64,000 nt of DNA from Sipunculus nudus (Eukaryota; Annelida; Sipuncula; Golfingiida; Sipunculidae), in contig CM049307.1 of assembly GCA_026874595.1 (NCBI GenBank), positions 18,267,079-18,331,078 of the forward strand. Direction: 5' to 3'. A model generated the notes under the pieces. That model searched no databases. It was not told where the DNA came from and saw only the letters and a list, made by a program, of their open reading frames with translations. The translations under genes and the position numbers were made by a program. How positions within the stretch are numbered: position 1 is the first letter of the stretch; every line of letters begins with the position of its first letter. Below, piece after piece: positions 1 through 64,000 of the stretch.

Positions 1-513
1 CAGAATATTAACCGGAGTCTAAAAAAACGCCTTTATAACTGTTCCTGATATAAGACAATTTGTGTTAACTCTCTAGAAAATAATAGAAAAAATAACTGCT
101 CATGTATAGGCAGACATTAAACCTGAAAATCAAGGAAACAGTTAAATATAAACTTAGACTTAATTATTGAATAAGTAATTCTACATAAACTTGTTATCTC
201 CATTGTTCATTCGTTTGTCAGTGCGTATGTCTATTAACAGCTTATATGTATTTATATATCTACGCGCTCAAGTGTTTCTGCATTTGCAAAAATTGTAATG
301 TTTCTTTGAACGTATGCATAGACTAGGATGGTGCATGTCCTGCATTCTGTCCGACTTGCAGTCCCGTCAACACCCCCATCACAATATTCACCATTAATCC
401 TATTTATATATAGTGCCTCTTGAGTTGTATTGCCTTATTGACAAATTTCCTGTTCTTTCCTTTTTTTAAAATAAAATTAGAAATTCTCTTCAACGATTTT
501 TTTTTGCACACAG
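1..513 (+). other. Intron upstream of the homeobox helix-3 exon
   Basis: AT-rich sequence ending in a pyrimidine-rich tract and the acceptor TTTTTTTTGCACACAG at 498-513. No coding exon is visible here, so the homeodomain start and N-terminus of the gene lie left of the window. An intron interrupting the homeodomain between residues 46 and 47 is the usual position in paired-like genes, which supports this boundary. Confidence 0.8.
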
Positions 514-1301
514 GTTTGGTTCCAAAACAGACGTGCAAAGTGGAGGAAGAGTGAACGATTTTCACAAGGCAACCAGTCAGACGGAGAAGAAAAAGTGAGC
601 GGAGAACAAATCAATGAAGACGAACAGGCCGAAGACCAGTCAAGTGACGTAGTAGAGGACGGAGAGAACGTTACAAGTCACATGATCCAACATGAAAATA
701 TTAACGTCACAGAGGACACAGAGTGTAGCTTAAAAAGCGAAAGTGATACCTCATCAGAATGCCGTTCAAATGAACTCGAGCCAAAAATGTTTAATCAGGA
801 AAACAGTGACAATAACAACACTGAAAAAATACGTCCTATGAAACCTGATCCCAATGATCAAGACGTATTTGTTGTTTCATCTGGCACCCCTGCACGTGAA
901 CATTCTAGCGAAAACACCCACCAGAAAGACGAGGATGACGAGCAAAGGGAATCAACACGAAGCTTCGGCGAGCGGAAGGTGACCGCAGCAGACGACAGTC
1001 AAAGAAGCCCGCCAGTTTCACCAGAATCCACAGAGGAGTACCGTGAGAGATCCCCGCTAGGTGGCGCTCACAGGTATCCCCTGGAATCACATTTCTCGCC
1101 CGGTCGCGCGTTACCTAGCGACAGTCTAGGGTTTGGACACAGTAAGCACCTGCCCGTCAGTCTGCCGGGGGTTCTGCCCACTTACCCCGGTCCAGGTCTT
1201 GGTCCTCATCTTATCCACTCACCACCTACGTCACAATCCCTGCTGAACTGGCACCTCAGGACGCCGCCGTCAAAACTAGACTTGTTCACCGCCTCAAGCA
1301 T
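514..1301 (+). CDS. PRD-class homeobox gene, exon with homeodomain helix 3
   Basis: A sequence-specific nuclear transcription factor by family. The exon opens with VWFQNRRAKWRKSER, homeodomain residues 47 onward, with Gln at position 50, Asn51 and Arg53, which marks a paired-like (Q50) protein. About 250 further residues follow. They are first acidic and Ser/Glu-rich (roughly 25-160), then Pro/Leu-rich (LPGVLPTYPGPGLGPHL), typical of a disordered regulatory region. The frame is open from the acceptor at 513 to a perfect GTGAGT donor at 1302 and leaves two bases, so the next exon must supply one. The fragment in this window totals about 365 residues over three exons. Subfamily is uncertain: the tail after helix 3 (SERFSQ) recalls homeobrain, and Arx, Rax or Drgx-type genes are alternatives. 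The class is firm; the orthology is not. Confidence 0.93.
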
Positions 1302-1528
1302 GTGAGTACCATTTTGCTTTTGATAATTTGATATTAAGATTATTTTTGTCTTAAAACAGAATCCTTTAGTTTCCATAAAGTCAATATTCCATAGTTTTGA
1401 CAATTTCTCATTTTTATATTACTAGAGCATCGAGCACTTAATTGTTTATATCGCCGGCTTGCGTTAAGATATGCATAAGCTTAATACTTAAATCATGATT
1501 TAAAACGGTTTAAAGTCTTCAATAACTA

Positions 1529-1546
1529 ACACACACACACACACAC
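1529..1546. repeat. (AC)9 microsatellite
   Basis: Uninterrupted AC dinucleotides inside the first visible homeobox intron. Confidence 0.95.
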
Positions 1547-2218
1547 CAGATTTTATCAGATCTCCTATGAAAATTTGAAGTATATATAAAATAATAAAAT
1601 GAAACTATATAACCCTTTATTTTTATATGTTCTGTTTATATAATGAAAAAACATGATTTAAATATGATATTATGTTAGTATCATGCAGGGCCATTAGCGT
1701 GTTTATATATATATGTTTGTAAAAAATATTGGCAATCAAATTATAAGATGCCATAACTGAGGCCTGTCTTTTTTATGATTTAACAAATTTCCGTCATGTT
1801 TTGTCAATTTTTGGTTCATTACACCTTATCTCTGTGAGCTGGTAAGTCGCGTTTCTTTAGTTATCCAAGTCTTATTACCCAAATTGACGGATCATGAGGA
1901 CTTTACTTAATTGTGTACGACTCCAACAGACTGCTGCATCTCACGGCGACAGCCATTGACTCTTCAACATGAAAAACAGAAGCAAATGACGTAGAACTGG
2001 TGTTCATTATAGACCACCATAAAAATTACATAAATAATCGGTGAAGGTCCGTGACTGCGCAACCAAGGAAAAAAAGAAGTCTATTTTGCCTTATTCTGTG
2101 TTCATGCTATATGATTCTGGACTTTGGGACATTAAAAATACAAATTAGAAATGTAATTTACGCGTGCAATTCCTGCACAACATTCAGACGAGGAACAGGG
2201 ACCTGTGCCGTTGGAAGC

Positions 2219-2219
<1 letters not shown>

Positions 2220-2257
<38 letters not shown>
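2220..2257. repeat. (AT)n microsatellite
   Basis: About 19 uninterrupted TA/AT dinucleotides in the homeobox intron. Short open frames across it are by-products of the repeat. Confidence 0.97.
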
Positions 2258-2259
<2 letters not shown>

Positions 2260-3083
2260 ACGGGCTGGTCTGAATTAGCATATATACATTTAAAGTCATG
2301 CACCTTCATTAATATTGCGGACTGGTGCCACCTATAGCACAAATATATAGGCGTCAACGACTTCGGACCGGTGTAAAGACTTGGGGTTAACCTCCTTCCC
2401 CCACCAATTTCAGGTTATCCCAATAACATGAAATCGATTTCGGAGTTCAGATGGTAGTCTGGTCCTAATTTCCGGTTATCTCCGCACTGTTCTGAAGATT
2501 TAAATATAAATGATAACTCCTTTTTTTTGTTTTATAATGTCAATACACCACGTAAAAAAGAAGAGATTTAAAAGCGCGGATTCAATCTATGAAAATAAAA
2601 AAAATGTTAATTACTAGTATTTTGTTAATTATATTTATATTGACACATAAACTACACCGACTTACATGTCACTTTACATGCAAATATAAAATATACGAAG
2701 AGTCACACTAATTTTGGAATTCAAGATGAGAGATGAGTTATTGGAGCGGGGGGGGGGAGGTGTTAATCTGAAACGGGAGTATAAGATGACATGGTTCAAT
2801 CGGTCCAAAATAAGGAAATGCAGTCTCCCAGGACCTGCGGCGAACAGATATATATATTCTCCTTCGCACCTATATATATATATAGACGCCCAGGACAGCG
2901 GACTAACGCCGCTTACCATGCGCATGCGCGCTTCCTGAGGAAAAACAGGCCGACTCTACATACCTTTTTATTCACACCTAACAACATTTATTTCCTCACT
3001 GATTTTCCGTTTGGATAAATTTAGCCAGCAAATATAAATATGCAGGTGACCAACTGTTAACGATGTGTTCTTTTTGTTTCTAG

Positions 3084-3184
3084 GCCGCCCCTCAAGTCAG
3101 ACCCCTTGTTGCTCCACCGGCCGTTCCTCCCGCTTCACACCGGACTGGCCTCGCCATATGCTTCGTCATTCGCAACAGGAAAAG
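3084..3184 (+). CDS. PRD-class homeobox gene, penultimate exon
   Basis: A 101-base exon between a TTTTTGTTTCTAG acceptor and a GTAATT donor. Its first base completes the ATG left open by the preceding exon. The 33 following codons read PPLKSDPLLLHRPFLPLHTG and onward without a stop, and one base is left over, which the last exon completes. The peptide is Pro/Leu/His-rich low-complexity sequence, as expected between the homeodomain and the OAR motif. Phase agreement on both sides is the main evidence. Confidence 0.87.
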
Positions 3185-3312
3185 GTAATTATGAAGAAAA
3201 GTAATTTTTAAAAGTTTTGGCTGTAATATGATAAACCGAGAAGAGAACGGTATTTTGTAGTCACTTCAAATCTGTGATAATTATAAAGAAAAGAACACTG
3301 GAGGCACTGAAG

Positions 3313-3315
3313 ATA

Positions 3316-3379
<64 letters not shown>
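3313..3379. repeat. (AT)n microsatellite
   Basis: Almost perfect AT dinucleotides over 67 bases, with one G interruption near 3321. Confidence 0.97.
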
Positions 3380-3382
<3 letters not shown>

Positions 3383-3422
3383 GCACCCTATCTTTAGATA
3401 TTTAACATGATGAATGGGAGAT

Positions 3423-3425
<3 letters not shown>

Positions 3426-3479
<54 letters not shown>
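3426..3479. repeat. (GA)n microsatellite
   Basis: About 27 uninterrupted GA repeats in the last homeobox intron, separated from the AT array by 46 bases of ordinary sequence. Confidence 0.97.
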
Positions 3480-3483
<4 letters not shown>

Positions 3484-3723
3484 ACCATTTAAAGGTTAGG
3501 AATTCCTATATATAAATTGGACTACTATCTTCACTTATCAGTGTGCTGTTTTCAACATTCCAATAGTGTACCATCCTTAGATAAGTTGCCTTCGGAGAGG
3601 ATGCCATGTTTCCACCCATTTCTGTTTGTTTGTTTGTTGGCAGGTTTACATTGCGGACCCAGTAGGATTGTTTTGCTGTGGCGGAGGTGCTTCCGGGTTT
3701 CAAATATGTTTTTTCCCTTGCAG

Positions 3724-3932
3724 GTTCACCGGGATGTTCTTGCTGTTCCGGTGGTTTCTTTGGGCCTTTGGATCGCCGGGGTTTAGCGCCCGGCCCCGCG
3801 GGTGGTTCCATGTTCTTACCCGGGGACAGACGGACCACTAGTGTTGCCGACCTACGAAGAAAAGCGCGAGAGCACGCGGAAGCTATCGGTACTAACCCCA
3901 ACTCCACCGAGGTCACAAGGTCACAGTCATGA
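3724..3932 (+). CDS. PRD-class homeobox gene, last coding exon with OAR motif
   Basis: The first two bases complete a Gly codon with the single base left by exon 3084-3184. Then 68 codons and a TGA follow. A Gly/Cys/Pro-rich stretch leads to TTSVADLRRKAREHAEAIG, which matches the OAR (otp, aristaless, rax) signature of paired-like proteins, a C-terminal motif reported to modulate activation. The protein ends 14 residues later (TNPNSTEVTRSQS). The homeodomain-to-OAR order and in-phase splicing show that the three exons belong to one gene. OAR presence fits Arx, Rax, Otp, Drgx, Shox and homeobrain types and argues against Vsx or Phox2. No clear polyadenylation site was assigned; an AATAAA lies near 5151. 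Confidence 0.92.
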
Positions 3933-5436
3933 GTGACTCAAGCGCCAGCCAATGAAAATCTGTGGATACAGATTATTCTAGAGTAAAGAACACATTTATT
4001 GTGATACTATAAAACGTGAACATTATCATATATTTTTTATCAAAAAGAGTTTCCTTTCAACTTTAACCACAACAAAACTGAATATAACATGTATGTGACC
4101 CATTCTGATATAAAATTTACCGTGTTCGGAATGTTGTAGACATGTATCTACGACTTCACATATTTATATTTCCTGACCAGAAGCACCTGTAATGGTCAGC
4201 ATATAGACTGGCACCCAACGCTTGAGATGTCCTGCTTATATGTGCCAGTTATTTTATCTGGTATATTCTGGTGTAAAAATGACCCCTAGTTAAGTGAATG
4301 ACTTGTTCGGTCAAGTACAAGTAGTTTGGTGTTGCAGAATCGGAGACTGCATTTTCACCTTGGCTAAAAAATTTATGTATCGCGACGTACAAAGCTGTCT
4401 ATAGTTCCACATGACCATTCGATTTTGCAGAGTAACTAATGTAAAGTAAATAATTTTGTATCCCTGTTGTAAGCGTTTTGTGATAAGGCCTGGCAACTTA
4501 CATTCTAGTGGTGTGCTTATTTTTAAGGATTTTTTTCTTATATTTTACTTTAATTAAAAATTGTTTTATATATTCATGCCTGTTGATTTTCGATATTTCA
4601 TCGAAATAATGTTTCATGAGTTTGTATACAAAGTATGGTTTTCTTTTTTTTAATTCATTCATGTTTATGTCGTGGTTGCTTGATTTAGGGAAGTGCTATG
4701 ATATCTCATGTTAATACATTATTGATAATATTAATAGTAATATTAATATAGGCCATTCTTTGATATACATTTATATTATCATTTCATTTTAGCCTTACAA
4801 AATGAAATAATTTCATGTCATTATTGAATATGATTTCCGCTCTTGTACAGAATCACAGAGTATGGCCCGAATATTGACCACCCCGCTTACTCGACCACTC
4901 TGTATGATCCTGAATGTTCATGTTAGCGGGGTTTTCTGTATATGTATGTTCATATATCAAGAATAGTCTGCATGGAGAGTGTAAGAATGCGTCGAATAGT
5001 CGGTGCAATTGAATCGAAGCCAGTCATTGATGGATAATCGATTCGGACATGCATATTTTTTTGTCTCTAGCTCAAACCTAAGGACAGATAAACAATTAAT
5101 ATTACGTGATGAAGCACTTTTATTGAACAAAGAAGTTTATCCTGTTTAATAATAAATTTTATTGCGGAAAAATCATTCATTAAAATTCATTAATAAAAAA
5201 ATGCCTGCATAATTTGATGGTACAGTAAAGGGTGATAACTTTTAATTATTTCTTGGTCTATGCATAGACTCATTTCAGCTTAATCTGGGAAGAAAAGGGT
5301 CAGTAGATATACGTCTCCAACAGATTATTAAAACTTTTAACTATTATGATTGTTTACAAGAATCGATTCAACGATTAGCAATCGACAATTTAATTGAATG
5401 GTAGATCCCTTAGCAATTCATAGGCTGGGTCTATAG
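3933..5436. other. 3' flank of the homeobox gene
   Basis: AT-rich, with no recognisable exon or repeat family. It presumably includes the 3' UTR. A short inverted pair, ACCCCGCT near 4880 and AGCGGGGT near 4925, could form a small stem; its significance is unknown. Confidence 0.5.
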
Positions 5437-6090
5437 TCATATAGGAAAAAGGTTATCAGGACAATCAGCAGCGCCCTCTTTTAATGTCTCAGTGCATTTG
5501 CCCACGAGCATGCGCAGTGCGTACTGGTCGTCCACTGTGTTGATGTCCAGTTGTCTGCAGATTATGTTTGAATAAAACCAGGCACATGCCAAAGAATCCG
5601 TCAGCAAGCTCACCTTAAAGGTATCATAATCAGCAAAAAACCTATATCTAAAATCAGTCAAAAAGTTTTTAAAAAAATAATAATAGACCCCATAAAGTAT
5701 ACATTATTGTATATGTAACCCTGGAACAGAGTTCTTTCGCTTATATAGGCCTAATGCATATTCGTTTTCACATGATGTTTTAACATTTTGAAAAAAAAAA
5801 ATAAAATAAATAAATATACGCTATTTTAGACAACCAGCCAAGCCAAATTTTTGTGGACTAATATGAAACTACATGTCAATATTTCAAAAGCCATTTTACC
5901 CTTTATATTGTGTTTAAAATATGTTTGATCAATATAACGGACCCCATCATGCAGCATAACTGTCGGTCGGTAGTGGAAATGGCCTTTTACTGAATTAAGG
6001 AATTGCCTGTTACCATGAAGTGTTGATGTGTATATTTATGACGACGCCGTCAATAGCACCTAGGATGGCAAATCAAGATTAATAATTGGA
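5437..6090 (-). mobile_element. Possible PIF/Harbinger transposase relic
   Basis: On the - strand near 6075-6045 the translation gives FAILGAIDGVVI, which resembles the catalytic (G)xIDG.HI motif of Harbinger-type DDE nucleases. Further along the same strand an open stretch (5661-5437) includes SLACAWFYSNIICRQLDI, loosely like the ACAVLHNIC C-terminal motif of HARBI1-like proteins. Stops and missing middle segments show that it is dead. Terminal repeats were not found. Similarity is weak and judged by eye, so this is tentative. Confidence 0.3.
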
Positions 6091-7059
6091 GTGATCCTAG
6101 CTGGTGTTTGTCTCAGCATTCAGCTGTGCCAGTGTGTATCTGAGTTCTCCTGTATAAGCACCCAGTATGTTTGGGCTTGCATCTTGTAAATGACGTTTGT
6201 TTTCGGGAAACGTGTTTGTTGGCTTGCACGGAGTTCGTTCACGCCTTTTATACATGTTTCATGTGTACAGCGAGTTGTTGGTTGTTGTAATAAAATAATC
6301 AATGAAAACCACCATACATTTCGTTTCGTTTGATTTATTGATATCTTGTTCTCTGTATTATGTGTCATTAGCTTATCCTACCCGTTCATTATCTGCACTT
6401 GAAGACCAGTTTAGTTTCAGACATAATGTGACAGACGGTGTCATTATATAACGAAGACCGGCTAAGCTATTTTAAAATCAATAAATTACCAAACAACACA
6501 TCCGTGACAGGCGAACAATTTGTTGCACAGTCCAGAGAAATACATTGGAATAACATGGCCAAGGATAATTTGTAATTTAACTAGAAAATGTTCAAAGGAC
6601 TGAATCCTGCACCAAAGGGGTATGTGAAAATATGTACACACAAAAGGTGCACTTGGTGCAGGCTTAAAGCAGAGGACCTAATCTGCTGCTAATACGGAAA
6701 GTGACTTGTGTGAGAAATGATTACTTTGCCTTGTAATCAAATCATAAACATGACAAAGATACCGCATGTAGAAAAAAAAATCTCAAAACAAATTAAGAAT
6801 GCGCCCAAACGTAATCAAGTGAGGATAACAATAAATATACCTGCCTTGTTAATTAGAAATGAACTTTAGTAACACTTTTTAAGATACTGAGTTGCATATA
6901 AATGTTTGACTTTAAGTATAAAAATTTAAAGTAAATCCCACAATCAATCAACTCATGACCTTAACTTGTTCAGGTAAGGTGACCTTTAAGATATGTCCGC
7001 CATCTTAAGGACACATGTAATTCAGTGATAGTTGTAAATCTTGCCGTGCTTATGAAATG
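6091..7059. other. AT-rich intergenic DNA
   Basis: No gene recognised. A near-inverted CACCAAAGGGG / AAAAGGTGCACTTGGTGCAGG motif lies around 6610-6660 and may be the end of a small decayed element. Confidence 0.4.
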
Positions 7060-7700
7060 TTTAGGATATCAAAATTCATTAAAAAATTAAAAAAATGAGA
7101 GTTCTCAAAAGAAATCCAAAAAGAACCAAGTGTGAACAAAACCAAAACAGCTCTGGAGACCCGTAAGACACACTTACTACTATAATTAGAAGTAGTTTCC
7201 AGTAAACCTTTTGAGAAAGCGTGACACATATGAAATTTAAAAATTTTGTAAACAAAATTTCATTAAAAAATAAAAAATCATTCAAGTGTGACCAAAACCT
7301 AATCAGCTCTGTAGACCCATAAGATGCACCTGCTACAACAATAAGGAGTAGATCTGAGTAAAACTTTTTTGAGTTATCGCGTCGCATATGAATTATAAAA
7401 TGTTTGAATAAAAAATCATAAAAATCCAAACATGATCCATTTGTGACCAAAACCTAATCAGCTCTGGAGACTCATAAGATACACCTGCTACTACAATTAG
7501 AAGTAGATCTGAGTAAAACGTTTCGAGCTATCGCGTCTCATAACAAATGTTTACGGACGGACGGATTACGGACGGACGGACTGCCCGATTAACGCTCCGA
7601 TGGACGGCACGACAGACAGACAGACAGAAGGAGCTGATCACTATATCCTCCGCTCTGCTGGGGGGGGGGGATAAGCAACACATGAGACCTAAGTCTATTT
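7060..7700 (+). repeat. Dispersed element with three ~155-bp internal repeats (family E)
   Basis: Three direct copies of a unit containing ACCTAATCAGCTCTGGAGAC followed by CATAAGATACACCTGCTAC begin near 7130, 7288 and 7440. They are followed by a GGACGGACGG tract and a terminus reading ATCACTATATCCTCCGCTC, then a G10 run and ATAA. The arrangement (tandem core, GGAC tract, ACTATA terminus) parallels families A and C in this window. The left end was not located. Open frames here on either strand are repeat shadows. Confidence 0.6.
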
Positions 7701-8041
7701 CAAGCTCTACTTTACACACATTTTTTTTAATATAATAAAAATATGTTTGTTGATGGTCTCTGAAGTAAACATTTGTGATCTCGGAGTGTATAAGAGACCC
7801 CCAGTCCCGGATTAAGTGTAACACACTGTTCTCTCCCTTGGTACACGATCGTAGTTCGTCAGGTGGCGCTGCAATCATTCGTTAAAATAAAGTGAAATAT
7901 ATCAAGGGATCTGGGTGAACATATGAGATATGACCCCCAAGACACGTTTTGCATCATTCCGGAAAGTTAAAGACAAAATCGTGGATATCCGTGGCCTATA
8001 GCTATACATGAAGAGATGCGTGACAAAAGTCTCTTGTGAGT

Positions 8042-8045
<4 letters not shown>

Positions 8046-8104
<59 letters not shown>

Positions 8105-8106
8105 GG
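8046..8106. repeat. (GA)n microsatellite followed by a G13 run
   Basis: About 24 GA dinucleotides pass directly into 13 consecutive G at 8094-8106, then a decayed purine tract to about 8135. The + strand is purine-only across roughly 90 bases. Confidence 0.95.
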
Positions 8107-8754
8107 AAGGGAGAGAAAGAGAGGAAGAGAGAGAAGTAAATAAATCCAGTGTATGCGTTTGTCAGTCAGTTGGTCACTATTGTTAAAAGAGACTCTCTAG
8201 ACAAACCAGCTTTCAACTTTGCGTCAATAACAGTGTACAGTCGTTCTGGACACCCCGGTCAGGAATCAATATCAGTCTTTCATATCTTGTACTTCGTTGC
8301 TAGGCTTGAGTAACACGGGTTCACTTAAGAGTAATTTATAAAAATGCTGCCCGATAAAAAAAATCATGTTATCGATATGATGCAGTCATTCCGACAAAAT
8401 CACAATGACTGGATAATTTGCCTCTAGCGTTCGATACCATCAGAAATCAATGTAAAGAGATAAAGAAAGATTAATGAAATTTTCACAGAGATCAAACCAA
8501 AGCATTGGAATAACAGAGATTACATACAAGGTAATTCCTTGCCTTGATGTGTTCTAAGATCAGTCTAGGAGTCTTAACTCCAAAATTACAGACCTAACAA
8601 GCTCATTCTATTCAAATTGCGATCAAGTATTATCTAGCCCCAAACCATTAACACCTTTTATTGACTTTGCATCCTCCCCTCTTTCCATTTTATCTGAGAA
8701 CACCAGTATATATATTCTGATTTTAAGCACCATCGACTGAGTACCATGAGTACC

Positions 8755-11728
8755 ATGTTAGGTCAACGTTCGTAGTTTGTTACCCAAAATAGAAGAGATT
8801 CGTCTGTTATGTTCTCGTTTTAACCATCATGTATATCATTAACAGAATCGTTGCTTGATAACCACGTTTTTGATTCAGAAATACAGACTGATGATTTATT
8901 ACTTTTTAGATCTGACAGGAACCAACATGGCGGAGGAGTTATCACGTAGGTACTACCGTCTTTAAAACGGTAGATGGTCATATTCAACTCCGATGTTGCT
9001 GAATGTGTGTGGGTTAAACTCATTTTGGGGAAGACACCTGTCTTAATCGGTTCCATATATAGATCGCCTAATTCCAATTCTAATTACATCGGTGAACTAC
9101 ACAATTTACTTGCTTTTACCCTTAATTTGTGCATGCATAATGTTCTTCTACTTGGCGCTTTTTATGTAGACTGTCTTCGCTCCGAGACTTACATTGCTAG
9201 TAAATTAGACTTACACTGAAAAAAATCTTCGGCCTTAAACAACTTGTAACAGAACCTACTCGTTTTACTTAGCTTACTTCTACAATGATCGAATTGATAT
9301 TTCCTCACATCCCAGTATGCATTCAAAGGTTAAAGTTCACCCTTTATGCATCACTGATTCAAATTTATCGATGAATTATCGAAATCCAACTTTTTTTCAA
9401 GAATTATGCTTATTTCTGATGAAAAAAAAAAATTAAGTGCGATAATCTAGTAAACGCGAATTTGGAATCTTTTAATTTTAAAACATTATACAACCAGTTT
9501 GTTTTGTCACAGATGTTGTAAATAAATTGCAGTATTAAAGGAGATATACTGGGAATGTCAGGGTTCTTCCTTAAAATTGCCGCACCTTATATTTCACCTC
9601 CATAAGCCACATTTTTAACCTCTCCCTTCAAACCGGCGAATTACCAACAGACTGGAAGACTGTCAGAATCACTCTCATATATAAAGGATCTGGAAGTAGG
9701 GATGATCCGAATAAAATTTCGTGTACAGGCCGAAAATAATAGAAGAGTTCGGTAAATCAAGCCTCATCACATTTTTTAAAAATTATAATCTGTTTTCAGA
9801 TAAAAAGTTTACTTCTCTACCCAACGTCCAACTTCTTTTGCCTTGCATAGAATTATTGATGACTGCTTATAATCAGCCTCAGTAATAATAATGTCACTGC
9901 TGCATGCTTTCTCGAGGTAAAAAAAAAGTTTCGATAGCCTTGATCACACCTGTCTTACTTTCTTAAATGAGCAACTATGACATAAAAGGTATCCCGCGAA
10001 TGTGGTTCAAATTCTACCTGGCTAATAGAAACCAAGCTGTTTACTCGAACGGAGTTCTTTCCAAACAACGCACCTTGGGCATAAGCACTCCACAGGGCAT
10101 TGTACTTTGACTTTTATTATTCTTTTTTTTTTTATTTAAATGAACTAGTAATGTTCCTTAGTGAGATATGTGTCATTTACGTTGATGATAATTCTATTTA
10201 TTGTTCTGTGAATTCAGCCGAGAAAGCAATGGAGTTATTACAAGTAAAGCTCACAATTGCACTTGAATCGTTTAGAGAGAATCAGCTCTGTATAAATCCC
10301 CAATAACCACCAGTCATATTTTTTGGCCCGAGGTCCAAAACTAATGGAATTTAAATGAATATTTGGATAGATAAGGTGAACTAGGTACCTTTTGATTACA
10401 CAAAGCTTTAAGATTTATCATCGTCGCTTGTCTTGCGTTGAAAAAAAATAAACAACTTGTGTGAGATAAAATAACATCAAAACGTGGTCTTCTTTACAGA
10501 CTTAGCAGAAACTCAGGTATGTCTAATTAAAACACAATGTATTATGCTTTAATGCAGAGTCAATTTGATTAATGCATATCTGTTTGGAGTAATTTCTCCA
10601 AAACACAGTTATTACAACCCAAAAAACTTCAAAATAAAGCTGTGCGAATTGTTACTAAAACCTATGATACAAATGTATACTCTTTATATATCCTTAAAGA
10701 GACCCTCTCACCTATCTGACCTTTATAAACCAAAGGTTATCCCCTTCATGAAATAGGCCCGAAAACGTATTGTTTTGTTTATATCAACATGTTTGTAATA
10801 TTTGGGGGCCGCCAGAATAAAACAAATTCAACGAGGGCATCTGACAGCAGAGCTTTGCAAATGGCTTTTTGCAACAAGTGACCTTTATATACCCCCGCAT
10901 ATATGCAACCTACCACCTAAGGTTATAGGCTTTTCCCGTCTGCCAATATTGTTTTGTTTACAAACATGTTGTTGATGAAAAAGTTCATACATCCTTCACG
11001 AAGGCTTTATAAGAACTTTTCACATTCCAAAATTACCTTTAGATCATTAATATATACACAGAGGAAGCCAGAAATCACATAAATTCTTTTTCAAAAACTG
11101 AAACATTGGGTTGGATGAGTGTTCAATAGAGATACCAATACTTTGTTTCTTAAGTTATGTTTAAATGTTTGTCTGGTAATGCTCCTTCTCCCTTACGCAT
11201 ACTTTCAACCGTGTTAATATTTCATATGATACTCGTTTTTCTCAAGGCTTCAATTTTTTATTACCCAAGCTAAACAGAGAATCCGTGAAAACAGGTCTTA
11301 CATATGCTGGTCCCATCCAGTGGAATACTTTACATGTGAACATCAAACCGGCCAACAGTATCTACCAGTTTAAATCATAGAACAAGCAGGATATGCCATA
11401 GCACTTTTCTCGGTCATTACTTCTCTGTTATGCATTCCTATATTGGTACCATATTATCTAATATGATAATCGCAAAATCACAATCTTAAATATTTATTTG
11501 ATTTTTAATGAAGCTTCTTATTTAATCATATTCATTTAATATTCTGTGTATATATTTTTGTGTATTGTGTATTTTAATTTTTATATGTATGCATGTATTT
11601 AAGTTTCCATTTTTGTATGTAACTATGTACTCACCTGATAGCATCTTTACCGGGACCCTATAGAAAAAAACAGCTCATAGTGAATAATAGGCTGTCCTGG
11701 TTATATATGTATTATAAATAAATAAATA
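8755..11728 (+). mobile_element. Decayed non-LTR retrotransposon (Jockey-superfamily-like LINE)
   Basis: A dead copy, broken by many stops and frameshifts, that once encoded endonuclease and reverse transcriptase. Visible in order: the endonuclease start NVRSLLPKIEEIRLL (about 8765); RSDRNQHGGGVI (8915); LIGSIYRSPNS and LLLGAFYVD, where the family has LGDFN (9045-9170); the RT lead-in NLSLQTGELPTDWKTV (9620); GIPRMWFKFYLANRNQAVYS (9990); STPQGIVL (10085); the catalytic box YVDDNSIYCS (10186); and the C-terminal QNKAVRI (10630) and GPIQWNTLHV (11311). The 3' end holds GGGACCCTAT and an ATAAATAAATA tail, as in CR1/L2/Rex-type elements. No ORF1 was recognised. The 5' boundary is approximate. Confidence 0.88.
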
Positions 11729-12309
11729 CCCAACTTATACCCGGGGACAGAGCTTTCGTCTCGTATAGTCAAATAACCCTTTGATTTAAATTTATATGAC
11801 TTGATCCCGATTACTGCCAACATTTAATGGATTGATCCTTGTTTGTTACCCTAACTCTTCCAAAAAATTAATCAAAATCCGTTGATAACTTCCTGCTAAC
11901 AGAGAGAGATTTCAATGTTTACAGAAAGACATTACTTAATGATTAACCATGTTCGAAATGATATAAATGATTTATTCATAGACTTTGGTAAATTGACTGA
12001 AAGTAATCTTAGCTAAAACCATGGTCCTTTGTCCGTCTTCTTTGCGTCCATTAAAAAGACATTAGTCATACCGTTTTGACCCAGAAACTTTTAACTTAAA
12101 ATTCAGGAAAGATCTTATATTATATTGTGTAGAAATGTTCACGAAAGCTGTATACATGCCAAATAAGTATATTTAATTACTTATATATTTTTATTGCTTT
12201 AATATCAGTTAAAAGCTTAATTGCTTTTTATCATAAAGTTGTTGCTTCATATGATGAAAAAGGCACTTTTGATACACCATAAATGCAAGTTATGTAAAAA
12301 TGAGTTAAA
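11729..12309. other. AT-rich intergenic DNA
   Basis: No gene or clear repeat end recognised between the LINE tail and the left end of the next family A element. Confidence 0.4.
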
Positions 12310-14455
12310 ACTAGGGACAAATGGGTCACGGCGCTCAGCTTAAGTTTGAATTTTTTGCAAATGCAAGATATTCTATTTTAATGTTTTTCATTTATATAAG
12401 CATATGAGAAGCTAAGAGGAAAGAGGCCCCTTCACTTGGTTATAGTAAAGTTCTAAATATATGATTGCAAACTAATACTCTGACAAGACTGTCATGAAGA
12501 AAAACAGTAAAAGTTTTGAGATACTGTGATGCATATGAAAAATTTACAGATGGACAGGCCAGTGGACAGAATGGACTAATACCTTTATTTCACTTTCAAG
12601 GGAATAATGCATTTAAGTTTATATATAAGCCTATTATTTAAGCATATCCACTTTTTCTATTAAAATAGTTTTTATCTGATTAATTTTTTTTATTTACAAG
12701 TTTTATAAATTTGTATAAAAAAAACACTGAAAATATAAGTTAAAATATTAGAATTCTAAGTTGCAATCACTATATATCCAGAGTGTAGCTCATATTGGGT
12801 CATATCATGCATACACATATATGTTAATTATTTTTAAATCACAAATGTTTAAACTGAATTTAAAAGAAAATAATGCCACAACATTGCATCTACAAGATTA
12901 TTCCTTGAATCACTATAATCTAATTCACCAAATTAAAATAAAAGATTCAATAAAAAATTTGGTAAAACAAAAACATCTTTTCAAATAAAGTAAAATCTGA
13001 AATGTAGCATTACATAGCCAAGAATAAAATGAAATACAGAAAATTATAACATTCATCTAGTTAATGCACCATCTAGGGGGGGGGGTGTCCAGGGCAGAGG
13101 GGAAGCCTGCTAGTAGTGGCCAAGCTGAGCCAAGGCAAGCTGCCTGGGGTTGGTTACATAATACAAGTGAAGGCTGTACTACTAGGTGGGCTAGATGTAA
13201 ACAACACTTGACATGGTGCATGAAAACTTGAATAGAAGTTACTCTTTTCAATCAATTCAGATTTTAAAAGATTAAATCCTTATGTATATATGCTGTGAAC
13301 ATTAAATCAACAGTGCTTACAGGGAAAAAACGTGCCATTGCCAAAGTTGGACAAAATTTAAGGTATTGATTTTTTATTTATGCTAATAACTTGAAAAATT
13401 TGCAAAATTCAGATTATGCAATACTGACATCATTTCTGGCATGTAGATAGTGAATGTATAGAAAAATATGTATATTAAATATGATCAAAGTTAGATCAGT
13501 GGTTTTGATATAAGGCAGTCTTAAAGTGTAACAATGGGTTTTTAATGGAAAAATGAAGTTTTTCATTAATATTTCGAAGGAATTCAGTCCTAGTGACCAA
13601 ATTCTTGGCATGATAGGGATTTTGGAGACATCTAACTGTATGCCATTTTTAAGGAACTTAGAGCTGAAGCTCGGGAGCTGAGCTCTAGCAAACTGCATAG
13701 CACTAGCTTGATGTAAACAATATGTGACATGGTGCTTGAAAACTTGAATAAAATCTACAGTTTTTGATCAACTGGTTTCAAATTTTTGGTGTTAACAGTT
13801 GAAATGCTAACAAAAACATGCTTTGAAAATTAAATCCACAGCAGTTACAGGAAAAAAAGTGCCATGGTCAAAGTTGGGGCAAAATTTAAGGTACCAATTT
13901 TTTATTTTTTCTAATATTTTAAAAAATTTAAAAGATTTTGATCTAATTTTGGGTATACAATTTAATTTTGATTAATAAAAGTAATATTACTGGAAAATAG
14001 TGCTTAGCTTTAACAAGTTTTGTGTTAAGTGATCAAATTTCTTTCCTGATTTTTTACAAAATGCATTATGTTTGGGCCCATAACTTTTTTATATTACATA
14101 ATACAGACCTAATTTCTGGCATGTACATAGGAACTATATAGAGGATCATTTATGGTACATATGAGGAAAAACAGATGAGTAGTTTTGATATTAGGTAGTC
14201 CTAAAGTGTGAAAATAGTTTTTTAAATAAAAAATTGAGGTTTTTCCTTAATTTCTGAAAGAAACGAAGTCGCAAAGACCCAGTTTTCGGCTTGGTATGAG
14301 ATCTTGGGGACATCTAACATTATGCCAAATTTTGGATTCCTAGGTCTTACGGTTTCAAAACGTGCCACATCTACGGACGGACGGACGGACAGACGGACGG
14401 ACGACGGACAATGGACCACGACTATAGCTCAGATGACTTATAGTCAGCTGAGCTA
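12310..14455 (+). mobile_element. Family A element, copy A1
   Basis: Left end ACTAGGGACAAATGGGTCAC then GGCGCTCAGCT; right end a GGAC tract, ACGACTATAGCTCAGATGAC and TAGTCAGCTGAGCTA. In between are an AT-rich part, a G10 run at 13077-13086, a module with GAGGGGAAGCCTGC, and two copies of a ~620-bp unit that includes GTGCCATGGTCAAAGTTGGG and, in the second copy, TTATGTTTGGGCCCATAACT. No coding potential, so non-autonomous. The closest relatives are the copies between 48 and 60 kb. Confidence 0.8.
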
Positions 14456-15454
14456 AAAATCCTCGTGTCCTAAAATAGCCATAGTATAGGAAATTTAGTA
14501 AAACATAAAAACACCCAGTGCCATCTATAGCATGAGGTGTGAACTTAAGCTGCCCTTTTATAACAACCTATATTTATTGTCGCGTTTTATAAAATGATCA
14601 GGTCTAAAACTCAAGTCTATTAATAATTCTGTTTCCTGAGATACCATAATTGTTCTCGAAAAAATGGGTTTAAGGGACCTATTCACACAACATGTTGCAG
14701 GTATGTGAAATATATAAGAAATATTGTGTTTTCTCCTTAAAATATTATGGTATTTACCAAAATTTGTTCTAAAACTGTTTGCTTACCTACGTAACTTATG
14801 TATTGCGCGAACGGTGGTGCCAGATATAAACATAGAACAAACGCAACCTGAAAACATTATTTTTACAAATTTTAGCTGTTATTTCTTCTATGTTTTCCTT
14901 CTTTTATCTCATTTTTTTTCCTGTTTGGGACTATGCGGATGATTGGACCTCCGGCCATGCAGTCTTGGTAAAGAGATATACGTGGACTGTGTTTATTCAT
15001 ACACAGCTGTGTTTTCTTATGCACAGAACCAGAACAACATATAAGCTAAAACAGTTGACTGAGGAGTAACAAGTCTGTTTGCCGGGATGGCTTTGCTCGG
15101 AAACTTTTGTATTCAACCATCCGAATAACGGGAGACAATGCCCATATTATTGCAAATGTTTATGTACCTTTTAGCTAGCTGGAGGACTGATTTATAGTCG
15201 GCATTAAGGCTTAGATCTTCTATAAGCTTAATATTATGGGATCATTCATATGTCCGTCTCAATGCTATATGTCAGCAACTGCAAAGAATGGATTTACGAT
15301 GATACATGTTTGCATATTTGACCTATCCGCAGTGGTGGGGGACTCGAGCCCACTTTTCGATCAACTCGGACTTGAACTCGAGGGTCCCCGACTCCATCTA
15401 GAGTCAATGGAAGGAAAGCTCTGTCACATATGAGGACGTTTATATACATGTGAA
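14456..15454. other. Intergenic DNA
   Basis: Largely unremarkable AT-rich sequence. From about 15335 there is a repeated ACTCG/CTCGGACTT vocabulary (CAACTCGGACTTGAACTCGAG). It recurs at 16190-16280 (GACTCGGACTT, ACTCGGACTTGCACTCGGAG), so the two stretches may be ends of one dispersed element. Confidence 0.4.
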
Positions 15455-15990
15455 AACTTAGCGTCATATCGACCCTCTGGCTTTACGACCAGATTACTAA
15501 CGCCAGAGTGTCATTACATCTAAGTCTGAGAAACGAATTACAAGGTTTATGAAGATGCAAATATTTTCGTCATTTCAAAAAACGCTTCATGGCCTACAGG
15601 TACACTGTCAATCAACATAAACCTGACCAATCGTAAGCATTTATTGTGTTCTTTCTAATAATAGCAAATATGAGCGAGAGAAGTTCCGTTTAAACCCAGC
15701 AAATTGGTTAACCACACGGCATGTTTGTTGAATTTATGACCGCATGGCTCGCACAGGTTACAGGACGCAGACAGCTTGCAGGCGATACAGGAAATGTCCA
15801 TGAAGATGGTGTTTCAGTTTGGGTTGTGAGCTCACATGTGTATTATTGTGTTTATTTATCATTCTTAGCATAATATTGAGGTTATGGGCCGTTTACCACG
15901 ATATGAATGGAACGTGATGCAAGAACATTGCGATCCATTCCCCGATATTACTTGTATCACGACTCGAGTAGGCTTACCAGCCCAATATCC
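15455..15990. repeat. Duplicated non-coding segment, copy 1
   Basis: Collinear with 33478-33955 in the same orientation. Shared blocks include ATGCAAATATTTTC, CCTACAGGTACAC, GCATGTTTGTTG and TTTGGGTTGTGAGCT against TTTTGTTTGTGAGCT. Neither copy has a sustained reading frame across the alignment. It is either a low-copy repeat or an old duplicated regulatory segment; the window cannot decide between them. Confidence 0.65.
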
Positions 15991-16319
15991 GATTGCCTAA
16001 TGAGTCGGGTTGTCACGGCTAGTGCAAACTGCACTAACAGGATATAACAAAATCAGCTTTAGCTCATCGGGAACTAAGTGTAATGAAACGTTTGATTAAA
16101 AAATATGTATAACTATCTAAAATTCCAACTTTAAATTTCTTTTTAAGAAGTAGATAATTCTGACACTTTAGTTCCAAATGACTCGCACTCGCTGAATGTG
16201 AACTTGGACTCGATCCTTAAGAACCCGACTCGGACTTCATTAGCCTAGACTCGGACTTGCACTCGGAGTTGAATGGTGATTACTAGTATTTGACTACTTT
16301 CTACCCGTCAGTGAATCTG

Positions 16320-16324
<5 letters not shown>

Positions 16325-16377
<53 letters not shown>

Positions 16378-16378
16378 C
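16325..16378. repeat. (AT)n microsatellite
   Basis: AT dinucleotides with two C interruptions near the right end. Confidence 0.95.
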
Positions 16379-16952
16379 ATGAACAATAAATGAACATGAC
16401 GGTCTGCATTTCTTGGGTCACCGTGTTTCCTAAATGAGGCAGCACTCTACTGCACACCCGTTTAAATCCTTTAATTTTTTATACATAATTGAAAAAAAAA
16501 CAAACAAAACGTAGCCTCAACTCGTAGGCAATGGTACACATCGTTAGATAAATATAAATGTTTTTTTTTAATCTTGGACACGTATATGTATATTGGGCTT
16601 GAAACTTTGTGCTTGACATCAGATGAATTTGGTGACAGGGACAGCCCCGGCATAATCAACGCCTGTCACTGAGATTATTCCCTCTAGCCCCACGGTTGAT
16701 GCATATCTTCAGTCACACGCAGGTCGCTCAATGTTTCTTTCAAGGCACCGGATTTTAAAACTGTCTGAAAAAAAAAATCGAACGTACCAAACATGAGAAT
16801 AAGACAAAGTATGCGGCTCTCTATTTCACTCTTTCATATATACTTGTGCGTGATCCTAGTGTTGGCGAGAGAACGGGTTATACTATACTTGACATCCTTA
16901 GTCATTAATTTTGTGTATAGTCGGATGGGACGGGGGAGGGAGGGTGGGGGTC

Positions 16953-16973
16953 GGGGGGGGGGGGGGGGGGGGG
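16953..16973. repeat. G21 homopolymer
   Basis: Twenty-one consecutive G preceded by G-rich sequence (16930-16950). It could form G-quadruplex structures. Confidence 0.95.
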
Positions 16974-18749
16974 TCATGGCTTGCGCACAATTAAACAGTG
17001 ATTGAGTATTTTAGATAGTAAAACATAATTATCACTATACATATCTATTTTTTTTTTTAAATTCATCGTGACAGGGATTTGGGCAAAACTTTGTCTTTAA
17101 AAGCCGTACATTTCGTCAAAAGCTTGAAGCTGACACAATTCATCGATATGATGTTGGACCTGCCTTTCCATGCATCAGTATACCGATCAGAGACAAATAT
17201 ATAACCTCTTTTTTCAGTCAGCGTTTTGCGTCTTCGCGATGGTATATAAATGATTGACATTCTAAGGCATAACGATCCTGTCATTAGACCAACTTCGGTT
17301 TGGCAGAACGAAGTGAAAGTTTATTTGTCGCTTGTTTTAAATATCAGTGATGATGGTCATTTTAGTTGCATCTACATCCCAGTCATTTTATTAATTTACA
17401 ATTTTCAGTTGTCATTTAGGGTCCTCGTGTACATAACTATACTACTGGACTGTCAATAAAGAGAGCGTAGAAAAACGTCCAGGCGAACAACCCTACCATA
17501 TCTGTTCACTGGATCCCACGACATTTTGATGGGTTTCCTTAGCCTTTGTCTCACCCATATGTTTCGGTGAGTCGAGCACAATCCTGCTTTATATGAGACA
17601 CTAATAAGCAAACATGCACAGTTGAAGACATAACCTCCTGGATGGACGTTACTAGTACATACTTTTATATGTAGATAACCATTATCTAAATTTGGGCCCA
17701 CGACCCAGGGGCGGATCAAGGATAAAGGATTAAGGTAAAGGAGGGGTACACCAAGGAGGACGTATGATAAAAACTTAAAAAGAAGCAGGTCCTGAAAGGG
17801 GGTGGGGGACGGAAATGTGGTCTGATACCCTAAGAAAAGTTATTTTGGCTGAAGGGCTGGGTTGGTTGGGGGGGGGGGGGGGTTCCGGACCCCCTGGACT
17901 CTTCCCCTGGTTCCGCTTCTGCCTCGACCATCCACCTGCACAGAAGCGTAGCCAGGACCCAGAGAAGAAGTGCCGGATTGCTTGGTATATTCCCACTGGA
18001 CAAATTGTGCACACGAATGTATCCCAGTATTAACGAGAATTGCGAATGGATAAAACAGTGTCAATTTTACAAACATTTAACTCATTAATCATTTATCATT
18101 TGTGTGGAATGTATGATTCATTAACTCCAGATTGTTAATTATATCACATGATAACGATAATGATACCAACAAGACCCATCGTTTCATATTCTGAAAAATG
18201 ACTTTGTTACTATGATTTTTTTTGGCTGATATTTCGAGTCTGGAATTGGTGAAAACGTTGTCATTAGTCATGTGTAGGTAGTATAAGTGACAGTGGCCCC
18301 CTCCACACCCCCTGTCTATGCCCCTGTCTGCACACTCGTCAACCTCCTATAATGAGTCTGGTTCTTGTCGATGTTACATCAAGGACGTAACACTATATAG
18401 GTTATATATAGATACACAGTGGAACAGTTTATTTATATAAATGCAAATGGACGCTTAGTGGTATATCAGTTGTCTAACTAACTCATATTTATAGTCTAGA
18501 TAGACTTTGTTGTCAGTAAATTGCATTGGAAACTATATCGAAAATTTTACTCCAACAATTAAATGTTTGCAGATTAATTTTCACAATAACATCAATTGTT
18601 TAAGTAAACTGGTTTAAATTATCTAATTCTTGGGTTAAAAGAAAGTAAACTTTGCTTTTGCTTGAGATGAAAGCATTTGCCACTGCTGTTTTAAGCGAAT
18701 TGAACGTAATTCCCAGAAGGCAATTATTAATTCAGTTATGACGTTAATA

Positions 18750-19130
18750 TTTTTTTGTTATCTCAAGCGTCTGGGAGACAAAAATGTCTATTAGATATTC
18801 TGTTTGCAAACCCGTGGCTCATATTGTGTGGAGGTATGTATTCAGGCTTGGTTCAATTTGACCAGGTGGTGGCTGGCGGGCAAAGTTTCAGAGTTAACGT
18901 CTTTATATGGAGCGGACAATCGAATCTTGTGGCTGAATATATAATAGAACATTCGGAAATAAAGTTATTAGGAATTCAGTCCCCTTTGGCTCCCCTTAGC
19001 AGCGACTTGATTCAATCAGCCACCCGCGCTTGCCCCGTTGACACCCGAAGCGAGACATCACCAAACACACTCCGGTCCGCCAAAAACTCCCTGTGCCACG
19101 CGCACAATCTAATCATCTAATATAGCAGTA
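18750..19130. other. Repeat-poor, GC-richer block
   Basis: More complex and GC-richer than its surroundings, with no match to the dispersed families in the window. A + strand frame of 121 codons (18755-19120) is open but starts at a non-ATG codon, shows no domain I recognise and has no clear splice context. A conserved regulatory element is at least as likely as coding. Confidence 0.35.
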
Positions 19131-20089
19131 TTAATTATTTAGAAAGCCATCACTGCTAGCAATAAGGATGCAAATAGGATGCCACGGGAAGGTCGGGGCA
19201 CCAAAACACCCTGCCGCTTGTCAGCACGCTGTATCCCTCAGGGGACTGCAGGCCTGGCGAAATCTCGAAAAAATACAAGACAGATTTGTTATGAGAAAAT
19301 GACCCCTGTCGTCTGCGACAAAAATAAGTGGTTCTGGCATCATGGGAAGAAGTGCAGGTCATGTGACACTGTCAGAAAAGGTGAAAAGTTGAATCATGTC
19401 ATAATCACACTTTTTCGCTACCAATTGAATTGCCGCACCTTCTGTCGATAATTTTCCCGGAGTCAACAAGAAATCTACTTAGTGACACCAGTCTTGTCCG
19501 CGACAAGTTTCCCCGGTTTAAGTGAGCTCCTCACGTTTGAGGAATGATTTTACGCCATACGATTTTACGGCATCTCTACTTTCGTGTGCTGATTTAATAA
19601 GCTCCAAATACATGCTTACCTTTTTATAATTCATATATCTATTTTGCCCATTTTTAATGTTATTTACAGACTATATTTGTCAGTAGTCCATATAGTATAG
19701 GTCGGTATATTAGGCCTACGCCATGTACCCCTAGCACCATACGTGAAACCGTGATGTTTTGCATTTGTTTCAGTTTTCATGTAACTTGGGGATTTAAAAC
19801 TTTTTTTCAGACACTGAGAAAGTTGCTACTCTTTTTCGGTTTTATAAACTAATATCAACTGGATTCCAGTTCGAAGTGAAACGTCTGTGTAAAAACTACC
19901 TTGACCCACGTGAATAATTCTTCACACGCAGACGTTTAACCCCTGGTGACACCTACCGGTGATTCATCAGACTTTTAAATAAAAACCCTTCATACAATCA
20001 CACATTTTGTCATATCTGACCATTTATGTACGATTAGTTTATTAAATATAGGAGAAAACCCGCGGTCTGACTAAAAATGTACGAACGCG

Positions 20090-20740
20090 CCAAATTGTCC
20101 AAGTAGTCTGCTTCTGTCTCGCAGGACCCCCGCCATTCGGCTACTTGCCGCCTTGGGCCCCAAGAGACGTGCCAATAAGCTGAATTTCAACCACTTTAGC
20201 TAGTTTACGTTTCCTGTGCGAAACCAAATCAGAAATCAAAGGACTGATTTTCACAGACCGAGTGGTCTAAATCTGATTTCCACGACAATTCAAATTTGTG
20301 GCAATGCACTGAGTAAATTGCGGCTCTAAATGAGCTCTGGGCGCAGGTCTATTGTTGAGAGGGCCACGATAAACCCAATCAGGCTTGTCGAAATGTTGTC
20401 AGTTACACACGCAAGAAGTGATCAATTGAGTATTGACAGGCCCATGGTTGTTGCGGGTCCTTTGCTGGTACCAATCTAATTGACTGTTGATCAGCGTCAA
20501 GCTCCGGCAGGACAACATCAAAAATACGCGAAAATTTCTTTACCACTAAAAATCCAAACTCGTTTTCTAGACCTGATCAATGCCAAAAATGGCGTTACCT
20601 GTCAATGAAGTTAGTCCTCCACTACTGTCAAGCCAAATAAACGCAGACCACAGTGAGGATTCACTGGCTGCCGGCGAAGCTCCTCGCATAGTTAACAAAA
20701 TAAAACGCCGTAAATCACCTCCAATTTTTCATATGTAGAC
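20090..20740 (+). other. Repeat-poor, GC-richer block with a small ORF
   Basis: Unique-looking sequence with several homeodomain- and HMG-type words (AATCAGAAATCAAAGG, TGATCAATTGAGTATTG, CTAATTGACTG, ACCTGATCAATG). It ends in the ATG-initiated small frame described separately. It could be a promoter with a first exon, or an enhancer. Confidence 0.4.
20580..20738 (+). CDS. Possible small ORF or first coding exon (52 codons)
   Basis: Starts at an ATG in GATCAATGC and runs MPKMALPVNEVSPPLLSSQI, then an acidic NADHSEDS, then a basic VNKIKRRKSPP, ending at TAG. The composition (Ser/Pro, an acidic patch, a KRRK cluster) is protein-like and the surrounding block is repeat-poor. A GTAAAT within the frame (20709-20714) could serve as a splice donor, which would make this a first exon. 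It has no recognised homologue. Chance openness over 159 bases is quite possible. Confidence 0.25.
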   Translation: MPKMALPVNEVSPPLLSSQINADHSEDSLAAGEAPRIVNKIKRRKSPPIFHM

Positions 20741-22303
20741 AAGAGTAATTGTGTACAGTACAACTACTATTCGTTTTTTGTAACCGTCATAACACACTCT
20801 ATATTGTTGCACGGACGGTCATATATATGTTAGATTGGCCAATAATGAAAATTCCCCAGGCTTTCTGGTTTGTTATTCGTATTAAAAACACCATATTAAG
20901 TTATTAGATAAAGGCTTGCACATAAATGTAGGCGCGGATATCGCAGCGGCCAAAGTTATTACGTCCCGGGGTACCTGAACTTAAATGTTGTTTGTATTGG
21001 TTCATCGATTTGCCATCTATAGATTCGATAGAACTCTTGACACGACATTGTGTTAGCCAGGTGTTATAGATTAAGATTTGGTAATAAAATATTAAAGACA
21101 TATCTAGTAAATCAATTAAAACTTCATTTCAATGTTTTGTGTCACATCTATGGAATTTAAAAAAAAATATTTGGTACTGATTTACATTTTCGCTCTGATC
21201 AATATTTACGTTTGATGTTTTCTCCTGTCCACATTAAGGCACAACTTCCTCGAAATCCGCCATGGCCAGAGGCGTGTTTTAAGGAGAGGGGAGCGCTAAA
21301 GGAACAACCTCCTATTCAGTCCCCTAATCTGGCAACACATATGCTAATAAACTTCGTACCAAATATTTGTTACAATAAAACGCATGGACTATTCAGTCAA
21401 AAATAATATTTTTTTTTCGGTGTTCATGATCGGGTTCACCTTTATTTTTATGTATTCGATGTATAGATTTAAAATAATTTCATTGCTTTATTTAATTATA
21501 GAATGGACAATGGCAGTCTCGATATGTTTTTGATTCTTTCCTAATGCAATGGGAAGTGTTAAATATAATGCATCACAATGCACAGTCTACAAACCATATA
21601 AAGCTTGTACAGGAGCCCCCCCCCCCCCCCCGCCCCCCCCCCCCCAAAAGTCCACCTTACGTGCTTTTACGCCGTGTCCTCACTATTTCTTCGAAGCATG
21701 GGTACGCCACTGATAGCATGCAACAACAAGTTATGGTCCTTCAGGAAAAGTTGCTGTACCTTTATGATGTTCGAGGTAAAGAGATGAAAGTTCGAAGCAG
21801 TTGTCTCAACAAGAAGACAACTCGATGTAAAACATGACAAGATACAATCACGCCTACGATGCTGTGCTTCCCCTTGAAGAATTTTCCATCAGATAGTTGT
21901 TACTGATTTTAATGCATATATTTTGTTACATTTAGTTCACCTTGGTAGTTTGTCTATTTAAGGTTAAATCCTTTTGCATTATTTCCAACAAATAGTCAAC
22001 AAATATGTAAAAATATCTCATGATCGGCTTTAACCCTGCGATTCCCCCCCCCCCCCCCCAAGTCATTGTCCAGAAACGTAGGCAAATGTAGAATTTCCTA
22101 TCTGATCATCATTCTCTATTGTATACACGAGCTTTAAGTAACATATATCTTGCGATTCTGAGCAGATTTTCTACAGAAAAAAATTATGCACTGGTGTGTG
22201 TGAAGTCAGTCGACCTTCGTGACAATATTCTGTGTGCCCTGTAACTTTTCTGAAGAAATCATAAACCAGATGGTGAATTTGATAAAAATATGAAAACTAT
22301 CGA
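20741..22303. other. Intergenic DNA with C-homopolymers
   Basis: Contains a C-run with a single G at 21616-21645 and a second C-run at about 22045-22060. No gene recognised. Confidence 0.45.
21616..21645. repeat. Poly-C tract
   Basis: Twenty-nine C with one G at 21632. Confidence 0.95.
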
Positions 22304-22489
22304 GTTAAGCGTGCCACCAACATTTGCCAGGTCCAGGAAACAATCTTAACAAGGCCTACAGGCCTAATGCGAACCTGTGCAATGGGATATACAACAGTTA
22401 AGCGTGCCACCAACATTTGCCAGGTCCAGGATACAATCTTAACAAGGCCTACAGGCCTAATGCGAACCTGTGCAATGGGATATACAACA
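22304..22489 (+). repeat. Two tandem 93-bp copies carrying the family B left end
   Basis: GTTAAGCGTGCCACCAACAT starts at 22304 and again at 22397. Each copy has about 45 bases of flank, then ACAAGGCCTACAGGCCTAAT and GCGAACCTGTGCAATGG. The copies are nearly identical, so the duplication is recent. Because the repeat includes host flank plus the element end, it probably arose by local duplication and not by two insertions. Confidence 0.9.
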
Positions 22490-24805
22490 GGTATAATGCT
22501 TCCATTGTGGACCGTTACAAGTACATCTGTAACATGTACATGTATATGTACAATGCAAGCACTGAACATTTTGTACCTGAGTGCATGCACCAATTACACA
22601 AACGTCACTGCTGAAATACTGGTAAAGGTGCACACAACACAAAAATGAATGTAAGTGACACCACCAGTCTTGCATACGAGAAAGTCATTAAAGATTTATA
22701 GCCATTTACAATTATATGCTTTAAACCACTCTTCGGCTATGTGCCCAGATTCATAAAACAACTAGATACAGGTAGTCGAAAGCCACTACGTTTATCCGCC
22801 GAAATAAGAGATGTACAGATGAAGTGAGGCATGGATTGAGTGGTTACGGGAAACAGAGTGAGATGGATGTCTGCCATATAAACATGATTGTAGGTTGTAC
22901 CACCCGAGGCCAATGCTGCAAATCATTCCTGAAAAAAGGGCATTAATTTATTCAACAAAAATCGTAAGGTAAGTGGCGCCAACTTTCTGGTTTATGATAA
23001 AAACTTTCCATGATGGACGAACATGGCAAATTTCAGACTAATACCTTGAACCACTTCTGAGATATGAGCAATTTTCAACCAAAGCACATATATGAATAGA
23101 CACCATGGGAAAACGATTGTAGATGGCATCACCAGTTCAAGAGGTGGAATCCAAGATCTATGGATATGCACAATTTCAGGCCAAGACTGCAAATCACTCC
23201 TGAGAAAAGGGCATTGATTTATTCTGTGAAAACCAGAAGCCAGGTGGCGCTACGTGACAGCTTTCCAAAATGGATGAACATGCCAAATTTCCTAACAATA
23301 CCTTGACCAACTCCTGGGATATCAGCAATTTTCACCCAAAGTACATGTACAGCCACAAGTCTTGAACCCAACATGGATGAGTCTAAGATGTATGGATATA
23401 TCCAATTTCAGGCCAATACCACAAATCACTACTGAGATAAGGTCATAAATTTATTCAACGCAAACAGATAAGTAAGAGGCGCCACCTGTCTGGTTTATGA
23501 GAACACATTCCAAGAAGAATAAACATGCCAAATTTAGGAAATTTCAAGTCCCTACTTGTAATAACTTTGAATTAAACAGACTTGCATTGACTTGTTTAAA
23601 ATAATACAATGAAATTAACATGAAAACTCACCACCAAGCTGTTATAGTAGTCAGAATGCAGCACATAGGCCCCTTCCAATCCTGGCACTGTGCAAAAGCA
23701 ATTTAAAGAGGTGCCATAAAATTTGCTGATGGTCAACATCCACGCACTGGCAAATCTTGGCAATCTGCCAATGGTAAACCAAGTGCTGCCACCTGTACAC
23801 AAAAGTGGCCCCAACTTAAAAAGAATTTGAAATACATTTTCCAAATACAAACTGCTTTTCAGCTGACTTTTTATATAAAAAAGAAATTAGGAATATATGA
23901 AAAATTACTACAGATGCATACTGCAAAATTATAATACAGATACATCTCATTGATGGCAAAATCTTGATTTTAGTTGAGTATGGATACCAATTATTTATAA
24001 TCCATGTACAGCCATCTTTATACAGCCACAGAGAGCTGTATACCCTGCTAATGATGACATTACTTTTTGAGGGTGAGGCGCTGTAAGTGTCTCTCTCCTC
24101 TTCGACTTTTCCCGATCTTTCTGGTCCCCGGTGCAGGTAGGTGGCGGACTCTCTTGGCTTTTGAGGGCCTGGCTTGTCGGTGGCGTCTCGTCTATCAGCT
24201 CAGCAAAATTAATAGTCTAAAGAGAAAACCGGGGCGGTGATCCCAGATCACCTCAACCGTGTCTGTCTAGTGACTTTAAAAGCAAGATCTAGTCTAGAGC
24301 TGTACACCTGTGATTGTTAACATTGCTTGGCATGAGGAATATCTAAAATCATATTTCTCTACATTTTTTAAAAGCTTTTAAAAACATTCTTATCAATATT
24401 TACCATTGATAACCTGAAATCTAAGTGTCTAGAGGCATGATGTAACGGATGCTGATAAACTGGTGCCAGATGACGAAGTTCAACTTCCTGTAACTCGGCC
24501 AAAAATCACCGAACTTAAACTTGAGAGAGATTGTTCCAGGAATCATTTCTGTGAAATATTGGACAATTTGGCCGAGAAGTTTCGGAGAAAAAGATTTTTA
24601 AAGGTTTTGAGCTTTTTTCCCTATCAAATATAAGAAAACGCAGTTAGCCAAAAAATAAGCAAAATCTGATAGAGTTTTTTAGATGACTAATGTTTTGCAT
24701 AAAATTTGGTGATGCTAACTCTTGCAGGTTTTAAATGAGTATGGGTTAATGAACAACGGCCGACGGACGCCGGACGACGCCTCGCATTGGCTCACAGGTT
24801 CGCTA
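22442..24805 (+). mobile_element. Family B element with exon-like insert
   Basis: Left end ACAAGGCCTACAGGCCTAAT followed by GCGAACCTGTG. Right end CGACGCCTCGCATTGG then CTCACAGGTTCGCTA. The 11-bp GCGAACCTGTG motif is close to the reverse complement of the right end (CACAGGTTCGC). Interior modules (cacacaacacaaaaa.., TTTCAGGCCAATACC, GGCGCCA motifs, AATTTGGCCGAGAAG) recur at 28-29 kb and 35-36 kb. An extra 250-bp segment sits at 24045-24297. It is non-autonomous. Confidence 0.65.
24045..24297 (-). pseudogene. Exon-like gene fragment inserted in family B element
   Basis: The related copy at 26230-26400 reads straight through CAGCTGTATACCTGTGATTG. Here that site is split: AGAGCTGTATACC at about 24035-24047 and AGAGCTGTACACC at about 24297-24309 flank roughly 250 bases of unrelated DNA. 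On the - strand the insert has an acceptor TTTTCTCTTTAG, then a 153-base open exon (24216-24064, phase 0 to 0) starting TINFAELIDETPPTSQ and including GDQKDREKSKRRE, then a GTAATG donor. The protein is unrecognised: acidic, then Ser/Pro-rich, then basic. A captured or inserted exon with its intron edges explains this best. A real exon of an unknown - strand gene is the alternative. Confidence 0.45.
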
Positions 24806-24860
24806 ACAATTACATAAATATCACTGCAGAAATTCTGGCATGGGTGCACACAACACAAAA

Positions 24861-27800
24861 ACAAGTGACCCATGGGTCACGGCGCTCAGCTGAAGCAAAA
24901 TATTCTATTGTTATGTTTTTCATATATATAACCATATGAGAAGCTAGGAGGAAAGGGGCCCTGCTACTTGGTTATAGCAAAGTTCTTAATATATATGACT
25001 GCAAAAAAAATACTGTGACAAGACTGTCATGAAGAAACACAGTTTTGAGATTCTGTGATGCATATGAAAAATTACAGATGGACCGGCAAGTGGACATGGA
25101 AGGATATAGAGACTAAATATGATAAAAAAACAGATCAGTTGTTTTGATATTAGGCAGCCTTGAAGTGTAACAATTGCTTTTGATGGAAAAAATAGGGTTT
25201 TTCTTAAAATCTCGAAGGAACGAAGTCCTAGTGACCAAATTTTTTATATGGGAGGAGATTTCGGGGACATCTAACTGTTTGCAATTTTGGATTCGTATGT
25301 CCAACGGTTTCAAAATGTGCCCTGTAAACAGCCGAACGGACGATGGACAAAGGAACACGACTATAGTTCAGATGACATATATTTTTTAAATTTGCAAAAA
25401 AATAAATATCTGAAAATAAAACTTAATTCAGGATTGGAAAAGTTGTATTCATTGGATCTGAAACAGAAATCAGTTCAAGAATGTAAGTAATGCAACATAT
25501 CTGGTTTGCGTGTGTGTTGGGGGGGGGGGGGGGGGGGCAGGGTTGCCACATGTGATTTTACATTTGTAAAAGCAGTGTTGCATCACTAATATGTTTACCC
25601 AGTGTACAAGGCTGTAGGGAACAGACATGGCTGGTCTGGAGGTTCAAAATGTAAATATATTAGAGCCTCAGAAAAACTTCAATAACTAGAATAATTTTGA
25701 GCCTTTTACTTTCAAATTTTCAGAATTTAACATATTATGTATTATAACTTATTATATATTAACATATTATAACATATCTATGTATTTGCATAATATGAAA
25801 GAAATCTGTCCATTAGTTTTTGACTTATAATGCTCACAGTACTGTCGAGTAGCAATTTTGGGGATATTAAACGGCATGAAAACAAGTAAAGAATAATAGG
25901 TGGCGCCACCACCTTTCTGGAACATGACAACCCTATCCATGATCTTCGATCAACTTGATTTTGGGATCAATCCATGCAAGTTTTCTTGAGATATTTAAGA
26001 ATTTGTGTGATTTTCCCCAAAATTGAACCTATTCAAGGTCAAGGTCACTCTCCTAGTTGAGGTCATGACCTCATTTTAAATAGGCGTCGTCCTCTCACCC
26101 ATATCTATACATATACCAAGTTTGGTAAAGATCCGTGAAATATTTTTTGAGTTATTGTGTCCAAAAGAAATCTCTGCAGCGGCGGCTGCATGACCGTGCC
26201 TAAACCATAGTATCTCCAGACTATGTCTGGCGATCGATTATTACAGATGCATATTGAATGCAAAATTGTAATACAGATACATCTCACTGATGGCAAAATC
26301 TTGAATTAATATGACTATGGATACCAATTATTTATAATCCATGTACAGCCGTCTTTATATACCCATAGACAGCTGTATACCTGTGATTGTAAACATTGCC
26401 TGGCATGAGGAATATCTAAAAATCATAAATCTACATTTTTTAAAAGCTTTTAAAAACATTCTTGTCAATATTAACCATAGATAACCTGAAATCTAAATGT
26501 CTGGAGGCATGATGTAATAAATGCTGATAAACTGGTGCCAGTCTAGATGTGTCTGCTTCACACAGCTAACATATATGGTAAAATGACTCAATTCAATCTT
26601 TATAATTCAGCCAAAATTAATTCTTTGGAACCATAAAAGACAATTATTAAAAGAATTTTTTCAGGGGATTATTCTTGTAAAATATTAAACAAATTGGCCT
26701 CAGTAGCATTAGTCAAAAAACGTTTTACAGGTTTATAACTCATATGGGAAAATACAGCAAAATGGCTAAGTTAAGCGTCCCATAACTCAGCCAAAAATCA
26801 CTGAACCAAAACCATTTGAACAAACTTGAATTATCATCATCTAAGGATAATTAATGTGTAAGATTTAATAATTTGGCCAAGTGGTTTTTGAGGAGGAGAT
26901 CTTTGTAGCCACTGAGCTAATATGGGCTGTTACAGCATATGACTAAATTTAGCTTCCCATAACTCAGCCATAAGTCACTGAACTGAGACCATTTGAACAA
27001 ACTTCAGAAAGCACTACCCTAGAATCATTTCTGTGCAATATTAAACTATTTGGCCATATGGTTTCAGAGAAGAAATTTTTTGTAGCCATCAGTATGATAC
27101 AGGCACTGATGACCCCCGTACAAAAAAAAGGCTGATGCAGGTGGCGCCACCAATACCTAAATTTCAGATATGTCTCATGTAAACAACATTGGCATAAAAT
27201 TTGGTGATGATAGCTCCAGCCATTTCTGAGATTGTAATTTAAGTATGCTTTTTTGGACAGATGACTAAGTTCAACTTACTGTAACCATTCGAACAAACTT
27301 CAGAAAGATTGTTCCAGGGATCATTTCTGTGAAATATTGGACAATTTGGCTGAACAGTTTCGTCGAAGAAGATTTTTAAAGCTTTTTTAGCTTTTTCCCT
27401 ATAAAATCTATGAAAATGCATTTAGCCAAAAAATAAGCAAAATCTGATATAGTTTTTTAGATGACTAATTTTTTGCATAAAATTTGGTGATGCTACCTCT
27501 TGCCGTTTTCAAGAGAGTATGGGTTAACGTACAGACGACTAACGACAGATGCCGCCACACCATCGCATAAGCTCACAGGTTCGCTAAAAAATTTAAAGAT
27601 TTTGACCTAATTTTTGGTATACAATTAAATTTTGATTAATTAAAATTGTATTACTGAAAAAAGTCCCTAGCTTTAACACTTTTTCTCTTGAGTGACCAAA
27701 TATCTTTCCTGATTTTTTACAAAGTTCATTATGTTTGGGCCCATAACTTTTTAAAATTTTATAATACTGACTTAATTTCTGGCATTTTCATAGGAACAAT

Positions 27801-28112
27801 ACAGAGGAATATTTATGGTAAAAATGAAGAAAACCAGGTGAGTGGTTTTGATATTAGACATTCCTGAAGTGTAAAAATAGATTGTTAATAAAAAAATTGA
27901 AGTTTTTCCTATATATCTCGAAGGAACTAAGTCCTATTTACCAAATTTATGGCATGGTAGATTTGCGGGACATCTAACTGTAAGCCGAATTTCAGATTCA
28001 TAGGTCCAATGGTGTCGAAACGCGCCAGTCTTACGGACGGACATCCGGACAGACAGACGGACAGACAACGGTCCATGACTATAGCTAAAATGACTTGTAG
28101 TCAGCTGAGCTA
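24861..28112 (+). mobile_element. Family A element, copy A2, inserted in family B sequence
   Basis: Left end ACAAGTGACCCATGGGTCAC, GGCGCTCAGCTGA; right end GACTATAGC..TAGTCAGCTGAGCTA. The host flanks CACACAACACAAAA and TGATTGTAGCTGACACC match the continuous sequence at 22631-22660. It contains a second partial terminus near 25340, a G19 run at 25519-25537, and family B material ending in CGCATAAGCTCACAGGTTCGCTA at 27586, so it is itself composite. No coding capacity was seen. Confidence 0.75.
25519..25537. repeat. G19 homopolymer
   Basis: Nineteen consecutive G after TGTGTGTT, inside family A copy A2. Confidence 0.95.
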
Positions 28113-29184
28113 ATGATTGTAGCTGACACCATCAGTCTTGTGTACAACGAAGCTATCAGAGATATATAAATATGCCAATTTTAGACTGATATTTCAAAAC
28201 CCTCCTGTAAAATAAGCAGGGCCATACACTGTGCAAAAACTATTTAAGGTGGCACCACCAGTTTTGTATATGACAAAGCTATCCGATATGTATAAATATG
28301 CCCAATTTCAGGCTGATATATCAAATTTCTTTGTAGAAATAAGCATGCACATGCACTGTGCAAAAGTCATTGAAGGTGGAGACACCAGTCTTGTGAAGAG
28401 AAAGCCATCAAAGACACATAGACAGGTCAAAATAACAGGCAAATACATCAAACTTACCTGGAGTCTGATGCACTGGGCTCACCAGGCTTAGGTGAGAAAA
28501 CAGTTTTGGAGAAGATTTTTAAAGGTTTTTAGTTTTTTTCCTATAAAATCCAAGTAAATGCAGATAGCAAAAAAAAGAAATAAAAAAATAAGCTGAATCC
28601 CACAACATTTGATATGTGACAGATTATTGCATTAAATATAGCGATGTTAGCTCCTGCTATTCCTGAGAAATTATGGGTTAATGTACAGATGACTGATGAC
28701 CCCTGTACAAAAAAGGTCAATGCAGGTGGCGCCACTAATTGAATTTCATATATGACTCATGTGACCAACACTGGCAAAATTTGGTGATGATAGCTCAGGC
28801 TGTTTCTGAGATTGTCCTTTTAGTATGCTTTTTTGGACAGATGACTGAGTTCAACTTCCTGTAACTTAGCTAAAATTCACTGAACTTTGTCCATTCAAAC
28901 AAACTTGACAGAGAAGGTATAAGAGATTATTTCTGTGAAATATTGAACAATTTGGCTGGACCGTTTCAGAGGAGAAGATTTTAAAAGGCTTTTTAGCTTT
29001 TTCCCTATAAAATCTAGGAAAATGCAGTTAGCCAAAAAATAAGCACAATCCGATATAGTTTTTTAGATGACTAATTTTTTGCATAAAATTTCGTGATGCT
29101 ACCTCTTGCCGTTTTCAAGATAGTATGGGTTAACGTACAGACGACAGACGCCGCCACACCATCGCATTAGCTCACAGGTTCCCA
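28113..29184 (+). mobile_element. Right part of an interrupted family B element
   Basis: Continues the family B interior interrupted by A2 (ACACCATCAGTCTTGTGTAC, CACTGTGCAAAA, near-palindromic GGTGGCACCACC) and ends in a degenerate right end, GCATTAGCTCACAGGTTCCCA. Its left part is probably the stretch 24806-24860 and sequence near 22349. Confidence 0.55.
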
Positions 29185-29340
29185 AAAAATATTATCATCT
29201 GAGAGAAAATATCTGACTGGACACAGAAAACTTATTCAAAGCCATTTAATAAATGCAATTTCCATTTACAATGCAGATGTAGTATAATAACTGATATAAT
29301 AACAATTGAATAGAGCCACACAAGCAGAAATGTCATTTAT

Positions 29341-29344
<4 letters not shown>

Positions 29345-29412
<68 letters not shown>
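29345..29412. repeat. (AT)n microsatellite
   Basis: Thirty-four uninterrupted AT dinucleotides; the longest AT array in the window. Confidence 0.97.
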
Positions 29413-29415
<3 letters not shown>

Positions 29416-30299
29416 ACAATAGATCTACAGTATGTCTTATCATCAGAAAAAAACAATGTGAAATGTGGCTGTTCATCATGAGAAAATATTGAATTCTTGT
29501 GTAACCAATACATTTTTTTATTAATTTTATTTTTACTGGATGACTTAAATGTAATCTGCATAACTGTCCTGAACCTGGTATATGTATATTAATAAATTAA
29601 TGCTTCACTTGGTTTTAATTAGATAGTAAATATAAGGAAAATGTACAGGAATTAAACAACTGTCTTTAAATTTTCTGACAGTACAACTACATTAATAGCA
29701 GAGGTTACATTGTACATACGATTTAAAACTGTACAACACAACCCTACGTATTACGGCCATTCTTTTACACTTACAACTGATACATTTTACATAGATTTCT
29801 TTGTGAACCCAATTTTTAAGTCTTTTTATCCATGATATTACTGTAACTGTACCAGTTTTTGCAACAGACAAGTCACTAAATGTTTAAACAACAAGACTGC
29901 ATGTTGTGACACAGAAATGGTACAATTCCCATTATGTTCATGTACGGCTTAACTTTCTTTAAACAGAATTTTACATTTATTCTACTTGTCACTATTGGAA
30001 ACACTGATTTTATTTTTATAATCAACACTTTGTAACACTGAATTTTACAGGTTATACTTGGTAACACTGATTCTGACACACTGCACTTTTTGAGACAGAT
30101 TTTTACACAATGCAAATTCTGTAAAACATATATTTTTAGTGAGTACCAATAAATGTAATCAAAATGGTGGTTTTTAGTAGGTTAATTGCTATTTTTCACT
30201 AATTTAGTCACACAGTCTATTTTGCAAATTACAGCTTTTAAAATTCCACTCTCTTAAACTGGAGCATGTCTTCTTGCAGAAGAATACGCTGTTTGATGT
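29413..30299 (-). other. CHTF18: 3' region of CHTF18
   Basis: Downstream of the CHTF18 stop on the - strand and AT-rich. Several TTTATT words on the + strand (for example near 30010) are AATAAA on the gene strand and could be polyadenylation signals, so part of this is presumably 3' UTR. The exact end cannot be set. Confidence 0.4.
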
Positions 30300-30397
30300 T
30301 CACATCAAATCCTGAATCCTGACGGTCTTACGTACAGCATTTGTGAAACCCTCCTTGAAATGGAACCAAATCTCAGTGTTGATCTCCTTCTTTGGCT
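30300..30397 (-). CDS. CHTF18: CHTF18 (CTF18) last coding exon
   Basis: CTF18 is the large AAA+ subunit of the Ctf18-RFC clamp loader, which acts with PCNA in nuclear DNA replication and sister-chromatid cohesion. Only its C-terminal tail is in this window. After the acceptor CATTTCAG the exon reads (E)PKKEINTE, IWFHFKEGFTNAVRKTV, RIQDLM and TGA. As I know the family, vertebrate CTF18 ends in a closely similar motif (a W-F-x-F-x-EG-x-x-NAVR core and a terminal R-x-x-I-x-DLL), the segment reported to bind the Ctf8-Dcc1 partners. The two leading bases complete a Glu with the single base left by exon 36848-36917. Motif, phase and termination agree. Confidence 0.92.
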
Positions 30398-30824
30398 CTG
30401 AAATGAAAAGGAAAAGAAAATGCAGAGGAATTCCATAAGTTAACCAGTTATTAGAGCCAGAGACTCATTTGTTATCACTGTTTATCTTCATTATGAAAGC
30501 TGCTAGCTGTGCCTTCCTGTTGTTTTTGGGAAGGCTTGGACTTTGTCATTTCACTTATCACGATGGTGCCATAACACTGAATAATACAATAGCAAACTGA
30601 ATTTTAGGGTAAAAACTCAGGATCACTAAATCCTGATATGATTATCAACATTAGTAATGGTTATAAAATTAATTTCTGAAAAGACATCAGGAAGTAATTT
30701 ACAATTGCTAGATATTTACTCAGGGCACACCAGATTTGATTCCTATGACATGAATGGTTACCCTAACTGTTTAGACCTGACACAAAAGCCTATGTCCATG
30801 ACTCTGCTTTTCATACCTCCTATT

Positions 30825-31480
30825 CATATCTGTGAAATGGGGGTCCATGTCCTAACTGTACACACCTGTGAAAAGGGGGTCCATGTCCTAACTGTTCACA
30901 CCCGTGAAACAAGGGTCAGTGCCCCAGCTGTACATAAATGTGGGTCCATGTTGTATTTGTACATACCTGTGAAATGATGGTCCTTGTCCTAACTGTACAC
31001 ACTCATGAAATGGGGTCCATGTCCTAACTGTTCATACCTGTGAAATGGGGGTCCATGCCCTAGCTTTTCATAACTGTGAAATGGGGGGTCCATGTCCTAG
31101 CTGTAAAGACTTGTGATATGGGGGTCCATGTATTAACTATTCACACCTGTGAAATGATGGTCCTTGTCCTAACTGTACACACTCGTGAAATGGGGTCCAT
31201 GTCTAGCTATTCATAACTGTGAAATGGGGGGTCCATGTCCTAGCTGTTAATACCAGTGAAACGGGGGTCCATGTCCTAACTGATCATACCAGTGAAATGG
31301 GGGTCCATCTCCTAACTGTTCATACCTGTAAAATGGTGGTTCATCTCATAACAGTACATACAGGGTTCCATGTCCTAACTGTTCATACCTGTGGCACAGG
31401 AGTCTAAGCCCTTACTCTTCAAACTTGTGAAACGGGTGTCCATGGCCAAGCTGTTCCTACCTGAGATTAAGGAATTCATA
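30825..31480 (+). repeat. 36-bp minisatellite
   Basis: About 17-18 imperfect direct copies of a unit built on GTGAAATGGGGGTCCATGTC and CTAACTGTTCATACC. Copies vary by substitutions and by 1-2 base indels in the G-run. Because 36 is a multiple of three, parts of the array read as 12-residue peptide repeats (GVHVLTVHTCE); I read these as an artefact. Confidence 0.92.
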
Positions 31481-31689
31481 CCCTAGATGGTCATAGTCAT
31501 ACCTCAGACATAACATTCTAAGCACACCCTGCTCCTACCTTTGACATGGAAGGGGGTATCACATGAATGACAACAACCAAAACAGATAATCAGTAGCAGC
31601 CTGAGTGTAGAAGATAGTGAGTTTGTTTGTTGTTTTTGTAGTTTGTATAATTACACAAGTGGTATAAATACTCAGACCTATAAACAAAA

Positions 31690-32640
31690 GGATGAGGCGA
31701 GGGGGAGTTTCTGTAGGATGACAGTAATCAGTCGTCTTAATGGCTCACAGCTGATTCTGGCCATCAATCCCATCCTCAGACTTGTTAGCAATCTGCTTTT
31801 ATAGGGAGTACATGATAATTTGCCAGTTAATGGCATTACAAAGAGGTCCGACTGTTTTCCCCAGCATGCAGCAAGGTTTAGCCAGCTTCAGGTCTACCTC
31901 ACCAGCAAATGGAAGTTGCAAATGCTCCTTGGTCTCATTAGATCACCAGACACACTTGGTTAACCTAATTACCGGTATCAAATGACAGTAGCCACCGACT
32001 GTCACAGTGGCTGAGACCTCCATCTGTACCGATTACAGCAGAGCGACATGGCCTTTAGCAAGGCCGCCAACTGACGCATGATACTATTATAGTGTCACAT
32101 ACAGGCAGCAGGGGGAGTAGCGGGGGCCTGACTGTCGATAAAAAACCAGTGTGTCGTTTTTATTGAAGCAGCACTCGGGAGGTGTTACAAATGATCCGGG
32201 GCTGTCAGCCCAGTTGGATCCGGGGTCACTCCTGGCACTGCCACACTGTGAAGCAGCTACTTGATGCTGTGAGCGGGTGGGAGCTCCCTGATTGGAAAAT
32301 GGACCTGGGCTAATCACATAAAATACTATCAATATTTAATGCAACCAGATTACCTAAGCCGGCTGTCACACACTAGAAATCAAGCCAACACCCCGCCATG
32401 GTTGAGACGTGAGGTGACAGGGGACTGCTCTGATCTCTTGTCTCCTGGCATCAACGGGTCACCAAACTCTGATCCAATCATATGCCACCAAAGTTTGATC
32501 TCCTCCTGACTGTCATTTGAACAGGTCATGACCCCTCCAGTCAGAATCCTCCTGATAATAGCCGGAGGATGCAAAATCATACACCAAAGTTCACTCAGAC
32601 AGGTCTTCTGCCTGCCACAACTACTCACTGAAGTTCATTA
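31690..32640. promoter_or_regulatory. Candidate conserved non-coding block in CHTF18 intron
   Basis: About 950 bases, GC-richer than the surroundings, with no match to any dispersed family in this window and no convincing exon. It contains CAGCTG E-boxes, TAATTACC, GCTAATCAC, CCAATCA and ATTAGATCA words. The texture is that of a developmental enhancer or other conserved non-coding element. Conservation itself cannot be measured here, so the call is inference. Confidence 0.35.
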
Positions 32641-33477
32641 TTTATTAATTAGATTAAGCCTTGAATTTACAGGGCAAAAATGTATATATAAAATAAAGGA
32701 AACAAAGTTTAATTTATAGAAACATTTAATATTTTTGTTGTAAAAGAAATGCAGTAGATGCTTTTTAGTCATGAGGAGATCATCAAATTTGAGTGAAATC
32801 AGTCATTCTTCTTTTAAGTACTCAACAAAGACAACTAATGATTACATCACAATAAAAAGAAAGTCTCTGATGAAAAAATAGACCATAAAAATCACAAGGA
32901 CCTGGTTTTATGATATTCTCCAGAAAAATCTGAGCAGTTTTCTTGACATTGACCTTGAGAGTTTTTGGCAAAGTTTAGATCAGCAAAATATGCAGCTTTT
33001 AATGCAAAATGCATTCTATGCCCGTCTAATGTAATTAAATAAGCACAAATTTTTCAGAGAACTAAATTCAGGTGAGAAACTCTATTGCCTAATTGGTAAA
33101 TATTAAGAGCAAGTTTCATGAAAATCCATCAATTTGTTTAAGTCATCAAAGTCTGGTAACCTCATGATGCATGTTATGTTTATGTTTTGTATCACTGATT
33201 GCACCTGGGCAATAGTGTATCTCCTCTTGATTACAGGGGTAAGCAAATGGCTTTAGAATGAAATATAAGCAGATGCCATGATATTTAAAGGAGAAAACGC
33301 ACACTACATGTATATTTAACTTACAATGTACCTTGTATGTGAGTAGTTCCCTTTATAGGAAGCCTCTCCAACAGCCCTCTGGTTATTACAGTCAAGGTCC
33401 AATGGCTTAAATAATGCTTTGGTAAATGAGAGAAAATGGACAGATCATCATCTTGACTGTACAAAGTCTATCCATGA

Positions 33478-33955
33478 TGTAGTGCCCTCTGACAAAAGAA
33501 TCTCCAACCTGTGTCAGAGTGCCTTTACATCTTGTATGGAGTGCCATGCTACAAGGCTCTATGAGTATGCAAATATTTTCATCATTTTTGACAATGCCTA
33601 ATGACCTACAGGTACACAGTCACTAAATATAAACAAGACCAGTCATTAGATATGTTTGTGTACTTTCTTATAAAAACTTGTATGTTTGAGAAAAATTCCA
33701 TTTAAATCGATTTATCTTCCTGCATGTTTGTTGTATTTCTGGCCACACAAGGGTGTTCTGCATGGGTCACTGCACGAAAGCTAACTGGTATGCCATAAAC
33801 AACTGACCTGTTAACATAGAGATGGATTGACACTTTTGTTTGTGAGCTAATATATATATTCTTTTGTGTTAATTCATCACTTGTAGCCTAACATTAAGAT
33901 TATTGACTATTTATCATGGTCTCATGACTCAAGTACAGGCTTATACCAGGCCTTT
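33478..33955. repeat. Duplicated non-coding segment, copy 2
   Basis: Collinear with 15455-15990: CCCTCTG..CAGAGTG, ATGCAAATATTTTCATCATT, GACCTACAGGTACACAGTCA, GCATGTTTGTTGTATTT, TTATCATGG and TGACTCAAGTA..GGCTTA. This copy is more AT-rich, consistent with CpG decay (for example TCGTC in copy 1 becomes TCATC). Confidence 0.65.
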
Positions 33956-34889
33956 AGAGTCATGCATCCGTGGCTAGCTTTGACTACTTTCAGCTTTTCT
34001 TAAAGATAAAGCATGTTTAAACTTTACAGATGACCATCATACATTCAAAGGGGTATCACCACAGCTAAGTAACACAAAAGTAAGCTAAGCCAAAAAAAGA
34101 AGGATTAACCAAATGATGAACTCAGACGACTTGGGGTGCATTGTCTCCATAAACGTAGAGAAATCACCCTTACCCTACCGCCCCCTTTTCCGCTAAACCC
34201 AAACTAAGTTGACCTGAACAGAATAACACCCAGTTACCAGAGGAAACCAAACACTTACTTGGGTGACCTAGTGTTACAAGGTGTACACCCAGAATACAAA
34301 ACAGGCTCCCACTAGGTAAACAACACCCAATTGTAATTAAGTCATAGGACAGGTTTCTGTTGAGTTTACAACCTGAGCTGTGACTAGAACATGATTGACT
34401 GCCGAAGCTCATCCTGAGAGGATGAATATTGAACTATCTTACAAAAAAAAAGGTGCACCAGCGACAGAACTTCGTGACTACATGACTACCTGGCCAAGGG
34501 TATTTGACACAATAATTACACAAGGCTTTCATTCTTGTCAGATACTGCAGATTCAAGAACATTCTTTGAATCTGTTGAATGCTCTACCTACATTATGACA
34601 AGAAAAAGACAGGTGTATTCTGGTACCAGATTTCATTATAAATGAGTAACATTTTATGCTACCCCACAATATAACTGAGTAACATTCCATCCCATCCCAC
34701 CACTAGGCCTAGCAATGATAGCTAGGGTTTTCCTGAACATTGTACACTGGCCAGGTAAGTTGACAGCAATGTACAAACGTCCAAGTGGTTAGCTCATTTA
34801 CTTTTAGTTGGCATAAAGTGTATCAAAAGAGCACAGCGTATGCATATTATATGTCTGTCATATGTCTTCTAACCCCTGACTTAGTCAAG

Positions 34890-35174
34890 CCAAAGCCAAA
34901 AGAAGTATACGCTCATCGAGCAACTACTGGTTGCTGCGGTCAAGACCTCAGCCCTGTGCGCTCCTTAAGCATGTTCTCTGAGACAACAGTCGCAGTGCCA
35001 CGCCAAGCCAAGCAGGTAGCCGTAGAGGGCGCCACCATCCATCTCGAGCCGTTGTCCTTTTTAGAAAGCTACAGCATCCACAGCCACAAAGCCAGAAGCA
35101 ACCTACATTCCCTCAACCGATCCCAGCTGCGAAGACCCAGCCATGCCATTCAAGAGCTGAACTCGATCCTGTAA
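34890..35174 (+). CDS. Unidentified ORF, possible exon or retrocopy fragment
   Basis: An open + strand frame of about 95 codons to TAA, preceded by a plausible acceptor (CTAACCCCTGACTTAG at 34870-34885). Peptide pieces include KPKPKEVYAHRATTGCC, VAVEGATIHLEPLSFLESYS and RSQLRRPSHAIQELNSIL. GC content and complexity are higher than in the intron around it. The frame extends upstream to an ATG-like start near 34785, but that part is AT-rich and less convincing. It lies antisense within the CHTF18 last intron. No domain recognised. It may be an exon of a nested gene, a processed fragment or chance. Confidence 0.3.
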   Translation, partial: PKPKEVYAHRATTGCCGQDLSPVRSLSMFSETTVAVPRQAKQVAVEGATIHLEPLSFLESYSIHSHKARSNLHSLNRSQLRRPSHAIQELNSIL

Positions 35175-35339
35175 ACGACTCTGCTTCGAGACTCATAGCC
35201 CTTGTACTTGCGGTTTCAGCCATTTGGACCGTTTTAACCGGGTTTCCCCGATTATGCAAGTTTTTAGCAAGTTTTTTCTTCATCGGCTAACGTAATCAAA
35301 TCAAATCCATCATATTCTTAGTAAATTAAAATGGCAATC

Positions 35340-36330
35340 ATGCCAATACTATAAGTTAGCAGATGGACAGACAGACAGGCCGTGAGCATTACTTAATACG
35401 TTCCATCTAAAACGGGCGTATGAAAATGGCCATGTGACGTTTAATATGAATCACTTAATTGTTGGATGATATGCCTCAAAAGTTAATATAACTTGAATAC
35501 GGGTAGTCAACAAACAACTGTGTTTCCGCCAAAATCAGAGTAGGACGGGTGAAGTGAAGCAAGGATTGAGTGGCAAGGGGAAAAGGAGTTAGATGTGTTA
35601 AATATTAGCATGGATGTCTGCCATGTAAACATGATTGTAGGTGGCGCCACCTGTAATTTCAGGTGTACAAGTCAAACCACTGCCGAGATATGAGTGATTT
35701 TAACCCAAGTCAAACTAACAGATGAACGCTGTGCAAAAACAGTTGCAGGTGGCGCCACCAGTTTCTTGTATGATAAAGAGCTATGTGAGATCTTAACACA
35801 AGCAAATTTTCAGAAAGATACATCAAACTAGTCTGGAAATATAAGCATGATTGTCTGCAGTGTTAACGTGGATGTAGGTGGCGCCACCTGTCATAAAATC
35901 AAGAAAGCTACCCAGGATGTATACGCATGTCAAATTTTAGATGAATTAGTCAAACCACTGCAGAGATATGAGTAATTTTAACCCAAGGCAGACTAACAGA
36001 TGGACACTGTGCAAATATGGTTGCAGGTGGCGCCACCATTTTTTGTGTATGTTATAAAGCTATCCAAGGGCTACATTTGTACAAAATTTTTTTCCTGATT
36101 GGTCAAAAGAGTCCAAAGATATGTGGGTTAATGTGTCAAAACAGAGGCACAGATAAATGCACTGGAGAGAAGAAAGGTCAGAGGTCAATGCCAATTTGTT
36201 AGGCACCAGTTCACATGTGACCCTATAATTGGTGTAAGTTTTGGAAAAATCAGTAGTCTCAGGGGAGTTCTCTGAAAACGAGCGTGGATGCGGCTGCAGA
36301 ACCCGTTCAAAAACGTAGTATCCACATAAT
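35340..36330 (+). mobile_element. Family B-type modules with GGTGGCGCCACC palindromes
   Basis: Four exact GGTGGCGCCACC palindromes at 35640, 35748, 35877 and 36026, each embedded in a recurrent ~110-150 base unit (CTGTGCAAAAACAGTTGCA, AAAGCTAT, AAACCACTGC..GATATGAG). The same unit is found at 22.9-23.5 and 28.1-28.4 kb. Neither end of the element is intact. Confidence 0.6.
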
Positions 36331-36847
36331 TTTGTTTTGGCGGATACAATAATTATTCAATGACAATATCTACTTTCTGGCTCAACCACTATTTCATCAT
36401 GTTGTAGGTTGGTCAAACATGTGTCAATGTTCCTTTTGCATCATCGCCAAATAATATGAAATGGAAACTCATACTATTGACATGAAGCTCTGCAAAATGT
36501 TGTCATTGTAGCCATATAATTTTAATTCTGTGATCCAAATAAAGGAATTTATTCTATCTCACTCTAGATATGAGATAATGATATGCGTTCTTACTCAAGT
36601 CAATGATTTAACCTTCCTAAAGTTAATATTATGTGATCTTTTAGGTAGGCTGCTTGAGATCTCTTTCAAGTTATAGTATTCTAATCTCAACCAGGAAATG
36701 TTTTTAAATCTGACTAAAATAGCTTTCTGTCTCATGCAGGTAAACCATTATTATCTCTATCAGATAAACATGTTGTAATTTGACTCAGGATGGTGGTTTT
36801 TATCTTATAACTTGTTATCTCACACAGGTAAACTATCAGTATCTCAC

Positions 36848-36917
36848 CTTCTCTTCCAGCTTTCTTGACCTCTACTTCCTTCCTTTCAATTTTTCGGCCA
36901 AAGAAGTCCACCAGCGG
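36848..36917 (-). CDS. CHTF18: CHTF18 (CTF18) penultimate coding exon
   Basis: A 70-base exon reading PLVDFFGRKIERKEVEVKKA GRE with one base left over. DFFGR followed by basic residues matches the short conserved DFFGR segment that precedes the C-terminal motif in CTF18 proteins. The acceptor is a T-rich tract ending TTTCATTTCAG and the donor is GTGAGAT. Phase is exact with exon 30300-30397. The next upstream exon (phase 0 exit) was not found in the remaining 27 kb of the window. The polypyrimidine tract directly abuts a family D element, which may have altered it. Confidence 0.87.
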
Positions 36918-36939
36918 CTGAAATGAAAAAAAAACAAAA

Positions 36940-39376
36940 ACTAGATGTGTCGGAACGACACAAATGCCCCCGCCTTGGGCAAATTAGAAACATTTGTAAA
37001 ATTTGGAAAATTTTTTAAGTTCAGGAGGTGTCCTATGGTCAAAAGTAGGTCAACAAGGGCAAAATGCAAACTCGATCTGTAACAGGTCATTATCAAGCAA
37101 CACACCAAAAATCATGCCAGTATATGCAGGTATTGTGAAAAAAAGTCCATACATGTGCATTTTCCATAAAAATTTGTCTTTCATGAAATTTTCTATGTTT
37201 AGGAGCCGTAAAACAATCAAAAGTAGGTCAACCGGGATGAAACGCAAACTCGATCTGTAACTGTCATTATCTGCCCACACAAAAAAAATCAGGGTGGTAT
37301 CTGCAGGCATTGAGGAGAAAAAGTCAGTACATATGCATTTGTTATGAAAATTTCTATTTTTCATGAAACTTTCTATGTTCAGGAGCAGTCAAATGGTCAA
37401 AAGTAGGTCAACTGGGACAAAACAAAAACTCGATCTGTAACTGGTCATTATCTGCCCACACACCAAAAATCAGGCCCGTATCTGCAGGCACTGCGAAAAA
37501 AAGTCCATACATGTGCACCTTTTTATGAAATTTTCTATGTTAGAGCACCGTCAAACGGTCAAAAATAGGTCAACTGGGACAAAACGTGAACTTGATCTGT
37601 AACTGGTCATTATCTGCCCACACACCAAAAAATCAGGCCAAAATCTGCAGGTATTGTGAAGAAAAGTCTGTACAAGTGTATTTGTCATGAAAATATATAT
37701 TTTACATGAAATTTTCTATGTTTAGGAGCCGTAAAACAGTCAAAAGTAGGTCAACCGGGACGAAATGCGAACTCCATCTGTAACTGGTCAATATCTGCCA
37801 ACACACCAAAAATCAGGCCAATATCTGCAGGCATTGCAGAAAAAGTCCATACATGTGTATTTGTCATGAAATTTCATATTTTTCATGAAATTTTCTATGT
37901 TCAGGAGCCGTAAAACGGTCAAAAGTAGGTCAACCAGGATGAAACGCGAACCCAATCTGGAACTGGTCTATATCTGCCCACACACCAAAAATTAGGCCAA
38001 TATCTGCAGGCATTGCAAAAAAAGTCTGTACATGTGTATCTGTCATGAATATTTCTATTTTTCATGAAATTTCCTAAGTTTAGGAGCCGTAAAACGGTCA
38101 AAAGTAGGTCAACCGGGACGAAACGTGAACTCGATCTGTAACTGGTCTATATCTGCCCACACACCAAAAATCAGGCCAATATCTGCAGGCATTGCGAAAA
38201 AAAATCCGTTCATGTGTATCTGTCATGAATATTTCTATTTTTCATGAAAATTTCTAAGTTTAGGAGCCGTAAAACGGTCAAAAGTTGGTCAACCCGGACG
38301 AAACGCCAACTCGATCTGTAACTGGTCTATATCTGTCCACACACCAAAAATCAGGCCAATATCTGTAGGCACTGCGAAAAAAAATCCGTACATGTATATT
38401 TGTCATGAAATTTCTTTTTTTTTTTAAATTTTCTATGTTCAGGAGCCGTAAAACGGTCAAAAGTAGGTCAACCAGGACGAAACGCAAACTCGATCTGAAA
38501 CTGGTCTATATCTACTTGCACACCAAAAATCAGTCCAATATCTTTAGGCATTGCTAAAAAAAGTCTGTACATGTGTATCTGTCATGAATATTTCTATTTT
38601 TCATGAAATTTTCTAAGTTAAGGAGCCGTAAAACGGTCAAAAGTTGGTCAACCGGGACGAAACGCGAACTCGATCTGTAACTGGTCCATATCTGCCCACA
38701 CACCATAAATCAGGCCAATATCTGCAGGCATTGCGAAAAAAAGTCCGTACATGTGTATCTGTCATGAATATTTCTATTTTTCATGAAAATTTCTAAGTTT
38801 AGGAGCCATAGAACGATCAAAAGTAGGTCAACCAGGACGAAACGCCAACTTGATCTGTAACTGGTCTATATCTGTCCACACACCAAAAATCAGGCCAATA
38901 TCTGCAGGCACTGCGAAAAAAAGTCTGTACATGTGTATTTGTCATGAAATTTCACATTTTTCATGAAATTTTCTATGTTCAGGAGCCGTAAAACGGTCAA
39001 AAGTAAATCAACCAGGACGAAACGCAAACTCGATCTGTAACTGGTCTATATCTGCTCACACACCAAAAATCAGGCCAATATCTGCAGGCATTGCGAAAAA
39101 AAGTCCGTACATGTGTATCTGTCGTGAATATTTCTATTTTTCATGAAATTTTCTAAGTTTAGGAGCCGTAAAACGGTCAAAAGTAGGTCAACCGGGACGA
39201 AACGCGAACTCGATCTGTAACTGGTCTATATCTGCCCACACACCAAAAATCAGGCCAATATCTGCAGGCATTGCGAAAAAAAGTCCGTACAACTGTTTGA
39301 TTTCGGAATGACGGAAGGACGGAATGACGGACATGGGTAAAACTATATGCCCCGGCCACTTTGTGGCGGGGGCATA
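36940..39376 (+). mobile_element. Family D element
   Basis: Left end ACTAGATGTGTCGGAACGAC ACA (an arm of TGTGTCG..CGACACA), then ATGCCCCCGCC. Right end TGACGGACATGGG, then GGCGGGGGCATA and an A-run. The 11-bp ATGCCCCCGCC is the exact reverse complement of GGCGGGGGCAT at the right end. The body is a tandem array of ~180-bp units. No coding capacity; - strand open frames over the array are repeat shadows. Confidence 0.85.
37037..39290 (+). repeat. Thirteen ~180-bp tandem repeats in family D
   Basis: The word (G)GTCAAAAGTAGGTCAAC or a close variant starts at 37037, 37216, 37395, 37557, 37738, 37917, 38096, 38276, 38455, 38635, 38815, 38995 and 39175. Spacing is 179-181 except one 162-base unit. 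Units from about 38100 rightward are more alike than the left ones, suggesting recent homogenisation on the right side. Confidence 0.95.
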
Positions 39377-40440
39377 AAAACACACAGCCTCAATAAAACA
39401 TGAAATTTTCATTTTAAGTAACTTGACCCCCACCCCTTTTTCAGCCGGCACAACCTTTTATAAAGGGTTTCAGACCAATATTAGTTACCTGGACCCCCTT
39501 TTTATTAGGCCATGAGATCTTTCTTCCAAAAGGGAGGGGGAGAGATCCAGAAACACCCCCATCCCCTCCCCACCGCATCCACTTTTCTACCAACAAGGCA
39601 TGCATATTCCCATTTCATTCTGTTGGAAAAACTTCCTTGCCGGTAAACATACATTAAAATAATCTTTCATATCTTCCTTACATCAATCTTGTCTTTATAC
39701 ATCAAACATTAACTAGAAAACTGACAGGTCAGGAAGGGCCCTGCAAAAGATGCAGTCATTATAAACTGAAGTACTGTGAATTTGTTGTACTTTCGTAGCA
39801 TGGGCTGATAGAGTGATATTTGAAAATTTAAGAACCTGTAAAGAACAGCTGACATGTATAAAGAAAATATATGGTAAAGTGAAAATGTTCAAAGCTATCA
39901 AACTAATGATATAAAAGAACTGCATGCATTTTTAGTTTCTGTATTTGTGTATTACCTGTGCCAATTATTCTTGGTTTAAGTCTTGGCTGGGCTGTGTCAA
40001 ATATTTTTCCAGTATTTGTATGTTGAATTGGCCATATTATATGTGAGGCTTAAGTCTGTACATGAACCTTGTAGTATAAGAGAGAGTCAGTTGCTGGTTA
40101 GTAGTGATAAAATGGTCATTCTCTTGAACTGAGATTTAGCTGTTTTTTGGCTTGGGTCTACAGATGCGCTGTGTTGTGTAGAATGACTACATATGAATAT
40201 CAATGTAAATTTGTTGATGGTCACTATAAAAGGTCCAAATTCCTTGAGATGTTGGATGTGGAGATTTGGTCTAAATAAGAGCCACCGTGGTGCGTTGGGC
40301 CAGTGTATTCTTTTCTGGGGAATCTTCAAATTGTCTGTACAAAATATGCTGTGAAAATGTAATGCCACTGTACACGAGTGACTCGAAAAAGATTCATCCA
40401 TTTCTGTCCTGCTGAAGGAGACACCAGCAACTGAACACCA
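39377..40440. other. CHTF18 intron, unclassified
   Basis: Low-complexity C-rich patch at 39420-39590, then AT-rich sequence. A 104-codon - strand frame (40401-40087) has no recognisable features. No exon called. Confidence 0.4.
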
Positions 40441-41335
40441 AACTGTGTATTACTTTTTTTTCCTTCTGACCCAAATATCAATAAGTTTCTCCCTTAGGCC
40501 ATGGGTGATACATATTATGTTTGAATCCTATCCATCATATGTTAGGGGAGTAATTATGCAGAAACAAATTTGATTGTTCATCAAATTCTTTGCGATTTGT
40601 TGCATTAACATAATTTGGGAATTATAGCCTCTGTCAAGGTCATCCATATTCGAACTTGACCTAGCCCTTCATAACAAACATTACTGGTGCAAGTTCAGTG
40701 AGTGTTAGTAAAATTGTTTGCGAGCTATTTGGTTAACATAATTTTAGCATTATCACCTCTGTGACCTTGAAAATCCATCAAGGTCACCTTTCTTCAAACA
40801 TGATGTAGCCCATCAAAAGGTCCATCACTGCCGTGAGTCTGGGGACCTTATTTGAAATCCTTTTTGTGAGTTATTGTGTTAACAATGTGTGTCCTTTTGC
40901 ATGCATATTTGCTAAGAGAGCGAGACCTTACTAGGTGTTCAGTAATGGTTTTAACTGCATAACTTACAGAAAAATGGCTGACTTTGACCATAATAATGCC
41001 TCATTGCTGTTGACATGAGGACCTGTTCTACTGTTAAGGTGGAACAAACAATTATGGTTACAATTATGATTTCTGCCCTGCTGAAAGAGGGACCTAAAAT
41101 TTAACAACAAACTGTGAATAACTTTTTTGACCTTTGACCTCCGGACCCCAAAATCAATAGGGATCTTCCATAATTGATGGTTAATACATATTTCAGGTCT
41201 GAACTCAATCCGTCAATCCTAACTGGAGTTATCAACCGAAAAAGAATTTGTGGATGGACGGACAGAAGGACGGACAGCTAGACAGACGGACAGACAGACA
41301 GACAGACGGACAGGTCGATTACTATAGGGCACCCG
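40441..41335 (+). mobile_element. Dispersed element with GGAC-tract terminus (family C)
   Basis: The internal text GACCTTTGACCT..CAAAATCAATAGGGATCTTC and a related earlier copy (CCCAAATATCAATAAG near 40470) show internal repetition. It ends in (GGACGGACAGA)n and CGATTACTATAGGGCACCCG C. The ACTATAG core after the GGAC tract parallels families A and E. The left end was not identified. Confidence 0.55.
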
Positions 41336-41359
41336 CTTTTCAATCGAGTCCCTAATAAT

Positions 41360-41827
41360 ACAAGGCCCAAAGGCCTAATGTGAATCTGTGCATGGAGTAT
41401 GGATGGATGTTTATTTTTTAAATTTAGTATTGATACTTTTATGTCCTGCATATTTACTTTAGTCACTATGATTTCAGCCAAATGGACATTTAGGATCTGC
41501 TTGTTTTGGACTAAGACATTTTAAAACTAGGATGTATCAGTCAGGATATTTCCAATATGTCATTTTTGCCAGGGAGGATTATTGGGACAGATGAACAGAC
41601 AATGTGGCAGCATGGTTTTGGAGAAGAACATGTTAAAAATTTTTTTTTAGATTTTTCCCTATAAAATCTAAGAAAATGCAGTTAGCCAGGAATTAAGCAA
41701 AATCAGAATTTTTCAGATGACTAACCTTTTGCAAAAACTTTGGTGTTGCTAGCTCCTGCCCTTTTTGAGATAGCTATGAAGCACGGCGGAAGACGCCACA
41801 CCATCGCATAAGCTCACACATTCGCTA
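41360..41827 (+). mobile_element. Short family B element
   Basis: Left end ACAAGGCCCAAAGGCCTAAT, then GTGAATCTGTGC. Right end CCATCGCATAAGCTCACACATTCGCTA followed by an A-run. Only 468 bases, keeping the GAGAAG..TTTTTCCCTATAAAATC module of larger copies. It begins within about 30 bases of the family C terminus. Confidence 0.75.
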
Positions 41828-42235
41828 AAAAAGCAAACCAAGTTTTTTCAAACAGTTGAAAGATTTGTCCACTAGTTCTAATCTGGGCATTCTGCATCTA
41901 GATGATGTGTCTAGACATCTAGACACATTGTTTTAGACGCCAGCCAGAGCCAGGTCAGTTGCCATGGTGATGTCTGGACCTCACCTTGTTGAACTGATTG
42001 ACCTCTTGACTTGGCATGTTGAAACTTGGCATGTTGTAAAATCTGTTTTCAAACACTGAAAGCTTTTTTCATTTGGCTACACTGCTTTTTTAAAGCTGCC
42101 TTTACCCAATTTATTCTTATAAAAAACTTATAGAACCCTACCATAGAATAATTTGTAAAGTTTAAACCAATCAGCTTAACAGTTTCACCATAAAACAGTG
42201 TATAAGCCAGAAGAGTGTAAAATTACATTACATTA

Positions 42236-43795
42236 AAACATCTGAGCTACTGTGATGCATATAAAAAATTTACAGATGGACAGGCAAGTGGACAGAATGG
42301 ACTGATACCTTTATTTCACTTTCAGGGGAATTATGCATTTAAGTTTATATTAAACCCTATTTTTTTTTAATATCCACTTTTCCATTAATAGTTTTTATCA
42401 GATGCATTTTTTTTAATTTACAAGTTTAATAAATTTGTAATGAAAAATCTGAAAATTTAAGTTAAAATATCAGAACTGTAAGTTATTTATCCAGAATTTA
42501 GCTCACATCAGGTCATATTATGCATACACATATTTTATCATTTCTAAATCACTAATGTTTAAAGTGAATTTAAAAGGTAACAATGCAGTAACATGGCATC
42601 TTCAAGATTATTCCTTGAATCAAAATTAAAAAGTTTTGTACATTGGAGTTTTCAGTACATGCTTTTATTCACTAAAATAAAAGATTCAGTAAATTTGATA
42701 AAATAAAAACATCTTTTCAAATGAAGTAAACACACTGTTGGTTGAATGGACAAACAATATCATTATGCTAATTACTATTTCAGCTATAATTTGTTACTGG
42801 AATTAATATTAAATTTAACACCTGGTGAAGTTTTATTCTTCTGAAGTAAGGAATGCCTTATCTGATGAACATCCAAACTTTCATAGCAAAATACCACTTT
42901 GTGGACACAATTAAATGTGCACTTTGATCATTGTAACCCTGATTAAATGTAGCAACTGCCTAGAAACAGAATGAATCAATTACAGAAAATTATAACATTC
43001 AACTAGTTTATGCAGGGGGTGCAGGGAAGAGGGGAAGCCTGCCAAGAGGGGAAGCTGGCCAAGCTGAGCCAAGGCAAGCTGCCTGGAGTGGGTTACATAA
43101 CACAGATGAAGGCTGTACTAGGTGGGCTTGATGTAAACAACACTTGACATGGTGTATGAAAACTTGAATAAATGTTACTCTTTTCAGTCAATTCCCTTGA
43201 AACTTCAGATTTAAAAGATTAAATCCTTATGTGTATATGCTGTGAAAATTAAATTAATAGTGCTCACAGGGAAAAAAGTGCCGTGGTCAAAGTTTGACAA
43301 ATTTAAGGTATTAATTTTTTATTTATGCTAATAACTTAAAAAATTTGCAAAATTCAGATCTAATTTTGGGTATACAATTGGATCTTAATTAAATGTAGTA
43401 ATATCCAAGATAAAAGTCTCTAGCTTCAGCAATTCTCATGTTAAGTAATGTGAGTAAATATATTTCCCAATTTTTAAAAAGTTCATTATGTTTGGGCCCA
43501 TAACTTCAAGAAATAAAGCAATACTGACCTAAAATATTATCAAAAACAGATCAGTGGTATGATATAAGGCAGTCCTGTTGGTGTAACAATGGGTTTATAA
43601 TGAAAACAGATGTTTTTCCTTTATATCTTGAAGGAACGAAGTCCTAGTGACCCTATTTTTGGCATGGTAGAAGAATTTCGGGACATCTCACTGCATGCAA
43701 ATTTTGGAATGGTAGGTCCAATGGTTTTAAAATGTGCCCTGTTAATGTATGACGGACAAAGGACCATGACTATAGCTCATATGACAGCTGAGCTA
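42236..43795 (+). mobile_element. 5'-truncated family A element
   Basis: Begins inside the family (GATGGACAGGCAAGTGGACA, as at 12540) and carries the GAGGGGAAGCCTGCC module, TTATGTTTGGGCCCATAACT and the right end ACTATAGCTC..CAGCTGAGCTA. The ACAAGGGACC left end is absent. Confidence 0.7.
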
Positions 43796-44246
43796 AAAAC
43801 TGTAAAAATATTTGTACATAGCTTATTGAGACAGTATCCCAGTGAAAATATATATTTTATTTTAATATTTAGAATACAAGTGACCCATGGGTCATGGTGC
43901 TAGGCTGACTGACATGTTGACAATATGTCCTTGCACAGGCAACTAATTAAGATAATGTAGGTGGCATTTTGTTCATGCATATAAGCTTAAGTCCATCAAG
44001 ACCCATAGGCACACCAAATCTGATGACAATCGAACCAGCCTTTCCTGAGGAATCTGGCAATTTGTGTATTTTGCTTTATTTCTTGGGTTTTTGAACTTAC
44101 CCTGAAACTCAAAGAATAAAGGTCACAGTGACCCAATTTCAGGTTTCTGGGGAGAACTTTTGAGGAACTCTCAGGATGATAGGTTAGAAGATTCTGGGTC
44201 AAATGGTTTTGATTTGTGCCCTTCTTTGGTATCAAATTTTCAATTA

Positions 44247-44489
44247 GGGGGCCTGGACAGCTTAGTGGTAAAACGCTTGGCTGTCTCCGCTGGTGACCCG
44301 GGTTCAATCCCCTGCATGGCTAAGAGAGTGGGTTGTAGTTGCCCATCCAAGGCTGGTGGTTTTCTCTGGGTTCTACGGTTTCCTCCACCTATACAGTCTA
44401 CTGAAAGACACAATCTGAACCAGGGAGAGTCCGCGATTAGTTATAATTACTATTTGTACAATCCATGTACAATCCATGTAAAATTAATA

Positions 44490-44541
<52 letters not shown>
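44247..44541 (+). mobile_element. tRNA-derived SINE with (TA)n tail
   Basis: The 5' part reads GCCTGGACAGCTTAGTGGTA, AAACGCTTGG, and then the Pol III B-box GGTTCAATCCC; TTAGTGGTAAAACG serves as an A-box-like sequence. A middle GGTGGTTTTCTCTGGGTTCT followed by TTTCCTCCACC is a core recurrent in animal SINEs. The 3' end is a long TA array. The host unit reads AAATTTTCAGTTATTCTCAG elsewhere in the same element. Here AAATTTTCAATTA stands left and AAATTTAAATTATTCTC right, a probable target-site duplication of about 12 bases. Confidence 0.75.
44494..44541. repeat. (TA)n microsatellite at SINE tail
   Basis: About 24 TA dinucleotides, which probably grew from the SINE 3' tail. Confidence 0.95.
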
Positions 44542-44551
<10 letters not shown>

Positions 44552-46469
44552 AATTTAAATTATTCTCAGGGGTACTAAGAAGCCCCATTGCTCGGAGAAT
44601 ATTGGTAACAGAGACCGAATTTCAGGTTTCCAAGAAGAGTTTTTATGGACCTCCCTGGATTTTAAGTAAGATTCTAGGTCCAATGGTTATGATTTGTGCC
44701 TTGCTTTGGTATAAAATTTTCAGTTATTCTCAGGGGTACTTATAAGCCCCATAGCTGTGAGAATATGGGTAACAGAGACCTAATTTCAAGGATATTTTTT
44801 TAGAGACCTCTCTGGATGTCAAGTTAATAGATTATAGGACCAATGGTTACATTTGTGCCCTGTTAATTGATAACTGTATCTTTAAAAGTCTCAAAAATAG
44901 AGAAAACTATGTGTTAAAATTCATAAAATGTGGCAACCCCAGTATGCAGGAACTGACAAAACACTCCTTGATCAATATGCATGCAAAGAATCATGGTGAT
45001 AAATGCATTGGATGTTCAGATACTGGACCTTTTGTATCAAACTTTTAATTATTCTGGGGGTAATTCTGAGCCCCAGAGCTCAAGAAAATATGGGTAACAG
45101 AGAACTTATATCAGGTTTCTGAAGAGAACTTTTGAGGAACTCTCAGGATGTCAAGTTAGAAGATTCTAGGTCCAATGATTATGATTTGTGCCCTGCTTTG
45201 GTATCAAATTTTCAATAATTCTGGGGGGCATTTCTGAGCCCCATAGCTCGGAGATAATGGGTAATAGAGGCCTAATTAAAGGTTTCCGAGGAAATTTTTC
45301 ATGGACTTCCCAGGATGTCAAGTAATAAGATCTCAGGTCTAATGGTTACAATTTGTGCCCTATTAACATACAACCGCAACTTTGAAGGTTTCAAAAATAG
45401 AGAGAAATTTGAAAAAAAATTCAGCTGGCACAACCAGTCTGCAAGAACTGATGAAACACTCCATGATGAATATGAATGCAAGGAATCATGGTGATCCATG
45501 CATTAGTTGTTCAGATACTGGAGCCTTTGTATAATTTTTTTCATTATTCTGGGGGTACTTCTGAGCCCCATAGCTCAGAGGATATCGGTAACAGAGACCT
45601 AATTTCAGGTTTCCATGAATATTTTTCATGGACTCCCTGAATGACAAGTATGAAGATTTGAGGTCAGATAGTAAGGATTTGTGCCTTGTTAACAGAAGAC
45701 CACATCTTTGATTGTCTAAAAAATAGAGAGAAAATGCGTATTTTTTTTTTTTAATCCAGGTGGTGTCACCAGTCTGTAAGAACTGATGAAACAGTCCATT
45801 ATGAATATGCATGCAAAGAATCATGGTGATCAATGCATTAGTTGTTCAGATACTGAAACATTTGTATCAAATTTTCATTATTCCAGGGGATATTCTGAGC
45901 CCTGTAGCTCAGTAGGATAGTAGAGACCTAATTTCAGGTTTCAATGGAGATTTTTCATGGACCTCTAAGCATGTCAAGTTAGAAGATTCCAGGTCCTGCG
46001 GTTGTGATTTGTGCCAGGATAACGGACGGAGAGACAGATGGACGCTGGAGAAAAGAGAGATCACTAAAGCTCAGATGACTTTTAGTGAGTTGATTAGTTT
46101 GGAAAACCATAGTGGCACCAACCATCACTTAAATCTGCATATATAAATCACATGATCAGTGACCTGTAAATTTTTTTCTGTTAACTGTAGCCATTCCTAA
46201 AATAATTGACAATACAGATTATGTATGGAACACATCAAATAGTCAAACTTCATGACTAGAAAAATTTAAATTCTATGAAGATGTCATGTGATTCAACTTA
46301 CAATCTCTGAATTCTCCATGTGCTGTTGAATAACTGTCCCAGATATAAACCTTAAAGTGTTCATATTTTCTGATTTAACAAAGAAAATACTATGAAATAA
46401 ACCCATTCAACACTAACTGCTGACTTCTTTAATAAAATTACAGAACACTAAACAGAAGCCGCCAACCGG

Positions 46470-47560
46470 CTCTACTGACCCAAACAACCAACCTGATCTA
46501 TGAAACCAAACAACCCACATGATCTAAGGATCCAAACAACCCACCTGCTGTGGAAACAAACAACCCACCTGATCTGTTGACCCCAACAAGCCACCTGATC
46601 TGTGGAACCAAACAACTTATCTGATCTGTGGAACTTAACAACCTGTCTGTTCTGTGGAACCAATCAACCCACCTGCTTTGCCAAACCAATCGACCCACCT
46701 GATCGGTGAAAACAACTGACCTGATTTGTGAACCCAAACAACTGACCTGATCTGTGAAACCAAACAACTGACCTGATTTGTGAAACCAAACAACTGACCT
46801 GATTTGTAAAACCAAACAAATGACCTGATTTGTGAAACCAAACAACTGACCTGATCTGTGAAACCAAACAACTGACCTGATCTGTGAAACCAAACAACTG
46901 ACCTGACCTGTGAAACCAAACATCTGACCTGATCTGTGAAACCAAACAACTGACCTGATTTGTGAAACCAAACAACTGACCTGATTTGTGAAACCAAACA
47001 ACTGACCTGATCTGTGAAACCAAATAACTGACCTGATCTGGTAAACCAAACAACTGACCTGATCTGTGAAACCAAACAACTGACCTGATCTGTGGAACCA
47101 AGCAACCTGTCTGATCTGAGGAACCAAACAACCAACCTGCTCTGTGGAAGAAAGCAACCTGTGGGACCTGAAGAACCAAACAACCTGTCTGATCTGTAGA
47201 AGCAAGCAACCTTTCTGACCTGAGGAACCAAACAACCCGTCTTATCTGTGGAACCAAACAACCCACCTGATCTGTGGAACCAAGCAATCTGTCTGATCTG
47301 TGGTATCAAACAACCTTCCTATGAGGAACCAAACAACACATCTGACCTGTGGAACCAAACAACCCACCTGATTGGTGGAACCAAACAACCTACGTGATCT
47401 ATGGAACCAAACAACCCACCTGATCTGAGGAACCAAACAACCCACCTGGTCTTCGGAACCAAACGACCCACCTGCTCTGAGGAACCAAACAACCAACCTG
47501 CTCTGTGGAATTATACAACCAACCTGCTCTGTGGAACCAAACAGCTTCAAAAAGCAGGAA
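46470..47560 (-). repeat. 26-bp minisatellite, about 40 copies
   Basis: Tandem units of GAAACCAAACAACTGACCTG plus ATCTGT, nearly identical at 46730-47100 and more varied outside. Since 26 is not a multiple of three, successive units rotate through the frames. With no stop in the unit on the - strand, all three - strand frames stay open for over 200 codons (peptide unit VSCLVSQIRSVVWFH..). I take these as artefacts, not genes. Confidence 0.95.
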
Positions 47561-48489
47561 CCAACCAACCTATCATTACAAGTTATAACAAACTGAAATC
47601 ATCAAAGAATTTTGGTTTAAATATGGCACAAATTTCCAATTTTATGGTTCCAGGTTGAAAAACCTACTACCAAAAGTGAATCTCTTAAAGAGCTCAAAAG
47701 TATGTCACTGTGGCCTAGTTTTTTTGGTACGAAAGTAGGCCATGACAGCCCTTGTGAATGTCAAGTGTGAACTCCTTCTAGGTCAAACAGTCAGCTCTCT
47801 CAATGACCAGCCAATTTGACAAGAAAAAGGCAGCCCATTAAACACAGATGACATTCACACTAAGAGGTACAGAAGTACACCACTGCAGTGTTTATGAATC
47901 GGAACTGATCACCAGTCAGAAAAGGCATTATCTGAAAACAGACTGTTTGAGGGCAGGTGGGTAACTTGGTGAAAACACTGGTGAAGAGTTCTTGCTGAAC
48001 ACAACATTGCATCTAATCTATGTAATTTTGTCAATTCTTAATTCATTAGTGCTGATGTGTTAATTAAAAGTGTAAAACTGTTATCTAGTATTTTAATGGC
48101 TCATCAGGTAATTAATCTATCTGGCTCCTGACAAGCCAAGACCACCAGCTGCTCGTAACAGGCCAAACTTTTACACACTGACACAAAAACATTCTTCAAT
48201 GCCTTGGCTGCTATATAGAGTTTAAAGGTTGATTAAAACTGTTGTTATTTTCAGAGTTGAGTAAAGAACAATATTCCACAGCTGATAACCATAACCTTAT
48301 TTATTTATCAGTTTTCTTATTCATTCCTAGCTGTGAGTTGATGGTAAGTATACAATGATTGTATTTATGAAACACAGTTGGTTTAGAAGCAGAATGTATC
48401 ACAGACTGTCGGGAGTCAGTGGTGGCATCTGAACTGCCTACTGTAAAGCCTTTTTTACACACTGAAGACATTTGTATAACCTTGAAAAA
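47561..48489. other. CHTF18 intron, unclassified
   Basis: Ordinary-looking sequence without repeats of the main families or a recognisable exon. Confidence 0.4.
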
Positions 48490-49113
48490 ACAAGGGACCC
48501 ATGGGTCACATCGCTCAGCTGAATTTTGGAAAATATTAGTAACTGCAAAATATTTTTAATTCTTTTGGTTTTTCATGTATATTATCATTATAAAAGCTAT
48601 GAGAAAATGGCCCTGCTAAAATGAAACTGTAAATTATAGAATAATGGACATGAGCTAAACCATTTAGTGATGCACCAAGGGAACAAATAGGCCTACGGTA
48701 AGTGTAATATTAAAGTAACATTTCATAAACAAATAATGTGTGAAGGTAATTAAGTTTTCAAAAGTTAAATATATGGCCATATGAGTTAACAAGGGACCCA
48801 TGGGTCATGGCGCTCAGCTGTTCTATATGATAAAAAATATGATTTAGGAAAGAGGCACATGCTTGTTTTGTGTGGTAATAAATATAAGCTTTATTATGAG
48901 TTGTTGGTGTTTAGCTTATGTATGATTTTGATAGTATCTTTGGAGACTGGGAAGAGGATTTATTTCATTTATTTTATTAACAAATGGAGTGCTATTGTCA
49001 CACAGATTTTGACTTGGCCATATAACTTATAAGCAGCACATATGATAAAAGAGTTTTACTATTTATTAAAATTTAATAACAAATATTGTGCCAATATAAT
49101 TTTTATTAAAAAA

Positions 49114-51017
49114 ACAAGGGACCTATGGGTCACTATGCTCAGCTGAAGATGACCTTGAAGGTAAAAATCTAAAATAATATCAAATGGTTATGCTGTGTAA
49201 GAGGAAGAGATAATAAAGGCCATGGTTGGTTTATATGATTGTTTTGTATTGATGAGCAAGAAATTGTTGCAAATAATATTTTGTGACCTAACCATGTGTT
49301 TCCTAATGTTGAAATTGAAGCATGTGAGCAGTTTGTGAACAAATGATCTGTAATATTACCATGATCATTAGTTGGCTTTTTGATTAACTGTTGACATTTC
49401 AGTAGTTTACACATTTGTTCAATTGAATCTATTTTTTGTATAATATATATTATTAAATATAAATGTATTTTTTTAATGAAATTTATACAGTTGAAATATA
49501 ACTAATTAACAACATAAAACAGGGCAAACAAAGCCTGATCTCAAATTCTGCTGAGGCAGGAAAATAATGAACAATTGTTTGTATTAAATCCTCATTTTTT
49601 TATTACATCAATTTTTTTTATTATAAGTTTATATTTCTATACATTTCCAATATAACATATATATCCGAATATAAAAGTTGATTCATAATTCTTAATTGCA
49701 TCATCATAAATCTCAATCTTGTCAGATAACACCACATCATGCATACAAATGTTTATTTATTTTTTACCACAAAAATATATCTTTTAAATCTGCAAAACAA
49801 TAAATATCTTAAAATAATACTTGATTTAGATTTCACAATTTTTAAATGTGTCTTTATTTATCCATAATGTGCTTCATATTTTATAAATTTAAGCATACTG
49901 ATGGGTTCAATTATATTTGTTAAAATCATTTAAAAGAAAATTGATTTATTCAAAAATGCCACATTACACAACATTGCATCTTCTGGATTACACCTTGAAT
50001 TACCTTTTCAAGGAAAGTTTTTGCATATCAGAGTGGAAACAGCATTACAATGAAGGAGATACAGTGAAAACAATAACAATTACTGCATAACACTTGGTGG
50101 GTTGGGTTTGCGGGGGGTGGGGGGGTGGGGGGGGGGGGGTGATTGGGATGGTGATATGAGAATAACTGTACACCTGTCACAGCAGAGGATCTCCCCAAGT
50201 GACTGTAACAAATCAGAAACCCTGGCATAGCTGACTTCCATTGACCTTGAGTGGGACCCTGCATTTGTAATCTGTAATCAAAGCAAATGACTACAACAGA
50301 GCCTCAAGAAAAAATCAATAAATAGCCTTATTTTCAAGCTTTTATTTTCAACTTTCAGATTTAAACAAATTAAATATTTATGTTTACATGCTGTGAAAAT
50401 TAAATCATTGGTACTAACAGAAAAAAAACGTGCCATGGTCAAAGTTGGGCAAAATTTAAGGTACTGATTTTATTTTTATGCAAATAACTTAAAAAATTTA
50501 CAAAATTCAGATTTAATTTTGGGTAAACAATTGAATCTTAATTAAACATAGTAATATACTTGGGAAAATAGACTCTAGTTTCAAAATTTTTCATGTTAAG
50601 TGAGTTAATATTTTTCCTGATTTTTTACAAAATCCATTATGTTTGGGCCCATAACTTAAAGAATTTATACTTAACAGACTTAATTTCTGGCATGTACATA
50701 GAAACTATATAGAGGAATATTTATGGTAAATATGAGGAAAAACATATGAGTGGTTTTGATATTAGGCAGTCCTGAAGTTTGAAAGTAGGTTTTTAATAAA
50801 AAATTGAGGTTTTTCCTTAATTTCTCAAAGGAACGAATTCGCAAAGACCCAGTTTTCGGCTTGGCAGGAGATCTTGGGGACATCTAACATTATGCTGAAT
50901 TTTGGATTCCTAGGTCTTACGGTTTCAAAACGTGCCACATCTACAGACTGACGGACGAACGGACGATGGACAATGGACCACGACTATAGCTCAGATGACT
51001 TATAGTCAGCTGAGCTA
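49114..51017 (+). mobile_element. Family A element A6, nested in A5
   Basis: Left end ACAAGGGACCTATGGGTCAC, TATGCTCAGCTGA. Right end TAGTCAGCTGAGCTA. The interrupted A5 sequence TTTTTATTAAAAA / ATAATAAGAAAATCATATG is continuous in A8 at 57567-57597. It carries the G-run module at 50112-50139 and one ~620-bp unit. Confidence 0.8.
50112..50139. repeat. G-rich tract in A6
   Basis: Runs of 6, 7 and 13 G separated by single T (and GT) bases; G-quadruplex-capable. Confidence 0.9.
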
Positions 51018-53751
51018 ATAATAAGAAAATCATATGATTTTTTAAAATAAAATATAACTGAAATGATTATTGAAATAATATTATAGAATATATTCATGAA
51101 TGCATTCATGAATGAAAGTATCTGCACTGGTATTCAAATACTTTCATTTTTACCTGAATCCCATTCTTATGCAAAAAAATTTTTTAATGCAGTACATATT
51201 CATATTTGTATTCAAATACATTTGCAAAGCATTCGCACCATGTCTAGTATTTATTTAGTTTTAGCCAAACAAAGATGTTGAGAATCCAGAATATACAAAA
51301 TTCACAAATTTAAATAATGATCATAAGTACCTGGTTTTATGGCTTTTATTTATATTTAAAAAAAATAAATGTAATATATTCACTTTGGACTACTTTCACA
51401 TCAATCTACACACTAGACACAGTAGGAATCTAGATTAATATTATCAACTGCATCTTTGTCTATCATTAATTTCCTTCATATGATCCCTAATGATTAGTAA
51501 TAAATAATATGATTTATTTTTTTTATCATTAAAATTTCACTGAAAAATACCATAGGTGACTGCATGGTGTTATTTGGAATAACATTGACATTGACATTCT
51601 ATCCATCCATACAAGATTCTTACATCATCAGTAACTGCAAGTTAATTTTCTGTTACTCATCAACTAACAAATTCCTTTTCTATTAATTTTTCTTTAATTT
51701 GTTATAAAAAAAACAAAACAAAATTATTAATTTATTGTTTATTGTTATGTTGTTTTTCAAAACAACTACTAGATGAGTTGGGTTGGACACATGGATCAAC
51801 TGTGGCTGGGCATTAGCTGCCTGGCTGCCCCAGTGTATGCTTCGCTCAAGCATGCATAATCTGATGAAAGGTCAACAAGGTCAACATACAGGTGACTGAA
51901 GAGGGGCTGGATTAAGCCTGGGTGTGACATGGTCTCATATAAACATTAATAAAAGCTACAATATTTGCCCAATTTCTTTCAGCTTTCTAAACTACAAAGA
52001 TGAAATCCTTATGTGTGCATGATATGAAAATTATATCAACAGTGCTCTCAGGAAACAAAGGTGCCATGGTCAAAGTTGGGCAAAATTTAAGGTACTAATT
52101 TTTTATTTATACTAATAACTTATAAAATTTGAAAAATTCAGAACTAATTTTTGGTATTCAATTGAATCTTGATTAAATAATGTTACATCCCTGACAAAAA
52201 AATCTCTAGCTTCAGCAATCCTCTTGTTAAGGGAGTAAATATATTTCTTGATTTTTTAAAAAGTGCATTATGTTTGGGCCCATAACTTAAAACAATTACG
52301 CAATACTGACATCATTTCTGGCATGTGCATAGCAAATGTATAGAAAAATATGTATATTATATAAAATCAAAGTCAGATCAGTGGTTTTGATATTAGGCAG
52401 TCTTACAGTGAAACAATGAGTTTTAATGGAAAAATGAAGTTTTTCATTAATATTTCGAAGGAATGAAGTCCTAGTGATAAAATTCTTGGCATGGCAGGGG
52501 ATTTTGGAGACATCTAACTGTATGCTAAATTTAAGGAACTTAGAGCTGAAGCTGGGGAGCTGAGCTCTAGCAAACTGCATAACACTAGCTTGATGTTAAC
52601 TTGATGTGACATGGTGCTTGAAAACTTGAATAAAATCTACAGTTTTTGATCAACTGGTTTCAATTTTTTGGTGTTAACAGTTGAAATGCTGCCAAAAACA
52701 TGCTGTGAAAATTAAATCCACAGTACTTACAGGAAAAAAACGTGCCATGGTCAAACTTGGGCAAAATTTAAGGTACCAATTTTATATTTTTGCCAATATT
52801 TAAAAAAATTTAACAGATTTTGATATAATTTTTGGTATACAATTAAATTTTGATCAATTAAAGTTGTATTACTGAAAAAAAGTCCCTACCTTTAACACTT
52901 TTGGTCTTAAGTGACCAAATATCTTTCCTGATTTTTTACAAAGTCCATTATGTTTGGGCCCATAACTTTTTTAAATTTAGTAATACTGACTTAATTTCTT
53001 GCATGTACATAGGAACTATATAGAGGAATATTTATGGTAAATATGAAGAAAACCAGATGAGTGATTTTGATATTAGGCAGTCCTGAATTGTGAAAATAGA
53101 TTTCTAATAAAAAACTGAGGTTTTTCCTTAATATCTCGAAGGAACGAAGTCCTATTGACCCAATTTTCGGCATGGTAGGAGATTTTTGGGACATCTAACT
53201 GTACGGCAAATTTCAGATTCGTAGGTCCAATGGTGTCGAAACGTGCCAGTTGGACAGACTGCCAGACGGACAGATGGACGGACGACGGACAATGGACCAC
53301 GACTATAGCTCAGATGACTTATAGTCAGCTGAGCCAAAAATTAATCCAACAAAGTTTGACCAATATTCCTAATTTTAATACTAAGTTAACAGTGTTATTC
53401 ACACCTAGGCCCTGCCAACTTTAAGAGATATGAATGAAATGCTACAAAGTATTTATATCTTCTTAAATCTTGTCAGTTAGCACTTACATTAGATCCTAAT
53501 ATTTTATCACATTTGAATATTAGGATTAAATTCCTGAATTTTTTTTCTTTTAAACAATCAAAATTGTCCAAGTCTCATCAAAAAGAATTTATTTAACATT
53601 AAAATTATAAGATTCATCTTGTTTATTAGTCCTGTGTATTGAAGGGGTGGGTGGGGGGAGGGGTCTCCGTTGTTACTGCTCGTTGCTGAAAAAAATGTTA
53701 ATTTTAAGATTCATCTAGTTCATAGTACAGGTCTGTCAACAGAATGGGGGT

Positions 53752-53769
53752 GGGGGGGGGGGGGGGGGG
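53752..53769. repeat. G18 homopolymer in A4
   Basis: Eighteen G preceded by GGGGGT and followed by AGCGGGGG, at the family's usual G-run position. Confidence 0.95.
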
Positions 53770-54042
53770 AGCGGGGGTTACCAGAGAAAAAGGCTCCCTG
53801 TGGTATGGTATTAACTGCAGACAGCCTGATCAAGCTCAACTCAGTGGAGAGAGCTGCACTGTATGACCTACAGTCACCAAAGTGGACTGCTTGACAATGT
53901 AAGGGAATACAATAAGAGTCTTCAAAATAAATTAAATTACTAGCCTAATTTTGCAGCTTTTATTTTCAAATTTCAGATTTTAACAGATAAAATCCTTATG
54001 TGCACATGCTGTGAAAATTAAATTCCACAGTACTTACAGGAA

Positions 54043-57000
54043 ACAAGGGACCCATGGGTCACGGCGCTCAGCTGATCGTGATTGGACTATAAATGTTTCT
54101 CCACTGTGATACTATATCGAGTCAATAAAGCTTATGAATATCATGTACATGTTAGGCTATTATAAAGGAATGTAATGTAATATGTGAGTAAATGATAAAT
54201 GAAATTACCTGACTGATGGACTAATAGAGTCAAATAAAGTGGTTTATTTTTTATTTATTTAGGAGGGGTTGAAAATGTGATATATTTGAGCAAATATGAA
54301 TGCAATGACAGCAGTAATAAGCAGTAGTAGAATGATGATAAGGCTATTTGTTGAAGGATCTAAAGTGTATGGTAGTCTGCAAGCGTTCAATTTGACAGAT
54401 ATGATGTTATGATTAACTATGCTGATGAAGTGATTTATGAATATGTGACTGTATGACACAATATCTCTTTAGTCTTGACAAGGTACATTATTGTGATGCC
54501 CACTATGTCTACATATTACACAATATTGACATAATTTCTGGCATGTACATAGGTACCTATGGACGAATAGTTATACAAAATATTAAAGTATGAATATATC
54601 TGATTCATCTTGTTCTTGCTTACTGAGGCTGACTTTGGGATGGGGTTCGGAGAAGGGAAAAGTGAGGGCAGCACGAAGGTGGATGTAGAAATATTCTATT
54701 GTAATGTTTTTCATTTATATAAGAATATGAAAAGCCAAGAGTCAAGGGGCCCTCCTACTTGGTTATAGTAAAGTTCTAAATATATGATTGCAAACTAATA
54801 CTCTGACAAGACTTTCATGAAGAAAAACAGTAAAAGTTTTGAGATACTGTGTTGCATACGAAAATTTATAGTTGGACAGGCAAGTGGACAGAATAGACTA
54901 ATACCTTTATTTCACTTTCAAGAGAATAATGCATTTAAGTTTAAATATAATCCTATTTTTTTAAGCAGATCCACTTTTTCCATTAAGAAGTTTTTATCTG
55001 AATCATTTTTTTTATTTACAGGTTTATAAATTTTTAATTAAAAAACCTGAAAATAAAAGTTAAAATATTAGAATTGTTGCAAAAGTTGCAATCATTATAT
55101 ATACATAGTAAAAAACATTGGGTCATATTATGCATACACATATATTTTATTATTTTTAAATCATAAATGTTTAAACTGATTTTAAAAGAAAATAATGCCA
55201 CAACATGGCATCTACAAGAATATTCCTTGAATCACTATTAAAAAGTTTTGCACATTGGAGTTTTCAGGACATGCTTAATTTTATTCACCAAAATAAAATA
55301 AAAGTAAATTTGATAAAATAAAACATCTTTTCAAATAAAGTATACACACTGTTGGTTGAATGAGGGACAAACAATATCATTGTGCTAATTACTATCCCAG
55401 TTTTAATTAATTACTGGATTTAATAGTCAATTTCACACCTGGTGAAGTTTTTACTCTTCTGAAGTAAGGAATTACTTATCTCATGAACATCCACACTTTC
55501 ACAGCAATACACCACTTTGTGGACACAATTAAATGTACACTTTAATCATTGTAACCCTGGTGGTACAATACAAAATCTAAAATGTAGCATGTCCAAGAAT
55601 AAAATAAAATACGGAAAAATTATAACATTCATCTAGTTTATGCACCAGCTGGGGGGGGATAAGTGCAGGGCAAAGGGGAAGCCTGCTAGTAGTGGCCAAG
55701 CTGGGCCAAGGTAAGCTGCCTGGGGTGGGTTACATAATGCAAGTGAAGGCTGTACTACTAGGTGGGCTAGATGTAAACAACAATTGACATGGTGTATGAA
55801 AACATGAATAAAAGCTATTCATTCCAATCAATTTCTTTTGAATGTTCAGATTTTAAAAGATTAAATCCTTATGCATATATGCTGGGAAAATTAAATCAAC
55901 AGTGCCAAAGTTGGACAAAATTTAAGATATTGATTTTTTATTTATGCTAATAACTTGAAAAATTTGCAAAATTCAGATCTAATTTTGGGTAAACAATTGA
56001 ATCTTGATTAAATAAAGTTATATTCCTGAAAAAAAGTCTCTAGGTTCAGCAATTCTCATGTTAGGTGAGTAAATATATTTCCTGATTTTTTAAAAAATTG
56101 CATTATGTTTTGGCCCATAACTTCAAAATAATACCCAATACTGACCTAATTTTTGGTATGTTCATAGAAAATGTATAAAAGAATGTGATTACTAAATACG
56201 ATCAAAAACAGATCAGTGGTTTTGATATTAGGCAGCCTTGAAGTGTAACAATGGCTTTTTTTTTATGGAAAACAGAGTTTTTTTCCTTAATATCTCGAAG
56301 GAACAAAGTCCTAATGACTGAATTTTCGGTATGGTAGGAGATTTTGGGGACATCTAAAATTATGTCAACAGCCTGGGGAGCATAGAGATGTGCACTGAAT
56401 GACCTACAGTCATCAAAGTGGACTGCCTGACAATGTAAGGGAATACAACAAGAGCCTCCAAAAAAATTCAATTAATAGCCTAATTTTGCAGCTTTTATTT
56501 TCAAATTTCAGATTTTAACAGATTAAATCCTTATGTATACATGGTGTGAAAATTAAATCCACAGTACTTACAGGAAAAAAACGTGCCATGGCCAAAGTTG
56601 GGCAAAATTTAAGGTACCAATTTTATATTTTTGCCAATATTTAAAAAAAAATTTACAAATTTTGATCTAATTTTTGGTATACAATTAAATTTTTATTAAT
56701 TAAAGTTGTATTACTGAAAAAAAAGTCCCTACCTTTAACACTTTTGGTCTTAAGTGACCAAATATCTTCCTGATTTTTTTACAAAGTCCATTATGTTTGG
56801 GCCCATTACTTTTTTAAATTATATAATACTGACTTAATATCTGGCATGTACATAGGAACTATATAGAGGAATATTTATGGTAAATATGAAGAAATCCAGA
56901 TGAGTGGTTTTGATATTAGGCAGTCCTGAAGTGTGAAAATCGATTTCTAATAAAAAATTGAGGTTTTTCCTTAATATCTCAAAGGAACGAAGTCCTATTG

Positions 57001-57183
57001 ACCCAATTTTTGGCATGGTAGGAGATTATGGGGACAACTAACTGTATGCCAAAATTCAGATTCGTAGGTCCAACGGTGTCGAAACGTGCCAGTCTTACGG
57101 ACGGACATCCAGACGGACAGACGGACGGACGACGGACAATGGACCATGACTATAGCTCAGATGACTTATAGTCAGCTGAGCTA
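54043..57183 (+). mobile_element. Family A element A7, nested in A4
   Basis: Left end ACAAGGGACCCATGGGTCAC, GGCGCTCAGCTGA. Right end TAGTCAGCTGAGCTA. It interrupts A4 inside ..CTTACAGGAA / AAAAACGTGC.., a string that is continuous at 52731, 56571 and 59261. It has the G-run module (55651-55658) and two ~620-bp units. Confidence 0.82.
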
Positions 57184-57251
57184 AAAAACGTGCTGTGGCC
57201 AAAGTTGGGCAAAATTTAAGGTACCAATTTTTATTTTTGCTAATATTTTAA

Positions 57252-59866
57252 ACAAGGGACCTATGGGTCACGACGCTCAGCTGTTATATATGGTAAAAAA
57301 ATATTATTTAGAAATGAGGCACATGCTGGTTTTGTGTGGTAATAAATATAAGCTGTATTATGAGTTGTTGTTGTTTAGCTTATGTATGATTTTGATAGTA
57401 CCTTTGGAGACAGGGAAGAAGATTGATTTCATTTATTTTATTAACAATTGGAGAACTATTGTCACACAGATTTTGACTTGGCCATATAACTTATAAGCAG
57501 AACATATAATATAAGAGTTTAACTATTTATTAAAAAAATTACAAATATTGTCCCAAATATAATTTTTATTAAAAATAATAAGAGAATCATATGATTTTTT
57601 TAAATGAAATATAACTGATATGATTATTAAAATAATATTAAAGAATATATTCATGAATGCATTCATGAATACATTTTGAAAGTATTTGCACGAGTATTCA
57701 TATACTTTCATTTTTACCTGAATTCCCATTCTTTATGCAAGAAATTTTATAATGGAGTACATAATCATATTCGTATTTAAATACAATTACAAAGTATTCG
57801 TTCTATGTCTGGTATTTATTCAATTTTCACCAAACAATGATGTTGAGAATCCAGAATATACATAATTCACACATTTAAATAATGATCATAAGTACCTGGT
57901 TTTATGGCTTTTATTTATATTAAAAACTAACTGTAAAAAATTCATTTTGGACTAATTTCACATCAATGTACACACTAGACACAGTAGGAATCTAGATTAA
58001 TATTATCAACTGCATCTTTGTCTATCATTAATTTCCTTCATATGATCCCTAATGATTAGTAATGAATAATATGATTTACTTCTTTATCATTAAAATTGAA
58101 CTGAAAAATGCCATAGGTGACTGCATGGTGTTATTTGGAACATGTGACATTCTACCCATCGACACAAGATTCTTATATCATCAGTAACTGCAAGTTTATT
58201 TCCTGTTATTATAAACTAACAAATTCCTTTTCTATTTTTCTTTAATTTGTTATTATAAACCAATAAAAATTTATTAATTTGTTGTTTATTGTTATGTTGT
58301 TGGTTAAAACTACTAGATGAGTTGGGTTGGACACCTGGATCAACTGTGGCTGGCCATAAGCTGCCTGGATTCCTGTATGCCTCGCCTCAAGCGTGCATAA
58401 TTTGATGAAAGGTCAACAAGGTCAACATACAGGTGACTCAAGAGGGGCTGGAGAGAGCCAAAGTCTGACAGGGTCTCATAAAAAACATTAATAAAAGCTA
58501 CGATTTTTTGGCCAATTTCTTTCAGCTTTCTAAATTAAAAAGCTGAAATCCTTATGTGTGCATGATATGAAAATTATATCAACAGTGCTCACGTGAAACA
58601 AACGTGCCATGGTCACAGTTGGGCAAAATTTAAGGTACTAATTTTATATTTATACTAATAACTTATAAAATTTGAAAAATTCAGAACTAATTTTTGGTAT
58701 TCAATTGAATCTTGATTAAATAATGTTACATCCCTGACAAAAAAATCTCTAGCAATGCCCTTGTTAAGGGAGTAAATATATTTCTTGATTTTTTACAAAG
58801 TGCATTATGTTTGGGCCCATAACTTAAAACAATTACGCAATACTGACATCATTCTGGGATGTGCATAGAGAATGAAAAATATGTATATTGTTTATGATTA
58901 AAGTCAGATCAGTGGTTTTGATATTAGGCAGTCTTGAAGTGTAACAATGGGTTTTTAATGGAAAAATGAAGTTTTTCATTAATATCTCGAAGGTATTAAG
59001 TCCTAGTGACCAAATTCTTGGCATGGTAGGGGATTTTGGAGACATCTAACTGTATGCTGAATTTAAGGAACTTAGAGCTGAAGCTGGGGAGCTGAGCTTT
59101 TGCAAACTGCATAACACTAGCTTGATGTAAACAATATGTTACAAGGTGCTTGAAAACTTGATTAAAATCTACAGTTTTTGATCAACTGGTTTCAAATTTT
59201 TGGTGTTAACAGTTGAAATGCTGCCAAAACATGCTGTGAAAATTAAATCCACAGTACTTACAGGAAAAAAACGTGCCATGGTCAAAGTTGGGCAAAATTT
59301 AAGGTACCAATTTTTTATTTTTATTAATATTTTAAAAAATTTAAAAGATTTTCATCTAATTTTGGGTATACAATTTAATTTTGATTAATTAAAGTTATAT
59401 TACTGGAAAAAAGATCCACAGCTTTAACATTTTTTGTGTTAAGTGATCAAATCTTTCCTTATTTTTTTCAAATGCATTATGTTTGGGCCCAGAACTTTTT
59501 TCAATTAAATAATACAGACATAATTTCTGGCATGTACATAGGAACTATATAGAGGAATATTTATGGTAAATATGAGGAAAAACAGATGAGTGGTTTTGAT
59601 ATTAGGCAGTCCTAAAGTGTTAAAATAGGTTTTTAATAAAAAATTGAGGTTTTTCCTTAATTTCTCAAAGGAACGAAGTTGCAAAGACCCAGTTTTCGGC
59701 TTGGTAGGAGATCTTGGGGACATCTAACATAATGCCGAATTTTGGATTCCTAGGTCTTACGGTTTCAAAACGTGCCACATCTACGGACGGACGGACGGAC
59801 GGACAGACGGACAGACGGACAATGGACCACGACTATAGCTCAAATGACTTATAGTCAGCTGAGCTA
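57252..59866 (+). mobile_element. Family A element A8, nested in A4
   Basis: Left end ACAAGGGACCTATGGGTCAC, GACGCTCAGCTG. Right end TAGTCAGCTGAGCTA. It interrupts A4 inside AATATTTTAA / AAAATTTAAAAGATTTT, which is continuous at 59327-59350. Nearly full collinearity with A5 shows that the two are recent relatives, and it supplies the unfilled reference for A6. Confidence 0.82.
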
Positions 59867-60478
59867 AAAATTTAAAAGATTTTGATCTAATTTTGGGTAT
59901 ACAATTTAATTTTGATTAATTAAAGTAATAATACTTGGAAAAAAGTCCTTAGCTTTAACATGTTTTATGTTAAGCGATCAAATATCTTTTCTGATTTTTT
60001 ACAAAATGCATTATGTTTGAGCCCATAACTTTTTTAAATTATATAATACAGACCTTATTTCTGGCATGTATACAGGAACTATATAGAGGAATATTTATGG
60101 TAAATATGAGGAAAAACAGATGAGTGGTTTTGATATTAGGCAGTCCTGAAGTGTGAAAATAGATTTCTAATAAAAAATTGAGGTTTTTCCTTAATATCTC
60201 GAAGGAACAAAGTCCTATTGACCCAATTTTTGGCATGGTAGGAGATTTTGGGGGACATCTACCTGTATGCCAAATTTCAGATTCGTAGGTCCAATGGTGT
60301 CGAAACGTGCCAGTCTTACAGACGGACATTGGTAGGAGATCTTGGGGACATCTAACATTATGCCAAATTTTGTATTCCTAGGTCTTACGGTTTCAAAAAG
60401 TGCCACATCTACGGACGGACAGACGGACAGACAATGGACCACGACTATAGCTCAGATGACTTATAGTCAGCTGAGCTA

Positions 60479-61429
60479 AAAACAGCTATGACACTACATG
60501 CACATAGGGAAGATATCATGGCAACACTGAACTTTAACCAACTGACAGATGGCCAGACTATTGGTAGCAGGGGCCTGTGTCTCTGTGTTTACAACAGAGC
60601 CACAATTGGGTCTAGGCGAGAGCTTACTAGCAGAGTGTTGACAGGTGTAATGAATTCTTAAGTCTGAATGCCACATAAATTTTCTACTGTTTGTATCATA
60701 TAAATGTATTTGCTGAATTTAGCAAGAAACATCAGGAGTTGATACCCAGCAATTGATGCTGAAAAAAAATTTAGATGTTCATGAGATAAGAATACAAAAT
60801 AAATTTATATAACACCTAATTATCACTAAAAACAAGTCACATATTATAGATTGCATATAATTAAGTAAAACCCTTCTGAACACAGATGCATTTATTTAAA
60901 GTAGGGAAGAGTCACACCCTGTAAATATAAAGTGTGAATGTAAACCTAGTACACTAATAAGAAATTTTAGTTTTCACTGCATAAATACTGCCTCATCTTA
61001 ACATTCCCAAGAATACCAAACACAAAGTTAAACTATTTATTTTGAGACACAGATGGGAGCATTCTCAGCTTCTATGAAACAAGTTTCACTTTACACTTAA
61101 TGTTGCATCATGAGTTATGTAAACACAGACTTAAATATGTCTCAAACATTATCTGGAATTTCCACATTTACAAATAAGTACGACCTAAAACAGACATAAC
61201 AGTACCTTTGTATCTCTTGGCAGTTTGAAAGTTACAAGGGCACCAGGTCCTATAAAAGCCAACAGAGGCATGCCACATAACAGAAAGGTTTTACTGCATG
61301 TTAATTAATTCCAAAGAAACACTGTTAATATTCTGATGTGTTTTTCTTAAAATAATACCGCCTAGAAGTAATTAAAATTGAAATGGAACTGGATAACAAT
61401 GATTGTCTAAAATAATGACAAATTAAATG
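60479..61429. other. CHTF18 intron, unclassified
   Basis: AT-rich with no family repeats. A 44-base open segment with splice-like edges at 61206-61249 was considered and not accepted as an exon. Confidence 0.4.
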
Positions 61430-61560
61430 TGATGGTGGCCGCACAGACCTTCTTAGTAAGATAATTTACCTGCATGACAATTAAACAAGTAACGAGAAGC
61501 AATTAGACAGGATATCCCTAACAGCTGAGACCCACAATTCACACCTTTGGTGAGCAAATT
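61430..61560. promoter_or_regulatory. Small candidate conserved non-coding block
   Basis: Unique, balanced composition with GACAATTAAACAAG, AGCAATTAGACAGG and AACAGCTGAGACC. The TAAT-type and E-box words and the lack of repeats suggest a regulatory element. No conservation data. Confidence 0.25.
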
Positions 61561-62079
61561 TGAGTAAAACAATGACAGCATTTCTGTTTAAGCTAAGAAA
61601 ACGTTTCTTTTTTTTATTATCCTGGCCAGAATTAACTAGATAAAATTATTTCCCTCTTTACAGAGTTTAAAATTACACTATTTAATAATAAAAAATATAA
61701 AACACTGACTGCTGGCAAGGTTAATGAATCATATTTGTGAACCGGATATAAAACTGCACAAAATTACAGAAGTTAAAATGTGTGAATGCTTATTCAATTG
61801 ACATAAATCATGAGTAAAAAGTACTGGTTTTATCATTTTGATTTTGCTGTGATGAAACAATGCAGATTTGATAAAGAAATGCTGCGACTATTAATTTTCC
61901 CACAGCGATGCTCGCCTCCAGCTGCCCATGGGAAGAACAAGCACAACATTCGTCAAAATTTGCCAAAAAGTGTCAAAAACGAGCACATCTTTAATTATCA
62001 AGTGGGGAAAATGTCATTTGATCAGGTGGCACTGTTGTTCTTATTAACTAACGTTTGACATCTGTGATTTGGCTCAATC
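61561..62079. other. CHTF18 intron, unclassified
   Basis: AT-rich. A + strand frame of 82 codons (61810-62058) starts at ATG but shows no recognisable domain and no splice context. Confidence 0.35.
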
Positions 62080-62760
62080 CTTAATGAAACTGCGGCCCAG
62101 GCTACGAAGCTGAGTCATTTTTGTCATATTCTCCGAGCATATCAAAACCTTCACACCCTCCCTACACAGAGGCCATTCAGGGCCACTGAGCTGCGCAATG
62201 ATTTCACCGAGCATTTCCCCAGGGCAAGCCGCCCCTTCCAATTTCTGCATGCCTGCATCCGCTAAATACATTACAGACAGGAGGACATGCTTAATAATGT
62301 GATTAGGTTGTTGAGTTTTAGAGGGTGATTTGATTGTCGCCGTCATTGTTTCCACGTTCAGACCAGAGGCTACCTTCAGCTCTGAGCGGTGTCTTTGTTG
62401 TTCCATGGCATGCTTCCAGAATGAGTCCGTTTAATTCTCTGCATGGCTCAAAGTAATTGTAATTGTCTCATTTTATGCTGTCATTGGGGGCCTAATCACT
62501 ACATAATGATGTTAACTGGGCATAATTTGGGCCATGGATTCTGATCAGAAGCTTCATGTCGCAAAGTGCCTCTTGTCTCTGGACACTAATGGATGCCCTC
62601 TCGTACCCGCGACTCACAACACAGCAACCTCCACCGTCTAAAGCCTCCCCAGCTTCATTTTTAAATGAACGGTTGACATTTACTTGCTTCTCAGATTGCA
62701 TTTGTTGGCGGGCTAATGTCAGGCTAATTAGATTATCAATTACTTAGCTCAGTGCTTAAT
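62080..62760. promoter_or_regulatory. Candidate conserved non-coding block with homeodomain-type sites
   Basis: About 680 bases, GC-richer and repeat-free, ending in a cluster of homeodomain words (GGCTAATTAGATTATCAATTAC at 62711-62732; CTAATCACTACATAATG at 62492-62508; AAGTAATTGTAATTG at 62451-62465). Two - strand frames of 110 and 69 codons cross it. Their peptides show no recognisable domain and no good splice sites were seen, so a regulatory element is preferred over an exon. Confidence 0.4.
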
Positions 62761-64000
62761 TTAACTTAAGTTCCTCAAATTCCAGTAACTTCTATTTACT
62801 GTGACTTGGTATTACTATTTCAGAATAATGATCAATTATGTCTCAAGCTGTCTATTAAGACCCAGTGGGTATAATTATAACAGCAGTCTCTAGTATCATC
62901 TTATTTTTATTTAAACTGAATTCTTCTTTGTTTAATGAAGTAATTGTGTTAAAACCAATTATCAAAATTTAATCAAAAGGCACAAATGGCTGCATTGGAT
63001 GAATGCAGACCTGTAATTTTAAACCCAATGTAAAAGTTTTCATTGCTCATTTTTCAGTGAATGTTCATTGTTTCTGTCACACAAACCTAAACAATATTGT
63101 AGATGCTAGTAAATCTCACCATTTTATTGTAGCCATCCCACTGTTCTTTCTTGCTGTCAACCTGTACTCCATAAGTTTATAATTACTGTGAAATCATACT
63201 GATTTCCTGTGTGTTCTTCTCATTACTGAGACTGGAAAATGTTAAGCTCAGGGGCCAAATCCCCAAGCAAGCAGGAATATGAGAAACAATTGTGACTTAA
63301 AAATACAAACATAAAATCAGGATTTCAATGTAGCTTTAGCTTTAGATTTTAATTTGATTACACATACACATCTTTCAGTGACACACTAATGGCCAGGGAA
63401 CAAAAGTATAGTACAGGAAGAAAAAAAGGAGAGAAGAGCTCCACCAATATAGGTGTAATATGTGGTGTACCTTACATTTCAGTGAGGTAGAGAGGAGAGA
63501 TGCCTAGAGGCCATCATAGGCAGTGACAGTATTTGAGAGTCAAAATAAAAAAAACTTAATAACAAATGAGCAGGTATGGTGGCATGATCCCCTCACTCTT
63601 TGTGTATATAACAGTATTCATTACTGATAATTGTGTTTATCCCTATATGTAATAATTTAACTACACAAGCATTAGTTAAACATTATAATGATTTGTGCAC
63701 TTATTTAACTAGTCCATTGGAATACAACCATATGATTTTTCCACTTTATAAACGACCCATTATTATGTAACCATCCGACTGTTCTATGAAATTACTGTGA
63801 AATCCAATCTGATGACCACTCCATTAACATGACCATTCCACTAAGACCAGCACGTTTTTGAGGTCCCAGAAAATTTAATGTAAGTTGTGATATAAAACCT
63901 CATGGTAACATGACTGCCCTGCTATGATGACCAATGACCACTTTCTTCTGTCCAAAATCATAAAATAACCACAACCACTGGCAGTGGTGGGGACCACTTC
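62761..64000. other. CHTF18 intron, unclassified
   Basis: AT-rich to the window edge. Short TAACCATCC/GACCATTCCACTAA-like words recur near 63770-63840 and could be the start of a diverged tandem repeat. No exon recognised. Confidence 0.35.

Follow-up and report, generated by a model that had tools for sequence, protein, structure and literature searches.

A Helitron2-like repeat family of Sipunculus nudus and the T-run target of its insertions

Long repeats in a 64,000-nucleotide stretch of the Sipunculus nudus genome (hereafter the window; C2:18267079-18331078, in a 1.43-Gb genome) interrupt runs of A, or of T on the other strand, and raise the question of which kind of mobile element inserts into such runs without duplicating them. 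A sequence-only reading of the window had proposed rolling-circle elements of the Helitron2/Helentron type, unlike cut-and-paste transposons or SINEs. We consider it highly probable (about 0.93) that these repeats are non-autonomous (HINE-type) rolling-circle elements of the Helitron2 group, mobilised in trans by a Rep-helicase and inserted at T4^T without target duplication.

Element ends and copies in the window

The element delimited in the sequence-only reading as ACAAG...GCTA reads on the minus strand as TAGCTCAGCTGACTATAAGTCATCTGAGCTA...TCAGCTGAGCGCCGTGACCCATGGGTCCCTTGT, with TAGC at its 5' and TTGT at its 3' terminus and insertion at T^T. Its layout on this strand is TAGCTCAGCTGACTATAAGTCATCTGAGCTATAGTC...(GTCC/GTCT)n...TCAGCTGAGCGCCGTGACCCATGGGTCCCTTGT, which includes a GTCC/GTCT microsatellite. 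The inverted repeats of the family are asymmetric and subterminal. The one at the 5' side lies 1 nt inside the element end and is part of a 5' hairpin, predicted for 7/7 window copies at -8.9 to -17.3 kcal/mol (RNA parameters); the one at the 3' side lies 23 bp inside the 3' end and is followed by a palindrome, GACCCATGGGTC in its intact form, where the predicted folds are weak and differ between copies. Seven copies in the window possess both ends, and all of them display the Helitron2/HINE anatomy. Tandem repeats detected by TRF in the window copies are restricted to short arrays (e.g. 177 bp x 1.9 in A2). The copies and selected termini are the following:

12310..14455, minus strand: family copy of 2146 bp with a diverged 3' end
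24861..28112, minus strand: copy A2, 3252 bp, containing other repeats; empty paralogue at 22591-22700
43876..43908, minus strand: lone 3' terminus of the family, no matching 5' end found at up to 5 mismatches
48490..60478, minus strand: outermost nested copy by parenthesis pairing of ends, split by four copies of the same family, one itself nested
48789..53336, minus strand: nested copy, 4548 bp counting A6
49114..51017, minus strand: copy A6 of 1904 bp, with 1+6 T compared to 5 in most of the empty paralogues
54043..57183, minus strand: copy A7 of 3141 bp, with 5+2 T compared to 7 in its nearest empty paralogue
57252..59866, minus strand: copy A8, 2615 bp; 4+2 T against 6
57252..57284, minus strand: 3' terminus of A8, inverted repeat followed by the palindrome GACCCATRGGTC, last letters TTGT
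59836..59866, minus strand: 5' terminus of A8, inverted repeat and its complement forming the predicted 5' hairpin (-15.1 kcal/mol over 45 nt, RNA parameters)

Five of the seven two-ended copies are nested like parentheses within 48490-60478: 49114-51017 resides inside 48789-53336, which resides inside 48490-60478, and the latter also contains 54043-57183 and 57252-59866.

A genome-wide count at up to 3 mismatches gives 25,208 5' ends (12,519 + 12,689), and 0 for the backward control. Copies of 2651, 2625, 2615 and 2606 bp, located at four places, can be aligned over their full length at 91–96%, with precise ends on both sides in all four; among them, A8 matches the 2625-bp copy in L015 at 95% identity from end to end. 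A second group of copies, 1.75–1.9 kb in length, aligns at 81–89%. The repeats form a coherent mobile unit.

Insertion sites and the T4^T target

Comparison of filled and empty sites, as begun in the sequence-only reading, was checked and extended. In plus-strand coordinates, A7 splits its run into 2+5 = 7 A and the intact runs at 56575-56581 and 59265-59271 hold 7, as had been read; A2 splits into 4+1 = 5 A (1+4 T on the minus strand), matching the 5 at 22641-22645. For A8 the count was likewise right (2+4 = 6 A, intact run of 6), the intact run starting at 59334 (59334-59339) and not at 59333. A6 holds 6+1 = 7 A against 5 at 57571-57575, as had been read; presented then as the one mismatch, it is an instance of a minor outcome that recurs, the copy in L015 also exceeding its empty site by two T.

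Five further insertions from outside the window bring the number of usable filled/empty comparisons to nine. A paralogue spanning the junction was available at E 1e-10 for 8 of the 27 paired copies, and the gapped case among them (L005) was left out; relaxing the threshold to E 1e-4 added a match in L007 for an L002 copy whose 3' end is poor, which was likewise left out. Ten flank pairs contributed 2 usable comparisons, the others being a mosaic (C1:333829-337334, left out) and 7 without a two-sided paralogue. For the pairs from the search at E 1e-10, the joined flanks align with a single contiguous paralogue over 110–250 bp, and the pairing of filled and empty sites is therefore not due to chance. 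The number of T is unchanged in 7/9 comparisons: A2, A7, A8, L001 (4+3 T against 7), L020 (4+2 against 6 in L010), C1:5715511-5717216 (4+1 against 5) and C1:132565-135509 (4+1 against 5, in a pair that is only 75% identical). L001 and A8 share a host position and are perhaps not fully independent. Two T are gained in the remaining 2/9, namely A6 (1+6 against 5) and L015 (4+4 against 6). The choice of paralogue shifts some of these values: L020 shows a gain of one T if compared to L016 (5 T), its nearest paralogue, and for A6 the gain is one T relative to one L013 paralogue and two T relative to most others shown; since T-run length differs among paralogues, differences of one base carry little weight. 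No duplication other than the gain of T was seen in the nine pairs, so that the absence of target duplication claimed earlier holds within T-count noise.

The position of the cut within the run is more specific than had been proposed. Insertion between two identical A, i.e. T^T, was correctly recognized, yet the target is longer than this and comprises four T followed by T (T4^T). Genome-wide, 9,289 5' ends match all 27 bases and have a non-T at -8, and 6,153 of them are preceded by exactly four T. Among the first 100 listed, the T-run ahead of the 5' end has a length of 0 in 2, 1 in 5, 2 in 1, 3 in 2, 4 in 69, 5 in 11, 6 in 8 and 7 in 2 cases, which amounts to at least four T in 90; the base ahead of the exact four-T run is A in 53/69. 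In the sampled copies (5 ends with altered terminal letters being skipped in the tally), exactly four T precede the 5' end in 19/27, compared to 1.4% of the T-runs that precede any T of the same sequences, and T follows the 3' end in 35/40, against 36% after any TTGT. T is also the next base after 97 of the 100 listed exact 3' ends, from a total of 1,881 that have a non-T at +3. The element divides the flanking T asymmetrically, mostly with four before it and usually one or more after it. Because the empty sites used contain 5–7 T, the T-run predates the insertion; the possibility that the four T belong to the element itself was considered and ruled out, as the totals do not rise by four over these empty sites.

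Head-to-tail joins and rival explanations

A 3' end is joined to a 5' start with 0–9 bases between them in 91 head-to-tail joins genome-wide, while the search for tail-to-tail joins in the genome returned 0. The spacer consists of T only or is missing in 76/91 joins (T in 25, TTT in 19, none in 14, TT in 7, TTTT in 6, TTTTT in 4, seven T in 1). Two joins at C6:4068758 and C6:4070091 have a TAT spacer in common and lie 1,333 bp apart, in a manner resembling a tandem array.

These joins may all stem from later insertion of a new copy into the T-run that flanks an older one, in which case they would be uninformative on rolling-circle replication. Exactly four T before the 5' end (the T of TTGT counted) are found in 23/91 joins, as the target rule predicts, and the orientation of the T-run alone would favour head-to-tail arrangement and account for the missing tail-to-tail joins. 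However, two or fewer T precede the 5' end in 50/91 joins compared to 8/100 ordinary ends (Fisher p 6e-13, the two sets being drawn by different patterns), and we regard fresh insertion as an unlikely explanation for the joins as a whole. The low-T joins (two or fewer T) may instead be end-joined rolling-circle products. In our combined hypothesis, this Helentron-type family would be cut at a fixed distance of four T from the 5' edge of the run and not indiscriminately, and the joins would fall into two classes, those that obey the rule as insertions next to an older copy and those that break it, with 0–1 T, and record joined-end (rolling-circle or circular) intermediates. We see the chances of this hypothesis as evenly balanced. 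The joins yield a testable prediction on end-joined intermediates, and the approximately 25,000 5' ends constitute a large natural record of target choice and joining in Helitron2/Helentron elements.

The gain of two T in 2/9 insertions could be explained by a TT duplication, and a MITE moving by cut and paste, its TA or TT target duplication masked by the T-runs, might be considered on this ground. We judge such an origin very improbable, as 7/9 pairs show no extra base, the inverted repeats are asymmetric and subterminal, and 91 head-to-tail joins stand against 0 tail-to-tail; neither the fixed target-site duplication (TSD) nor the terminal inverted repeats of a TIR DNA transposon or MITE are found. 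Even less credible is a retroposon (SINE/LINE derivative) inserted via an L1-like endonuclease, with the A-run of the opposite strand as its tail: T4^T does resemble the L1 endonuclease site 5'-TTTTT/AA-3' as given in one source (PMC8565326), but a long TSD is seen in none of the nine pairs, both ends are precise in the four 2.6-kb copies, and the T-run is already present in the empty site and hence is not a tail. The distinction from cut-and-paste transposons and SINEs drawn at the outset is thus borne out by 7/9 pairs without an extra base, by the lack of a long TSD and by the asymmetric subterminal repeats. The assignment to Helitron2/Helentron elements is sustained by the absence of duplication beyond T noise, by T^T insertion, hairpin, asymmetric subterminal repeats and palindrome, and by the head-to-tail joins.

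The kind of mechanism is well supported. In this reading, a Rep-helicase acting in trans would recognize the two asymmetric subterminal inverted repeats and hairpins and copy out one strand of the element, and this strand would be joined into the T-run behind its fourth T (T4^T), leaving the target unduplicated. An occasional run past the 3' end, or joining of the ends, would generate head-to-tail copies. The intermediate would be a single strand or a circle.

Rep-helicase genes and comparison with known systems

The genome encodes Rep-helicase-endonuclease (Helentron-type) proteins. The Pfam family PF14214 (Helitron_like_N) was found at 143 places among 150 scored of 195 candidates. Motif 2 was detected by pattern in 27/30 Rep loci, with G-S-P in 25, G-L-P in 1 and G-W-P in 1; G-S-P at this site is described as a Helentron signature (Thomas et al., 2014; PMC4067079). 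One locus has an open frame of 2235 aa, the scanned parts of which (L024, L051) carry DUF6570, OTU, Rep, PIF1 and Exo_endo_phos, so that Rep, PIF1 and Exo_endo_phos domains occur in a single ORF. A protein with a C-terminal AP endonuclease is encoded in the genome, and the family ends are absent from the stretches sampled around it. Nor do the ends occur within 1.5 kb of 30 Rep matches (30 of the 143 places being sampled, besides short upstream stretches of two others), in the 8 kb downstream of one Rep gene or in 3-kb stretches upstream of six Rep genes; inside 8 of the 30 Rep loci only the 9-base CAGCTGAGC occurs. A family-2 element just upstream of a Rep gene (L048/L055) lies on the opposite strand, is about 1.7 kb long and was taken as a neighbour. 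Remnants of Rep-helicase proteins were not detected at E 1e-3 in 21 sequences with family copies. Six ORFs of at least 110 aa in the 27 paired copies and three further window ORFs of 99–103 aa matched no Pfam family above the cut-off, the sole weak match among the tested ORFs being N6_N4_Mtase (E 0.25). Mobilisation in trans by one of the Helentron-type proteins of the genome appears plausible; no Rep-helicase gene was found between the family ends in the stretches sampled, so that the assignment covers Helentrons proper and other Helitron2 elements alike.

Both the anatomy of the element and its T4^T target have previously been published for Helitron2 (for the target see PMC3627910, PMC5148889). 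In the Helitron2 group as described by Bao and Jurka (2013; PMC3627910), the 5' inverted repeat lies 0–2 bp from the 5' T within the 5' hairpin, and the 3' inverted repeat lies approximately 20–30 bp from the end, directly before a hairpin; the same positions are found here, with weak 3' folds. Insertion of Helitron-1N1_CRe, like that of the present family, takes place between TTTT and T/C and leaves no TSD, whereas related CRe-1/2/3 insertions, mostly 5'-truncated, display TSDs of about 7–19 bp (PMC3627910), none of which occur in our nine pairs. The 5' TC, 3' CTRR and A^T insertion of canonical Helitrons (Helitron1) are not found.

HINE and DINE-1 elements are non-autonomous Helentrons (Thomas et al., 2014; PMC4067079), and the family follows the HINE layout of a left subTIR, IR and microsatellite and a right subTIR and palindrome. 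The likeness to the HINE/DINE-1 elements described there comprises subTIRs, a short IR near the 5' subTIR and a 3' palindrome, as well as a T-rich target that is not modified and a number of T that differs between some copies (PMC4067079). The same source proposes indiscriminate cutting between T and leaves it unclear if the split of the flanking T is symmetrical, whereas a sharp four-T rule is seen here; the mite HINEs it describes have their 3' subTIR 38–60 bp from the end, compared to 23 bp here.

FoHeli, a Helitron2 of Fusarium, has Helitron2-like termini as well (PMC5148889). According to this source, joined ends of FoHeli1 were detected by PCR, which is a further likeness to the present family; insertion of FoHeli1/2 occurs after TNAT and before T (figure legend) or A (main text), which differs from our family, and their Rep-Hel proteins are known, whereas none is linked to the ends here. 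Cg_HINE of the Pacific oyster, likened by its description (PMC7492417), shares at its left end the 5' subTIR, IR and GTCY/GTCC microsatellite, and further the 3' subTIR and palindrome, the T-rich insertion sites and the lack of TSD; Cg_HINEs carry satellite-like arrays (PMC7492417), whereas the window copies hold short arrays only. Compared to these systems, the family is an abundant new addition to an already known type of transposon.

Further repeats in the window

36940-39378: HINE-like element of a second family, A-runs on both sides
24467-24809, 27258-27590, 28838-29190 and 41598-41831: four copies of a third repeat family
about 42230-43795: additional main-family copy on the minus strand, its 5' end near 43795
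46480-47543: minisatellite, 26-bp unit, about 41 copies

The element at 36940-39378 carries at its 5' end the inverted repeat ATGCCCCCGCC, an IR and a short microsatellite of GGAC type, contains a ~180-bp tandem array, and has GGCGGGGGCAT together with a TGTCGTTCCGACACA palindrome at its 3' end. The copies of the third family are 73-83% alike, and their A-runs are preceded by a terminal ...AAGCTCACAGGTTCGCTAA or similar; this is possibly another rolling-circle family. Judged by eye only, a tRNA-like stretch with a GGTTCAATCC box at about 44247-44420 looks like a SINE.

Main-family copies and joins

The copy at about 42230-43795 is 78% alike to 54827-56355, within another main-family copy; its 3' end was not recognised. 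Elsewhere in the genome, the head-to-tail joins of main-family elements at C6:4068758 and C6:4070091 share an identical TAT spacer, lie 1,333 bp apart and probably represent a tandem array.

A Rep-helicase protein of the same genome

The protein encoded by L024 (C11:50383793-50387404) together with L051, two genomic stretches over one Rep-helicase locus, has DUF6570 and OTU protease domains N-terminal to Rep and Exo_endo_phos at its C-terminus, and is Helentron-type.
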